Assembly (NCBI GenBank): GCA_012845835.1
Contig: JABAKD010000018.1
Location: 4,981,279 to 5,045,278, forward strand
Direction: 5' to 3'
DNA from: Undaria pinnatifida
Taxonomy: Eukaryota; Sar; Phaeophyceae; Laminariales; Alariaceae
Length of the DNA: 64,000 bases
In this document: in pieces, positions 1 through 64,000 of the stretch
How the letters are laid out: every line of letters begins with the position of its first letter
Numbering within the stretch: the stretch's first letter is position 1
Notes under the pieces: model-generated
Told to the model about the DNA's origin: nothing
The model's input: the letters and a program-made list of their open reading frames with translations, nothing else
Databases searched by the model: none
Program-made: the position numbers and the translations under genes

Positions 1-806
1 CAATTTTTCAGGCACCGGCGTCGTAGCTGCGCTGCAACCTGTCAGATAACTCGCAGGAAGACGGGCGATCAATGATACTTGTAGGATGTTTTTTGGTTCG
101 ATTGCACTTTATTCACTGCATGCCCGCGGGTCGTCACTCTGACAGCATACCAGACAGCAGGCGCGTTCGCCTGTGCTCACGATTACCGTACCGTGCGGTT
201 CGTACTGCTGTGCAAGCAGCCCAACTGCTGTAGTTTATGGCCGCGAGTTGGTTAGTTGTGGGAACGGGGGAACTCCATACTGTAGTTGAGTGGATACCCG
301 CGGCCATGTGAGTTCAGTTTGCACATTGGACCTTTTCACTTGTGCGCTTTTTTCCGTATCGTGCGTTTCTAGGCGGAAAAGCGTAGTATTTCCCGGACGA
401 ATTTTGATTTCATTTGGTTTTTCGGATCTTCCTAGGGCTCCAGCACCTCTATGTGACCACGGACTCTAGAATTTTCGACAAGAAGAGTTAATGTGAGAAA
501 CAACAACAACAACCCGCGGCCATGTGAGTTCGGTTTGCATATTGGATCATTTCACTTGTGCGCTTTCTTCGTACCATGCGTTTTAGGCGGGAAAGCGTTG
601 TATTTCCCTGACGAATTTTGATTTCATTTGGTTCTTCGGATTTTCCCAGGGCTCCACCTCCTTTCTTTGTGCGACCACAGACTGTAGATTTTTGACAAGA
701 GTTGACGTGAGACATCAACAACATCAACAACAACAACGAGAACAACAACAACAACAACGAGAACAACAACAACAACGAGAATACATAAACAACAACAACA
801 ACAACC

Positions 807-866
<60 letters not shown>

Positions 867-880
867 GCAGCAGCAGCACA
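1..880 (+). repeat. AAC-tailed repeat element, copy 1
   Basis: The segment recurs at 1720 with only scattered differences (offset 1719). Its 3' part contains two tandem units of about 215 bp (called U; from about 296 and from about 514), each starting CCCGCGGCCATGTGAG and ending in GAGTTAATGTGAGAAACAAC or a close variant, and the last unit runs into a long CAA tract. Both copies have the doubled U unit, so it predates the copying. The shared 3' end resembles that of LINE A, which suggests a non-LTR retroelement or a SINE-like partner. The 5' limit may lie outside the window. No coding frame is recognised. Confidence 0.7.
725..880. repeat. (CAA)n microsatellite tail
   Basis: Nearly pure CAA with a few GAG and ACC interruptions, passing into CAGCAGCAG at its end. 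It is the 3' tail of the preceding element. The long Gln, Asn, Leu or Cys open frames through it are artefacts of the repeat. Confidence 0.9.
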
Positions 881-1719
881 TGACGAACTCGGGGCCCCAT
901 GAGGATGGTGGGTTCCCCGACCACACCGTAAAAGTCTTCGAAACGCGTTATTCCGTACCAGGTATCATCAAACACCGCATCACTAAAATGAGTAAGAGGC
1001 AAATTTTTTACGTACGAGTACTAGAAAAGCAAAGCCACACGTGGTCGGGAAACTGCTGTATGTATAGTCTAGACTAGTCTATACGGCCACCCTCGAATAC
1101 CGCTCCAAATCCAAAAATGATATTTATGTGTTCGTACGTACTGCGTACATTTGTAAGCCACATATTGCGGAGCCCCCGCGAAGTTGCACGTGCGTGCCAG
1201 GCGATTCAGATTTGCACGTATATTCAACAGCGATAGAGACTACGTATGGTGGTTCCCTCTGTCTGTGCAGGTGCGCACAAAACGACGGTTGGTTACGGTG
1301 CCTAGACCAACCCGACCCCAGACCCGACCCCAGACCCAACCCTAGCGGTAACCCAACCTTTTTGAGAGCTCGCAAGGTCTTCTTTCGAGGTCGGCAGGGG
1401 CAGTATTGAGTTTACGTGCCAATCTGGAAACCTTGCACGTTCGTGCAACTAAACGCCTGGGTTAGCGGTGGGGTTTTGGGGCTAGGGGTATGTGAGGGCG
1501 CGTACAACATGCGCTTACAGTGCGCCGATTGCCGATACTTTGCGTCTCTTTCATTTTTTTTTTTTTCGAGGCAGCATTAGTCTAACATTAATAGTACAAC
1601 ATATTACGTACGTCGCGGATTTCTGTATACTTTAGTCTAGTACAACATACTACGTACGTCGCGGATTTCTGTATACTTGGTGGAGGTGTGTGCTCTTCTT
1701 CATGGGGAAGAAACTCCCG
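881..1719. other. Unassigned spacer between element copies
   Basis: No recognisable coding exon. It contains short GACCC-type tandem motifs near 1315-1340, a T run near 1552-1566 and a 46-bp tandem repeat near its end. Confidence 0.5.
1592..1679. repeat. Two-copy 46-bp direct repeat
   Basis: Two nearly identical copies of a segment that starts AGTACAACATAYTACGTACG and ends CTGTATACTT, directly adjacent. Each contains a TACGTACG palindrome. Confidence 0.75.
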
Positions 1720-2291
1720 CAATTTTTCAGGCACGGGCGTCGTAGCTGCGCTGCAACCTGTCAAATACCTCGCAGGAAGACGGGCGATCATTGATATTTG
1801 TATGATGGTTTTCGGTTCGATTGCACTTTATTCACTGCATGCCCGCGGGTCGTCACTCTGACAGCATACCAGACAGCAGGCGCGTTCGCCTGTGCTCACG
1901 ATTACCGTACCGTGCGGTTCGTACTGCTGTGCAAGTAGCCCAACTGCTGTAGTTTATGGCCGCGAGTTGGTTAGTTGTGGGAACGGGGGAACTCCGTACT
2001 GTAGTTGAGTGAATACCCGCGGCCATGTGAGTTCAGTTTGCACATTACCCCTTTTCACTTGTGCGCTTTTTTCCGTATCGTGCGTTTTTAGGCGGAAAAG
2101 CGTAGTATTTCCCGGACGAATTTTGATTTCATTTGGCTTTTCGGATCTTCCTAGGGCTCCAGCAACTTTGTGTGACCACGAACACTCTAGAATTTTCGAC
2201 AAGAGTTAATGTGAGAAACAACAACAGCAACCCGCGGCCATGTGAGTTCGGTTTGCATATTGGATCATTTCACTTGTGCGCCTTCTTCGTA

Positions 2292-2443
2292 AATGCATTA
2301 CGATGCATTATCTCTGTGTCCTGTGTCGTGGCTTGTGACCACAGAGCTGATCTTTCTAGGGTGAAGAATCAGTACGGACACTGGGTGTGCTGGATGTCGA
2401 CGAGTAGAAGAACGGTTTAATGTGAAGAACACACACACACACA
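2292..2443 (+). mobile_element. S2 SINE-like insertion with (AC)n tail
   Basis: This block is present in copy 2 but absent at the matching point in copy 1 (near 572), where CTTCGTA runs straight into CCATGCG. It contains TTGTGACCACAGAG, then GGACACTGGGTGTGCTGGATG, and ends GTTTAATGTGAAGAACACAC with an AC tail. Related blocks lie near 42940, 45018, 46285, 49385 and 50938. The filled and empty sites make this a real insertion. No clear target-site duplication is visible. Confidence 0.8.
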
Positions 2444-2581
2444 CCATGCGTTTTAGGCGGGAAAGCGTTGTATTTCCCTGACGAATTTTGATTTTATTTG
2501 GTTCTTCGGATTTTCCTAGGGCTCCACCTCCTTTCTTTGTGCGACCACAGACTCTAGATTTTTGACAAGAGTTGACGTGAG

Positions 2582-2742
<161 letters not shown>

Positions 2743-2927
2743 TATACGTACATTATAGTTGTAAAAGGGGCCGGAAAGGAGAAATATACGCGTTCGTACG
2801 GAATAGCAGCAGTATCCCTCTAATCAACCAAGCAAATGACTCGGGTTCGAATCCACTCCAGCGTGCATGCTAATCGTCGTGCTCTTACATATGAGACTAC
2901 AACAACTGTACACATTATTATAAAAAA

Positions 2928-3290
2928 TGAAAACACTCCAGCTGTGAGATCGAAGATTTCGTCGCTTCTCATCTTTGCAAGCTGTGTGTGATTCTCCGAT
3001 CGCGCGTATTACGAGTTGTGTGTCCTCATTATACAATAATACATCGCCGCCCCCCCCAACGCCCCCTCCTTCCCCACCACCCACACCATCGCCTAGACCT
3101 AGCACCACGCGTATACCTAACCCCTATATCTATGCGACCTAAAGCTGTTAAAAACCCTTTTGCCCCAACCCCCCCCCCCCCACCCACCCACCCACCCCCT
3201 CGAACGCTCAGCCTTCTCCTCACTGATTGTACGACTTACAGGATATATAGTCGACAGGATAAACTGGTGCATTCCTTGCAAAACCGTCAG
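2928..3290. repeat. Repeat R, broken copy (left part)
   Basis: It opens with the R terminus in forward sense (ACACTCCAGCTGTGAGATCG, then CATCTTTGCAAGCTGTGTGT) and at about 3030 switches to C-rich R interior in the reverse sense. The R interior resumes at 5089 on the far side of LINE A. The orientation switch marks an internal rearrangement or an R-into-R insertion. Confidence 0.7.
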
Positions 3291-5088
3291 AGTGTTATAC
3301 GCGGACGATGCGGGCATCGTATCGCGATCATCAGAAGGGCTGGAGAGAATGATGACGGTGATCGTGACTGCGTGCTCGTCGTTCGGGCTTACAGTATCCG
3401 AGGCAAAAACAGAGATAATGTGCCTGGAAACCAAAAGCGGGGGGAAGGTGTCCTTCACGATCTATACAGCCGGCCAGGTATACAAACAAACAATCCAGTT
3501 TGTATACTCGGGCGGGGTTATCACCGCAGACAGAGACCTGAGCATTGAAACAACGCGGCGCCTTCAGAGGGCCCTGAGCGTGCTTTCAGCGGTACAAGAT
3601 GGAAATCTATGATCGCCCGGGTGTGCGTTTACAGTTGAAAGTGCAGTTGCTGAAAGCTGAGTTGGTCGAGACACTGCTGTACGGTTGCATGACGTGGAGC
3701 CCGAAGAAGCCTGACTATGACAGGCTACGATGGGTTCACCGCTCCATGCTCCTCCGATGCCTTGGATGGCGGAAACGGAAGCGCGACGACCACACCCTAT
3801 CGGACGCCGACGCGCTTGCCCAGACAGATTCCGAGAGCGTTGAGGCGATAGTGCGCAAACGGAAGATTTTGATTGCGGGATTCGTGGCACGCGGGAGGAG
3901 CCTCTGCCACAGAGGGTGATGTTTGGGGAGTTTGTTGGGGGTAAGGGCTACTCAGGGGGGCAAGAGAAAGACTGGATGGATCATCTGAAGGAGGATATGT
4001 CGGTCTTTGGAATGAAATTCAAAGGGTGGCGAAAGGCTGCTCAGAAGGCTGGCAGATGTTTTCCAAGAGTAGAAGAGGGAGCCGAGTTGTCCATGCGGAA
4101 TCGGCATGAAACGGAGAGACGCAAAGCTGCAGAGCGACGCGCAAAGGCTGCGGCAGCGCCATCCACCGTTGGCATCTCTAAGCGGCCGGGGGGGGGGGGA
4201 AGGGGGGAGGGCGGGGAGGGGACCGGGGGGGGGGGGGGGGGGGGAGGGGAGGGGGGAGGGGGAAAGGGAGGAAGGGGGGAGGGGGAAAGGGAGGAAGGGG
4301 GGAGGGGGGAAGGGGGAGCGTCATGCCCAAGAGACTGAAGTCTGGGTTTGGCCATCATCGTATTGAAAGTTGTGGACCTTCTAATGGCCGTCACAAAATA
4401 GCTTAAGACCGCCCTGACTTCTTGGCCATGTTGCGTTCTCTCCCAGGTGCCATTGATGATGGGCGTGATACCCTCTGTTCGCCCAATGCCACCCTTAGCC
4501 AGTTCCTAGGGTCTGCTAGTATGACATTTTTCTTTCTTTTCTCTTTCTTTTTTCATTTTTCTCTTCTTTTTTCCTTGCCTTGCTTCCTCTTAACTTCGTG
4601 TCTTGTTTTTTCTTGCTTTTCTTGTTTTTTTCTTTTCTTCTCTTCTTGCCTTTTTCGTTTTGTTTCGTTTTCTTTTCTTCTCTTTTCTTTCTTTTATCTT
4701 CTTTTCATTTCTTTATTTCTTTTCTCCAATTGACTTACGGCTGTCGTGCGTATGCGTAGTGATAGATACTACGTACGTGTAATATATACGTGGTAGTCTT
4801 CCTTGGGTGGCAATCGGAATATTTGGTTTCTCCAGGCGTGAGTAATGAGACGTATGCACCGGCATGGACCTGGCACATCGTAGACTGATTCCCGATTTCA
4901 CTTTTTTATATGTTTCTGGTGGAGGCATGAATTGCATCAGCTATGATATAGACTAGACTATGCGTGTACCACCTTGGGTTGTTTGTGTTTTTCCCTAGGG
5001 TATTCCTCAGCTCCAGAGTGACTGGAGCCTGTCCTGTGACCACGGAGTTGATTGTGCGAGTTAATGTAAGAACAACAACAACAACAAC
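3285..5088 (+). mobile_element. LINE A, 5'-truncated non-LTR retrotransposon
   Basis: A 5'-truncated LINE inserted in repeat R, starting inside the reverse transcriptase just before its YADD motif. After the broken coding region come a G-rich stretch (4187-4318), a 3' UTR with a pyrimidine tract (about 4526-4730) and a conserved end that reads GTGACCACGGAG, GAGTTAATGTAAG and a short (AAC)n tail. R sequence lies on both sides. Copy B is at 7284-9400 and copy C at 51268-52148, both reversed. Confidence 0.8.
3292..4186 (+). pseudogene. LINE A reverse transcriptase fragment
   Basis: The first frame begins VLYADDAGIVSRSSEGLER and holds the reverse-transcriptase palm motif YADD (3298-3309), followed by the thumb-side segment with FVYSGGVITADRDLSIE. 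It stops at 3612. The frame then moves to 3599-3919, with LLYGCMTWSPKKPDYDRLR and a cluster of basic residues, and moves again near 3916 to give FGEFVGGKGYSGGQEKDW. The fingers, the earlier palm motifs and any endonuclease are missing, so it is dead. LINE B retains more of the same protein upstream, including the region holding the first catalytic Asp. The clade is not assigned. Confidence 0.8.
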
Positions 5089-5585
5089 CCTAAAGGATTT
5101 CTAGTTTCCACGCACAGATTGAGTTGAGTTGCCCCGCCCGCGTCCTCCCCGCTTCCCCCCCCCCCCCCGCTCCCTCTTGTTAAAACCCATGCCCCCACGC
5201 CCTTGAAAACTCCTTCCTCTCCTCACCGGTTATACGACTTGCAGGATACACTTGGTAAACTGATGCATTTCCTTCCACAGCTGTCAGGTTTTGTCCCCCT
5301 CAAAAACGGGTTTCGTACTTTCCGCGGACAGGCTGACTAACATCACCCTGTTGACCCTGACAGCTACACCGTAGTTCGAAGGGGGAGTCGCCGACCTGCA
5401 TCCTTAATGGCGACACACAACCCGTAATACCCGCGATCGGAGTATCACACCCAGCTTGCAAAGATGAGCTTCGACGAAATCTTCGATCTCACAGCTGGAT
5501 GGAGTGCGTTTTTATTTATACAAAAAAATAGCAAAGTTCCAAGGGGAGTCGCCGACCTACATCCTTAATACCGAGGACATTGACT
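5089..5585 (-). repeat. Repeat R, right part after LINE A
   Basis: R continues in reverse sense: C-rich blocks, AAAACGGGTTTCGTA, GACTAACATCACCCTG, then the terminal block ending CTTCGATCTCACAGCTGG near 5500. A second reverse R fragment starts near 5525 and is interrupted by the MITE-2 copy at 5586. Confidence 0.7.
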
Positions 5586-5842
5586 CATCCCACGGTAGGG
5601 GTCGCAGTTGTATGATTGCGCCAAAACGTCCCTGGGCGATTGAGTTCCACATACTACGAGGAACTGCCGGTCAATGGAGTAATTTCACGGGTGCAGTACA
5701 TTTTTGGACTAAGGCATAGAAGCTCGGTCGGTCAGGTTGCGCGAACGAACGCCTTCCAAGTCGTTTTTCGGGTGAGATATTGAGCTCCTCACGTCAGGAG
5801 GTCAGGGACGGATCGATCATGCTGCAACCCAACCTTAGTAAT
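5586..5842. mobile_element. MITE-2 copy inserted in repeat R
   Basis: About 257 bp. The left end is CATCCCACGGTAGGGGTCGCA and the right end CTGCAACCCAACCTTAG is its imperfect inverse. The interior shares GCGAACGAACGCCTTCC and GAGCTCCT-type motifs with copies at 22853, 27738 and 28367. R sequence matches on both flanks, so this is an insertion. Confidence 0.7.
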
Positions 5843-6690
5843 AAGCGCGATCGGAGTATCACATGCAACAGCTTGCAAAGCTTGGGTGAGTTTGTACGAA
5901 ATATTCGATCTCACAGCTGCTGGATGCAGTGTATAGACTACAATACAAAAAAAGACAAAAATACACTCCATCCAGCTTTGAGATCGAAGATTGTCGAAAC
6001 TCATCTTTGCAAGCTGTGTGTGATACTCCCGCTCGCGCGTATTACTCGGTGTGTGCGCTCATTCAGGATGCAGGTCGGCGACTCCCCTTGGAACTACAGT
6101 GTAGTTTGTACCAGGGTCAACAGGTTGATGCTAGTCAGTCTGTGCGCGAAACCTACGAAACCCGTTTTTGATGAGGACAAAATCTGACAGAGGTGGAAGG
6201 AAATGCATCAGTTTATCAAGTGAATCCCTGTAAGTGGCATAACCGGTGAGGGGAGGGCGGAGTTTTTATGGGGGTGGGGGCCTGGGTTTGAACAAGAGGG
6301 AGCGGAGGGGGGGGCAGGGGGAACGGGCGGGGTAAAACAATGTGGGTGCGCGGGAACTATGATAAATCCTTAAGGGAACGAATGACGCTTGTTAAAGTAT
6401 GCAGCAGTTTATCCTGTATAGACTATCCTGTAAGTCGTACAACCATTGAGGAGAAGTCGGAGTGTTAAAGGGGTTGGGTGGGGGGGTCATATCCGACAGC
6501 GTTTCGTCGCATGAACGTAGGGGTTTGCTATACGCGTGGTGCTAGGTTCAAGCGACGGTGGGGGTGGCGGGGAGGGAAGGGGCGTTGGGGGGGGTGAGGG
6601 GGGGGAATTGGAGCTATATCATGGATAACTAGAAAGATAATTTGAGCTGATATCAACTGAATGGTAGTGTTTATTACTCTGGCTAGATGG
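5843..6690. repeat. Repeat R, reverse end joined to a forward copy
   Basis: 5846-5930 is an R terminus in reverse sense. From about 5955 a forward copy starts (CCAGCTTTGAGATCGAAG) and runs through G-rich modules to about 6690, with markers GTAAGTCGTACAACC, GCTATACGCGTGGTGCTAGG and GTTTATTACTCTGGC. The two termini face away from each other around TATAGACTA at 5931. No coding potential is seen. Confidence 0.65.
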
Positions 6691-6796
6691 GGCGTTTAAA
6701 CATGAAATACTTGAAACAGGAGGAAAGGGATCGCTTCGCTTTCGCCGTATATATCACGATAATTCTGTGTACTGCGAGTATCCGACATGGCATGTT

Positions 6797-7283
<487 letters not shown>

Positions 7284-9400
7284 TGTTCTCACATTAACTC
7301 ATATAATCAAGTCGCTGGTCACAGGACAGGCTCCAGTCACTCTGGAGTGAAGGAATCACTCAGGAAAAAACACAAACAAACCAAAAGCAGCATACATCAT
7401 AGCTGACGCAATTCATTTCTCTGCCAGAAGGGGAACAAAAAAGTGCAATCGGGAGTCATCTTACGATGTACCAGGTCCATACTGGTACATACGTCTCACT
7501 ACTTGCGACTGAAACCGACTACAGCGCTCGCTCCCCAGAATACACTTCCACGTATGCGTTATACGTAGTACCTATCACTACGCCAGACTCAAGTGAATTG
7601 GAAAAAATAAAGAAAAAATGGACAGGAAGGCACAGCGAAAAAAAAACGAAAATATAATAATAGAAAATACAGTGTAAGGTAGCGAGTAAAGTAAAGGAAA
7701 AAAAAGCACCACACTAGCAGACCTTCGGAAATGACTAAACACGGCATTGGGCTCATAGAGGGTATGAAGTGCATCAATGATACTGAGGGGAGCACGCGAC
7801 AAGGGTAAGAATTCAGGGCGGCCTTACGGTAGCTTGTGGCGGCCATTGGAAGGTCCACAAAATTCAAGATGGTGATGGCCAGACCCAGACCTCAGTCGCT
7901 TGATCAGGACGCCCCCCATCCCCCACCCCCTCTCCCGCACCCCCACCTCCATCCCCGGTCTCCCCCCCCCCCATCCCCTCCCATTCCCCCTCCCCCCGAC
8001 CGCTTAGAGGTGTTGACAGTGGATGGCGCTGCCGCGGCTATTGCATATCGCTCTGCAGCTCGGCGTCTCTTCGCGTCATACAATTTCCGTGCTCCCTTCT
8101 CTACCCGTCGAAACCATCTGCCGGCCTTCTGTGCAGCTTTTTGCCACCCTTCGAACTTCATTCCAGAGGCCAACATCTCCTCCTTCGGGTGCACCATCAA
8201 GTCCTTCTCTTCTTGCCTCCCTGAGAAGCTCTTTCCCCCAACAAGGTCTCCAAACGTCACCCTCTGTGGCAAACGCTCCTCCCCCATACGTGCCACGAAC
8301 CCCGCAAACAATATCCTCCGTTTACGCACTACCGCCTCTATGCTCTCGGAAGCTGTCTTGGCAAGTTCATCGGCGAACGAAAGAGTGTGGTCATCTCGCT
8401 TCTGTTTCCGCCATCCGAGGCATCGGGGGAGCATGAGTGGTGAATCCGTCGTAGCCTGACACCGTCAGGCTTATGCGGGCTCCACGTCATGCAACCGTAG
8501 AGGAATGTCTTCATTGCACCTAGATTATCTGTGTACGCGCCCTCAACCGTTGGCGCACACCCGGGAAATAATAGATTTCCACCTTGTACCGCTGGAAGCA
8601 CGCCTAGGCCCTCTGATGAAGACGTTGCGTTATCTTGATGCTGAGCTCTCTGTCTGCGCTGATGGCCCCGCCCAAGTACAACAAACTCGATTGTTTGTTG
8701 GTATACATGTCCGGCTGCATTGATGGTTAACGACACCTTCCCCCCGCCGTTTTGAGTCTACAGGCACACGATCTCTGTTTTGACCTCGGAAACCGCAAGC
8801 CCGAACATCGAGCACGCCGTCACCATCGCCGTCATCAACCCCTCCAGCCCTTCTGATGATCGCGATACGATGCCCGTATCGTCCGCGTACAGCATACCTC
8901 ACAACCTCTGCACCTCCACCTAATCCCCCCCTCGTCCGTCGACTTTGCCTGTGCATAATGTGCCCTTTTCCTCCCCTTTCTCGTTCTTTTGTTGGAGCTG
9001 CACCATGTTGTCCGTGATTGCTGCATCAGAAAGGGAATGTTTCTCGGCCACACGCAGTACCAGCGTGAAAACCATGTTGAACAGCAGTAGCGCGAACACG
9101 TACCCTTCCCTGCGCCCTTGCCCCACATCGAAGCTATTCGAACACTCTCCATTGTCTGATCGCACGCATGCTTGCATGCCATCCTGGATATTGGGGGATG
9201 ACGGCGAGCATTCTCGGTGGCATGCCAAAACGAGCAAGGACATCCCACAGAAGAAGGGTTCGGTCGACGGACTCGTATGATTTGGCGAGGTCGACATGTA
9301 TGCATGGGTGTTTGGTGCGATGGCGGGTGCACACACCGAACATGGTGGCGTTGGATATATCTCGTCGGTAAAAAGCACAACGCTGTGCGTTTGCTGTCGC
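7284..9400 (-). mobile_element. LINE B, non-LTR retrotransposon copy
   Basis: Same family as LINE A, in reverse. The 3' UTR at 7284-7835 matches LINE A 4340-5088 (CAATTGAC-type motif, GTGACCAC, long AAC tail). The coding relic lies at about 7910-9345. It extends further upstream into the reverse transcriptase than copies A or C but is still 5' truncated. The tail is far longer than those of copies A and C. Confidence 0.78.
7910..9345 (-). pseudogene. LINE B reverse transcriptase relic
   Basis: On the minus strand the relic reads, in broken frames: HVDLAKSYESVDRTLLLWDV near 9290 (the region of the first catalytic Asp), FDVGQGRREGYVFALLLFN near 9100 (the QG...G block before the active site), MLYADDTG near 8885 (catalytic YADD, 8878-8889), FLYGCMTWSPHKPDGVRLRR near 8480, and FAGFVARMGEERLPQRVTF near 8290. 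Several frame changes are needed to link these, so it cannot encode one protein. The C-terminal basic region resembles that of LINE A. Plus-strand frames over the same interval are shadows. Confidence 0.8.
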
Positions 9401-10044
9401 TCTTCACCCCTTTGCCGGTTAAAACATCTTTGTTACAGCGTAGGGGAAATTGCACCCATGGGGTTGTTTTCTTTCTTCGTGTCATATACTCACGCTCAGC
9501 AAAGTAGTTTACGGCGACGGACGGTGTAAGAACGAGAATGGATAACGCCTGGACTAGTCTTTATTGGCTATCAGGTACGAGTATCTATTACAGTCTTTTA
9601 TCTGTACCGTCCACCAGCATATAGGTGTAACTATTGCATTGATATTGTTGTGACTCCTTGTGCGACCATCATAACCCTCACCACCCCTACCGCCGGTGGG
9701 AAATTCCTTGCGCTGGACCTGCTGCATCATGTAATAGTTGTAATAGCTGCTGTTCTGTTATGTAGGCGTTTGGACACGCCCCTGCTACAGTTGCTGATAC
9801 CTCGTACTATACCACACACAGGGGCCGCCTCCGTTGGCTGCTACAAGAACGTGATGTTACGCTTGTTACGCTGTGACACGCCACAGGTGGTCTATTACTT
9901 TTGGTTGGCCTCGAACGCTAATGGTTATACTAAGTATTAAATGAGAGTTGGTTTTGGGGTTCGAATCTCAACGTGGGTCAGACTTTGCAGGTAGGTTTCA
10001 ATGCTACGGAGCAACTGACAATATTGGCAGTTGACACCGGGGCG
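9401..10044. other. Unassigned region upstream of the pseudogene
   Basis: No supported coding exon. Near 9945-9988 a stretch ending CAG|GTAGGT weakly resembles exon 2 of the minus-strand gene (AATCTCAACG against AATCCCAACC before the donor). It would be the expected place for a relic of that exon, but the match is too poor to call. Confidence 0.35.
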
Positions 10045-10235
10045 ACGGAGGAGTCATCCATGCGGTAGGAGTTCTGCAGACCGTTCTGAGGTCCTGTCAC
10101 AAAAACTAACAACGTGTTCTGCAGACCGTTCTGAGGTCCTGAAAAAATAACAACGTGTGGTGGGTGAGGAGTCCAATGGCTTACCCGAAGCAATGTCTTC
10201 GAATGACGTTCGTTCGCGCGGCAATCCAACAACCC
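10045..10235 (+). mobile_element. MITE-2 fragment in pseudogene intron 2
   Basis: It begins GTCATCCATGCGGTAGGAGT, an imperfect MITE-2 terminus, and contains CGAATGACGTTCGTTCGCGCG as in other copies. The right terminus is not found. A 45-bp segment (CTGCAGACCGTTCTGAGGTC) is doubled inside. A MITE-2 piece in the same orientation to the gene also lies just after exon 2 of the minus-strand gene. Confidence 0.5.
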
Positions 10236-10381
10236 ATTTCTATTATATAGCTACCTGGTTGGTTACTTCCCAAACCTACCGGTGAACGTGACGCTGAAAA
10301 AAGGGTACCAGATACGTCCTAACTTCGTTCTACCCTGCACGATGTTACTTGCATTACGTGCGGCGTAACCCGACGAATCTG

Positions 10382-10491
10382 TCCATCCCGGCGTGTACCC
10401 AATGATGTTCGAATCCGGCAGGACTACGGACCTCAGTTCATCAGCCAATCAATGCTGTCGCGATCGTGCGTAACGACGTTGTCATGCTCAC
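10382..10491 (+). pseudogene. Relic of YHYH exon 3
   Basis: CATCCCGGCGTGTACCCAATG and GACTACGGACCTCAG match the minus-strand exon at 36603-36724, which encodes SIPAYPML and GTTDLSSTANAVGI. Here CAAT is inserted in the Ala-Asn-Ala codons (frameshift), and the donor CAG|GTACTT has become CAC|ATGATT. Confidence 0.8.
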
Positions 10492-10547
10492 ATGATTGAA
10501 GCAGCACAACAACCAGAACACAGACACTAGCATATTTTTTGTATGTG

Positions 10548-10972
10548 GTCAGGGATTTGTGCCTAGATGACCGGTGCTCAGGGGGCCGAATCGAGTATTT
10601 TTGCTAGGGGGCCGATTCATTACGCTGTTGTTGTTTTTGACTGTTTCTTGTACGATTTCGCAGCAACTTCGTCGTTCTGCGTGTTCCCAGAACGATTTCG
10701 CACCCACAGGTCGCTGTTGTTGACTGTTTCTGGTACGAATTCGTACTAAGGTTGGTGTCGATTTCCGGTACGATTTCGTACCAATGGTCGCTGTTTCCGA
10801 CTGTTTCTGGCACTGCACTGTTATTTCGTACCAAAGGTCGCACGATTTCGTACTAATGTCGCTGTTTTGTTTTGTTTCCGGTGCGATCAATGCACCGGTC
10901 CCCTGACAAAAATACTCGATCTGGCCACCTAATGCACCGGTCCCCTAGGCGCAAATCCCAGGTTCGGTTCCC
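10548..10972. mobile_element. Foldback element with ~65-bp inverted ends
   Basis: The left end (GGGATTTGTGCCTAGATGAC, then CCGAATCGAGTATTTTTGCT) is repeated inverted at the right end (10885-10972, with AAAAATACTCGATC and GGCGCAAATCCC). The interior is a degenerate minisatellite built on GGTACGATTTCGTACC, itself palindromic. It lies in the pseudogene's intron 3. The minus-strand gene has only 663 bp in that intron and no such element. Confidence 0.7.
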
Positions 10973-11611
10973 CAATGCACCGGTCCCCTAACGCATCACA
11001 GGGTAGGGCAATCCAAATGGGTCGTATGTCCATAGGGTTTGCTGTATTTTTTGTTTCTCCTTGTGTTGGGATGCTAGTATTAATAGGCAATAATAGACTA
11101 GACTATAATAGTCTATACCTGGTAAGGCACGCCAGAGGTGGAAACAATATACGATAAGATAGGCAAGCCAACATGCCAATAATAATGCCTGAACCGCAAC
11201 AACGTGCCTATGCATTCAAGGATTTTGCGTTGCAAAAGGCCTGAGGCGTGTCTGAACCCTTTTCAGCGCCCCAAGCGACATCCTGCACGATTTTGGAGAC
11301 TTTTCGTTTTGAGGGGTAGAACGCGCCTGAAAATGTGCTTGGGGGTTCCGGGCGAACGGCGTTGTTTTCGAGTGCCTGAGAGGGCTTTTGCGCATGTCTG
11401 CTCGTGTCTGGTGAAAGCTAGGCAAGATGAAGGCAAAAACTGCAGTTCAGGCGCACGTGATTGGGAAGTAGCGCTTCGGGTGTTATTTTCAGGTCAAAAG
11501 TGTAGTCTACACTGACAGCGTTTCTTGGGTGTGACGGAGACCATTTTCGAAACAATCACCGTGCCGGACGCCTGAGGTACCTTTAAGTACCTGGATTTAT
11601 TAACCTACTAG
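10973..11611. other. Intronic repeat sequence
   Basis: Part of the long third intron of the pseudogene. 11220-11560 shares motifs (GGGCTTTTGCGCATGTCTGC, GTTCAGGCGCACG) with 12040-12260, indicating two diverged copies of one repeat. TAGACTATA and TACCTGGTA short palindromic motifs occur at 11099-11125. Confidence 0.45.
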
Positions 11612-11937
11612 GAGCTAGCATTGAATACGTCGCCCCGGTGGCGTATCAGGTTATCCTCGACCCTGGTATAGGTCGGTTTCGTGAGTTCGAGCCCCGCCGA
11701 GTGCATACTCGTAAAAATTCGTTGGGACTTTTTCTTGTGCACAAATTGACTTGCGGAAAGCGCGAGAGCGTGAGTTAGCAACACTCGATGAAAAATCGAC
11801 GAGCAGTGGGAGTGCTGAACCCTACGCGCAAAAAAAATTGAAGGCAAGAACCGGGGGGGAGAAGGGACGACACCTGTGACCACGGCTTGTCCAGAAGCTG
11901 GAAAGTGAAAGTGTGCGAAAAAAAAAAAAAAAAAAAC
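11612..11937 (+). mobile_element. S3 SINE-like element with tRNA-like head and poly(A)
   Basis: GTGGCGTATCAGGTT and GAGTTCGAGCCCC resemble pol III A and B boxes about 55 bp apart. A body containing GAAAGCGCGAGAGCGTGAG and GTGGGAGTGCTGAACCCT follows, then a run of about 18 A near 11920. The same body recurs at 48500-48716 and, reversed, near 49765-50075. No full tRNA cloverleaf can be drawn. Confidence 0.6.
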
Positions 11938-12800
11938 GTCGGCCGTTCGCCCGAGATGGGTGGTTGTTTTTTCATGACGAGTCGTAGTTAGACATACTAG
12001 TTTCGGCAAGGCCTGTAGCATGCGACTACAGCAGATACACTCCGTGTTCTACACCCCCTGTCCCTGATGTTGGGAGTTCCGGACAACGGCGGCGTCGTCG
12101 ACTGCCTTACAAGGCTTTTGCGCGTGCCCGCCCGTGGCTGACGAAGTAATTCAAAAGCAGGCACGGGGAGAATAGTTCAGGCACGCCTGTTCCAGAAAAC
12201 GTGGCCCAGGCACTAGTCTAGGCAATGCTCTTGTAAATGCGCCTAGAGATATTTTGTGCCGACGGCAAGCTTCACGTGTCCTCCTCTTGGCCAACGCTCC
12301 AAGGGACTACTTGTAAATACCACAGGCGCAGAGCAGTACAGCCGACACAACTCAGACGCCAGACATTCCAGACGCACGCCTAACGTATGACTTAACTTCG
12401 ACAGCCCGCCATGACCTCGGGATTGCCCAGGCCCGCCACGTGCCCGACGGGTAGCAGAGATCCGACAGCTCCCGTCTTCTCAGTATTAGTAGATTTTGTA
12501 CGTATTTGACGGTACAGGCCTCCCACGTGCCCAGCGAATATCTTGCCCGGATAGATGCGAACACTCGCCATCTCCTCGTTAAAAGATTTCGCGTAAACCT
12601 AACATCTTCTCGCTCCAAGGTGAAAGATACAGCATGGTCCTGAAATTAACACTATGGATTCATTGTTTTCGATCAACCCCACGCCACGGCATTGCCTGTA
12701 TATAATATGCTGTCTCCCGTGGATATGGAAACTGCATAACAATGTCTCCATTGGTTTTCTACCATCGAAAATAAACTCTGTCGATGTTTGCCTCCCTCAG

Positions 12801-13004
12801 TGCTTGGGCTAAGGACCAGGTAGTATAGAGTACGAAGACACGGCCTTCTACCTCGAGGGGGACTCGTTCGATCTCTGCGGAGGACACTCTACAGGACAGG
12901 GCACCTTCCACTACCACAGCGCGGCGGGTTGTCTCCAGGGTTAGGCAGCGCTAGCGGCGGGGACCAGCGCCAGCGAGCAATCTGCGCTGCTCGGATGGGC
13001 TTAT
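12801..13004 (+). pseudogene. Relic of YHYH exon 4
   Basis: It is bounded by a good acceptor (TGCCTCCCTCAG, ending at 12800) and donor (GTGAGC at 13005), as in the minus-strand copy. The downstream frame reads YEDTAFYLEGDSFDLCGGH and then GTFHYHSAAGCLQG, the YHYH-domain signature with the first Tyr of YHYH changed to Phe. Two extra bases around GTAGTATAG shift the frame, and a CAG codon has become TAG after CLQG. Length is 204 against 202 in the intact exon. Confidence 0.85.
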
Positions 13005-13349
13005 GTGAGCGGTTCTTTCTATGGAATTGCAACCCCCTGTCGTTCTACGATAGCCCCCCCAATTTTTCTTAAATGAGATCGCCGGTTTGGAAACCAGCTC
13101 CCGGCCGTAACGCCTGAATTACGGTGCCCCTTGCCACCCCGACGCCATCGTTCGATCGCCCTTTGCAAACAATAAAGTACATGGAGATATTTGTTTCCTA
13201 GCATATTTGCTCGTGTCGAGTAAACATGAAACGTCTGTTAAAGAAATCGCCGGTTTTGGGGCGGGGGCTATCGTAGAATCAGTCCCCCCGGAAATAGGCT
13301 AGACCTGTCCAATAGTGTTTCTTCTTTGCAGTTTCCAGTGTGCGTTCTT

Positions 13350-13420
13350 TTACAGAAACAAGCGGCGGTTGTCGCGAGGGCAAGCACCAGCGAGAGCTCT
13401 GCGCTGCTAGGATGCACTTA
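13350..13420 (+). pseudogene. Duplicated tail of exon 4
   Basis: TTACAG followed by AAACAAGCGGCGGTTGTCGC and CTCTGCGCTGCTAGGATGC repeats the last third of exon 4 about 420 bp downstream. The minus-strand gene has the same extra tail at 35562-35630, so this duplication is older than the split of the two copies. The donor is lost here. Confidence 0.7.
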
Positions 13421-13821
13421 CATAAACGATTCTTGGCCCATTAGAGAAATATGTGATACCACAGAAGGATGGAGAAAGGGCAACTTTGACGTGAAAAGTA
13501 GGTCGAAATTAAGCCGGACGTATGAGCATGTAATTTAGAAAAAATATAACAAAAAGGGTTCCTTGTTTGCAGTTTCCTCGGACAAGGATCTTACTTCTTC
13601 AGTTGTTTAGGAGAGGGTCGATTGTTCCAAAGGCGGGCCACCTTGCGACGGCCTCCCTACCTAATGCCCCCCCGCACAGTCGAGTATCCCGTGCAAAATC
13701 TCAACGCTCGGTCCCATACTCTACCCATTAACGATTTCCTCACGCGTTTACGACCATGTAACATTTTCCCGCTTCCGTGCGTTCGTCACGACTTTTCAAC
13801 CATACCGTGAACCGTCTGCAG

Positions 13822-13872
13822 GAAAGATTTCCGATCTACGGACATCTAGCTCCGGACGGCGTAGAAACGAAG
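13822..13872 (+). pseudogene. Relic of YHYH exon 5
   Basis: Exactly 51 nt between CTGCAG and GTGAGA, encoding ERFPIYGHLAPDGVETK. The intact paralogue has DGFPIYGQRGPDGVEMK, the canonical end of YHYH domains. This exon is still open, and its Gly-to-Arg and Arg-Gly-to-Leu-Ala changes hit conserved positions. Confidence 0.85.
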
Positions 13873-13928
13873 GTGAGAAAATAACGCCCGATACTTCAAA
13901 GTAATCCAGGCACAGTCGTTCTATTTAG

Positions 13929-14014
13929 CTGAGATTGTCTATCTCTGTGGCCTTGGCGCAAACGCAGCGAGTGGACGGCAGCGTAATGTAGCTCCCTTCG
14001 AGAGCGTTTGCAAG
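13929..14014 (+). pseudogene. Relic of candidate exon 6
   Basis: CTGTGGCCTTGGCGCAAACGC encodes CGLGANA and matches 35007-35091 on the minus strand. In the shared part every difference falls in a third codon position, which supports a coding past. Exon limits are not certain. Confidence 0.5.
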
Positions 14015-14024
14015 ACGAGCGGGC

Positions 14025-14050
14025 GGGGGGGGGGGGGGGGGGGGGGGGGG
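14025..14050. repeat. Poly(G) tract
   Basis: 26 consecutive G residues directly after the exon 6 relic. Confidence 0.95.
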
Positions 14051-14562
14051 CGTTTTGATTTATAGCCTAGTACTAAAACCATAGATACTCTCATCTATAC
14101 AACGACGGGACGGAGCACGTAAGGGTTTGCACCGACCATGCAGACATCGCGTGCATCAAGCGCGAAGCGCCGTGAGGTGTTCGGCGAGTGGCATGGAGGG
14201 TGAGCTTTGCTGAAAACGGAGGGAGGGAGGGGTAAGGATAGATCACCGAGCCATTTACTGCACCCGTGTTTTTCCTGGACAAGATGCTTGGGACTTGTGT
14301 TCGACATAATATACCAGGTATAGAACACTGGTGCACCTTAATCGACAGCGCGTTCCGCTGCCCACCCTTTTGGGCCCTATACACGGCACCGCATAGCCCA
14401 CCGACTGCGATGTTCGAAATCCTAAGATTGTAGCATTCACGAGTATGACCATGCAACGTATGTATGGCGTAGACCGTTGCTTGGCAGTTCGGCACATCTC
14501 CTATCCCGGTGCAGCACAGGCTTCTTCGTGTCCCCGATGCTGCAATTGTCATACACTGTCAG

Positions 14563-14620
14563 CACGTCTTCCCTTTCAAGCCCCAAACGTGTTGGTTGGT
14601 TGACAGACGACTCCATGAAG
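14563..14620 (+). pseudogene. Relic of candidate exon 7
   Basis: After CACTGTCAG the frame reads HVFPFKPQTCW. The minus-strand counterpart reads DVFPFEATKGW, with silent third-position changes across V-F-P-F. The donor may be CATGAAG|GTAGAC. The exact limits, and whether this belongs to the spliced message, remain uncertain. Confidence 0.45.
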
Positions 14621-15223
14621 GTAGACATCGGCTCCTTCCGAGAACAACCGGTGCTAGTCCCCGTGGAGGCCCAACACGCCGTCCAGTACTACCCGTACCC
14701 GACGCTTCTTGGCTCTAGTAACATGATGATGTTCAGGAAGAATCGAAGTTAAAGCTACCCTCCATATTGATCGGATGACATACCCTGTATGTAATAGCAA
14801 TGATCTTATATCAATGCTTGTTGTTTCCTGCGTCGTGAGCTCCGCTCTCTTCGCCAGTGTGCTACATGTTGTATGCGCGCAGGCACGTGGAGAGCAAGGA
14901 GGTGGTGAGATATTTGTCAAATGCAATAAACTGATTCGCATTGATGTGTCGAACTCGCGTCCGCTTGGAGCTATATTTTTGACAAGGAAGGTGGGAAGTC
15001 CTTACCTGTATTCACCGCACGGTCCCAGCGCGCCAACGGTTCACGCTCATAGTATTTTGATCAAGGAACAAATCAGTCTGCATCGCCTGCGTTTCCTTTC
15101 TCCCATCAAGCCGTTCAGACGCATTACCTGGTAATCAGGGCTCAAGTCGATCTACATCGATCGCTTATTCTTTCTTTCTTCCCGTGTTTCGCACTCCCTG
15201 GCCGGCTGTGATATGCGCGGCAG

Positions 15224-15328
15224 ATGTGCGACTTGGACAGTGCAGACTCCACTGCCTGCTTGGATGTTTGCTCCGGGTACGAGGCACTCATTCCCGACAT
15301 CGGCGACTTCGCCTACCGCTACAATACG
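15224..15328 (+). pseudogene. Relic of exon 8 (conserved, unrecognised segment)
   Basis: 105 nt from GGCAG|ATGTGC to ATACG|GTGGGA, the same length as the minus-strand exon 34193-34297. It encodes CATWTVQTPLPAWMFAPG and then TRHSFPTSATSPTATI. Over the first 20 codons the two copies differ only by silent third-base changes. The exon itself is still open. I do not recognise the family. Confidence 0.75.
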
Positions 15329-15419
15329 GTGGGAAGCAATACCACTGTAAACATTCTTGTCATCCGACAGTGTGCAGCATGAGCTGCAATATCGATGACT
15401 CATAAAAAATTCTAGAAAG

Positions 15420-16730
15420 AAAGAAACCAAGTGCAGTCTGAAACGTATGTATGTCCTATGGGTAGAGAGTCGATAAATGTATATTGAATATGCTTCTATA
15501 GAAGTGTGGTTTCGTAACTGGTTATGCGTCCTCTGTAGCCGCTGGCCGCCGGGCAGAGGTAGGTCAAGGGAATCGCGCGTCTAGCTATTCTAACTCTCTG
15601 TACGGTTTAGTTTTTTTAGTCGCCGTTTCTGAGACGGCCATCATTTTTCATCGCGGTTGGCCACTGGAGCGTCTTAACCGGAGTTGTTTTACATGGTTTT
15701 GGTTTCCAGAGAGATTTTACTAGGGCTAATAGTTCCCGGCTCAAAAAGGCCACAGCCACGCGCACGCGTCGGTCACTTTAAACGTGCCATCCGACGCTGC
15801 CTAGAAAGTCTCGTGGTTCTCCTGGGTGAGCTCGGCGAGAAATCCTAGTCTGCATCTGCAAAGTTCCCCCTCCTTCGCTTTAATCCTGAAGTCTGTATTG
15901 TCAAGCACAGAGGTGTAGCTCATTTGATGAAATTCTAATTTCTCCCTTCTCAAGGCAACATTATGGGCTCTCTATTATATACAACGTACCATCTACGTAT
16001 ATGATATCGATTCAAGTCATCAGGCCGTGTTATAGACTGCAAGAGAACGAGTATAAACGCGAGAAAAAGTGCGCTGCAACAGGAGAACACTAGTCTACAT
16101 TCATAGAGTACTCTCCTCACGTGGGTCAGAGAAACGGCTGGCCCTAGCCACACCGAGCCTTCGCAGTTCAGCACTCGCCAATACGCCCAGTCGAGTGTGA
16201 TATAGTTTACTGTTTTACTCGACCAATATCCTCTTTGTTTGGCTTGGATTCGCAACAAACAGACAGCAGGAGCAGCAACAGCTGACAACAGCGGCAGCAA
16301 CAGCACAAGCAGACCCGCGTCGACTCATACCATACCACGACTCTTCCCAACAGACCCCACATATTTACATATATATTCGACGATATACACTGCACATTGC
16401 CGTACAACCCACTACCCATTGCTGTAAAGCAGAACTGTCTCAACAGTATGCTCGTGTAATATGCCGTACGCAGTGCATACGAAGCGCACGCAAGCGCGCA
16501 CTAAAACAGGATATAAGTAGGAAAACAATATAGTTCAGATCACAAGCGCGCGAGAGCACCTGAAAATCGCTGCCCGGAACCCGTCACTGGCCGTGAGAGG
16601 GGGAGGATACCCGTATAGTGTACAGGTATACCGAAGAACAAATAACGGCACGAAATGTAATGTAAATGTACATTATAGCATTTGTTGAGCCTCAGCCATC
16701 CATCGAGTACACAAGAACACCAACGACCGA
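15420..16730. other. Intron-like region of the pseudogene
   Basis: No recognisable counterpart of exons 9 or 10 of the minus-strand gene. No clear element termini. ORFs here are short and have no family resemblance. Confidence 0.4.
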
Positions 16731-16987
16731 GGCTACGGTAGGGGGGGTACCCCCATTTTCACTGGTGTGTTTGAGCCACTCGCACGAGTGGCTCTGTACC
16801 CCACAGATGAAGATGGTTTACGCACTTGTTTCGGCGCAGCTTAGATCACCTTTGCATTGCGAATTAATTTCGCCAATGTATAACGTGAAGAATAAGCAAA
16901 TTCACATAGGAACAAAGGGGTTACTCGCGCGAGTGACCCCTGGCCACTGAAATAAAAGGCCCAAAAGGGGACCCCCCTACCGTAGCC
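16731..16987. mobile_element. MITE-3 copy, intact inverted ends
   Basis: 257 bp. The left end GGCTACGGTAGGGGGGTACC and the right end GGACCCCCCTACCGTAGCC are inverse over 17 bases. Inside are two palindromes, GAGCCACTCG-CA-CGAGTGGCTC and AGGGGTTACTCGCGCGAGTGACCCCT (one mismatch). A second, older copy is at 21764-22035. There is no transposase, and no obvious target duplication is visible. Confidence 0.8.
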
Positions 16988-17855
16988 TGGGTCCAACGAT
17001 AGCAGCATAGACACCGCCGAAGGGAAAAAACAGAGCGGGGATTTAGATCGAGGCTGGGGCTATCCCAGTCGATTATATCTCTTAGGTTTACCTAGAGCGT
17101 CTATAAGCAAAAGCGTCGGACCGCCTGTCATAAACTAACTGCTCGGATATATACACCGAGATCTTTTTTTGTTACGACAAGCAGTTTTTGGGATGTTGTA
17201 GTACACGACTACGGAGAAGGCAATTTTTTGACAACATGATGTAATCATATGTGCCGGTATCTACGTTGGTGCGGTGTGTCGGACTCCGACATTTCAACAT
17301 CGCTCTTTCAAACCCAGCCATCCTCAACTTTGGTGTTTAGGAGATCCTATTCGTTGCGGACGTTTTTCGTCGCTGGCACCTTTTAATGAGTGTGTGATGC
17401 ACGGTATATGTACTACTACTACAATAACATGCCACATCCGTTCGTCGGTGACAGGGTCGTTTTTTATAATTGTTGTCGTATTTGGTCCCAAAGATAGATG
17501 TTTCTCGTTTCTAAACCTGTTCTTGTTGACGGGCCACTGCTTTGTTGCGGCCGTGCTTCTGCGGTGGTTATGCTTCTGATGGGAACTGTGACCACACTTT
17601 TGCTGTTGGGGTCGGATGCCAATTGTGTCTCTTCCGTAGCTTCGACTGGGGGAGGGGCGGTTTTTTGCTTCTGCTGTACAGCAAACGCCCTCGTTAACTC
17701 AAACCATTTACCAGGTATAAGGCTGTCACTACCTATCCGAGCTGCGCACATGTGTCCGACTCTCAAGTGACCAGATGCCAGCTATTCTGTGTAAGTGATC
17801 ACATACATGCAGCCATCCAACATGTAAATACTAACGCCTAGGGAAATGCAGGCCG
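16988..17855. other. Intron-like region of the pseudogene
   Basis: No exon recognised. Contains TACCAGGTA at 17709. The ORFs of about 100 codons here have no recognisable domain. Confidence 0.4.
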
Positions 17856-18003
17856 ATGACAAATACTCTGCTGTTGTCACTACTGCTACCGCCACTGCTG
17901 CCGCAATCTCTGCTGCTACCACTGCTTCTGCTGCCGCTACTGCTGGTTCTGCTTCTGATGCCGCTTCTTCTGCCGCTGCTGCTAATTTGCCGCTGCCACC
18001 GTC
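17856..18003. repeat. Degenerate CTG-type triplet tract
   Basis: A CTG/CTN-rich tract just before the discoidin exon relic. A CAG/CTG tract occupies the equivalent place (30840-30900) before the exon in the minus-strand gene, so it predates the duplication. Confidence 0.7.
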
Positions 18004-18030
18004 GCTTATGTATTAAAAATACTCTTTCAG

Positions 18031-18327
18031 AGTGGTTTCGAGACCAGTAGCGAGTACGACGACGACAGCGGGTACCTCGAGGTCGGGACCAAGACTACTG
18101 TTGACGTCGCAGCCACCGCGTATCACGAGGACCCCGGCGAGGATTTCAGTGACACGGTGTGCTTTGCAGACGGTTGCCTGCCCGCATTGGCTCACGGCGG
18201 CGACAGCAGCGACTTAGAATCAGGCGGCGGCGCACACGAGATCACGTTCACCTCCGGCGAGGCCGTGGACCTTATGGGTGCGCAAGTGGCCTTTTTTAAG
18301 GGAGAGGAGCCCTTGTGCTGGCGTCAG
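18031..18327 (+). pseudogene. Relic of exon 11 (discoidin-like, first half)
   Basis: It starts after TACTCTTTCAG. It encodes YLEVGTKTTVDVAATAY, DGCLPALAHGGDSSDLES and VAFFKGEE, matching 30518-30820 on the minus strand. Seven codons, including the Arg-Trp-Ser-Cys of the paralogue, are deleted in frame. The donor AAG|GTAACC of the paralogue is CAG|GAAACT here, so GT is lost. Confidence 0.82.
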
Positions 18328-18876
18328 GAAACTGGTAGGGGGTTAACTAACATCCATGTTGACGCGGTATATCTGTGAAATTGTGGCCCGTTGTGCCGTA
18401 GTATGATAAAGACGCATGGCGAGCGCTACTCCGGCCCTAGCACCCCAGATGCGCACTTACTTGCCGAGCTCCAGCACACGAGCTATCAGCTAATAAAGGC
18501 TTCTGATGAAGACGCCGTTTTCTACCTTCCAAACACAGGACGCTGGCAGTGCCGGACGGCCTATCTTTCCCCGATTATATCGCAGCACATTGATCATCTG
18601 TGTCAAAAATATGTCTTGCTCTAACGGGCGGTATGACCGCTGTTTCTGTGTAAAGAAAGCAGCTCGCACGGGCGTACATGCTACGTCCTTAGCCCTGCCC
18701 ATTGGGTTATTGGGTTCGGGTTAGAGTATAGGTTAGGGACATCTATACTATTGTATACCGCAGTGACCCTCGACCATTAGGTCAAATACGTGCAAAGGTG
18801 CCCTGCCGCTAGCACGGTGCACAGCCACCTAGACTAACACTATTGTCTGTTGCGGATGAACCATCGATTTATACAC

Positions 18877-19023
18877 ATCCGGATCAACGGCGACATAATC
18901 GGAACGTTCGAATCCTATATCGGATCCACGTTCAAATACTTCGATATCGAGAAGAGCGCGGTGGAATCTCTGACAATGGATTCTGTCGGTATCGCTACGG
19001 CCGAATGGATCAGCGTTGTTGAG
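18877..19023 (+). pseudogene. Relic of exon 12 (discoidin-like, second half)
   Basis: 147 open nt encoding IRINGDIIGTFESYIGSTF and ending TAEWISVVE before GTGGGT. The paralogue (29824-29970) starts after CACACAG, whereas here that position reads ATACAC, so the AG acceptor is lost. The similarity continues about 30 nt past the GTGGGT with codon-like substitutions, so the frame may run on to the stop at 19069-19071. Confidence 0.82.
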
Positions 19024-19239
19024 GTGGGTAACACCTCAAAAGCAGAGGGGCGCAGAGTCCTCAGGCTGTAGGCCTCGCACTTGCTCTCACGAAAATTCGG
19101 GTGCGAGCACTCCCAAGCCTATCTGCACTTTGTCCGTTCCTCTTTGTACTTGGTTCGAGCAGGCGGAGCACACGTAACTGCCCTCTCCTCGAGCCCGACG
19201 GTGCCACCCTATGGGCCAAAATATGGAAAGTGCCTTTCT

Positions 19240-19370
19240 CGCTGTCATCATTTTCATCCGGTAGCAGGTTTTTTGTTTCTCCAAAAATCAGTTTTCGGGA
19301 GAGGCCTTAAGCTCTCAAATTGAGGAATCTCAGAAAGCAAAGAGGTGCACCTCGATGGTAGCACGCGTCC
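19240..19370. mobile_element. MITE-1 partial copy
   Basis: Contains the conserved right half (CATCCGGTAGCAGG, GGGAGAGGCCTTAAGCTC) and the right terminus CCTCGATGGTAGCACGCG. The left terminus is missing. Confidence 0.65.
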
Positions 19371-19610
19371 TTGACAGTTTGTACGCTGAGGAGTATAGTA
19401 TATGCATATGTAAATTAGTTACTTTTTGGCATGCTTCTCTTCGGCGCTTCTGCAAAACCGGGCATTTTCTCTCACACTTCCGGCTGCGAGTGAGAAATCG
19501 GGTCATCGGTACTTTACGACGAACGCGTGGATCCCGGCCGAGCTCCATGGCGCTGCTCTGAGCATTCGATGTCGCTCAGCTGGCTCCCTTTTTCGGGGGC
19601 TTCGTTCGGC

Positions 19611-19884
19611 ACGTGCTACGATAGAGGTGGCACTTAGTGTCTGAAATGGTTTCTGAACGACGGGACTTCTTAACCCAAAACCGCCGGGAAAATATATATT
19701 TTGTTTGCACGATGTCCTCGTTTTATACCTAGCCCATAGGTTTTTTCTGGTTTTTTCGTCCGGAGCTGTTGTATTTTCTCCAGAAACCATTTTTTTGGGA
19801 GAGGTCCAAAGCTCCTAAAACGAGGGACCCCAAAAGAACGAGGGACCCCAGAAAAAACGCGGTGCACATTTATCGTAGCAGGCG
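19611..19884. mobile_element. MITE-1 copy
   Basis: It begins CACGTGCTACGATAGAGGTG and ends ACATTTATCGTAGCAGGCG, imperfect inverted ends. The body contains GGTTTCTGAACGACGGGACT and GGGAGAGGTCCAAAGCTCC. The segment CGAGGGACCCCA is doubled near the right end. Non-coding. Confidence 0.78.
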
Positions 19885-20955
19885 TCGTTCCGCCTCGCTG
19901 AGCCGAGTTGGTGAATGGAAAACGCCACACTTCAATTTCAGTTTTCAATACCCCGCACCGCCCTTGCATTTTCCCCTCCGCTCCCCCGCCCGCTGCACAA
20001 CATCGGTCCAATTGTAATTCCCTTTCTGCTGTCTGCTACGACACAGCTATATACAGCCAGACGCAACAACAGCAGCAGCAGAAGCAGCAGCACATATGTC
20101 GCACATCAAACGTAGCTGCTGCACCTAGCCGTGTGACTTGCGTTGTACACCTCGCATTGCACACATTGCACACCCCGTTCCCGGCACAAAACGCCTCCAC
20201 TCCACCGTCTACCTGGGGCATTAGGACCTAGCTACTATTTCTCGAGTGATTGTGTCCCTTGCCCATGCTAGGTAGTCGCACCGGGCAAGACCCGCAGGGG
20301 GGGCGGGGCATACTGCCTCCTGGTTTGTTTCGCCGAGACAATGAAAACCCATATGTTTTGGTTTTTCCTCGCTCTGTTGTTGTGCTACCGCATCACACGT
20401 GATCCTTGCGGATCCGTATATATGGCAGTCACACGTCACAACAGCAGTCGTGTCGTGAACCTCCTCCTTTGCGGCAGTCACAGACGGTGCTCCTGCGTGT
20501 GTGTGCGCGTTGCTGTATGTCCCAGGTGGTGTGTGTGAGTGGAGAGTGTGTTGTCATATGCACACAATACGATCAAAAAGAGCCGTGGATCGTTGTTTCG
20601 AAGTAGCCTGAACCCCGCAGCCACCAGAAAAGACGCACACAGCAGAAGCACAGCAGCAAGCATTTCAACGGCAGTCGTGTTTGTTTGTGTTTCCCTTTGT
20701 GCCAGTGGTCGCGGTGTATGTGCATGCGATTGGTGCACAGCAAGAGGTCGAACCACGACTTTTTTTTCTCGTCCGATGCAACGATCAAATAAAATTCAAA
20801 GGGCTATGTGCCCGGCATACGAATTATACATCAACCTATCAGTAGCTTTTGTGTACAGATCATCGAAACGCCTGTGCTACACCTTTTCGACTGGCAACCC
20901 CCGGGGAAACCAAGCAATTCCCATCCCGAAGGAGAAACCTTTTACAGACCCGTGC
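19885..20955. other. Unassigned spacer
   Basis: No recognisable exon. It has a short CAGCAG tract near 20070 and a GTGTGTG-rich stretch near 20495-20550. Confidence 0.4.
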
Positions 20956-20959
20956 TATC

Positions 20960-21225
20960 ACAGATATTATAAAAATTATAATACACTCCAGCTGTGAGAT
21001 CAAATATTTTGTCGAAACTCATCTTTGCAAGCTGTGTGTGATACTCCGATCGCGCGTATTACGGGTTGTGTGTCCTCATTAAGGATATAGGTCGGCGACT
21101 CCCCTTGCAACTACAGTGTAGCTACCAGGGTCAACAGGGTGATGTTAGGCAGCCTGTGCGCGGAAACTATAAAGCCTGTTTCTGAGGGGGACAAAATCTG
21201 ACAGCTGTGGAAGGAATTGTAATAG
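20960..21225 (+). repeat. Repeat R, forward terminal part
   Basis: From AATACACTCCAGCTGTGAG through GGTCGGCGACTCCCCTTGC to GACAAAATCTGACAGCTGTGG, then it stops. A clean 5' fragment of the R forward sequence. Confidence 0.8.
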
Positions 21226-21289
21226 CACTTTTGACAGGGCTGTGAGTCAGCATTTCGCAAATAATACCTAGTCGCCAGTCAGACCACCT

Positions 21290-21500
21290 CCTCTCCTCCT
21301 CCTCCTCCTCCTCCTCCTCCTCCTCCTCCTCCTCCTCCTTTCCTCCTCCTCCTCCTCCTCCTCCTCCTCCTCCTCCTCCTCCTCCTCCTCCTCCTCCTCC
21401 TCCTCCTCCTCCTCCTCCTCCTCCTCCTCCTCCTCGTCCTCGTCCTTCTCCTCCTCCTACCTCCTCGTCCTCTTCATTCTCCTCCTCCTCCTCCCCCGCC
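21290..21500. repeat. (CTC)n microsatellite
   Basis: About 210 bp of CTC/CCT with a few interruptions, followed by GTAGTTGTAGTT repeats to about 21552. The Gly/Glu minus-strand frame is an artefact. Confidence 0.93.
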
Positions 21501-21763
21501 AAGCAGTAGTAGTGGTAGTAGAGTCAGTTGTAGTTGTAGTTGTAGTTGTAGCGGCAGCTGTAGTAATATCACCGTTTCCCCATGGCGGAGCACCAAGCAC
21601 TACCGATAACACCTGCTGCTATCTATTTCATGCCATGTGCCTGGTACGTAAATACTGCCACTCAGTGGCTGGGGATGGAAATGTAAGGATCGTTTGTATT
21701 TTACACATGTAATCGAACGGCCTACAACATCATTCAAGGTTGTTAATTACCGGCGACGAAATC

Positions 21764-22035
21764 TAAGGTGGCGGGGGGAGGGGGGGGGGGACCCTGTTTC
21801 ATTGCTCGATTTGAGCTACTCGCATGCGTGGCTCTGTACCTCACTGCCGGAAAGACTTTAGTTTATCAGCTCGGCGCAGCGAAGCTAACACTTCCACTGC
21901 GGATTTGTTATCGCAGCATTTAAAGAGCAAGAACGCTGAAACAAAAACGCAGAGGAACAAGGGTGTTACTCTCGCGAGTGACCCCCAGACACTGCGAAAA
22001 AGGCAACAAAAAAGCATAACTCCCCTACCGTATCT
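21764..22035. mobile_element. MITE-3 degenerate copy
   Basis: Shares CTCGGCGCAGCGAAGCTAAC and the two internal palindromes (GAGCTACTCGCATGCGTGGCTC and TACTCTCGCGAGTGACCCCC, now imperfect) with 16731-16987. Left end is eroded; right end CTCCCCTACCGTATC. Confidence 0.65.
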
Positions 22036-22087
22036 TTGGTCCATACTACTACGTGTATTGTTAGTGTATTAACTAGTGCATTAGTGA

Positions 22088-22348
22088 CGCATGCTACGAT
22101 AGAGGTAGCACTTTTCTGCTTTTTTTTTGTCTTTATTTTGTGAATGGCGGAGCTCCTTATCCCCAAGATCGTCGGAAAGACCCATTTTCCTTGCATGATT
22201 CTCGCTAGTAGTGTACTTAAGGCATGAGGGTTTTGATCCGGCGTCAAATTTTATATTTCTCCAAAGCAATTTTTGGGAGAGGTCGTACTTGAGGTCGGAA
22301 AATTGTGGAACGTCAGAAAAAATGTGATGCACCACTATCGTAGCACGT
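22088..22348. mobile_element. MITE-1 copy
   Basis: Left end CGCATGCTACGATAGAGGTA, right end CACCACTATCGTAGCACG. Shares GGGAGAGGTCGTACTTGAGG-type interior with the other copies. Confidence 0.78.
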
Positions 22349-22852
22349 GTCTAGTACTAACAGCGCTGCTACTGTGCCCAGACCCTACAACACCACTACT
22401 ATGGGCAACGCAGATCTAGCGCCGCGAGCTGTGCCGTGGCCGTACCGCACGCTTGAAACAATTTGACGTTGACGGATACATGACATGTTCGTTCTTTACT
22501 GCTACTTGGTAGTGTGAAGAAACAGCTTTGATGGTGACTTCGCGTGTGTGATAGCGTTGAACCGGACTCCTTGCCTTACACACGCGTCATACGGCTAGCA
22601 GTCTCCTTCCCTGTTTAGCGCGAAAAGCGTGAAATCTACCGCATCTCTCGAATATTCGTGGTGTACTTGGCGTCGATATGAAGCCTCAGTATCGAGGCTG
22701 ATCGTGATTTTTCAATGATTTTCCCAAAGCTCCTCAGCACTTGAGAACATGGAGATCTGGATATCTTCCTCGAACTCCTCAGAAAAGATTAACAAACTCG
22801 GCGGGAGATCGTTAATTGGTGCTAGTCGATGCGCAAAACAAAGTGCGGAACC
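22349..22852. other. Unassigned spacer
   Basis: Nothing recognised beyond short motifs. Confidence 0.4.
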
Positions 22853-23106
22853 GTCCCACGGTAGGGGTGCAGCAGAAAGTTCCCGAGCTCCTCATATGAG
22901 GAGCTCAGCATCTTACCCGAAAAATGACTTCGATGGCATTCGTTCGCACAACCCGACCAAGCTTCTACGCCTTGTTAGTCCTCAAAAATAAATCTCGTGA
23001 AATTACTTCACCAATGACTAACCGGTAGCTCCTCCCTTGAGGAGCTCAATCGAACAGGTGCAATATTAGTTAATCCAACAACTGCAACCCCTACCGTGGG
23101 ATGACT
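22853..23106. mobile_element. MITE-2 reference copy
   Basis: Best-preserved member. The left end GTCCCACGGTAGGGGTGCAG and right end CTGCAACCCCTACCGTGGGATG are inverse. Inside are a GAGCTCCTCATATGAGGAGCTC perfect palindrome (22 bp) and CGATGGCATTCGTTCGCAC. No coding sequence. Confidence 0.82.
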
Positions 23107-24039
23107 CTGCGGCTCATAACCTGATGAAATTCGGCGTATCGAGGCTATGCTCTGTGATATGAGGTGCGAAGGTGTCACCGAAAAGTCTGTTACGATCGCG
23201 TGTGGTTGAGAAGAACGGACATAGTTTGGAAAGCAGTGCTTGTGGCCGAAAGTTGGTAACCAAAGAAAAGATCAAAGGTGACAAGATAAGACGAAGAAAG
23301 ATGGAAAACATATGGAAAACAAGTGATGGAGGTAGGCAAGGCCGTCACCTGATCATTTCAGAACAATGCACATGCTACGGGCAAATGTATCCTACGGGTA
23401 GATGTATCCTATGGGTCGGCGTATTGGCCGACAGGCCGTCCTACGGAAGCGTTCCCGATAGTGTTCCCTCCAAGCTTCCCCACACGCGTATGGTGGGAAG
23501 ATTGCTTTAACTTCAAAATGCCATGCGACGGCGAGAAGGAACAAATAAATATAGTATCGCCGCATGCAGTATTCCTCCGCATCTAGAGTAATAATATATC
23601 AAGTCTACTCATGCGTAGAGACTGCAAAACGGCTAGTTGCGAGTGTACTGCAAAGTCCATATTTCAATGCTCTATCCCAATTACTAATACTTGATCGTAA
23701 TGTTTCGGCTCGGACGGAAATGCCGGTGAAAACGTTTTTGTGTGAGGCCCACACAGGGGACATCGTCTGGCCGAAGGTTGCAGGGACGTTCACTTTCGCG
23801 TCTGTCGTTACCGTTCCACGAAAATGGCTGCTGCTGTAGCATGGGAAGTCCCCGCATGGGAAGTCCCCACCAAAATACCACAATTAATAGCGGTTCATTT
23901 GCTCTCTTCGGACGGGAGATCAACAATAGCGCAGGAGTTGCTTTAGCAGCGGATGATTGCAGTGGGTATTGCGGCAAAGATACCGTTGTTGCTGTTGGCG
24001 TCGCAGCAATGAAAGAAAGTTAGCGCCCACCGGTCGGCA
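23107..24039. other. Unassigned spacer
   Basis: No recognised exon. Short direct repeats ATGTATCCTAYGGGT near 23383-23415 and CATGGGAAGTCCCC near 23840-23870. Confidence 0.4.
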
Positions 24040-24842
24040 CTGGACCCATCGGACGGGACCGTTTGGTGGAGCCAAAGTTGCGTCGGTGGTGAGTATTTGT
24101 ACCTCGTGGGCCTAAAATGAAGCAGCTGACGCCCACGGAATCCAGGAGGGAAAACGAATGTGCACACCACAGAACGAAACAATACCACACGTCAGCGTGC
24201 AACGTGTTGTACGGGATAACACATGGGCCGGCGTGTGGCCCGGTCCGTCACATTCATGGGCCGGCCCACGGAAACGGCGGACCGGATCGTATAGAGTCCG
24301 CTTTTATTGGGTTGCGATATCAATGTCATCGGGCGACCCGGGCCAGGTCGACAAATTGGAGAATCTCGTGGGTTTCAACACGGCGCCGGTTTGTAATGGC
24401 TCCAGTGGGGAGCAATTTGGACCGGGGATAGGAATTTGAAGGGTCCGGTGGGGAGTACGGACCAGTCAAAGAAGACAGAGCGCTGAAAGACCCACAAGGA
24501 ACTGTGCAAGCCTGATCATACCGAACGACGAAAATCGAGATCACTCATATTGAACACAATAGGTTATACGGCTTTTTTTTGTTTCGTGGGCAACGCACCA
24601 CCACAGGTGTTATATACAGCAGGATGTCTACGTCGTATTGAAAAATGTGCAATTGGAAGGCCCCGGTGTCGGGAGCACGGCGCCCGTGATAGAGGACAGA
24701 GCGCAGAACGACACACGGAGAATGGTGCGGGACTGATTACGACGAACGACGAACATCTGACCCATTGGTAATGAATGAAACAGGTTATACCGCTTTTTGG
24801 TTTTGTGGGCAAAGCGCCACAGGTGATACAAATAAGGATGTG
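24040..24842. repeat. Degenerate tandem repeat, ~220-bp units
   Basis: 24430-24640 and 24650-24842 share GACAGAGCGC, CGAACGACGAA, ATAGGTTATACGGC/CAGGTTATACCGC, GGGCAACGCACCACCACAGGT and AGGATGT in the same order. 24040-24260 holds a more distant unit with CCACCGGTCGGC and GGGCCGGC motifs. Confidence 0.6.
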
Positions 24843-24847
24843 TCTGC

Positions 24848-25950
24848 ACCGGGGATGGGATCCTCCTCAGGTGGCGCTGGCTTATATATGACCCCAGTCA
24901 ATAAGCGATCGGTCGGTGGCGTAAGGGTTTTCACACCCTGCGGGGCGGTATCGACCTGGGAGATATCCGTTTTCGCCTCCGGGTTTCGTCGTTGTAAGTG
25001 TATGGAACGATTTCTGAACCGGGGATGTGAATATATCCCCCCCGGGGGGCGCTGGGGCGCTGGCTACAAGTCCTAGTCGATCAGTGGTCGGACGAAGGGG
25101 TTGGGGTTAATACCCTGTTCGAGGCAGTGTTGACCCGGGAACATCTGTTGTCATCCTCGGGTTATCGAAGCTATAGATGTACGAAAGGATATATGAACCG
25201 GGAACTGGGCAGTAAACTCCCGGGGCGGCGGCGGGTCCATGTACGAGCCGCAAGAAGCCTCGAGCAAATTTTGTTCGGACTTCCACATCGTGCAGGGCTG
25301 TATCAACCGGGGGACCCAAGTTTTCGCCCCTGGGTTGTCGAAGGTGTACATGTATGGAAGGAATCCGATCCGGGGATGGGATCTTATCCACCCGAGTTGG
25401 CACTAGCTCTTATTACGAGCTCCATGCGATTGACGAACAGCCAACGGGGCTAGGGTTTCCACATCGTGTGCGGTGGCGTCATCCCGTTCCACACCGTGCG
25501 GGGCAGCGTCACCCCAAGAAATCACCGTTGTCGTCACCTGGTTGTTGGAGTTATAGGGACACGCAGGGATTTCTGGACGGTTGATAAAGCCCTGTCGTCC
25601 CCGGGTGCCGTAGAACTGCCCCCCCCCATTGGTGGGCCTCCATCCTCCCGAGTAGCGCTGCCGCTACGATCTGCATCCAATCATACACTAACCAAAGGTT
25701 ACCATAAAGTACTGTACGGTGTTGACCCGCGAGAAATCGGGGTTCATCCACGGTTTGGCGAGCTCGTAGAGATATGGCATAGTCTTGAACTGGGAATGTG
25801 GACCTATCTTCCCCGTGTGCGGCGGATGCGGCGGTTCGACCGGATGGGCAATCCATGCCGCGCGCCCGCTACCCCTGCCTTGGCCGAAGGCGAGCGGGGT
25901 GTTGGGCATCGACCAATGGGATCGCAGGCCGAGCAACGCAGAGACAAATA
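24848..25950. repeat. Degenerate satellite, six units of 170-210 bp
   Basis: Anchor ACCGGGGATGNGAT recurs near 24848, 25017, 25197, 25368, 25572 and 25787. Each unit carries a GGCGCTGGC-type block, a CACACCGTGCGGGGC-type block and a CGGGTTGTCGAAGGTGTA-type block. The local open frames run through the repeats and are not credible genes. Confidence 0.6.
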
Positions 25951-27737
25951 AGTAATTTGCCTTTGCAGTGAAAAAGAGGGGGGTATCGTATCCTCTCACC
26001 CCGAGACCCTGGCATGGAGTTCCAACATAATTTTACGGAGTTAATTCGGGTAAACATCAATCCCGCCGCAATATCCGTAGATGCGAAGGGGGCGGTAACA
26101 CAAGCGACTCCTGTCTGATATGTGTACAGCTATGACCAACAGATTCCCTTGTCGGGGCTCCCTGTCTGTGATGATAGTATCTGCGTGGTATATACTAGAC
26201 CACAGCCATCCAACACAACAACAACAAAAAACCTCGATCGGACACCGCAAGTAATAGTGACGTCACTCCAAACATAACGCGTTCCCAAACCGATCAAAGG
26301 ACGAAACAACCGCCTTCCGGTTGTGACCACGTGTCACGAACTCACTCAGATTTTCTAGACCGTATTTTTTTCATGACTTCGACGGGTTACCAGTAATCAA
26401 AACAACGACCAAAACTGAAATAAAATAAAATAAAATAAATTACATCGAACCAAACACCTGGTACTCGCATTACAATACAAATCAAAATGTTCTATCTTTC
26501 CAGTATATATTTTGCATGGTCACTTCAAACCCTCTCTTAGGTATTATACTGAAGTCGAGGCAAAAAACTCAAATTCTATCATCAAACACACCCCAAACAA
26601 AACACAAAAAACATGAAAAAAAATCACGGCAAAGATTGCCGTGAAACTCAATAGAACCCGGGATGCTTAATCGGTCAGAAAATCAAATACGTGAAGGTAC
26701 CGACATCACGGGCTTTCTCCAAACCTAAACGTACGAAGGAACCACACTGATATTTTTATACGCTCCAAACCTAAACGTACGAAGGAATCACTCTGGTATT
26801 ATTATACGCAATCAAAACTGCACTCGTCGTCGTGACACTTGGTTTACAGTAGTATGCGTCTCGAGGAACCATCGTTTGAGTTCGCGTGGTCGATGATCGC
26901 CATTCATCAAGTATGTGCTATACCCCTACCCTGCCGTTTTTTTAAATGGACTTGCACTGGCGGAGTATATACCCAAGGACCAGCATTACCGCAGACCAAT
27001 ACGTTAGCCAAAATATCCGTCTCCCAGTCAACATATTGCCCCAAACCCTCGATTTTGACGCATTCCCTTGCTGACATCAAGATAGCCTAACCGCTCAGGC
27101 TTTCACCATGAACCGCACCTGCAGGGCAACATAAACGAAAGAAGCGTTGCACCAACAAATGCATCAGGCAGAGGATGTAAGGTCAGGATGCAAAGACACA
27201 CGCCAGGTGCAGCACACGCTTCGGCGCACACCACTTTTCGCGATGGCGAGAGTAAGGCGTTTTATGGAACGCAATCTCCATTTTTCGCGCGAAACACAAC
27301 GTTGAGTACGTACAGCACACGTTCATATACTTCACAGTGGCAATAGCATCGGGCACAACCTGCCCCACCTATGAGATCGAGCCCGCACCATCACATGCAG
27401 TGAGACGTTTGAAACTGGTGTGTGGTAATGTACTCGTAGAGGCCAGGGGCATTAGTACCGACATGCTTCAAGTATTTTTTATCGAAACTGGCGTGTGGTA
27501 ATGTGCTCGTAGAGGCCAAGGGTACTAGTACCGACATGCTTCAAGTATTTATATCGAGGCGTGTTTCGAGAGGATCTATCTTGGGAGGATAAAAGACTCG
27601 GGGGTCACTGGCCGCCGGTAGGTTGGAAATTACGGGAAAAGCGGTCCACTTCCTCGCGATATATAGCAGGTGTATATACCTACGTGGGCTGACGAATGAG
27701 CGCGGTTTCTAGGATTGTGGAGTGAGGCATACCAACA
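25951..27737. other. Unassigned spacer with two small tandem repeats
   Basis: 26718-26811 holds two ~47-bp copies starting CCAAACCTAAACGTACGAAG. 27407-27554 holds two ~77-bp copies with GGTAATGTRCTCGTAGAGGCC and TAGTACCGACATGCTTCAAG. An A-rich AAATAAAATAAAAT stretch lies near 26418. No exon recognised. Confidence 0.5.
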
Positions 27738-27983
27738 AAATTTCTGGGCTCCTAACACGAGGGGCTCAACATCTCACTCACCCTGAACATTGCTTTCGAA
27801 TGCGTTTTTTCGCGCAACCCGACCAAGCTTCAATGCCCTAGTCCCACACCACACCAGACCTTTCCTCGATAAAACTGTTTGAGTCAACCTCCGGTAGTTC
27901 CCGGCTTGAGGAGCTCAAGCGGAAAGGAGGTATACCTTTTTTTGGCTCAAAACGTGCAACCCCTGTACCGAGGGACGACTCGG
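27738..27983. mobile_element. MITE-2 partial copy
   Basis: Shares GCGCAACCCGACCAAGCTTC, CGGTAGTTCCCGGCTTGAGG and the right end GTGCAACCCCTGTACCGAGG with 22853-23106. The left terminus is eroded. Confidence 0.65.
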
Positions 27984-28366
27984 GTTGTCTGGAAGTCGCG
28001 GCTGGTTAATGGCAACGCACAATTCGACGCGAGTCGAAGAGGGAAGAAAATGTTGAGTTTTTTCTCGCGATAAAAAAAGAAGGCACGCACCATGGTGGGG
28101 AGGCGGGAGGAGGGCCCGCTATGCGACTCCGGATCTGAGTTACTACTTGGGAGGGAGGGCGAGGGGAGGGCGAGGATAACAAATGGGATGGAATAAATAT
28201 ATGAAACAAAATAAAATAAATAGGTGGGCGACGAATTCAGCCAACTCACTTCAAATGTATAGCAGAAGACACACAACGAGGTACACCCGCCCACAACACC
28301 GACCCCATGACAATGGGGGAAGCACTTCTCTTCGTCAACCGGGGAATTCCTCAACACGCTGAATCA

Positions 28367-28687
28367 GAGCCATCCCACGGCGGTATGGGTGAGTGTCGCA
28401 GATTCTCAGGATGTTCTGAGCTCCTGACAACAATGCCGCGAATTCTAAGAATTTTCTTAGCTCCTAACAACATGAGGAACCAGCACAATATCTCATCCGA
28501 AATACGACTTTTCGAAAGCATTCGTTCGCGCGAAGAAACCCGACAAAGCTTCTGCGCCCAAATCATGAAACAAGTTGTACTCGTGAAATTATTGGACTAA
28601 CAGGTAGTTGCTCATTTTGAGAGCCTAGCCCAGGGCGGAAACCGTTTTGCTCAAAAGATGCAACTCCGAGCGTGGGGTGACTCATCA
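28367..28687. mobile_element. MITE-2 copy, enlarged
   Basis: Left end CCATCCCACGGCGGTATGGG, right end GATGCAACTCCGAGCGTGGG. A duplicated AGCTCCT-AACAA motif lengthens it to about 320 bp. Confidence 0.65.
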
Positions 28688-29823
28688 AATTGACCCCAAG
28701 TCAAAAACACTTGAGCTTTATGTGGAGGGACTCCCACTACTTCTTTCAGCCATCCAGCGTGTTTTTGGCTTTTTTTGTGAGTTTATCGCGGGTGCACGAG
28801 AGTGATCAAAGGCGGGGTCTGGGAATGCACCCTTTTGTATTTGCTTACGACAGGACATTCCTCTCGTCTTTTTTTGCTATGCGCCCCGCTTTTTGTCTCA
28901 TCACTGTATTGTTTTTGTCTCGGTGTGGTATGATCTGCCCCGGCGTGTTGTCTTATCACCGTATTGTTTTTGTCTCGGTGTGGTATGGTCTGCCCCGGCG
29001 TGGCGTACAAACACGGTGGACGGGTGAGCCTTATCGATCGTGGTTGAGATGGCATGGCCTAAAGACGACGCCCCACGTCGAACAGAGCAATGGCCCTCAT
29101 CCACTTAAATGTGGCCAACCTACCACCACAACCGTGTGAATTGGTTCCGTGATTTCTGTGTACCAGGTCGTGTCCGGGGCCGGGTCAGATGTCTTGTTGC
29201 AGCATCGTGCATGTGTCCGGGATGGAGATGCGTCTTTGAAATATTGCGGGGATAGCGACTCTTTGCTATGTTCCTTTTGATATGTTTTGAGGTGGCTGGC
29301 ATACTGAATTCCTCTTCTGCGATTGAGCGCGCACGAGCGGTGCGCAGGCATCGTACCCCGTACATGTCAGAAACCAGCATAGCAGGCACCATGATGTTTG
29401 GCTGTTCGAAGAGAGTGTTGACGCCGCTAGGCCATCGGCCGTTGGGCCGTTCAGAGTCTAGAGGGTACTGAAAATAGATCATATGTGAAAATTAACCTGT
29501 GATTTGTCATCGTCTGATTAACCCAGTGCCGCCCTCATTGCGCTACAACTGTCAGCGGGTATACCCCTCTGTGTTAATTTCCCTACAGTCTACGCTATAG
29601 CTGACGACATTGTCCGCAATACGCTATACGGTATACCGCGATTTGGCTTCTTGGTTGACCGCTCCCTAATCTAAACCTGGCATATTTTAAGCCAAAAGAG
29701 GCCTTAGCGCGCCCAGGAAGACCATTCCCCTTTACAATGCTGATGGTATAGCGGGTTTGAAAGCGAGTGGGGCCACAAAAAGCAGGCGACTCTACGCCTC
29801 TCTGGTTTGGACGTGTGACCCAC
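28688..29823. other. Unassigned spacer 3' of the YHYH gene
   Basis: 28900-29005 contains two ~55-bp copies with GTATTGTTTTTGTCTCGGTG. If the minus-strand gene has a further 3' exon and UTR it should lie in 29500-29823. The exon 12 frame stays open past its donor to a stop near 29704. Confidence 0.4.
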
Positions 29824-29970
29824 CTCAAGGAGGGCGATCCATTCGCCCGTCGTGATACCAACAGCCTCCATGGTCACAGACTCCACCCCAGTCTCCTCGA
29901 TGTCGAACGAGTTGAACGTGGATCCGATATAGGATTCGAACGTGCCAATTTCGTCGCCGTTGATTCCGAT
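29824..29970 (-). CDS. Exon 12: discoidin-like domain, second half
   Basis: Acceptor GGCACACAG, donor GAG|GTGGGT, 49 codons in phase 0. Reads IGINGDEIGTFESYIGSTF and ends TGEWIALLE. Joined to exon 11 this continues WLK directly into the next beta-strand, as expected for an F5/8C-like sandwich. Coding similarity with the paralogue continues slightly past the donor, so a terminal read-through form is possible. Confidence 0.72.
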
Positions 29971-32900
29971 CTGTGTGCCAAAAGAGTTCATGCGCGATCA
30001 ACGAGAGCGGCAGTGCAAATGGTTGTGCATGGCGCCAGCGGCTGAACACCTCACCGATTACCCGATGCTATGGTTGAGGGTCAACCGTGTACAATGCGAA
30101 TGCCACTACGTCCAGCCCTAATCCCAACCCCCCAACCCATTGAACCGAATGTTAGGGCTACAGTAGAAACCACCGCTGTAGTAGCACAGATGGCCTATGT
30201 CTTGTGCCACACATGCAGCAAAATTGGTTTACCCGGCATGGAACAAGAAGTATATTCCATGGTTGAGTGTTGTGCCACGCTTCCGTAGGTAACCGTTCTG
30301 ACATCTGACAAGGCCAGCGTCTTGCACGCAGGGAGACGAAAAATCGAAAATCCTTAGAACCCTTGGCTGGTGGCTGGCATGCTGGGTGTCGGCAAGCACA
30401 CAACAGGGGTGCCACGTCTGGAGTGGCGTTCATCGTCCCGTCTGCCACGATGTACAGACACAAATCCGGTCGGGGAAATCGTCAATGCTCGTGTTAGTTA
30501 CAACCTCTGCCGGTTACCTTGAGCCAGCGCGTGCGCTCCTCCCCTTTATAGAAAGCCACTTGCACATTCTTAAGGTCAACGGGATCGCCGAAGGTAAACG
30601 TGACCACGCACACGCCGCCGTCGGGGATGCTGCACGACCATCTCGACTCCAAGGTGCTGCTGTCGCTGTCGTGAGCCAAAGCGGGCAAGCAGCCGTCCGT
30701 GCCGCAGCCGGTGTTGCCAAAATCCACGCCGGGGTTGCCGTCGTAGGAAGTGGCGGCAGCATCGACGGTCGTCTTAGTCCCGACTTCGACGTACTCGCTG
30801 TCGTCGTCGTTTGAATCGTCCTGTACGTTAAGACACGGCAAGAGCAGCAGCAGCAGCAGCAGCAGCAACAGCGGCAGTGGCAGCAGTAGCAACAACAGCG
30901 CTCAGTATCCGTGTTATATTTCGCGTGGATGTCGACTGTTTTGTGTGTGTACTGTGTTGCGTGCTGTACGTTGTTGTTTACAGTACCGCTGTGATCTGAT
31001 CACGAAAACATTAGACTACAAATCGAGATGGGGTAGCAGCAGCAGCAGCGGCAGACGTAGCAGAATCCGAGCAGTCTCCTTCATATACTCGCTGTGGTCA
31101 AATGTTGACTCTTCATTGTATGCTGTATTATACGCCGAAAGTGTTTGACGTTGAAACACGGTATCACAGCGGCGACAGCAGCAGCAGCAGCAGCAGAAGC
31201 GGCGGTGGTAGCAGCAACAGCAGAAGCAGGTCAACCTCCGTCGTTTGTTCGCTTCGGTCAAGTGCTTACTCATTTTTGGGCTCTGCACTGCTGTACACCC
31301 AAGATATTTGACAGCGAAAAACGGCAGCTACAGCAACACCGGGGGCAACAGCGCAACAGCACCGGTAGCAACAGCGGCAGCAGCAGCAGTGGCAGCAACA
31401 CCAATAGTAACAGCAGGTCAGTCTCCGTTGCTTGGGCTTAAGGCGAAAATGACTCGTTTGTGTTACTGTACTTTACACCCTAAAGACATTGCGTTGAAAC
31501 ACGGAAGCAGCACCAGGACCAGGACCAGCACCAGGACCAGCACCAGGACCAGTACTAGAACCAGCACCAGCAACGGCAACCGCAGCGGCAGTCGCCACGG
31601 CAACAGTTGCAGCAAGACCCCATGCCCGTTGGTTTCTCGCTATAGTTGAACGCTAACGCCGAGCCTTCGTGTGTGCTGCACTGTACACCCAACTACTTGA
31701 CGTTCCAACTCCGCAGCATGACAGGAGCAGCATACGAATAGCGGGAGCATGGCAATGGGAAAATATTGCACTACAGGAGTGGGGCCAGGAACGTTGGTGA
31801 AAGCAGTTGTTGACGCCGGTGTGGATGGTGCGCGAGGATGGAGTCAGGTGTGGAGGGTGACGTCGGAGCGAGGCTAGAAGGGGTGATGGGAGCAGCGGTT
31901 CGCGCTTGTAGAGATCGTGCGGGTGTGGGGTCTGGTAGAGGAGACGGTGTAGCTACGAGATCAAGAGTAAGAGGGCAGGTGGGAGCGTTGGTTTCTTTTG
32001 GTGCGGTCGGCACTGGAGCAGGCTCGACCTTGGCGGGGTTTGTGGGAGCGAGGCTAGGATCTGTTACTGAAGCAGTGGTTGACGCCGGTGTGGATGGTGC
32101 GGGAGCGGACACAGGAATAGTAGACGAGGTACTCACGAGAGCGAGGGTACGAGGTTGGTGGAGGCAGTTGTTGGTGAGGGGCTAGGGTCGGGAATTGGAT
32201 ACGATGTGGGTACGGGAGCGAGGGTAAATGGTTTACGGGAGGAGGGGTTACCTGCTGTGTAGAAGACGTAGAAGATTTAGGAGTCGTCGTCACCGAGCCG
32301 GCACCTGGGGGGTGGAGAAAGAAAACCAGTTAGGTTGATAGCATCCACCAACGACGAGAACATATGACAGCGTTGATGTAAGGGCCGAGCGTTTACGTGC
32401 TCGATGAAACGTCATCTCAAGGGGCCAATCAACGCCATCAGAGTGCACATACCTGCTTCAATCATACTTGTGACGTACGGCTTCTGCTGCCGGTCTTACT
32501 GTTCGGGGCGTGTATATCGATGGCGGAATTATTCTCAATACCGAACACCCGTCGCCGCACGCCAAGCCTCCAACCGGTATTTTCTCGCCGCCGATTTAAC
32601 TTCCACTTCCTACGTTTGCCCCAGAAACTTGTGCATTGCGTGAAACCGCTCAAAACTATAGCAATTAATTGGAAACAGGGTAACGCTCAACCTTTCCGCC
32701 CGCGAAGCTCCAGCAACCACCCCTCCTTCCCTCGTGAACGTTGAGAATCGTCAATCCAACTTTCAAAGCAGTTCGCGTCACACCCACCCTCGCCGGGTAT
32801 TGGGTCTGACAATTGGCCGGATGGAGGCCAGGTACCCACCACAGCCAACCACTAGGACGATTTTCGCTGCAGGCGAACTCACCCATGAAAAGAGAGCAAT

Positions 32901-35900
32901 CGACAGAGGTCATCGTGTCGATGAAATCGGTGTCATCTCCTTCGATCAGGTCCGTGTCGTACTGTTCGTCCAAGGACGTCGTCCGGCTCGGGACGTAGTC
33001 GTCGGTGTACCCCCTTTCCGGGGAGGTTCCGCAGGCTTCTACTTTTCGGCTGCACCTGCACATCACACAGACAGGATGTCGTTTTCAGCGCGAAAGGTGC
33101 AGCAGTGTAAGTGCCGGGTCGTCGTTAAAGAACAAAATAACACCGCCTCCAACAATAGAAACTGTGTGGCCAACGCGAAACGTGCAGCAGTGGACGCGGG
33201 GGGCACCGTTGATGCAACGTAGATGGACCGTGTCTCTAAAACTGAAACTCTGTGGTCAAGCGAAACGTGTAACAGGGGGTGGCGTGCACGGCCGAAGCTT
33301 GCGTCGCCCTTGCCGCCCACTCGTGCAGAGCGAGTGGAACGGGGTCAGGAAATATATCTCGCTGACAATGGGGTGTTGAAGCAACGTTAGACAAGACCTA
33401 TTGCAGACGAGCGGCAAACATTCGACGAGCCTCAAATTCTACCAGGTACATATTTTCCCCGATCTCATAGCCCTCGTCATTTGGTGTCAAAGTCAGAACC
33501 AGAATACTTCGCGAGGCCTATGATGAATCCGAAGCTGAATGGATCAAGACGCGCTCTGGTTCACCATTTGGTGTTGTTCTACCCGAAATTTTCGACAAGC
33601 AAGTAAACATATACCATAATTTGATACTTCGAAGGATATAATACTCACGATACACCATCTGGGCAGCATCCTCGGAAGCAGTTGGTCGTGAACGGGAAGA
33701 AAGACTCATCGAATCCGCACGACTGCAGAAGGTTCAGGTTTTGGAAAAGGCGTTTTAGGAATCCGAGACAGAGAGCGCAAGCGTGATCAGTGCAACCAAA
33801 ACCCTAGAGAAACTAGCGATTTTGCGCGTGTCCAAAGAGCACAAGTGCCCAACACTAATGTACTTGTATAGCGTCCGGAGAGGTCTTGCTTCCACGCGGG
33901 ATGTGTCTAACGTCAAAGGGCACAGTATGCTCTCGCGACATTTTATAAAGCTTACGGACTATCTACGTGGAGGGGCCGTACCGTTGAGCGTTTGTTATCC
34001 CACGTAGCATCTTGCGAGGTCACCTTGCGAAACGAGTACAACATCTCGATTTCTCATCCACAGAACCTCTAATCCCGGAGTCGATGCGTCTCGTGTACCT
34101 CGTGAAATATTAGGGATACGCACAAGATGTACCTCGGTTCCCCATCATACATCCCCACGAAATATCTCAAACCCGCAGGCTTTTGTTCGTACCGTGTAGT
34201 AGCGGTAGGCGAAATCGTCGACTTCGGGAAGGAGCGCCTCGTACCCGGAGCAAACATCCAGGCAGGCAGTGGGGTTTGCACCGTCCAAGTTGCACATCTG
34301 ACGCGGATGCCATCGCACAGAACATAAACAGTGGGGAAATCAAAGCTCACGATTCAAAAAATATTTTCCGATGCAGGACCATCGTCATTCTTCCTGTTAT
34401 CCGACAATCCCATGCAGAGTGGGCGTTGACGTCGGCGACCACGTAAACATTCCCATATTTTTGGACCCCGACGTGCCAGGTTTGTACTGTTTTTGTCTGT
34501 TTGTGCAACATCAACGGCGACACCAGTTTGTTTTGGAAGAACCATCGGATACGGGTGCAGCGCGTTATGGTTGGGGTGTCCACCATGGAGCCGCCTTTTG
34601 ACCAATCCACCCTTTTGTGGCTTCAAAGGGAAACACGTCGAGAGCACATGACCCGTACATCGCTGGTCACAAGAAGCAGCCCCGTGCCGTTACCTCGAAG
34701 TAACGAGCCACGCAACGCGTGCGCGGCATGGTGCTCTGCTGCACATTAGTTCTACGCTGAACATTATCACCCTCGGCGCCTTGTTAAGACTCTTTTTACG
34801 GGTCCTAAAATACGGTGGCGCGCGCTGTTGAGAAATATCTACCCCATGACCACACTCCGGATCGAACGATTACACAATACCACACACAAATTCCGAGCAC
34901 ATATTGTCCTAGCAAAACGGAGGTGCAACTTTAAAAAGGTCCGTCAAACACTCCTGCCCCTTCCGGTGTTTCTCAACATCCCCCGCCCTTCTTCCTCAAA
35001 CACTCCTGAAGGAAAATCCACCGTGCTTCGGACGACAGCGTTCGCGCCAAGACCGCAATTATCCGTGCGCCAGCTCCCGCTAGACAGAACGATTTCCCGA
35101 AAATTCCGTTTTGCATATCTAAAGCGTTTTCTGACCTTCATTTCCACGCCATCCGGGCCCCGCTGTCCGTAGATCGGAAACCCATCCTGTAGAAATTTCG
35201 GGGTATCGTTGAAAATAGGAGAGGGGAGCGCACGGAAGCAAGAGATGATAAAAGTTTGCCAAATGCGTGGGGAAGCCATGGTGGGGTAGAAGACGAGAGC
35301 CAGCGGGCGGAGAGGCATACCCTCGGACTGCAAAAACGGTGCCGGTGATGGCCAAATCAGTAAGACGCCCCGACGATGCCCTGCCTTTCAAATGCCCGGC
35401 TCTCTCATAGGCAGCCATGCACATAAAAAAAAGGAACAAAATCGAGAGAAACCGTAAGCTAAAAAATCCGCGGAACGAGCTCAGCTTCATTAGGAAACCC
35501 GCTTCCGGCAAATTGTTTAACCCGTTGCTGGTACAACACATTCATCGCAAGGAGCGCTCACAGAAGCCCATCCGAGCATCGTAGAGTGCTCACTTGCGCA
35601 GATCTCCCACCGCTACACCACCGCTTGCTCCTGCACAAACCCCAAGAGTAACAGTAAACAAGGAAAACTCGACTGAATTCGTACCAGTACATCTTAATGA
35701 CATTCATAAAAAAAATGCGTATCGTCTATATACTCACAAAAGCCCATCCAAGCAGCGCAGAGTGCTCGTCAGCGCTAGTCCCCGCCGCTACCGCCGCCTG
35801 CTCCTGTAGACAACCCGCCGTGTTGTGATAGTGGTATGTGCCCTCCGCTGTAGCGTGCCCTCCGCAGAGGTCGAACGTGTCCGACTCGAGGTAGAAGGCC

Positions 35901-38900
35901 GTGTCCTCATAGGTCAATACCTGGTCCCGAGCCCAAGAGCTGAGCGCCGCAAACAACAAGAGAGTTTTCTTTTCGATGGTGTAAAACAGAGCACGCGCTA
36001 GGCCTGCTACGCCAGGGTTGTGCAAAAGACAGTAATGAGGAGATGCCAAGATGCCGGAGTATACTCGCTGCTGCGTGCATCGAGGCCTGTCGAACGCTTG
36101 TAGAATTCACAAGGCTTCCCTTCGGGCGCTGGATAAGGTAAACCTATAAAGACTGATTCTATGGTAGCCCCCCTCAAGATCAGCGATTTTCTTTGACGAA
36201 CACTTCATGGCTGCTCGACACGAGGAAGGATGCAATTAACAACAAGGGTCTCGATATATTTTGTTGTGTGCAAAGGCCTATCGAACGATAACGTCGAGGT
36301 TTCAAGGGACACCGTATTTCAGGAGATTCGGTCGGGAGTTGGTTTCAAAACCGGCCATTTCTTTGAAGAAAAGTGTAGGGGGCTACCGTAGTACGACTCA
36401 GAATACAATAAAATACACGAGTGCCAAACGGGCCCTAGCAGTAGGTATTCATACCCACAAAACAACACATTATTACAATGAAAAGTAGAGCCGTACCTAT
36501 CAGCATAATAGCCATGATCGGTGCTCTGGTGAGGAACTCTTGCCGTGGAAACAACAAGCTTAGACTATGCCTTTTGTCTTGGTATTGCTGCTTAAAAAGT
36601 ACCTGAACATGACGACACCGTTACGCATGATCCCGACAGCATTAGCTGTCGAGCTGAGGTCCGTAGTCCCGCCGGATGCTATCAGCATTGGGTAGGCCGG
36701 GATTGACGTGTTCATCGCGTTGTGCTGCACGTGGTTGCGTTTTAGCATCGCGTGGGGAAGCGGGGGGGAGTTATGACGAAGATGTTTACCGGTACCATCA
36801 TGGTACATACTTCGAAGTACGAGATAAGAAGGTGACACCGAACTGTTGACTTACAGGTATGCTTGACATCGTTGCGGGAAGGCGTTGTGACCGGGTAGCT
36901 ATATACCTATCGTATGACAGCATCGCAGTTTTTGCTTCGTTTGAGCCTGGCTCTCTCAGGGTGTCAATGCCACTAATATGACAGGTGCGCTCCGTGCTTG
37001 CACGCTGTAAGATATGACACGGCGATGTCTGCTCCGCGGGACAACCGTTCAAAGATCGATTGTTGTCACCCATGAACTCGAGACGAACGCCTGGATTACA
37101 TGGTGAAGTAAATACTCGAAGCACAACACAAATTTTCCAGATAATTGGGTTTACAGCCCATGCCACTGCCGTAATTGTCTGCCCGCATTTGCGACCAATG
37201 CATGGTAGGAGGGACGCCGGATACTACCTACCCTATGAATACTATCATCGGCCCATGACAGAATGGTGTCGCTGTCATACTGTTGTAGTCGTGGGCAGTC
37301 CTTTGGATACCACTAAAGCCACAAGTGCCTCCCAGGTTTACGGCCCGGATGCGTCCTACGATAAGGTTGGGGAAGGGTAGACACTAATTTGTGCTGAAGA
37401 TGTTGAGGTGAAGAGGTTTGACGCGCGTCCTCCGATGGGGGTGGACGCTCATATTTTCTGTCTGAGGATGTTGACTTGAAAACCTTTGTCCCTCACCCTA
37501 CAACCAACAGGGAGAAAAAAAAAAACAGACACACACACAAACACACAAACACACAAACACACAAACACACAAACACACACAAGCTAAGCTCTTACTTCCA
37601 TGGGCATACAAAAATATCTCGCATGCTAGACCAAGCCACAAATTTATGTTGAATTCATGGTGTTACCTCTACAATGCAGAAGGCGTGCACTATTTTCGCG
37701 TCGTCGAAGCAGAGCAGACGATACTCCAACGTTTGAAGGTATCACACATCGGATTCAGAAGAAAATGCGGAGTAGCTCCTGCGTTCAGGAGCTCTGTTGA
37801 GCGAGACCAATTCGGACTTATATTTGCAACCCCTAACGTGGTGCGGTTGATGCATGTGTGTCCGCGTCTCACCTGTGCTGGGTTGGGATTGAGGTCCCAG
37901 TTGACGTGGTTGGGGCAGCCCGTGTTAGACGCCGCCCACCGCATCATGGTAGATCCAGACCCGCTATGAGACGAGCAAAAAATAGCACGGTACGTACGGT
38001 GGACGCTCAGTGAGATCGAGAGTATCGGTGTCCGGATGACGTGAGACTAGATGTTCTTGGTAGTTTGCAGGTTAGTCTCATCCGCACGTGCTGTAAATGG
38101 GGGTTGGTTGCTTTTCCGGAGAATACCGAATCCTCGCCGTCGAAGCCATGGCAACCAGCATGGTTTCAATCCCAGATCATCGTATATGTAAGGGTAGTTT
38201 CACTGCTGTTGTGCGTACGTCGTATCTGGTATTATATGTTCAAGCGTGGTCGTTTTCTTACGACTTAGAGATTGGGGGTTGACACTATAGTCTATATCAC
38301 GATTAGCCAACGGCAGAACATCCAAGGATAATACCATAATGATATCCACAAAATAAACTGGGAAAACAAAGAAACCCACCTGGTACGTCCACGTGTCGCT
38401 CCATTCAAGAAATAGAAAGGGTGGGAAAGTGAAGTAAGTGAGGAATGAATGGGCGAATGGATGAGGAACCCACTCCCGGTTGTGAGCTCCACTCATACTC
38501 ACCAATGTTAGTACTGACTTGCAGAGGAGTGATTGCGCACCGCTGAGTTGTGACCGCCTATATATATCATACAATAGAGTCGCAATTGCTCACAATGGAG
38601 AAGATGTTTCTTACTCGTACGAAGGGGTTGAAGTGGTGAACAATGGATGAACATGGTTTCGTACACCGGAGTCATGATGTGTTGCCTACGACGACGCGTG
38701 CTACGACAAAGGTACGAGGCACTTTTCGTCTTAATGAAGTAGCCTTTGAACGACCGGGCTCCTTAATCCAAAAATCGTCGGAAACAGGCCATTTTTTTTT
38801 GCCTGGTGGTACTCAGTTGTATTCACCTCGAGGCAAATGAGAGTTCCCCTCCGGTAGCAGCTTTATTTGCTCTAAAATCGTGTTTGGGAGAGGTCTTAAG

Positions 38901-40428
38901 CTCCCGAACTGAGGGGCAGTACTAGAAACAAAGTTGTCCGCTTCAATCGTAGCACGCGACAGGCGCTCGTGATTGCTCATAGCGGTGGTGTTGCGGTTGT
39001 GTACAACGGAGTTGTGACCGCGTGTTACACCGCCGCAGGGCGTTGCGGGGCTGTGATTGCTTGCAACGAAGCCGTGATTAGTTGCACCGGAATGATGCTC
39101 GCTTGCCACGGAGTCGTGATCGCTGGAACCAGAGTTGTGGTTTATTTGAACGGAGTCAGTCGTGGTCGCTTACGACGGAGGTGTGACTGCCCGCGTAGGG
39201 TTCGTGACCGCATACAACGTAGTCGTGGTTGCCTTCAACAGGGTCAATAGGAGGCAAACCATAGTGGCGTGACATTTCGGATCAGAATGGTGCTTGTTTA
39301 ACGCGGAGTCGTGCTTGCTCACAACGCCGTCGTAAGTGCGTACAGCGGAGCTGCTGTGGTGGCATAGATAGAGCAGAGTTGTAATTGCCTTTATAATATC
39401 ACGGAGCTAAGCTATTGCCGAAGACGAGTTTGTGATTGCTTACAACCGAAAAGCAATTGCTCACACAACGGAGTTGTGATTGGCTTACGGCCGGGTTGTG
39501 ATATCTTACGACGGAGCCATCGGGATCGCTTACGGAAGAGTTCGAGATGATGCGCGCTACGATAGAGGTATCCATTTTTTGTCCGAAAACGGTTTCTGGA
39601 TGACGGGGCTCCTTAACCCAAGACCGTCGGATTTTCGTACACTTTTTGCATGATTTTCGTGGTGCACCTACGCCTTGGGATTTTTTCATCCGGTACGAAG
39701 CAGGTTTAGCTTTTCTCCACATCAGGTTTTGGGTAATGAAGGCCACGTCTTAAGCTCCCCAATCGAGGAACCTCCCCGAAACAAAAACGCGGCCCACCTC
39801 TACCGCAGCACGGGACGGATGACTTGGTGTACAGCAGACTTCAACATTGAGAAAACTTTTTAATAAAAACCACAATCTTTATTTTTGATCCAAGGTGGTC
39901 ATAACGACTCGCGCCGTTCATATCATCCCGGTACAGCAGTACTATATGTCCGAGGTGGTGGTGGATGCCACTCCTTTTTCCTAGACTCCCGCGCGTGAGA
40001 AGCTCTATATACCTCCCCCAACAACTGAAAGGGTGCAACCCGGTGAAAACTCCCATGGCCTAGGCGTAGCAGAGCGAGCGGAAACGCCCTCTTAACAGTG
40101 TCGCAAAACACAAACAACAGCGTTCCAACGATATTCGGTAATCCCTCGGCTGAGAAGCCCCCCTCCACAGTCAAATATGTTTTGCCCACAAGGGTGCTAC
40201 CTCTGTTGTGGCGCAAGTTGTCGGTGAGCCAGGTGTAGCAAAAGAATTTTACCTTAGCACCTCGTCGTAGTGTGCGCTCGATCCGTCCTCCTCGCAGTAC
40301 GCAATCGACGCGTCATCGTCCGAGGCAGCAGTCCCAACGCCGCGGCGTTGCCCTACAACGCCCCGAGGGGTCGCGGAGAGCGTGCCTAAAGCGAGCAGAG
40401 TCGAGAGCTTCCCCACCGTCGACCTCAT
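29824..40428 (-). CDS. Secreted YHYH-domain protein with discoidin-like tail, multi-exon gene
   Basis: Gene model read from splice sites. Exons 1-5 (40253-40428, 37873-37963, 36603-36724, 35738-35939, 35136-35186) join in phase into 214 codons without a stop: signal peptide, GCPNHVNWDLNPNPAQ, SIPAYPMLIASGG, CGGHATAEGTYHYH, then GWAF joined to DGFPIYGQRGPDGVEMK. That order is the YHYH domain. Exons 8-12 (34193-34297, 32883-33055, 32252-32304, 30518-30820, 29824-29970) also agree in phase and give a conserved segment, an acidic Cys-containing exon, a Ser/Thr linker and an F5/8 type C-like domain. The link through exons 6-7 is unresolved, so two genes remain possible. The role is unknown; a wall or extracellular sugar-binding role is inference from the discoidin-like fold. 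Intron 1 holds two MITE-1 copies. Confidence 0.72.
30518..30820 (-). CDS. Exon 11: discoidin-like domain, first half
   Basis: Acceptor TTAACGTACAG, donor AAG|GTAACC, 101 codons in phase 0. It has an acidic start (DDSNDDDSEY), then YVEVGTKTTVDAAATSY, GCLPALAHDSDSSTLESRW and VQVAFYKGEERTRWLK. The SSTLESRWSC stretch resembles the variable loop and Arg-Trp of F5/8C-like domains. Four Cys could form disulfides. The paralogue lacks RWSC. Confidence 0.75.
30838..31640. repeat. CAG-rich and 12-bp tandem tracts (intron)
   Basis: CAG runs at 30840-30900, 31036-31050, 31170-31230 and 31320-31400, and a CAGGACCAGCAC-type 12-mer tandem at 31508-31575. Plus-strand Ser/Arg/Thr frames through them are artefacts. 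Confidence 0.75.
31771..32251 (-). other. Possible further Pro/Thr linker sequence
   Basis: Minus-strand frames are rich in Pro, Thr, Ser and Ala (for example TIPVSAPAPSTPASTTASV), with repeated TAGCCTCGCTCCCAC-type units. It may be further linker exon sequence or a decayed repeat; the frame breaks more than once and splice sites are unclear. Confidence 0.35.
32252..32304 (-). CDS. Candidate exon 10: Ser/Thr linker
   Basis: A very good acceptor (TTTTCTTTCTCCACCCCCCAG) precedes 53 nt encoding AGSVTTTPKSSTSSTQQ, followed by GTAACC. It accepts one leftover base from exon 9 and leaves phase 0, which fits exon 11. A typical O-glycosylated spacer by composition. Confidence 0.55.
32883..33055 (-). 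CDS. Candidate exon 9: acidic Cys-containing segment
   Basis: Acceptor GTGATGTGCAG, donor ATGG|GTGAGT, 173 nt. Starting with one base to complete an Arg codon from exon 8, it reads CSRKVEACGTSPERGYTDDY and later DEQYDTDLIEGDDTDFIDT. Phases match exon 8 upstream and exon 10 downstream. No counterpart was found in the plus-strand pseudogene. Family not recognised. Confidence 0.55.
34193..34297 (-). CDS. Exon 8: conserved unrecognised segment
   Basis: 105 nt from CGTCAG|ATGTGC to CACG|GTACGA, encoding CATWTVQTPLPAWMFAPG and TRRSFPKSTISPTATT. Strict silent divergence from the plus copy over the first 20 codons shows purifying selection on this frame and strand. The opposite-strand open frames at both loci are shadows. 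Confidence 0.72.
34584..34640 (-). CDS. Candidate exon 7
   Basis: The frame DVFPFEATKGW is shared with 14563-14620 and differs silently across VFPF. The placed donor (CCATG|GTGGAC) would create a TGA when joined to exon 8, so either the limits are wrong or a different splice is used. Confidence 0.4.
35007..35091 (-). CDS. Candidate exon 6
   Basis: The frame TDNCGLGANAV is shared with the plus copy with silent changes. The frame is open from exon 5 without splicing, so this could be either a retained stretch or an exon after a possible acceptor TTCTGTCTAG. The Cys-Gly-Leu pattern recalls the region following the FPIYG motif in eukaryotic YHYH proteins, which is from memory and unverified. Confidence 0.45.
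35136..35186 (-). CDS. Exon 5: end of YHYH domain
   Basis: 51 nt after TTTCTACAG, donor AAG|GTCAGA, encoding DGFPIYGQRGPDGVEMK. Phase 0 at both ends. Joined to exon 4 it gives LLGWAF-DGFPIYG, the conserved core of this family. Confidence 0.85.
35562..35630 (-). pseudogene. Duplicated tail of exon 4 in intron 4
   Basis: After TTTGTGCAG it reads GAGCAAGCGGTGGTGTAG and ends TGGGCTTCT|GTGAGC. It has acceptor and donor like exon 4 but an in-frame TAG, so its use would truncate the protein. The plus copy has the same extra tail. Confidence 0.7.
35738..35939 (-). CDS. Exon 4: core of YHYH domain
   Basis: 202 nt between GCGCTCAG and GTGAGT. It encodes SSWARDQVLTYEDTAFYLES, then FDLCGGHATAEGTYHYHNTA, then GCLQEQAAVAAG and LLGWAF. 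It holds the name-giving Tyr-His-Tyr-His and the Cys-Gly-Gly-His before it, likely metal-site residues by analogy only. Phase 1 in, phase 0 out. Confidence 0.88.
36603..36724 (-). CDS. Exon 3 of the YHYH gene
   Basis: 122 nt after ACCACGTGCAG, donor CAG|GTACTT. Reads HNAMNTSIPAYPMLIASGG and then TANAVGIMRNGVVMF, the upstream strands of the YHYH domain. Leaves two bases that complete Ser with exon 4. The acceptor has a weak pyrimidine tract. Confidence 0.8.
37519..37582. repeat. (ACACACAA)n microsatellite in intron 2
   Basis: Tandem ACACACAA units, preceded by an A run and ACACACAC. Confidence 0.92.
37745..37851 (-). mobile_element. MITE-2 fragment in intron 2
   Basis: On the plus strand it ends TTTGCAACCCCTAACGTGG, a MITE-2 terminus, and contains AGCTCCTGCGTTCAGGAGCT, a palindrome. 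It starts about 21 bp after the exon 2 donor. The pseudogene has a MITE-2 fragment in the matching intron and orientation. Confidence 0.55.
37873..37963 (-). CDS. Exon 2 of the YHYH gene
   Basis: 91 nt after TTTGCTCGTCTCATAG, donor CAG|GTGAGA. One base completes Ser from exon 1, then GSGSTMMRWAASNTGCPNHV and NWDLNPNPAQ. The GCPNH motif is typical of the start of YHYH domains. Confidence 0.82.
38696..38958. mobile_element. MITE-1 copy in intron 1
   Basis: Left end GCGTGCTACGACAAAGGTAC, right end CTTCAATCGTAGCACGCG; interior GGGAGAGGTCTTAAGCTCCC as in other members. Confidence 0.75.
38960..39545. repeat. Degenerate ~27-bp minisatellite in intron 1
   Basis: About 20 diverged units on the theme GTGATTGCTTACAACGGAGT. 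The period is a multiple of three, so a plus-strand frame repeats a nine-residue pattern for 90 codons, which is not evidence of a gene. It lies exactly between two MITE-1 copies. Confidence 0.7.
39553..39812. mobile_element. MITE-1 copy in intron 1
   Basis: Left end GCGCTACGATAGAGGTATCC, right end CACCTCTACCGCAGCACG; interior CGGGGCTCCTTAACCCAAGA. Confidence 0.75.
40253..40428 (-). CDS. Exon 1 of the YHYH gene: signal peptide
   Basis: The ATG at 40428 opens MRSTVGKLSTLLALGTLSAT, a short basic start and a hydrophobic core ending in a plausible Ala-x-Ala-like cleavage region. It then reads ASDDDASIAYCEEDGSSAHY and ends CTAAG|GTAAAA. Two leftover bases join exon 2 in phase. The protein is therefore expected to be secreted. 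A MITE-1 copy lies about 360 bp upstream. Confidence 0.72.
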
Positions 40429-40790
40429 GTTTTACACTGTATTTGTCCTTATCTGGAGCTTCACACGGAAGAGTCAGGAGCGAGACAGGGCAGAACCGAG
40501 GAAGGCAAAAAGGTACCAGGGTGAGAATAGCGTTAACAGAGGTTCCCAATCGTCGCCCTTATGTCCAATGTGATTTGTACTGAGCACGAGCTTGGAAGGA
40601 GAAAAAAAAGATGACACGAGCCATAGCAATAGCATGCAGGGAAACGACGAGAGTGAACGTAAGGATTGGGGGACGGGTTAGATGTGGGGCGGGGCGGGGC
40701 CAAACGCGGAACGAAAAACGTCGAGATTTGTTACGGGTGACGCCGCCCTGGTATTCGACATATTGTCTGCATTTTTCTTGAACGTGGGAC

Positions 40791-41057
40791 ACGTGCTACG
40801 GTAGAGGTATACCGTTTTTTGGTTGAAACGGTTTCTGAATTACGGGGCTCCTTAACCCAAAATCGTTGGAAATACGACATTCCCCCCCACCTGATTCTCG
40901 TTGTATACCTAGGCCGCGGGATTTTCCATCCGGTAGGTGGCGGTTTTCGTTTTTTTCTCGAAATCAGTTTTTGGGTTGAGAAAGGACGTGTCTTAATTTC
41001 CTCCTAAAGTGAGGAACCCCACAAAAAAAAAATGGCGCACCTCCATCGTAGCACGCG
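40791..41057. mobile_element. MITE-1 copy upstream of the YHYH gene
   Basis: Left end ACGTGCTACGGTAGAGGTAT, right end CACCTCCATCGTAGCACGCG, near-perfect inverted ends. It lies in what should be the promoter region of the minus-strand gene. Confidence 0.8.
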
Positions 41058-42576
41058 CCATCGCGATTGGACACCTTTGTGTGTGATTAAAATCGGAGTT
41101 CCTACTTCTGACTACCCATATTCACGCTCGCTCCGGGCAGGAACTTGAGATTCTAGAGTCTGGGCCCGAAAAGATGTTCCAAGTTTAGGAGTTGGGAGCA
41201 AAGCCCGACCAAACGTGTAGTACCTGCTACGTACTACAGAGCGTTTTCCCTCTGGTCGTACCGGAAACATTTCATTCATTCATGGCAAAAAGCAACGGTA
41301 TTCCGAATAGACTGTCTAACCAATGAAAAAATATGGAAAAAAACTTGTATTCCAACGACCGTGTAGTCAATAATACCGGTATCGTTTTGCATCGTACCGT
41401 CAGTCGGAAATGTTGTTGAGCCAGAGAGTGCAACTACAGCAGTAGCTCAGTCAGTGCTTCCGGGTCGTAGCACGCGAATGTGTCTTCAATCGCATCGGCG
41501 GCGAAGATCGTAAACCCAACGACAGTCTGCGGTGCGTGTTGTGCACACGATGTCGAGTGTCGAAATTACAAATTACAACGGCACGAAGTTTCGAAATTAC
41601 CTGAGGTACTCGTAGCCGTGTGTCGCGTGTAGGACTAACAACGTATTATTAGGAGGTTAGATATGCACTGCGCGGCACGTGAGAGAGAGGACCTCCGCGA
41701 GGAGAGAAAGGGTTCAACGTATTTCGTCCGTCGTGTTGTGTTGCCTTGTTTTTATTGCAATCCTATTATGTCGTCTTTTTTGTCTCACTTCATGTACGAT
41801 AGGATAGACTATTTGCTCGTCGTACCAACTAACTTCTGATATAGGTAAGTGTAAAGTATCTACAAAGGCCATAATATGAAGTTCGTATTCAGGGAGTTGC
41901 AATATTTGCATTTATTCGGCATATCGGATAATATATTACTTTGCAGCCATTTATGCACCCTTCCTTATTCGGCGGAGAGAACGATAATATATGGGACCTG
42001 GTACTTGTTTTACGACTGCTTCCGAGGGTCCATCGACGGCTCCCACCTTGACATGCTCTAGCACATGATGCCCTAGGCAACCCCGTGTACGAGGTACTAC
42101 TCCAATATGCTAGCATAAGAGCATAATAGACTATCTGTATGTCCGGCGTAGGGTGGCTCACGGGGACATTGCTCTCGGTACCCGACGAGGGACCATCAGC
42201 CGGAGGAAAAGAAAAGAAAGATAGAATATATATATTAACGCACTGGAGTCCCGGAGACCGCTCTGAACATGCACACCCGACGACAACTAATAGTGAACTA
42301 AATATGCACTAAACATGGACTTAATATAGACTCAATATGGACTGAGCCAAAGGGGGCTCAACTCGAACATATCGAAGATTGGGACCGACAACCAAATGAA
42401 TAGTTCTACTCTACCATCGCCGTAGATTCTATGCAGTCATACACATCATACATCAGACTTGTGCGCAAGCATAAACCAAGAATTCAGGCATCCTTGTGGT
42501 GTCCTATTATTATTGTTTTTTAGTATGTTCTAGCAATAATACGTATCTGCACCAGCAGTAGTATTATTATTATTAT
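41058..42576. other. Unassigned spacer
   Basis: No recognised exon. A short GGACTTAATATAGACTCAAT-like repeat near 42300-42350 and ATT repeats near 42560. Confidence 0.4.
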
Positions 42577-42735
42577 TTATTTATTTTCCTCCGGCGGATG
42601 GGGAAAAATAAAGCTTTACTTTTAGCTCACCACACTTCCGCGTATTTTCATACGCGTCGTGTGTCGATTTAACTCAGCTGCTTTCGCAGCCCAACGCTAG
42701 CTGGCGCACCCTTCGGGTCCCATTGTAGGTATAGC
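42577..42735 (-). mobile_element. S4 SINE-like element
   Basis: Read on the minus strand it contains GACACACGACGCGTATG and ends CCGCCGGAGGAAAATAAATA with an A-rich tail. The same ~150-bp sequence occurs at 48283-48475 and 53262-53405, each ending CCGGAGGAT plus an A-rich tail. Variable A-rich 3' tails point to retroposition. Confidence 0.65.
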
Positions 42736-42939
42736 GTGAGGTGTCCCTATCAGTGGTATTAATATTAGTAGTATTAATAGCACCTGTTTTTTCTCTGGCT
42801 TGGCTGTTGCCGTGTCACTCGTACAGTTTCTTTTGTACGTATGATGGAAGTATCAGGAAGTACCCGGTTAACGCTGACGTTCATTTTTCTTTCCTCTGGT
42901 GTATGACCGCATAGAATCTTGGTTAATCTGATTCGAAGC

Positions 42940-43075
42940 CTGTGACCACAGACAAAATCGATATCTGTCTAGCGCGAAGAATTAGGACGGACACTGAGGA
43001 TTCTACTAGACTTTAGTGGTAGTGGTGGATGTCCTGGGGTAGGAAGGACACGGATTTAACGCAAAGCCGACATTC
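42940..43075 (+). mobile_element. S2 SINE-like copy, diverged
   Basis: Shares CCTGTGACCACAGAC, GGACGGACACTGAGG and GGATGTCCTGGGGTAGGAAG with the S2 copy at 2292, with a short TAGTGGTAGTGG insertion. Confidence 0.55.
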
Positions 43076-44639
43076 AGAGTGTCGAGTTACGAAGTTTCGA
43101 AAAAGTCGAAAAGATGTTTGTTATCACACCTGCTGAGCCGAGACGCCAAGAACATTCATCAGGCAACGCAAATTTTCGTATGTTGTTGTACAGCTGTTAA
43201 TACATGTTTCAGGTACTGACATCGCGCCTCACTGCCTTCCTTGTATTTCTGGTATGATAGCATTCAGCATAGCACCCGCAGTTTGGCATGATTTGCTTGC
43301 TCAAATTTTCGCACACAACGTCCGCAACAAGCACGAGCCTGGGATGGCACAGAAGAGTCGTTCTACCCTGGCGAGATCATCCTTGCTTCAGAGCTCATGC
43401 CGGTTCTCACCCTGCGTGAAGTTCTGCGGCTGTGCCGCACGTCGGCTGTGCCGCACGTCGGCTGTGCCGCATACTAACAGTGATAGAACGTTCCGCACCT
43501 CTAGTTTATCTGAAATGCCGTTCAATGGTCGCTGGATGCAATATGCTGGTACTGCTATCTAACAACATCCCTTGCTGCGCCCATAGACTATAGGTTGCGG
43601 CAGTTACACGGAAGGAGTTTATGTTCTTACACGTACCAGGGGCAAGAGACGGAAAGAGAAAAAAAGCGACCCCACAGACCAAAGGTCAGAATCCAAAGAC
43701 CAAAGGTCAGAATCAAAAACAAAACCAGATCGCTGTGATCACTGGACGAGACACACCACACGAACTTCGTCTAGTTTCCCCCCCCTTTCCCGCTTGTTTT
43801 GAGAGACCCTTCCCCCTGTTTATGGCTTCAGAAAAGCGGTGGGGAAGGGGAAGGTGGGGAAATGTGTCCCTTCGTCGTCCCTGTGACTACAGCCCTCCGG
43901 CTAGTTTTTCGTTTGTTGGACGATTTTTGGTGTGTGATATCGTTCTCATTTCTTTGGTTGCGCTCCCTCTCTCTGCCGATTCTGTCACAGATGCTACCGC
44001 AACAGTTAGTACAATAAATCCAACTAACTGCACGTCAGCAGCAGCAGCATAGCACAGCAGGGCGGAAACGGTGATGTTATCTTCTTTGATTGAGTCGCCG
44101 ATACTGGATACCTTGAGAAAGCACGGTAGGCAGCCTAGACCTTTGAGACGACCATCCACAAATGGCGTCTTCTCTTAACATAACTCCAAACAAATGAGCG
44201 ACTTTGTGACATGCCGCTATTGGAAATTCGGAGCGATGCCTTGTGCCGACAATCCGGGACCAAACGCCAACCAGGAGATAAATTGGCCCAATCAATGCCT
44301 GGCAAGCGACATCATCAGGGGTACTCGAGCCTCAGAAGGGTCCACGTAAAGTCCCCGTTGTTGTCGAGGTACAGACGCGGTGTTGTTTTGGCCCACGGTG
44401 ATGGATTGACTACAACAATGTGCCAGCGGGGACAACGCTCTCTCACTCTCTGTCTTGATGACTGACACAAACTGATACTTCGAAGTATTAATAAAAGTCC
44501 GGCGGCTGTGTTTTGTGTTTATTGTGTTTTTGATATTCAATTCGTAGAGCATCGTCACAAACAAACATCAAAATATACATAATAATGGGACCCTTCCCAT
44601 TAAGTGAAAAAGCTCGCCCACAAAGTTAATTTTACAAGT
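43076..44639. other. Unassigned region with weak coding hints
   Basis: A triple 16-bp repeat GGCTGTGCCGCACGTC lies at about 43425-43470 and a double CCAAAGGTCAGAATC near 43680. A plus frame at 43915-44049 has a hydrophobic segment (LVCDIVLISLVALPLS) and one at about 44191-44347 has PCADNPGPNANQEINWPNQC. Neither has a paralogue here nor clear splice partners, so no gene is called. Confidence 0.35.
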
Positions 44640-44705
44640 ACCAACAACGCAGCTTCCAAAGATGAGTATCGGCCCTAAATTCGTCGAATTCACAGCTGAT
44701 CTCCT
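44640..44705 (-). repeat. Repeat R terminal relic
   Basis: CAGCTTCCAAAGATGAGTATC and TTCGTCGAATTCACAGCTG match the R terminus in reverse, heavily mutated. Confidence 0.5.
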
Positions 44706-45017
44706 TCAAACAATTATATACCAGGTAAAAACATCAATCAATCACCGTTTCGAAACACAGCAGCAAGTAAGTGCAACTTTTATTTCCAATTGCTTTTCTT
44801 TTTTTTTCGTTCACATTTAATTTGTTTTTCTTTTACACTGCGGCACATAGTTTGGTTTGCTGGTGTTTCAAATTTTCGTTTTTGCGCCAGCTTGGGGTGC
44901 TCATTGCGTGTTGACATTTATTTGCCAAGTCGCCTTGCCGTACATACATCTTCGCAACGTTTTTTTTTCTACATTTTAAAATATTTTTGCCATGTTGTGT
45001 ACCTCTGTCTCGCACTT

Positions 45018-45155
45018 TTTGTGACCACAGACCACAGAGAGAGCTCGTCTCTCCATGAGGCATCAAGTAAGGACACCGACTGGTTGTGCCGGATGTAGAT
45101 GGACGAACAAAGATGGATGAATAGATAACTTCAATGTGAGTAACACACACAACAA
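45018..45155 (+). mobile_element. S2 SINE-like copy
   Basis: TGTGACCACAGACC, AAGGACACCGACTGGTTGTG, ACTTCAATGTGAGTAACACA with an AC/AACA tail. Confidence 0.6.
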
Positions 45156-45461
45156 ACCCACCCGTCATGTGATTGGGAGTTCGTGGAAGCGACGAGTGGT
45201 TTCACAGTAAGGTGGGCCAAGGACGGGATAGACTGGAGCTGGCGCCGCCCCACAGTCAGGACTCCCACAAGAAAAATGGTTGCCATCGAAAGGGAGAGGG
45301 GGGGGGGGAAGACCTTGCGGGGGACTTGGCGCGCGCGGGGGGAAGGGCGGGGTAAGCAGCCGTACCGTGTCGAATGGGAGAAAGAAAGAACTGACAGGTC
45401 GTGTGGCTAGCGACCAGGGTGACAAGCAGACAGGTGTCCATATAGACTATATATATATTTT

Positions 45462-46225
45462 AAAAATTGAAAATACATTCCAGCTGTGAGATCGAGGATT
45501 TTGTCGGAACTCATCTTTGCAAGCTGTGTGCGATACTCCGATCGCGCGTATTACGGGTTGTGTGTCCTCATTAAGGATATAGCCCTTTGCAACTACAGTG
45601 TAGCTATCAGGGTCAACAGGGTGATGTTAGGCAGTCTGTGCGCGGAAACTATAAAACCCGTTTCTGAGGGGCACAAAATCTGACAGCTGTGGAAGGAAAT
45701 GCGTCAGTTCATCAAGTGAATCCTGTAAGTCGAATATCCGGTGAGGGGAGGGCGGAGTTTTCTAAGGACATGGGGGCCTGGGTTTTATCAAGAGGGGGGG
45801 GAGGGGGGGGCGGGACGGGCGGGGCAGCTCGATCTGTGCGTGGACACTATAATTTATACCCTGTCAGTCGTACAACCAGTAAGGAGCGGGCGGAGCGTTC
45901 GAGGGGGGTGGGGGCGGGGGTGGGGCGGGGGGAAGGGGGGGGGGGGGGGGGGGGGGTCGGAAATGTTTTTTTAACCAACACCTTTAGGTCGCATAGAGGT
46001 ACGGGTTTGCTATACGCGTGGTACTAGGTCTCGGCGATGGTGCGGGTGGTGGGGAAGGAGGGGGCGTTGGTCGGGGGGGGGGGGGGGGGGGATTGAATGA
46101 AAGCTACGGAATGAATACTCTGATGACGTGATATCAACTGCGTAGAAGTGTTTATTACTCTCGCCGATTTCGATGTTAGGTGGGGCGTTTGAGCAAGAGG
46201 GAGAGGGTAAATATATTTAGACTAC
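45462..46225 (+). repeat. Repeat R, forward copy
   Basis: Starts AAAATACATTCCAGCTGTGAG and runs through GGATATAGCCCTTTGC, two or more G-rich modules with GGAACTATAA-type starts, GCTATACGCGTGGTACTAGG and GTGTTTATTACTCTCGCCG. No target duplication recognised. Confidence 0.78.
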
Positions 46226-46284
46226 ATGTGTCGTCTTGACATTAGACCGATGTTGATATTTCTACTCATCTATTTACATCATCT

Positions 46285-46415
46285 ACTCTGTGACCGACCA
46301 CAGAACTTGTGTCTTTATAAGGATCAAGAATCGGCGCGGACTCTGGGTGCATTGATGATGAATCATCATGTCGTCGGGTAGAAAGAACGATTCAATGTGA
46401 AGACAACACACATCC
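46285..46415 (+). mobile_element. S2 SINE-like copy
   Basis: GACCGACCACAGAAC, GGCGCGGACTCTGGGTGCA, GTCGGGTAGAAAGAACG and ATTCAATGTGAAGACAACAC. Contains ATGATGATTCATCAT palindrome. Confidence 0.62.
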
Positions 46416-48282
46416 AGCACAACCAGCATTCGTGCTGATGATGTCCCGTAGAGAGACGAGCTCTGCGGTCACACACTACGAGACAGAGAAGATACACATT
46501 GTAAACAACACAGCTGGTGACTTGGCCATGCAACAACCTGTCTGTGGGTGTATTTGTATGTTTACTTGTTCCCGCGTTTGAGTTTTTTTTTCTGTGTTTT
46601 TTTTGCCTTTCTTTGGCTTGGTGTTGTGGTCTTTATTTTATTTCTTTTTTGTGGGGGGAACAGCAAGGAAAGACTATAATAATGACTCATTTATAGACTT
46701 TCCTTGCATGATGACATCTGAGACCCCTGCCTGGACAGGAGTACTCCGAAATGTAGCAAGGAGGTGGCAGGGCTTGCCTGTGGCAAGGTTGACGGTTCGG
46801 TTCGATAAAGTAGCCAAGCGCCCGAAACATATGCTCCACGATCGATCGTGTTTCTCACATAAGAATTTAATAATTTTTTATACAGCGAGGTCGTTTTGAC
46901 GGCCTGGTTCATCTCTTCTCTCGTATGCTTCCGCCATGGTGTTTTTATCTCCCATGTGTCTTGATCGTGGTGCACGACACGCTTCCACCAGGTATACATA
47001 TAACATTAGCCTACGCGGAACACAAGAGAATGTGCATCAACGAGAAGAATGTTTTACGTTTTGCTTGCGTCTTTTTGTACTATATTAGCAATAACAGTAG
47101 TACGTACGCATTTATTTTAGGGCATTCTTGTGGTTTATTTAGCATTTTGCTTTTTTCAGTTCCTATTCGCAGATAGATCTGGCTTGATTGTGCCGTGATT
47201 TCCATGCCCGGTACGCACACATTTCGGCAAGTTTTATTTCGTCGACTATTTCACGGAAGTTATTATATCTCTGTCTCACGGCAGTCTGCGTGGGCAAATG
47301 CGGAATTTCTTTTGAACTCCGAAATGGCCTGTGATGACTACCAGGTACAACAGCAGCAACAGCAAACAATATACTGTGGTACTAATAGTATAGTCTATAG
47401 TAATGGCAGTAGCGCACGTGGCCACGGAATGTATAATTTAAGTATCCCTGCACGATTGGAAATCAGGACGGAGAATGTATACTTCAAGTATCTCCGCACG
47501 ATTAGAAATCAGGACGGCATTTGGCGGCAAATATCAACTGTCCGTACCGCCGTATATGCGATGTGTACGGGAGAGTCCTTCCTGCCAAGTAGTGTCTCTC
47601 AGGAGGAGGCATAGGCACGGACATTATACTGGTTGTGCTGAGGTGGAGATGTGTTGAAAGATCAGCTAAATGTGAATAATACACACGGACACTGGGTGTG
47701 CTGACGATGTCGCGAGGCATACTGCTTCTATAGTCTAGTCTAGTCTAATACTTCGAAGTATATTGTATGAAAGAACGGTCAACAAAAAATGTTGCTGTTC
47801 TCACATTAACTCGCAAAATCAACAAAATATGCGAAGGCGATGCCACACAAACAAAGCAGAATACAAAGTACATACTGCTATTGCTGTAGACCACAGTACT
47901 AACTACAGAAAGCGTGGATGGCGAACGACCACAGACAGATAGTTTACCGGCAAAAAGCAGAGCCCACGATGTTGCCGTGCGCCACTTACGAACTGTCCTG
48001 ACCACCTAGGAGCACCTGTCCCGATCGTGTCACGCATCGTTTGAAGGTTTGAGGGGGGGAAGTCAGCAAACGCGGCAGAATCGCTATTGAATTGGGATTC
48101 GGCGCCGAACTATAGGCAGTCTGCCACCACTCCTCGGCGCGATATGTGTAGTCCGCTCTCCTTGCTGAATAACATCAGGTACCGGGTTTGACACAACAAT
48201 AATAAAGCGGCAGTATGTCGGCATTCCCCATGGTCCACCAATCAGCATAGGTACGCCACGTACGTACTGAGCGAGTGCCTAG
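46416..48282. other. Unassigned spacer
   Basis: A fragment of S2 lies near 47680-47712 (CACACGGACACTGGGTGTGC). Short near-palindromes TATAGTCTA (47389, 47729) and ATACTTCGAAGTATA (47749) cluster here. No credible exon. Confidence 0.4.
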
Positions 48283-48475
48283 TCGTAAGTCCTTTTAAAA
48301 ACAGTATACAAGGGACTGCTCACGCTGTCGCTTTTAGTGGGATCCGAAGGACGCGCCAGCTAGCGTTGGGTTGCGAAAGCAACTGAGTTAAATCGACACA
48401 CGACGCGTATGAAAATACGTAGGAGTGTGGTGGGCTTAGACTACGCTTTATTTTTCCCCATCAGCCGGAGGATTG
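48283..48475 (+). mobile_element. S4 SINE-like copy
   Basis: GATCCGAAGGACGCGCCAGC, GACACACGACGCGTATGAAA and CCATCAGCCGGAGGATTG, then a run of about 20 A. Confidence 0.65.
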
Positions 48476-48499
48476 AAAAAAAAAAAAAAAAAAAAAGTA

Positions 48500-48716
48500 T
48501 ACAAGGAATATGGACTACTGTGTTGGGTTAAAATTGACTCGCCATAAGCGCGAGAGGGCGTGTGAGTTGGCGAAATTGGATGCGAAACCGACGAGCATAG
48601 GGAATGCTGAACACTATGTGCTTTCAAATAAAGGCACAAGGGGGGGCGGGCGAGGGATGGCACCTGTAAGCGTGGCATGTCCAGAAGGCAGGCGGCACAG
48701 CATGTCCGGAAATTAG
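48500..48716 (+). mobile_element. S3 SINE-like copy
   Basis: AAATTGACTCGCCATAAGCG, CGAGAGGGCGTGTGAGTTGG, ACCGACGAGCATAGGGAATG and CACCTGTAAGCGTGGCATGT match 11740-11895. It sits directly behind the poly(A) of an S4 copy. Confidence 0.6.
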
Positions 48717-49158
48717 GGTGAGGGGGTAAAAGCTCTGACAGGGCTGGTCTAGGAAAGTGGGGATGATTTTATCGACTTTCAAACAGCGGTCACGTCAGTT
48801 ACGAGGGTCGCATGGATCTCTCAATCCTAATACGCCCCCACGCATGCATGAATTAATATCAGACCTCCCTCTCTCACCTAGTGTATGCCTCGAAAGATTG
48901 CTGAGCAGATCGGTCGAAGCAAGACGTCTCGGTGGTGGCGGTGTGGTAGTGTGAAGGTGTGGTTGGTGTAATGGTGCCGGTATGGTCTACTAATCTGTTG
49001 CTGCTGCGGAGGAGGAAGGGAGTGACGAGGAGCGAGCAAGCAGTACAGATAGTGCGGTGAAGTGAGCACCTCGAATATTGGCGGAAAACGAAGACAGATA
49101 ACGCTCGCTCCGAGATATGAACAGCAGTGACACGCAGCTACTACTACTATCAATAGCA

Positions 49159-49367
49159 TCAAGCTGGTACGCTATTGGTTGAGCCGGCACGCTCCCTCCG
49201 AAAGCTTTGTGGTATTCATTTTACGCAAGATACGTCTCGGAATCAGAAACGTTCACAGCCCAAGCATCAAGTTGGTACGCTGTTGGTTGAGCCGGCACGC
49301 GCCGTCCGAAAGCTTTGTGATATTCGTTTTACGGAAGATACGTATCGGAATCGGAAACGTTCTCAGC
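49159..49367. repeat. Two-copy ~107-bp tandem repeat
   Basis: Two copies starting near 49159 and 49266, sharing GGTTGAGCCGGCACGC, CCGAAAGCTTTGTG and CGGAATCRGAAACGTTC. Both are open in a plus frame giving HAPSESFV, but nothing links this to a protein family. Confidence 0.8.
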
Positions 49368-49384
49368 CCCAAAAAAATTCTGGG

Positions 49385-49485
49385 TACAGCAGTATGATGA
49401 ATCAGCACGGACTCTGGGTGTACTGATGTTGGGTATGTAGGTACATAGAAAGAACGGTTTAATGTGAAGAGAACACACACAGCTG
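49385..49485 (+). mobile_element. S2 SINE-like copy, 5' truncated
   Basis: CAGCACGGACTCTGGGTGTAC, CATAGAAAGAACGGTTTAATG and AGAGAACACACACAGC tail. Confidence 0.6.
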
Positions 49486-49764
49486 GTAGAGTCTAGTGAT
49501 TCTTGTTTCATGACATTGAAGCCGTTTTGTACACATACTATATCTGGGATGCATAAAGCATATTTCATATTATTATAAAATTTCAAACATTTGTTTTTGT
49601 TCACGACGAGGTCGTAGCATCTCACCGTGCACAGGCAGCGAAACTACCTGTACCTGGTAGTTGATACAACATCAACAACAACGTATTGTGTATGTACCGG
49701 GTACCATCTTTTTTCATTATCATCACGTTTAATCTCCAGCCCATCAACTCGTATGAGGTTTTGG

Positions 49765-50075
49765 ACTGAGCGACCTCCTGCACAACAAGCCGTGGTCACC
49801 GGTGTCGTCCCTTCTCTCCCTCCTTGCCTCGGTACACACATGCCTTCATTTGTGGTCGCGCATAAGGCATCTCAACTAACAGCTGTTCAGCTTTTTTTAA
49901 TGCTCGGCGGGAGGCTCGTCCACCTTTTTTTTTTCCATTTTTCTCTGACTTGTCATCACGCGCTTTCCGCTCGTCAATTTTCCACGCAAAGAAAAATATC
50001 CTAATAACGAAAGAGATTCGCCTACTTCTCCGCACACAGGGAACGAATATGATATACCTGCGTGCTCGTATGTAG
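49765..50075 (-). mobile_element. S3 SINE-like copy, diverged
   Basis: On the minus strand it contains AATTGACGAGCGGAAAGCGCG and GACCACGGCTTGTTGTGCAGG, matching S3 at 11740-11895 in order. Confidence 0.5.
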
Positions 50076-50452
50076 CAGCACACCTAACTGTGTGTGTGTT
50101 GTGTTCACATCAAATCGTTGCTTCTACCCAACAAGCAGTGAAACAAAACAAATTCGGCAGTGGGTATTCATATACGTACAGCAGCTGCTGGCAGCAGCAT
50201 GCCTTGGAGATGCTCCGTCATCCGCTCAGCACGCTCCAACGATCCGACGTTCACAGATACTACCAGTTGGGCGTTAAAAAGTACCTTTTTTTTTTTACGT
50301 TGCGATGGCGGCTGACGCCGCTGGATATACCATTGTTAACTGCTGTTTGTTGTACTGCCATCACAATGTGTATGCATAGGTAAAACATGGATGGGTACGA
50401 AGGAAGAGCTAAGAATACACACGCATCGAGGTTGCAACATCCAGGTATTATT

Positions 50453-50530
50453 ACAAAAATTAAAATACACTCCAGCTGCTGTGAGATTGAACATTTTGTT
50501 GAAACTCATCTTTGCAAGCTGTGTGTAACA
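50453..50530 (+). repeat. Repeat R, short terminal fragment
   Basis: TTAAAATACACTCCAGCTGC to TTGCAAGCTGTGTGTAACAT, then breaks off at TATAGACTATA. Confidence 0.75.
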
Positions 50531-50937
50531 TTATAGACTATATTGTTTGCATGAAAAGGCAAGAAGAGCCAAAACACGACCACGCCCGCCCACCCGTTCC
50601 AATCGGGTGGAAGAAACGGGTACAAACTGAATTAAATGGAGAATCAACCAGCTTCATACATACAAACGTATGTATGATACAATCCTTGCGACCTACGAGA
50701 CTGGCCCAACAAAAATCGTACTCAACCCGGCTCAAACCACGAAGTAGGTATTGGGTTTGATCGACAATGACCCGGGTATTTTTTTTTAGACTTGACGGCT
50801 ACAATTTACCTCGCGCTTTCTATATCTTGAGGATTTTTTTTTTTTGCCAAACCAATGTTCTCGTACCCAGTACGCTAGCACTTCACTTGCGTCGCCTTGA
50901 TGATGAATTGCGACAAATTGGTTTACACTGTGTTGTC

Positions 50938-51065
50938 TCACAGTCTGTGACCAAAGAATTTTGTCTCTCTGTGTCAAGGACGAACCAGCCCGGACTCTGA
51001 GCGTACTGATGATGCCGTTGGGTAGAAAGAACGGTTTGATGTGAAGACCGCACACACATATCGCG
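50938..51065 (+). mobile_element. S2 SINE-like copy
   Basis: ACAGTCTGTGACCAAAGAATT, CAGCCCGGACTCTGAGCGTAC, GTTGGGTAGAAAGAACGG and TTTGATGTGAAGACCGCACAC. Confidence 0.62.
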
Positions 51066-51267
51066 AGACGTCTTGTTTTCATTCACTTGTGTTGCTGCGG
51101 TCAACCCTTTCTTTCTTTACACTCCCGTTTTACTTATATTCAACCGTTGTGTGTACCTGCGAGTACAACCACACGTATGATATGAATGAGAACTAAAAAG
51201 TATGAAAGATGATGGAATACGTGGTAGACGGGATGAGCAAAACGAAAACCAACTAGACTACGTAGAT

Positions 51268-52148
51268 ATGTTGTTGTTCTCACGTTAACTCGCATAATCA
51301 AGTCCGTGGTCACAGGACAGGCTCCAGTCACTCTGCGTCTGAGGAATACCCCAGACAAAAAACACAAACAAACCAAAGGTGGTACACGCATATATCAAAG
51401 CTGACGCAATTCATGCCTCCGCCAGAAACATTTAAAAGTGAAATCGGGAGTCAGCCTACGATGTGCCAGGTCTTTACTGGTGCATACGTCCCACTACTCG
51501 AGCCTGAAAAACGACTATTATAGCGCTCGCCACCCAGGAAAAGACCACCACGTATATATTACACGTAGTGCCTATCACTACGCATACGCATGTCAGATTC
51601 GAGTCAATTGGAAAAAAAGAAAGAAGGCAAAAGAAAGGTGAGAAAAAAAAAAAAAAACTAAAAAGGAAAGGAAAGAAAAGGAAAGACAAGAAAAGAAAAG
51701 ACAAGACCATATAGGACAAGAAGAAGAAGCAAGGAAAGGAAAAGGAAAAAAACGTCATAGTAGCAGACCCTAGGAACTGACTAAAGACGGCATTGATTGG
51801 GCTCATACCGGTAGAGGGTATCAAGTGCATCAATGGAACGGGGGGGGAGACGCAACAAGGCGCAGAAGTCAGGGCGGTCTTACGCTATCTTGTGACGGCC
51901 ATTGGAAGGTCCAAAAACTTCAAGACGATGATGGCCAGACCTAAACTTCAGTCTCTCGAGCAGGACGCCCCCCCTCCCCCACCACCCCCCTCCCCCCTCC
52001 CCCCCTCCCACTTCCCTCCCGCCCCCCGCCCCCCCCCCGGCCGTTCAGAGATGCCGACGGTGGATGGCGATACCGCGGCCTTTGCGTGTCGCTCTGCAGC
52101 TCTGCGTCTCTCCGCCTCATGCCATTTTCCGCATGATGACTAACTCGA
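51268..52148 (-). mobile_element. LINE C, strongly 5'-truncated copy
   Basis: Minus-strand 3' end with GTTCTCACGTTAACTCGC (plus-strand spelling) and a very short AAC tail, then the same 3' UTR as LINEs A and B (about 51300-51640), the AAAGGAAAG purine tract (51640-51750), and only the last ~60 codons of the coding region near 51945-52140. Truncated at the 5' end and followed by an R copy. Confidence 0.78.
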
Positions 52149-52164
52149 CTCCCTCGACACATAT

Positions 52165-52640
52165 ATTATTGTAAAAATTAAAATACACTCCAGCTGTGAG
52201 ATCGAGGATTTTGTCGAAACTCATCTTTGCAAGCTGTGTGTGATACTCCGATCGCGCGTATTGTCCTCATCAAGGATATAGGTCGGCGATTCCCCTTGCA
52301 ACTACAGTGTAGCTATCAGGGTCAACAGGGTGATGTTAGGCAGTCTGTGCGCGGAAACTATAAAACCCGTTTCTGAGGGGGACAAAATCTGACAGCTGTG
52401 GAAGGAGATGCATCAGTTTATCAAGTGAATCCCGTAAGTCGAATATCCGGTGAGGGGAGGGCGGAGTTGTTGAGGACGTGGGGGGCTGATTTTGATCAAA
52501 AGGGGGGCAGGAGGGGGGGAGGGGGGGGAGGGGACGGGTGGGGCAGGTCTATTTGTGCGTGGAAACTTTAAATATTTCTTGTGGGGGAGGGGGGGGAATG
52601 TGGCGGGGGGGGGCGATGGCGGGGGGGGGAAAGGTTACAA
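52165..52640 (+). repeat. Repeat R, forward copy
   Basis: From AAATTAAAATACACTCCAGC through ACCCGTTTCTGAGGGGGAC and GTCGAATATCCGGTGAGGG into G-rich modules. Confidence 0.8.
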
Positions 52641-52701
52641 GACGTAACCGAATAATAAGTGATAAATCAAAGCACAACAGAGAATCCATCAACTAATAAT
52701 A

Positions 52702-52733
52702 ATAGACTAGACTATAGACTATAGTCTAGTCTA
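52702..52733. repeat. 31-bp near-perfect palindrome
   Basis: TAGACTAGACTATA joined to ACTATAGTCTAGTCTA; only the centre mismatches. Lies between two R copies. Confidence 0.85.
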
Positions 52734-52744
52734 CGTATGTATCT

Positions 52745-52980
52745 AAGAATTGAAAAATGCACTTCTTCAGCCGTGAGATCTACCAAAGAAAAAGCTTTTT
52801 TGATCAAAACTCAGCTTTGCAAGCTGCTTGTTCTGATACTTCGATCGCGGGTGTTACACGGTGTGCATGCCCCCGCGAAAGATACAGGTCGGTGACTACC
52901 CTGCCAACGCCAGAGTCAACAGGATTAAGACGTTCAGCCTTGTTCTGCCCACGGATTCTGTATAAATATATCGTAGCAAA
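52745..52980 (+). repeat. Repeat R, degenerate forward copy
   Basis: TGCACTTCTTCAGCCGTGAG, CTCAGCTTTGCAAGCTGC, GATACTTCGATCGCGGGTG, GCCAACGCCAGAGTCAACAGG follow the R order with many substitutions. Confidence 0.6.
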
Positions 52981-53261
52981 AAGACTCCGAGGACCAACGC
53001 CCGAATGGGTAGGGTGGACCGCACCTACCTGGACCATGTCCGGCTGAAGGCTGTTCTCTCATGGCTGGGGGTTTTGTTAGTGGGTAGTAAGCTTGCGCAA
53101 GTTCCGCACTATCCGGAAAGTTGCCGTTGCGGGTGGCTATCTCCACCGCACCTGACCCTCAGGGGTCAGGTCGGGTCGACATACTCTCGCATCCGTTTAC
53201 AACGGCAGTTTGCGTTGCCGGGGTGGTAACGAGGACCGCCGACAGGGACAGCTCGCGCTAT

Positions 53262-53405
53262 CGCTGTAGTGGGAACCGAAGGACGCGCTAGCTAGCGCTG
53301 GATTGCGAATGCGGTTGGGTTACATCGACACACGATGTGTATGAACATACGTGCAAGTGTGGTGAGATTATTTCAGCTGTTGTTTTCCCTTATCCACCGG
53401 AGGAT
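53262..53405 (+). mobile_element. S4 SINE-like copy
   Basis: GAACCGAAGGACGCGCTAGC, ATCGACACACGATGTGTATG, CCTTATCCACCGGAGGATAT with tail AAATAAAAA. Confidence 0.65.
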
Positions 53406-55084
53406 ATAAATAAAAAGCGAAAAAGCAGATGACACCAACCAACCAACATCGGTGGCACCCACCATACAGGGTTCCGAATGCACCTACTAGGACCATTGCG
53501 ACGTAGCACATCACCTGCTTATTAGTCTGTTTGCAGGGCTGTTTGTCTTGTTCGTTTTTAGAATGTTTGGATCCGCTGGATCGTCCGCTCCAGCCCCCTC
53601 GGGGATAAAGTGCCACCCGATACTGCGGTAGTTACTACCTCCGCCATTATGTAGGTACTTACGGAACCTGTTTTTCCCCGTTCCCTCCCATCCCTTTATT
53701 TTCCCCCTTTCTTCGTTCCTTGAGTTAGTTATTGTTTTCCCGTGTGATTGAGGTTTTTGCCCTCTTTGATTTCCTTAGTTTTTACATACTCTTCAGGCTA
53801 CTGGGGCGATGGAATCGATATAGATACCGGCGTCGATGATGCAGCAACCAGACAGAGGGCAGACCTAGCAGGAACGCGCCTACCCATCTAGCGGTTGCAT
53901 TCAGAATTCAGTTTGGGTGCTGCCCCGACGCTGTCTGGGTGGTCTCACCTGCTTTGTTGCAGAGTTTTCCCTTGCTTAATGTTGGTATATGGACTGCAGT
54001 CCACTAGTTACGGTATATAGTCTATTTGACTCGCAGTCACTACCTTGAGTACACCATGTATCTTAATCTAGATGCAGAGAAATACAGTATGCGGGGAACG
54101 TCGGTTTGTTAGATTCCGTCGGTATGTTGTATGCTCAAGTTGTAACCAACTTCCCCTTTGAAGATATGTATCGGGCGACGTTGCAGGGAATGCTGCAAGG
54201 ATCTTTACTATAGGACAGTCTGTCGGTGAGTGCAACGACCCGTAGAGTACATCTGCCCGTACCACGGGCATTGTGCCGTATTGATTAGGTGACAGTCAGC
54301 CCCACCTCCATCACTTCCTACACCTCTCTTAAGGACGCTCACGCTTTCGGTGACGAAATATACATGTAACCGTATTTGTTGGGGTTTCCACATATACAAC
54401 ATGGATGTTTTATATTGATTATTTCCACTATGTGGTGCCTTGACTGGCATTTGGCCTGCGACCTTCCATGGGGCAACGATAATGTATGCATTTCCCTTTC
54501 TCGGATTGTGCATCATTAATGCCCTTCTTTGAACCTACGCCTACCCGGGCATCTACCATTGGATTCGTTCGACACGCTAGCGTGGTATAACTACCTAGCA
54601 GTACTTGCTGGTGGAGGCGCCAGCAGAAGAGCTGGTTCACGGGGGGGGTGTAATTGATAGTAGATTTTTATTGAGTTTTAGGCATGATGCAAGGCCTAGA
54701 CGAACAACGCTGCCCGGACAGGGGGCACAGGATTTACAGCTGGATCGATAGCCAACATACCCGGGGCAAAAACCACGGGTGGTGAGGCTGGTAGCGCAAG
54801 GGTGCGTTACCAGTCTCCACCAGAGGGCGGAGCAAACGCTCGCGATGAAGAACTCGCGGGCTTGTAGTTGGAGAATCTTCGGATGAAAATTCGCTCGAGA
54901 ATATTGGGAAGAGAGAGAGAGAGTCCTCAGAGAGAGCAGAACAGGAGAAGCTCCGACACGGAGGCGGAGGTATGGGCTTACAGCAACCTGGGGAGTTTGT
55001 CCAACCAGGAATGTTTATGATAGGTGTACGCCCGCACCCAAGCTAAACGATAAGGTAGGTATTTTATTTACCTGGACGAAGCAG
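53406..55084. other. Spacer and possible 5' part of the Copia element
   Basis: No exon recognised in 53406-54640. The Copia element may begin at or before 54640-54660 (a G run followed by TGTAATTGATAG), but no long terminal repeat matching the 3' flank was identified and no clear primer-binding site was seen. Confidence 0.4.
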
Positions 55085-56308
55085 ATGACGTCTTGGGCTG
55101 ACTCGAACACCTGCGAAGGTGCTTTTAAGAAGACAGATAATCGTACTGTTTTTCAGGGCCCTAACGCCAAAAGCAAGGAGGAATTAGGTTTTCAGTGTGG
55201 GCGAGAGATTGTAGCGTTAGCTCGCACGGCCTATAAAGGCATCACCACCGCAGTAAGCAACTCCTTCTTACTGCGAAAAATTTACGAGATAGGCAATCCT
55301 AGTCTCACGATGGCAGAACCCGCCGCACACATGTCCCCGGCGACGACTTGGACAAGCAGGCATACCTGCGTGGATATATCAACGCGAGGATGGCCGATGG
55401 GGAGGCACCTGCCCTTTGCTTTATGAGAATGGGCATAATCAGGGACAAGCTGGCTGAAGTAGGCATTACCAAGTCTGACCAAAAGGCAAACCTTCACGTA
55501 TTGCAATGCCTTTGGTCGGACTGTGCGCTCGACAAGAAACTACTCCAACACACACCCAACATGATTCTAAAGCACATCGAAGACCGAGGGCGCACCACCC
55601 ACCGGGAGTTGGAGGAGAGAAGAAAGCCGGTCGACGGCTCAGACCACGCCCGGATCGCGTCTGGCCGACCCGAGAATTTCCCCGCGCCCGGTCACCACCA
55701 GGGCAACTGGGATGGCCCAGGGAAGGGCGGCAAGAGGTAGCAACAGCAGCAAGGTCAGAGGGCAAGAAAACAAAGAAATGGCTAAGCAGGACGCGCTCGC
55801 CGACGATGGCGGCGGCGAAAATAGTGGCGTCGGCTACGGTGGTGGCGGCGGCTGCGGCGGTGGCGACGGCTACGGCAGTGGCAGCGGCTACGGCAGTGGC
55901 GACGGCTACGATGGTGGTGGCGGCTGCGGACGTGGTGGCGGCAGCAGTGGCGGCAGCTATGGTGGCGACGGCGGCTATGGCGGTGGCAACGGTACCGGCA
56001 GCGGCCGCGATAGCGGCGGCGACGGCCGCGGCGGCAGTGACGGCGGGCGCGACGGCGGTGGCGGTCAACAGATGTGGTCGCGGGTGCGGGACGTGAGTTT
56101 CGTGGGACCTGGGGGACACTCCCCGGGTACTGACCGCCTGTATGACGCAACCGGGTATCCCCCCAATCATTGCCCACCGCAAGGCAATGAGCCGGGCATC
56201 CACCAAGCAGATTCCCGCCCACATTGCTCCAGATGCGATATATTCGGTCATTTTATTAACAAGTGTACGGCCATCGTCAATCTCAAAGAGGATACCAACC
56301 ATCCGTGA
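55085..56308 (+). pseudogene. Copia gag relic with zinc knuckle
   Basis: Three overlapping plus frames together resemble gag. 55085-55330 starts MTSWADSNTCEGAFKKT. 55348-55740 has AYLRGYINARMADGEAPALC and later HIEDRGRTTHRELEERRK. 55712-56308 has a Gly/Tyr-rich stretch, then CSRCDIFGHFINKC, a CX2CX4HX4C nucleic-acid-binding knuckle. At least two frameshifts separate them. The GGY-rich part is built from a GGCGGCTAC/GGTGGCGAC repeat. The 293-codon Ala-rich minus frame is its shadow. Confidence 0.75.
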
Positions 56309-56399
56309 AACGTGTACTTTAACCATATGCGGGCTAACCATAGCCACGGGGCGACACGTGCCGCACCGCTACTCGATTACCCCGCTCTCACTCCCCACT

Positions 56400-56700
56400 A
56401 AGAGGGGCAACGACAGCAGCAACAGCAATAGCAGCAATACCACGAGCAACAACAGCAGCAGCAGCAAAACCACGAGCAACAACAGTAATTTGAACAGCAG
56501 CGGCTACAGCAGTACGAGGTACAGCAGTACCAACAGCAACAGCAACAGCAAAACCACGAGCAACAACAGCGTCTTGAGCGGCAGCAGCAGCAGCAGCACC
56601 TGTACGGGGTACAGCAGTACCAGCAGCAGAGAGAGCAACAGTACGAGATACAGCAGAACCCGCAGCAACAGCCACAGCAGCATGTACAACAATAAAAGCA
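56400..56700 (+). repeat. CAG-rich stretch of the Copia element
   Basis: Degenerate CAG/CAA triplets that in one plus frame give long Gln runs with Tyr and Glu interruptions. Lies between gag and protease, broken by in-frame TAA or TAG in places. Confidence 0.8.
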
Positions 56701-56827
56701 ACAACAGCCGCGGCAGTACCCGCTCTCCGACGAGTCGTCACATGTCTTGACGGCACAATCTGCTATGGGTCGTGCGTTCGTGGTGAGTGGACAGAGTGAG
56801 ACCGCTGGTATAGGGCGTGACAATTAG

Positions 56828-57175
56828 ATGGCCGACCATGCGGCGACAAACCATATTACCCCGAATAATCGCATGCTGTACAACGTGCGCCCCCCTTCCC
56901 CCGAGAATGCCACAGTGTACATTGGCGATGGTACCCCCCTGGCAGTAGGGTACGTAGGGATCTTGGGGTTGGGTTTTCACAGCAACGAACACGTACACGT
57001 GACGCTGGATGGTGTAGCGTACGTTCGTGCCATGTCGGTTAACTTACCGTTACTGCACACTGTCCAGGCAAACCAGAAAATCACCCTCGATGCAACAGGT
57101 ATCCACCTGTTTGCGTCTAACTTTTCCGAAGGATAAAGCAGGTTCCCGCCTAAACGCAACGCGCCTCAACCCCCG
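56828..57175 (+). pseudogene. Copia protease-like segment
   Basis: The frame reads MADHAATNHITPNNRMLYNV, then VYIGDGTPLAVGYVGILGL, and ends after DATGIHLFASNFSEG. This is the pattern of Copia aspartic protease, where DSGA or DTGA is expected; here it is DHAA, so the active-site loop is altered. A frame change near 57115 gives RLTFPKDKAGSRLNATRLNP, the usual sequence after protease. The GAG-pre-integrase and integrase that should follow are absent. Confidence 0.72.
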
Positions 57176-57377
57176 CCCCCCCGATTCCATGTGCTTGGCG
57201 CACCGGCATGGACGGCCCTGCTAATCCCACCCCCCTCCCCCCCGTCCGCCGTTTACCTGTGGTGATGCCGCCGGCGAAGACGCCGGCGTTTGAACGCATG
57301 CCACCGTCGCCGGGGGTGTTGCTAGCGGTAAACAGACCAGTAGCGGCAGACTATTCCTCGTGTAACCCCCCCCCGTA
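57176..57377 (+). other. Copia Pro-rich linker, left part
   Basis: CCGCCGGCGAAGACGCCGGCG and CCACCGTCGCCGGGGGTGTTG resemble units at 61515-61640 and 61640-61745. It encodes Pro/Ala/Val-rich sequence and is interrupted by LINE D at about 57378. Confidence 0.6.
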
Positions 57378-57384
57378 GTTGCGT

Positions 57385-58705
57385 AGACCATGTGTACACA
57401 TTAGGTAAGGAAACTCAAGGTAGGAAAGACGCCGGGCTAACGGCGTACTGTTTTCTCCCTAGATGTGAAGAAGATCTATGACACGGTATGGAGGGATGGG
57501 TTGTGGAAGAATTTGTGGGAAATTGGGATCAGAGGAAAGATGTGGAGAATGATGAAAAATTTGCGGAATGTGCGAGAAGTGCTGTGATGCTTGACGGGGA
57601 AATATTGAAGTATGCCGATGTCTTACAAGGAGTTGCACAGGGATGTACACTATCACCCAATCTAGTATGTAGGGTACATATTAATGACATGAGAGTAGGA
57701 GTCGAAGCAGCAAAGCAAGGAGCCACGATGGGGGAAGATTCGGTGTCGGGATTGATGTTTGCGGATGATTTTGTGGGGATATCAGAACACCCGAAGGATT
57801 GTAGTAAAGGGTAGAGAAAGCACTAGAGTATACTGGGAAATGGAGAGTGATCGTGAACGTGAAAAAATGCGCAGTAGTTGCATGTAACGAAGATAAGGTT
57901 AATCCGGCAAATTCCAAAGCGGGAGGACGATGAACTACCGATCGTAGACCAGTATACGTACCTTGACGTAGAGATCTCACAGGACTGCTCTTGGGATGCA
58001 CACATAGCAAGAGTAATAGGAAAGGATAAATCACAAGTAGGACAAGATGGATGCGATCCGAACAGACCCGCACCTTGACACTAGGATTAAAATATGTATT
58101 TTGATTAATGTTATTGTACCAAAGTTTGATTGTGCGGGAGAAGTATGGGAAGGGAACGCAAAGTTCGTGAACTACTGAAAACAGTGCAGATGACAGCAGC
58201 TAAACAGATACTAAGATGCTCAGGTACGACGAGTAATAGAGTATTAAGAGCAGAAGTTAGAAATGTACCCACTTACAACAAAAAAGAGACGTAAAAAAGT
58301 TGACATGGCAATATAAAGTGAAGAAAATGCGAGAAAAAAGGTTGCCAGTCACAGTTGATTGGGCTGTATGGAAGAGTATAACTAAAGGGCGAGCTGGAAT
58401 AAGATAGGATAGCGTAATCGAGAATATATGGAAGAATTTAGGGGGGGGCCAAGAAGGAGTACTGTCTATAGAGAAGTTTGGAGGGTACAAGACAGAAGTG
58501 AAGGAAATAATAGAAGAACGGGAAAGGCTATCGCTAAGACATTAGATGAACGATGAGAAGCACTGAGAGATATACGCGGGGATGACGGAAGAGTTTGGAA
58601 TCAAAAGGTATCTGCACGGCCCAATGGAGTACGCGAAATGCTGAAACTGCGATTTCGAGCACGGGGCCTGGACCTACCAGAAAGAACAAAGAGATATACT
58701 AAGCA
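57385..58705 (+). pseudogene. LINE D reverse transcriptase relic
   Basis: Motifs in order: LDVKKIYDTVWRDGLW (first catalytic Asp) at 57460, VLQGVAQGCTLSPNL near 57625, LMFADDFVGIS with the FADD catalytic box at 57758-57769, YTYLDVEISQDCSWDAHI near 57950, and LPVTVDWAVWKSITKGRAGI near 58345. At least one frameshift near 57458, a stop at 57812, and several later breaks. The protein relic ends RYTK at the R insertion. Confidence 0.78.
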
Positions 58706-60567
58706 TGTATTTTGCAATATGTATCTCTTTCATATAGTTAGCGATGTCAGGAAATGATGGTAACCACAGGGTTGTACCTATCGATATCGATATCGATGTC
58801 GATTGAAATATCCTATCTTGCGATCCATGTACGACAACAAATTATGAAGACTTGACACGTAGTTTACCACACCTAAAGATTGTGTTGCATACCACATCTA
58901 ACATCAAATCTTATAGAATAATAAACAATACCACGCAGGTGTGTCCCCTTTAAGGGTTTACAGTTTCGGCGCACATATTGAAGTGTCCCACCCGCCCCCG
59001 CCCCCCGATCCCTCTTGTCCAAACGCCCCACCTAAAATCAAAATCTGCTAGAGGAGTAAACACTACCAGCCAGCTGATGTCACGTCATTATCATTCTGGC
59101 CATCTAACATCAAATCTTCTAGAATGATAGACAATACCAGGCAGGTGATGTAAACGGATGTCTTCGTGCGACAACCGTCAGATTTGTCCCCTTTAAAATT
59201 ATTAGTTTCCGCGCACATATTAAAGTATCCCGCCCACCCCCCCCCCTCCCCCGATCCCTCTTGTTCAAACGCCCCACCTAAACTCAAAATCTGCCAGAGT
59301 AGTAAACACTACCAGCCGGCTGACATCACTTTTCCAGCCATCCATGCGGTAGCTCCAATTCATTCCCCTTCCCCCTTCTTTATTTTCTTTTTTCCCACCC
59401 TTTCGTTCAAACGCCCCATCTACAATCGAAATCGGCCAGAGTAATAAACACTTCTCTACGCAATTGATATCACGTCATTACCTTTCTAGCCATCCATGAC
59501 GCAGCTTTCATTCATTCCCCGCCCTCCCACACAAACATTATCTTTCTAGCAACCCATGACGTAGCTTTCATTCATTCCTCACCCTCCCCCCACAACGTCC
59601 CCTCCTTCCCCACCACCCGCACGATCGCTTAGACCTTGCACCACGCGTATCGCGAGCCGCTACGAATATGCGTAGTACGCGCGATCGGAGTATCACACAC
59701 AAGCTTGCAAAGATGAGTTTCGACCAAATCTTCGATCTCGCAGCTTGAGTGTATTTTTACATTATACGTGACCCAAACCTCTTGAAAACCCTCCCCCCCC
59801 CCCCCCCTCCCCCCTCTTTTTGTTTTCTGCGCTCCGTCTTCCTCAAACGCCCCACCTAACATCGAAATCTGCCAGAGTAATAAACACTTCCACGCACTTG
59901 ATATCACCTCATTATCTTTCTAGAGCCATCCATGCCGCTGTTGCAATTCAACCCTCCCCCCTCCCCCCGTCAACGCCCCCTGTTCCCCACCACTCGCACC
60001 ATCGCCTAGACCTAGCACCACGCGTATAACAAACCCTCACATCTATGCAACCTGATGTTTAAAAAACTCTTTCGCCCCCCCCCCCCCCCCCTCCCACTCC
60101 CACCTCCACCCCCTGGAACGCTCCGCCTTCTCCTCACTGGATGTACGACTTACAGGATAGGATTTATAGTTTCCACTCACAAAATTGAGCTGCTCCGCCC
60201 GCCCCCCCCACCGCTCCCTCTTGATCACACCCAGGCCCCCACGTCTTTAAACACTCCGCCCTCCCCTTACCGGTTATTCGACGTACAGGATTCACTTAAT
60301 AAACTGAAGCATTTCCTTCCACAGCTGTCAGATTATGCCCCCCTCAAAAATGGGTTTTATAGTTTCCGCGCACAGACTGACTAACATCACTCTGTTGACC
60401 CTGATAGCTACACTGTAGTTGCAAGGGGAGTCGCCGACCTATATCCTTAATGAGGACACACAACCCGTAATACTCGAGATCGGAGTATCACACACAGCTT
60501 GCAAAGATAGATGAGTTTCGACAAAATCTTCGATCTCACAGCTGGAGTGCATTTTTTTTTGTATAAT
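58706..60567 (-). repeat. Repeat R, long copy inserted in LINE D
   Basis: A ~1.86-kb copy in reverse. On the plus strand it begins near GCATGTATTTTGCAATATG and ends near TTTGTATAATATCAA. It carries at least four C-rich modules each with a GTTTCCGCGCACA-type start, the marker ACCACGCGTATAACA, and the R terminus in reverse (60480-60545). A second reverse terminus (59670-59755) lies inside, so the copy is composite. Its ends are fixed by the interrupted LINE frame. Confidence 0.72.
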
Positions 60568-60966
60568 ATCAATAGTCGGGAAGAGGGAGACGAGGCTACA
60601 AATATGTGCCCGTGTGGCACAACAATAAGGAGGAGGACTCATATGGTAGGAGAACGTGAAATATACAAGGTGGAACGGGATGCGTTAGATGAGGAGATAG
60701 ATGAGGAATTTAGACTATGTGACGTGGAAGAGTTTGGTAGACTAGAGAGTAGCGAGAAATCAATCGCTATTCTAGGAGGTAGATGGTGGCCGCAGACGGC
60801 GAAACAGGACTGGGATAGGAGAAGCAAACAGGTTCTATGTGATATATGGAAGAAGTGTAATGAGCGCCCACATGTTGGAGGTATCTCTATTAGGAGTAGG
60901 AACGGTGATCTGTCTCGAAAGGGATGCGCGGTCAATGGTCAAATGACTAAGGCAAGCAACAAATGA
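60568..60966 (+). pseudogene. LINE D C-terminal domain after the R insertion
   Basis: The frame reads SREEGDEATNMCPCGTTIRR, then VERDALDEEIDEEF, GRLESSEKSIAILGGRWWP and SRKGCAVNGQMTKASNK. The Cys-Pro-Cys-Gly start fits the metal-binding tail of many LINE polymerases. It continues the protein interrupted at 58705. Confidence 0.75.
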
Positions 60967-61450
60967 GTATGCCCTTCCTCCTTCCCCCCTCCCCCCCCCC
61001 CCCCCCCACCCCGTGCTTCGGTATCTGAGGTGAGGACGCCGGTGAGGACGCCAGCGCCGCTACCCGTACCACCGGCGCCGGGCGTGGGGGCAGCCGATAG
61101 ACTAGAGAGTAGCGAGAAAACGATCGATATCCTAGGAGGTATAGGATAGGACTGGGATAGGATAAACAAACAGTTTCTATGTAATACATGGAAGAAGCTT
61201 ACTGATCGCCCACAAGTTTGAGGTGACTCTATTAGGATTAGGAACGGTGCTCCGTCTCGAAAGGGATGCATGGTCAATGGTCAAATGACTAAGGCAAGCA
61301 ACAAATGAGTATGCCCTATCCCCTCCCCCGCTCTCCCCCCCTCCTCCCCTCCACCCACTTCCCCCCGTGCTTCGGTATCTGAGGTGGTGCCGCCGGTGAG
61401 GACGCCGGCGCTGCCACCCGTGCCACCGGCGCCGGGCGTAGGGGCAGCCG
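60735..61450 (+). repeat. ~363-bp tandem duplication across the LINE D/Copia junction
   Basis: Two copies starting TAGACTAGAGAGTAGCGAG at 60737 and 61099. Each covers the last ~75 codons of LINE D (GRLESSEK to TKASNK) and then a Copia linker unit (GAGGACGCCGG, CCACCGGCGCCGGGCGT). It must have arisen after LINE D inserted. Confidence 0.8.
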
Positions 61451-61808
61451 TAGGCGCAGCAGGAACAATAAAGAACCCCCCCTCCCATGTTTTCCCGCGT
61501 CGGTACAGCTAACCCCCCCCCCTCCGCTCGTGCGCCGGTGAGGCCGTCGGCGTTTCAACTAATACAACCGTCGCCAAGAGTGGTGGTAGCGGTAGGCCCT
61601 AGCGGTAGAGTACCCCCCGTGTAACCCCCACGCGCCGGTGTCTGAGGGGGTGCCGCCGGTGATGACGCCGGCGCTGCTGCCACTACTACTACTCATAATA
61701 CTACTAACACTACTAATACTACTGTGCCACCGGCGCCGGGGGTGGGGGCAGCCATAGGCACGGCAGGAGCAATAAAGATCCCCCCCCATTTTTGTTCCCG
61801 CGGCAACG
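61451..61808 (+). other. Copia Pro-rich linker, right part
   Basis: Repeated CCGCCGGTGANGACGCCGGCG and ACCGGCGCCGGGNGTGGGGGCAGCC units with poly(C) interruptions and an ACTACTACT stretch at 61681-61723. Encodes Pro/Val/Gly/Ala-rich spacer in broken frames. Confidence 0.6.
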
Positions 61809-63611
61809 GTGCCATCTGCGATGACGCCAGTAATGACGCCGGCGGGGGTGATGTCCCAGTCATACCTACCGGGGACCGAACACCGTCAGAATGACGAGGG
61901 TCTCCAAGACAATGAGCTCTTGCAACCGAGACGGACATGTGCAAGGACGAGAGCATACCATAAAGCGACAACCGCTGCAGGGCCAGCTGACCATGTCCTC
62001 TACAACCAGGACCCACCCAATAGCCCCCCGCCCCGGCCAAACGGCCATGCCAGCGAGCTTTCGAAGCCCGCGACATACCGAGAGGCTATGAACTCGGAGT
62101 ACAGTGCAACCTGGGTGTATGGGACCAATGAGGAGCTCTCTGGGCTTCAAGGGGCGGGAACGTTCGGGGTAGCTTAGGAGCTAAAAGGCGTGAACGTGGA
62201 ATCGGCCAAGTGGGTCTTTACGTGGAAGTCAAATGAAACCGGTAAGGCAGTTAAGGCGAACGCGTGACTGGTAGCTATGAATAGGAGATTTGGCAAACGT
62301 CCGGGAGTTGACTACACTCAGTCTTTAGCCCCAACACCCGCCGCGTCTTGCATTCATTTGATGAATGCTATTGCATGCGGCTTGTAGTTAGATTTGTGTC
62401 ATTTTGACCTGCAACAGTCGTTTGTCCAGGCCAAGCTGAACGAGGTGGTTTTGATGCTTATGTCAAGAGGCTGCGGAGCTTTATCTGGCAAAGTAGTCCG
62501 CCTTAATCGCAGTATTTACTATATGAAGCAAGCGTCGAGGTCTTCGCGCAAATACCTACTGTAGTCACCCGTCTGAAGAGTCTTGGTTTTGAGCAGAGCC
62601 TTGCGGACCCCTGCGTTTTTAGATTGATCGAAGCAGGGTCTGTCTTCGTCATTGCAGTGGTGCACGTGGAAGACATTTTTGCGGTAGACCGTCAAGAGAG
62701 GACCGGTTTTTCGAGGACCCGGGCAAACTTGTCCCTATCAATAATCCTGGCGAGCTCCGATGGTTCGCTGGTTGTCACTTCTCCCGAGACAAGGTCGCCG
62801 GTCTATTGACGATCTCACAGAAGTATTAGACGGAGAAGATATTAAAGAAATTTGGCGTGACCGCGGGTAGGAACACCGCACTCCCGAGTGATGCATTTTT
62901 TCAGGAGTTGGACGAGGATGAGCCCCAATTGGTGCGGCCATTCCGCGAACTGGTAGGAAGTTTGACGTGGCTTGCTAACCAGATGAGACCCGAAATCTCG
63001 CATCCCGTGAGATCGGTAGCGAGATTTGCGCGCATGCCCCCAAGCGAAAGCACTGGAAGGGCTCGAGAGTGATTTTAGAGTGTTTGAATTCCTCGAGCAG
63101 CTACGGCGTTACGTGCCAGAGGGGCACGGGTTCAGAGCTGGTGGTATACGCGGATGCAGCCATGCTCCCAAGGAAACTAAGCGGGAGTCTGTATCGGGTG
63201 GACCCGTGATGTGTGAGGGTGAGGCCATGCAATGGATTTCTAGGACGCAGAGGTGTGGTGCACCACACTCTCCTCCAGTGAGGCAGAGTATGTTGAAAAA
63301 GGCGGAAGGTTTTGAGAAGGTAATTTTCTTGTGGTATGTGTGGCGTTTTATCTTGCCCAATTTTGGGGACCCGTGCACCCAGATTTTTGAGGACAACAAA
63401 CGGAGCGATTCAGATGGGGGTTAGCCCCGTAACCAACTCAAACTCGAAGCACGTCGATGCACGTCACCACTTTCTGCGAGAGCTTATCGAGAAGGGAGAG
63501 GCTAGTATCTCGCATGTGCAGTCAAAATTCCAGCACGCTAGTTTCTTGACGAAACCCCTTAGCAAGGAATCATTCCGTTTTCACAGGAACTTTGTAATGA
63601 ATATGAGTTGA
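61809..63611 (+). pseudogene. Copia reverse transcriptase and RNase H relic
   Basis: RT start near 62070: PATYREAMNSEYSATWVYG, then SAKWVFTWKSNETGKAVKA and CHFDLQQSFVQAKLNEVVL (first catalytic Asp present). The YVDD box is degraded to HVEDIFAVD at 62663. RNase H follows: RPFRELVGSLTWLANQMRPE near 62940, SSSEAEYV in another frame near 63280, and SNSKHVDARHHFLRELIEKG to HVQSKFQHASFLTKPLSKE near 63445-63570. Stops at 62174, 62266 and 62384 and many frame changes show it is dead. Confidence 0.82.
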
Positions 63612-63639
63612 TTTAGGATTGAGAGCATGATTCCCAAGT

Positions 63640-64000
63640 GGACCCCTTCGGTTGATCACGGTAATGTACGCACCTATTATGGCTTCTGTATTTTTGAGCT
63701 TTGATGTTCTGTTTTCAAGTTTTCATATTTTGGTTTTGATATTTGATATTCTTTTTTTCAGGCTTAAGATTTTTTTTTCGAGTTTTCATATTCTGTTCTC
63801 CGATCTGAGAAATTATATTTGAGCTTTGAGATTCAGTTTTCGAGTTTTCAGATTCTGGTTTTACATTTGATATTCAATTTTTGAGCTTTGAGAATCTGGT
63901 TATGAGATTTCATATTCTATTTTTGATCTTTCAGATTTTGTTTTTTCAGGTTTGACATTCTATAGTTGGGTTCTGATATTCTGATTACGGAATATGATAT
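63640..64000. repeat. T-rich degenerate repeat
   Basis: Repeated TTTGAGCTTTGAGATTC and GTTTTCNAGTTTTCATATTCTG-type motifs with a period of about 28-30 bp, continuing past the window. Markedly more AT-rich than the rest. Confidence 0.65.

Follow-up and report, generated by a model that had tools for sequence, protein, structure and literature searches.

YHYH domains (Pfam family PF14240) have been predicted, in a paper on jumbo phages, to be metal-dependent hydrolases with three conserved histidines and an aspartate, the position of the aspartate not being specified in the available portion of that paper (PMC7824862). The available text of a diatom paper names PF14240 as a diatom-prevalent family (PMC11992049). 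The other described system that bears on the locus reported here is AlyQ, an alginate lyase of Persicobacter. According to the accessible part of the report on it, its CBM32 module binds cleaved, not intact, alginate, and the residue at the position that is R248 by our count may, in the authors' words, bind a uronate carboxyl (PMC5651945). For brown algae, the available sections of a survey of matrix genes report PL41 as the only lyase family found there, and neither YHYH nor discoidin appears in those sections of its main text (PMC11468063). The terms looked for were likewise absent from a brown-algal expression paper (PMC12629598). Searches of open-licence papers returned none that pairs YHYH with 'brown alga', CBM32 or Ectocarpus, and none that brings CBM32 together with 'brown algae genome'.

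Within the window, meaning the whole stretch of 64,000 nucleotides that was analysed, two arms of one multi-exon gene are oriented tail to tail with converging directions of transcription: a plus-strand arm at 10.36-19.09 kb and a minus-strand gene running from 40428 to 29824. Comparison by blastn of 8-26 kb with 26-44 kb of the window gave strand-opposed and mostly collinear matches of 69-87% identity, the best with E values of 4e-63, 7e-47, 4e-37 and 5e-36, plus others, and the homology between the arms spans 36732/10356 to 29758/19089 (minus/plus). Six of the 11 coding exons (3, 4, 5, 6, 10 and 11) are common to both arms. Their local alignment scores are 58-252, whereas the best of 100 shuffles made for each exon reached 30-44, and their aligned bases differ by about 13-23%. 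An earlier note on this DNA had described segments matched between the two strands and arranged tail to tail, and with every shared exon above all of its shuffles and a best E value of 4e-63 that pairing is far above chance. The identical lengths of 51, 105 and 147 nt noted at that time were also found in both arms, in what are here exons 5, 6 and 11. Eight shared exon-sized segments had been claimed, in place of the six shared coding exons found; the other two may be two further collinear blastn matches outside these exons, one intronic (14569-14617/34632-34584) and one a decayed partial copy of exon 4 (13351-13414/35808-35745). Plus-strand counterparts of minus exons 1 and 2 were not detected in 1-10363, nor those of exons 7, 8 and 9 in 15329-18030, scores falling within the range of 200 shuffles for each exon. 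The absence of these exons from the plus arm had gone unmentioned. With the minus protein and each minus exon as queries, no third copy of the gene was found in the whole window.

The minus strand can be read as an 11-exon gene of 1497 coding bases, or 499 codons without a stop. GT and AG border all 10 introns and the phases are consistent, in agreement with the earlier note, with the limit that exon ends were picked by eye to be in phase and phase consistency is therefore partly by construction. Exon 1 (40253..40428) carries the start codon and, by eye, a signal-peptide-like N terminus; it was placed by phase and a GT donor only, as exons 8 (32883..33055) and 9 (32252..32304) were by phase and splice sites only, and phase alone joins these three to the model. 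Exon 2 (37873..37963) is placed by its join to exon 3, which matches an NPN...IP stretch of other YHYH proteins. Exon 3 (36603..36724) belongs to the YHYH domain recognized by Pfam, exon 4 (35738..35939) has the CGGH and YHYH motifs, and exon 5 (35136..35186) holds DGFPIYG. Bacterial YHYH proteins align over their C-terminal part with exons 6 (34193..34297) and 7 (33649..33722). About 1.4 kb separates exon 9 from exon 10 (30518..30820), which together with exon 11 (29824..29970) encodes a CBM32-like segment matching AlyQ. At the 3' end exon 11 may read on to a stop, since in both arms a short and partly similar extension can be read past it before a stop is reached. From its sequence, the minus gene is apparently intact and the predicted working copy.

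The spliced minus protein matches the Pfam YHYH model with an E value of 1e-17 and 65.1 bits (gathering cut-off 25 bits), and the exon 4 frame alone gives a weaker match (1e-6). When read through with X, the plus arm scores 44.7 bits, also above the 25-bit gathering cut-off, compared with 66.2 bits for the minus arm in that comparison. The minus protein shares with the family its CGGH, YHYH, DGFPIYG and LD.C.G stretches. Its YHYH domain differs from the family in being split over several exons of a eukaryote-type gene and followed by a CBM32-like module. Relatives were found by tblastn (E 0.01) in 18 plasmid records and in 88 phage records, all of the latter named Synechococcus phages or cyanophages. 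A GTDB scan gave 245 relatives, of which the best 80 were analysed, many of them marine by title. The exon 2-3 join reproduces an NPN...P stretch in three of the five other YHYH proteins aligned (L005, L011 and L009); NPN was not found in the remaining two (L012 and L044), nor in any of the best 80 of the 245 GTDB ORFs. Pfam searches with the nine longest of these 80 bacterial ORFs identified a PEBP domain in five and a CBM32-like module in none, though Pfam also misses the module of the minus protein, which makes this contrast a weak one. No solved structure related to the YHYH domain was found by sequence.

Sites invariant in seven plasmid-borne bacterial proteins are kept at 20 of 20 positions by the minus arm and at 15 of 20 by the plus arm, counting sites aligned to both arms with the first 8 columns dropped and with a bias favouring the minus arm, as the relatives had been found with the minus query. 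The residues lost on the plus arm are two glycines, the first tyrosine of YHYH and the DG of DGFPIYG. A Persicobacter relative also has FHYH, so the change from YHYH to FHYH alone need not be harmful. At the 44 differing sites of the YHYH region the minus arm is nearer to the seven bacterial proteins at 14 and the plus arm at 10; measured against the best 80 of the 245 relatives, minus is nearer at 15, plus at 6, and 13 are equal. Outside the invariant sites, the asymmetry between the arms is thus weak.

CBM32 modules have a discoidin-type fold, and the discoidin label given earlier to the gene was roughly right in that exons 10-11 of the minus gene match the CBM32 of AlyQ (PDB 7d29, 5xnr). 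The E value is 7.4e-5 for these exons, 4e-4 with the whole protein and 8.2e-4 with a two-arm profile, and no other solved CBM32 is among the matches listed. The label gained no backing from Pfam or NCBIfam, in neither of which a hit to exons 10-11 was found; as a hit to a curated model is absent, we use 'CBM32-like' and do not file the segment as a CBM32 member. In PHROGs, exons 10-11 gave a weak hit (0.022) to a DNA-binding family. The alignment with AlyQ covers 88 query residues, including one arginine: that of KGEERT in the minus protein aligns with AlyQ R248, a position that we counted from the published D209 and T214. The plus arm has proline at this position and lacks the Arg-Trp of ESRW. 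The two proteins differ in that the AlyQ module is carried on a lyase and the minus module on a YHYH domain, and the E value of the match is modest.

On the plus arm, the remnant of exon 3 (10364..10491) has indels of +2 and +4; the frame that enters it meets a TGA at 10403, its acceptor reads GG for AG and its donor AT for GT. In the remnant of exon 4 (12801..13004) the indels come to a net +2, YHYH has become FHYH, and a TAG closes each of two frames, the entering one at 12826 and the YHYH one at 12942. Exons 5 (13822..13872, 51 nt, with ERFPIYG for DGFPIYG) and 6 (15224..15328, 105 nt) are open and have kept both splice sites. The remnant of exon 10 (18031..18327) has lost a net 21 nt but, read from a good acceptor, stays open as far as a stop; its donor position, 18328, has GA (by eye) instead of GT, while exon 11 (18877..19023, 147 nt) has AC for AG at its acceptor. 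In all, four splice sites are lost. Decay of this copy had been recognized before, but the two frameshifts, one nonsense codon and three lost splice sites then listed are an undercount. Judged from its sequence, the plus arm is now a pseudogene, being a paralogue with a disabled reading frame and retained introns. Duplicated (non-processed) pseudogenes likewise show frame damage, stops and lost splice sites or exons with introns kept, and we see no essential difference between them and the plus arm. Because exons 1 and 2 are missing, it would be a truncated copy, or else an old one that was once complete and has since lost pieces.

Introns 4, 5 and 10 align between the arms with scores of 113, 120 and 130, where the best of 60 shuffles for each reached 34, 43 and 34; the intron 4 alignment takes in a decayed duplicate of exon 4. 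The arms also match over the end of intron 3 (53 versus a shuffle maximum of 40) and, downstream of exon 11, over the first 66 nt (52 versus 39). Since introns 4, 5 and 10 are homologous, we conclude that the copy arose at the DNA level. The segmental inverted duplication put forward in the earlier note is upheld to that extent, but not as a segment reaching beyond the gene, for the 2 kb before exon 3 show no homology between the arms (score 34, against 43 for the best shuffle). Both arms contain the partial, decayed duplicate of exon 4, the plus arm at 13351..13414 and the minus arm at 35564..35642, so that it was probably already present in their ancestor. A non-coding element of about 249 nt, with 77% identity between the arms and found nowhere else in the window, was identified by blastn before exon 4 on the minus arm (36151..36397) and after exon 4 on the plus arm (13039..13284); the claim of a common order therefore holds for most of the locus but not for this element. 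An ancestral tandem duplication of the element with exon 4, followed by reciprocal losses, could explain the displacement, which we offer only as a suggestion.

Over 289 aligned codons, with gapped codons dropped and the two plus-arm stops excluded from the rates, the Nei-Gojobori method gave dS of 0.454, dN of 0.164 and omega of 0.36 (bootstrap 0.25-0.52). Differences by codon position number 52, 42 and 73. Codon maximum likelihood over 287 codons gave omega of 0.35, with 1.0 rejected (2dlnL 30.9) and 0.5 borderline over all exons (2dlnL 3.7, P about 0.055). For the YHYH exons 3-6 omega is 0.47 and 0.5 is not rejected (2dlnL 0.06); for the CBM32-like exons 10-11 it is 0.24 and 0.5 is rejected (2dlnL 7.2). 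Had one of the arms evolved neutrally ever since they separated, a pairwise omega of about 0.5 or more would be expected. The values of 0.35 overall and 0.24 for exons 10-11 therefore suggest that the plus arm was probably under constraint for a time before it decayed, at least in its C-terminal half, although dS is uneven between exons (0.20 to 0.74), which softens this reading. As omega of 0.5 is not rejected for the YHYH exons, that half of the plus arm may have been neutral from the start. The missing exons 1 and 2 are compatible with a copy that was dead on arrival. Relaxed constraint, as proposed earlier, understates the present pseudogene state, even if the sequence suggests constraint during part of its history.

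We consider it probable that a DNA-level duplication, which carried the introns along, left two copies of a multi-exon gene with a YHYH domain and a C-terminal CBM32-like module lying tail to tail. Purifying selection would at first have acted on both of them, or on the plus copy at least in its CBM32-like half. Later the plus copy would have lost its frame, splice sites and exons 1, 2, 7, 8 and 9 (of which 1 and 2 may never have been present) and ended as a pseudogene, the minus copy staying a working gene. The minus gene would be expressed as modelled and its protein secreted.

The most serious competitor, though we think it improbable, is that the arms are members of a larger, older family that lie tail to tail by chance, the plus arm having decayed on its own and not as a local sister. 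The old divergence (dS about 0.45), the end of homology at the gene and the missing exons 1-2 would all suit such a history. The decayed exon 4 duplicate and the 249-nt element common to both arms speak against it, as does the lack of a third copy in the window, although none of these rules out other family members. It is more doubtful still that the plus arm functions today, whether exons 5, 6 or 10 give rise to a short or chimeric protein or its RNA pairs with minus transcripts. Exons 5 and 6 have open frames and splice sites, exon 10 can be read from its acceptor as far as a stop, omega is 0.24 for exons 10-11 and the directions of transcription converge; however, no start codon was found in the exon 10 frame, key residues are lost and so are four splice sites.

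Slightly less likely again, the YHYH exons (1-9) and the CBM32-like exons (10-11) could be two neighbouring genes that were duplicated together, as only phase links exons 8 and 9 and some 1.4 kb lie between exons 9 and 10. Against this, the phases fit a single protein, and in neither arm does an in-frame ATG lie upstream of exon 10 in its open frame; exon 10 therefore needs an upstream exon, which favours one joined protein. Exon differences of about 13-23% with dS of about 0.45 are far beyond usual allelic divergence and make it very improbable that the assembly has misplaced a haplotype or misjoined a piece to create one of the arms; no support for this was found, odd though the placement of the 249-nt element is.

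Duplication at the DNA level followed by loss of the plus copy thus remains our preferred account, and as such the gene pair is an ordinary case of duplication and pseudogenisation. The more interesting part is the pairing of YHYH and CBM32-like modules in the intact gene, which deserves a modest second look. By analogy, the CBM32-like module may anchor the minus protein to a uronic-acid polymer such as alginate, and the anchored protein may act as a metal-dependent hydrolase; the hydrolase idea follows from the published prediction for YHYH domains and the binding idea from the AlyQ match with its one aligned arginine. That the product is in full a secreted YHYH metal-dependent hydrolase which this module directs to uronic-acid polymers in the wall of the organism itself (alginate, should it be a brown alga) is a speculative proposal, and we regard it as rather unlikely. 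If true, it would be a type of cell-wall enzyme absent from the open-licence papers searched. The pair matters mainly because YHYH activity has so far only been predicted and the domain here seems to be coupled to a module similar to one that binds alginate, so that a cell-wall role would be open to simple binding and hydrolysis assays.

A non-coding element of about 249 nt is common to both arms of the inverted pair (36151-36397 in the minus arm and 13039-13284 in the plus arm), where it flanks exon 4 on opposite sides, and its divergence between the arms is approximately that of the exons. Within the minus-strand gene, a Pro/Thr/Ser-rich open frame lies between exons 9 and 10 (31771-32181, minus strand) and may contain an unmodelled linker exon.

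Two plus-strand reverse-transcriptase fragments are present in the window, one scoring above the Pfam RVT_1 cut-off (3121-3612) and the other below it (57482-57814), and related repeats occur multiple times across the window. Intron 3 of the decayed plus arm contains an inverted repeat of about 70 nt (10552-10621 and 10889-10959) that resembles a small hairpin element. Long trinucleotide repeat tracts are located at 790-887, 2582-2746, 6793-6993 and 21284-21430.

Among the bacterial relatives, the Persicobacter psychrovividus locus (L011) carries a YHYH gene (15-1037) and, some 1.1 kb away, a second gene (2126-2884) whose beta-helix match is weak and falls below the cut-off. At two other bacterial loci, L001 and L002, the YHYH genes are adjoined by PEBP-family genes, and a PEBP domain is fused to YHYH in five of the nine long bacterial ORFs scanned (L048, L034, L067, L058 and L091).
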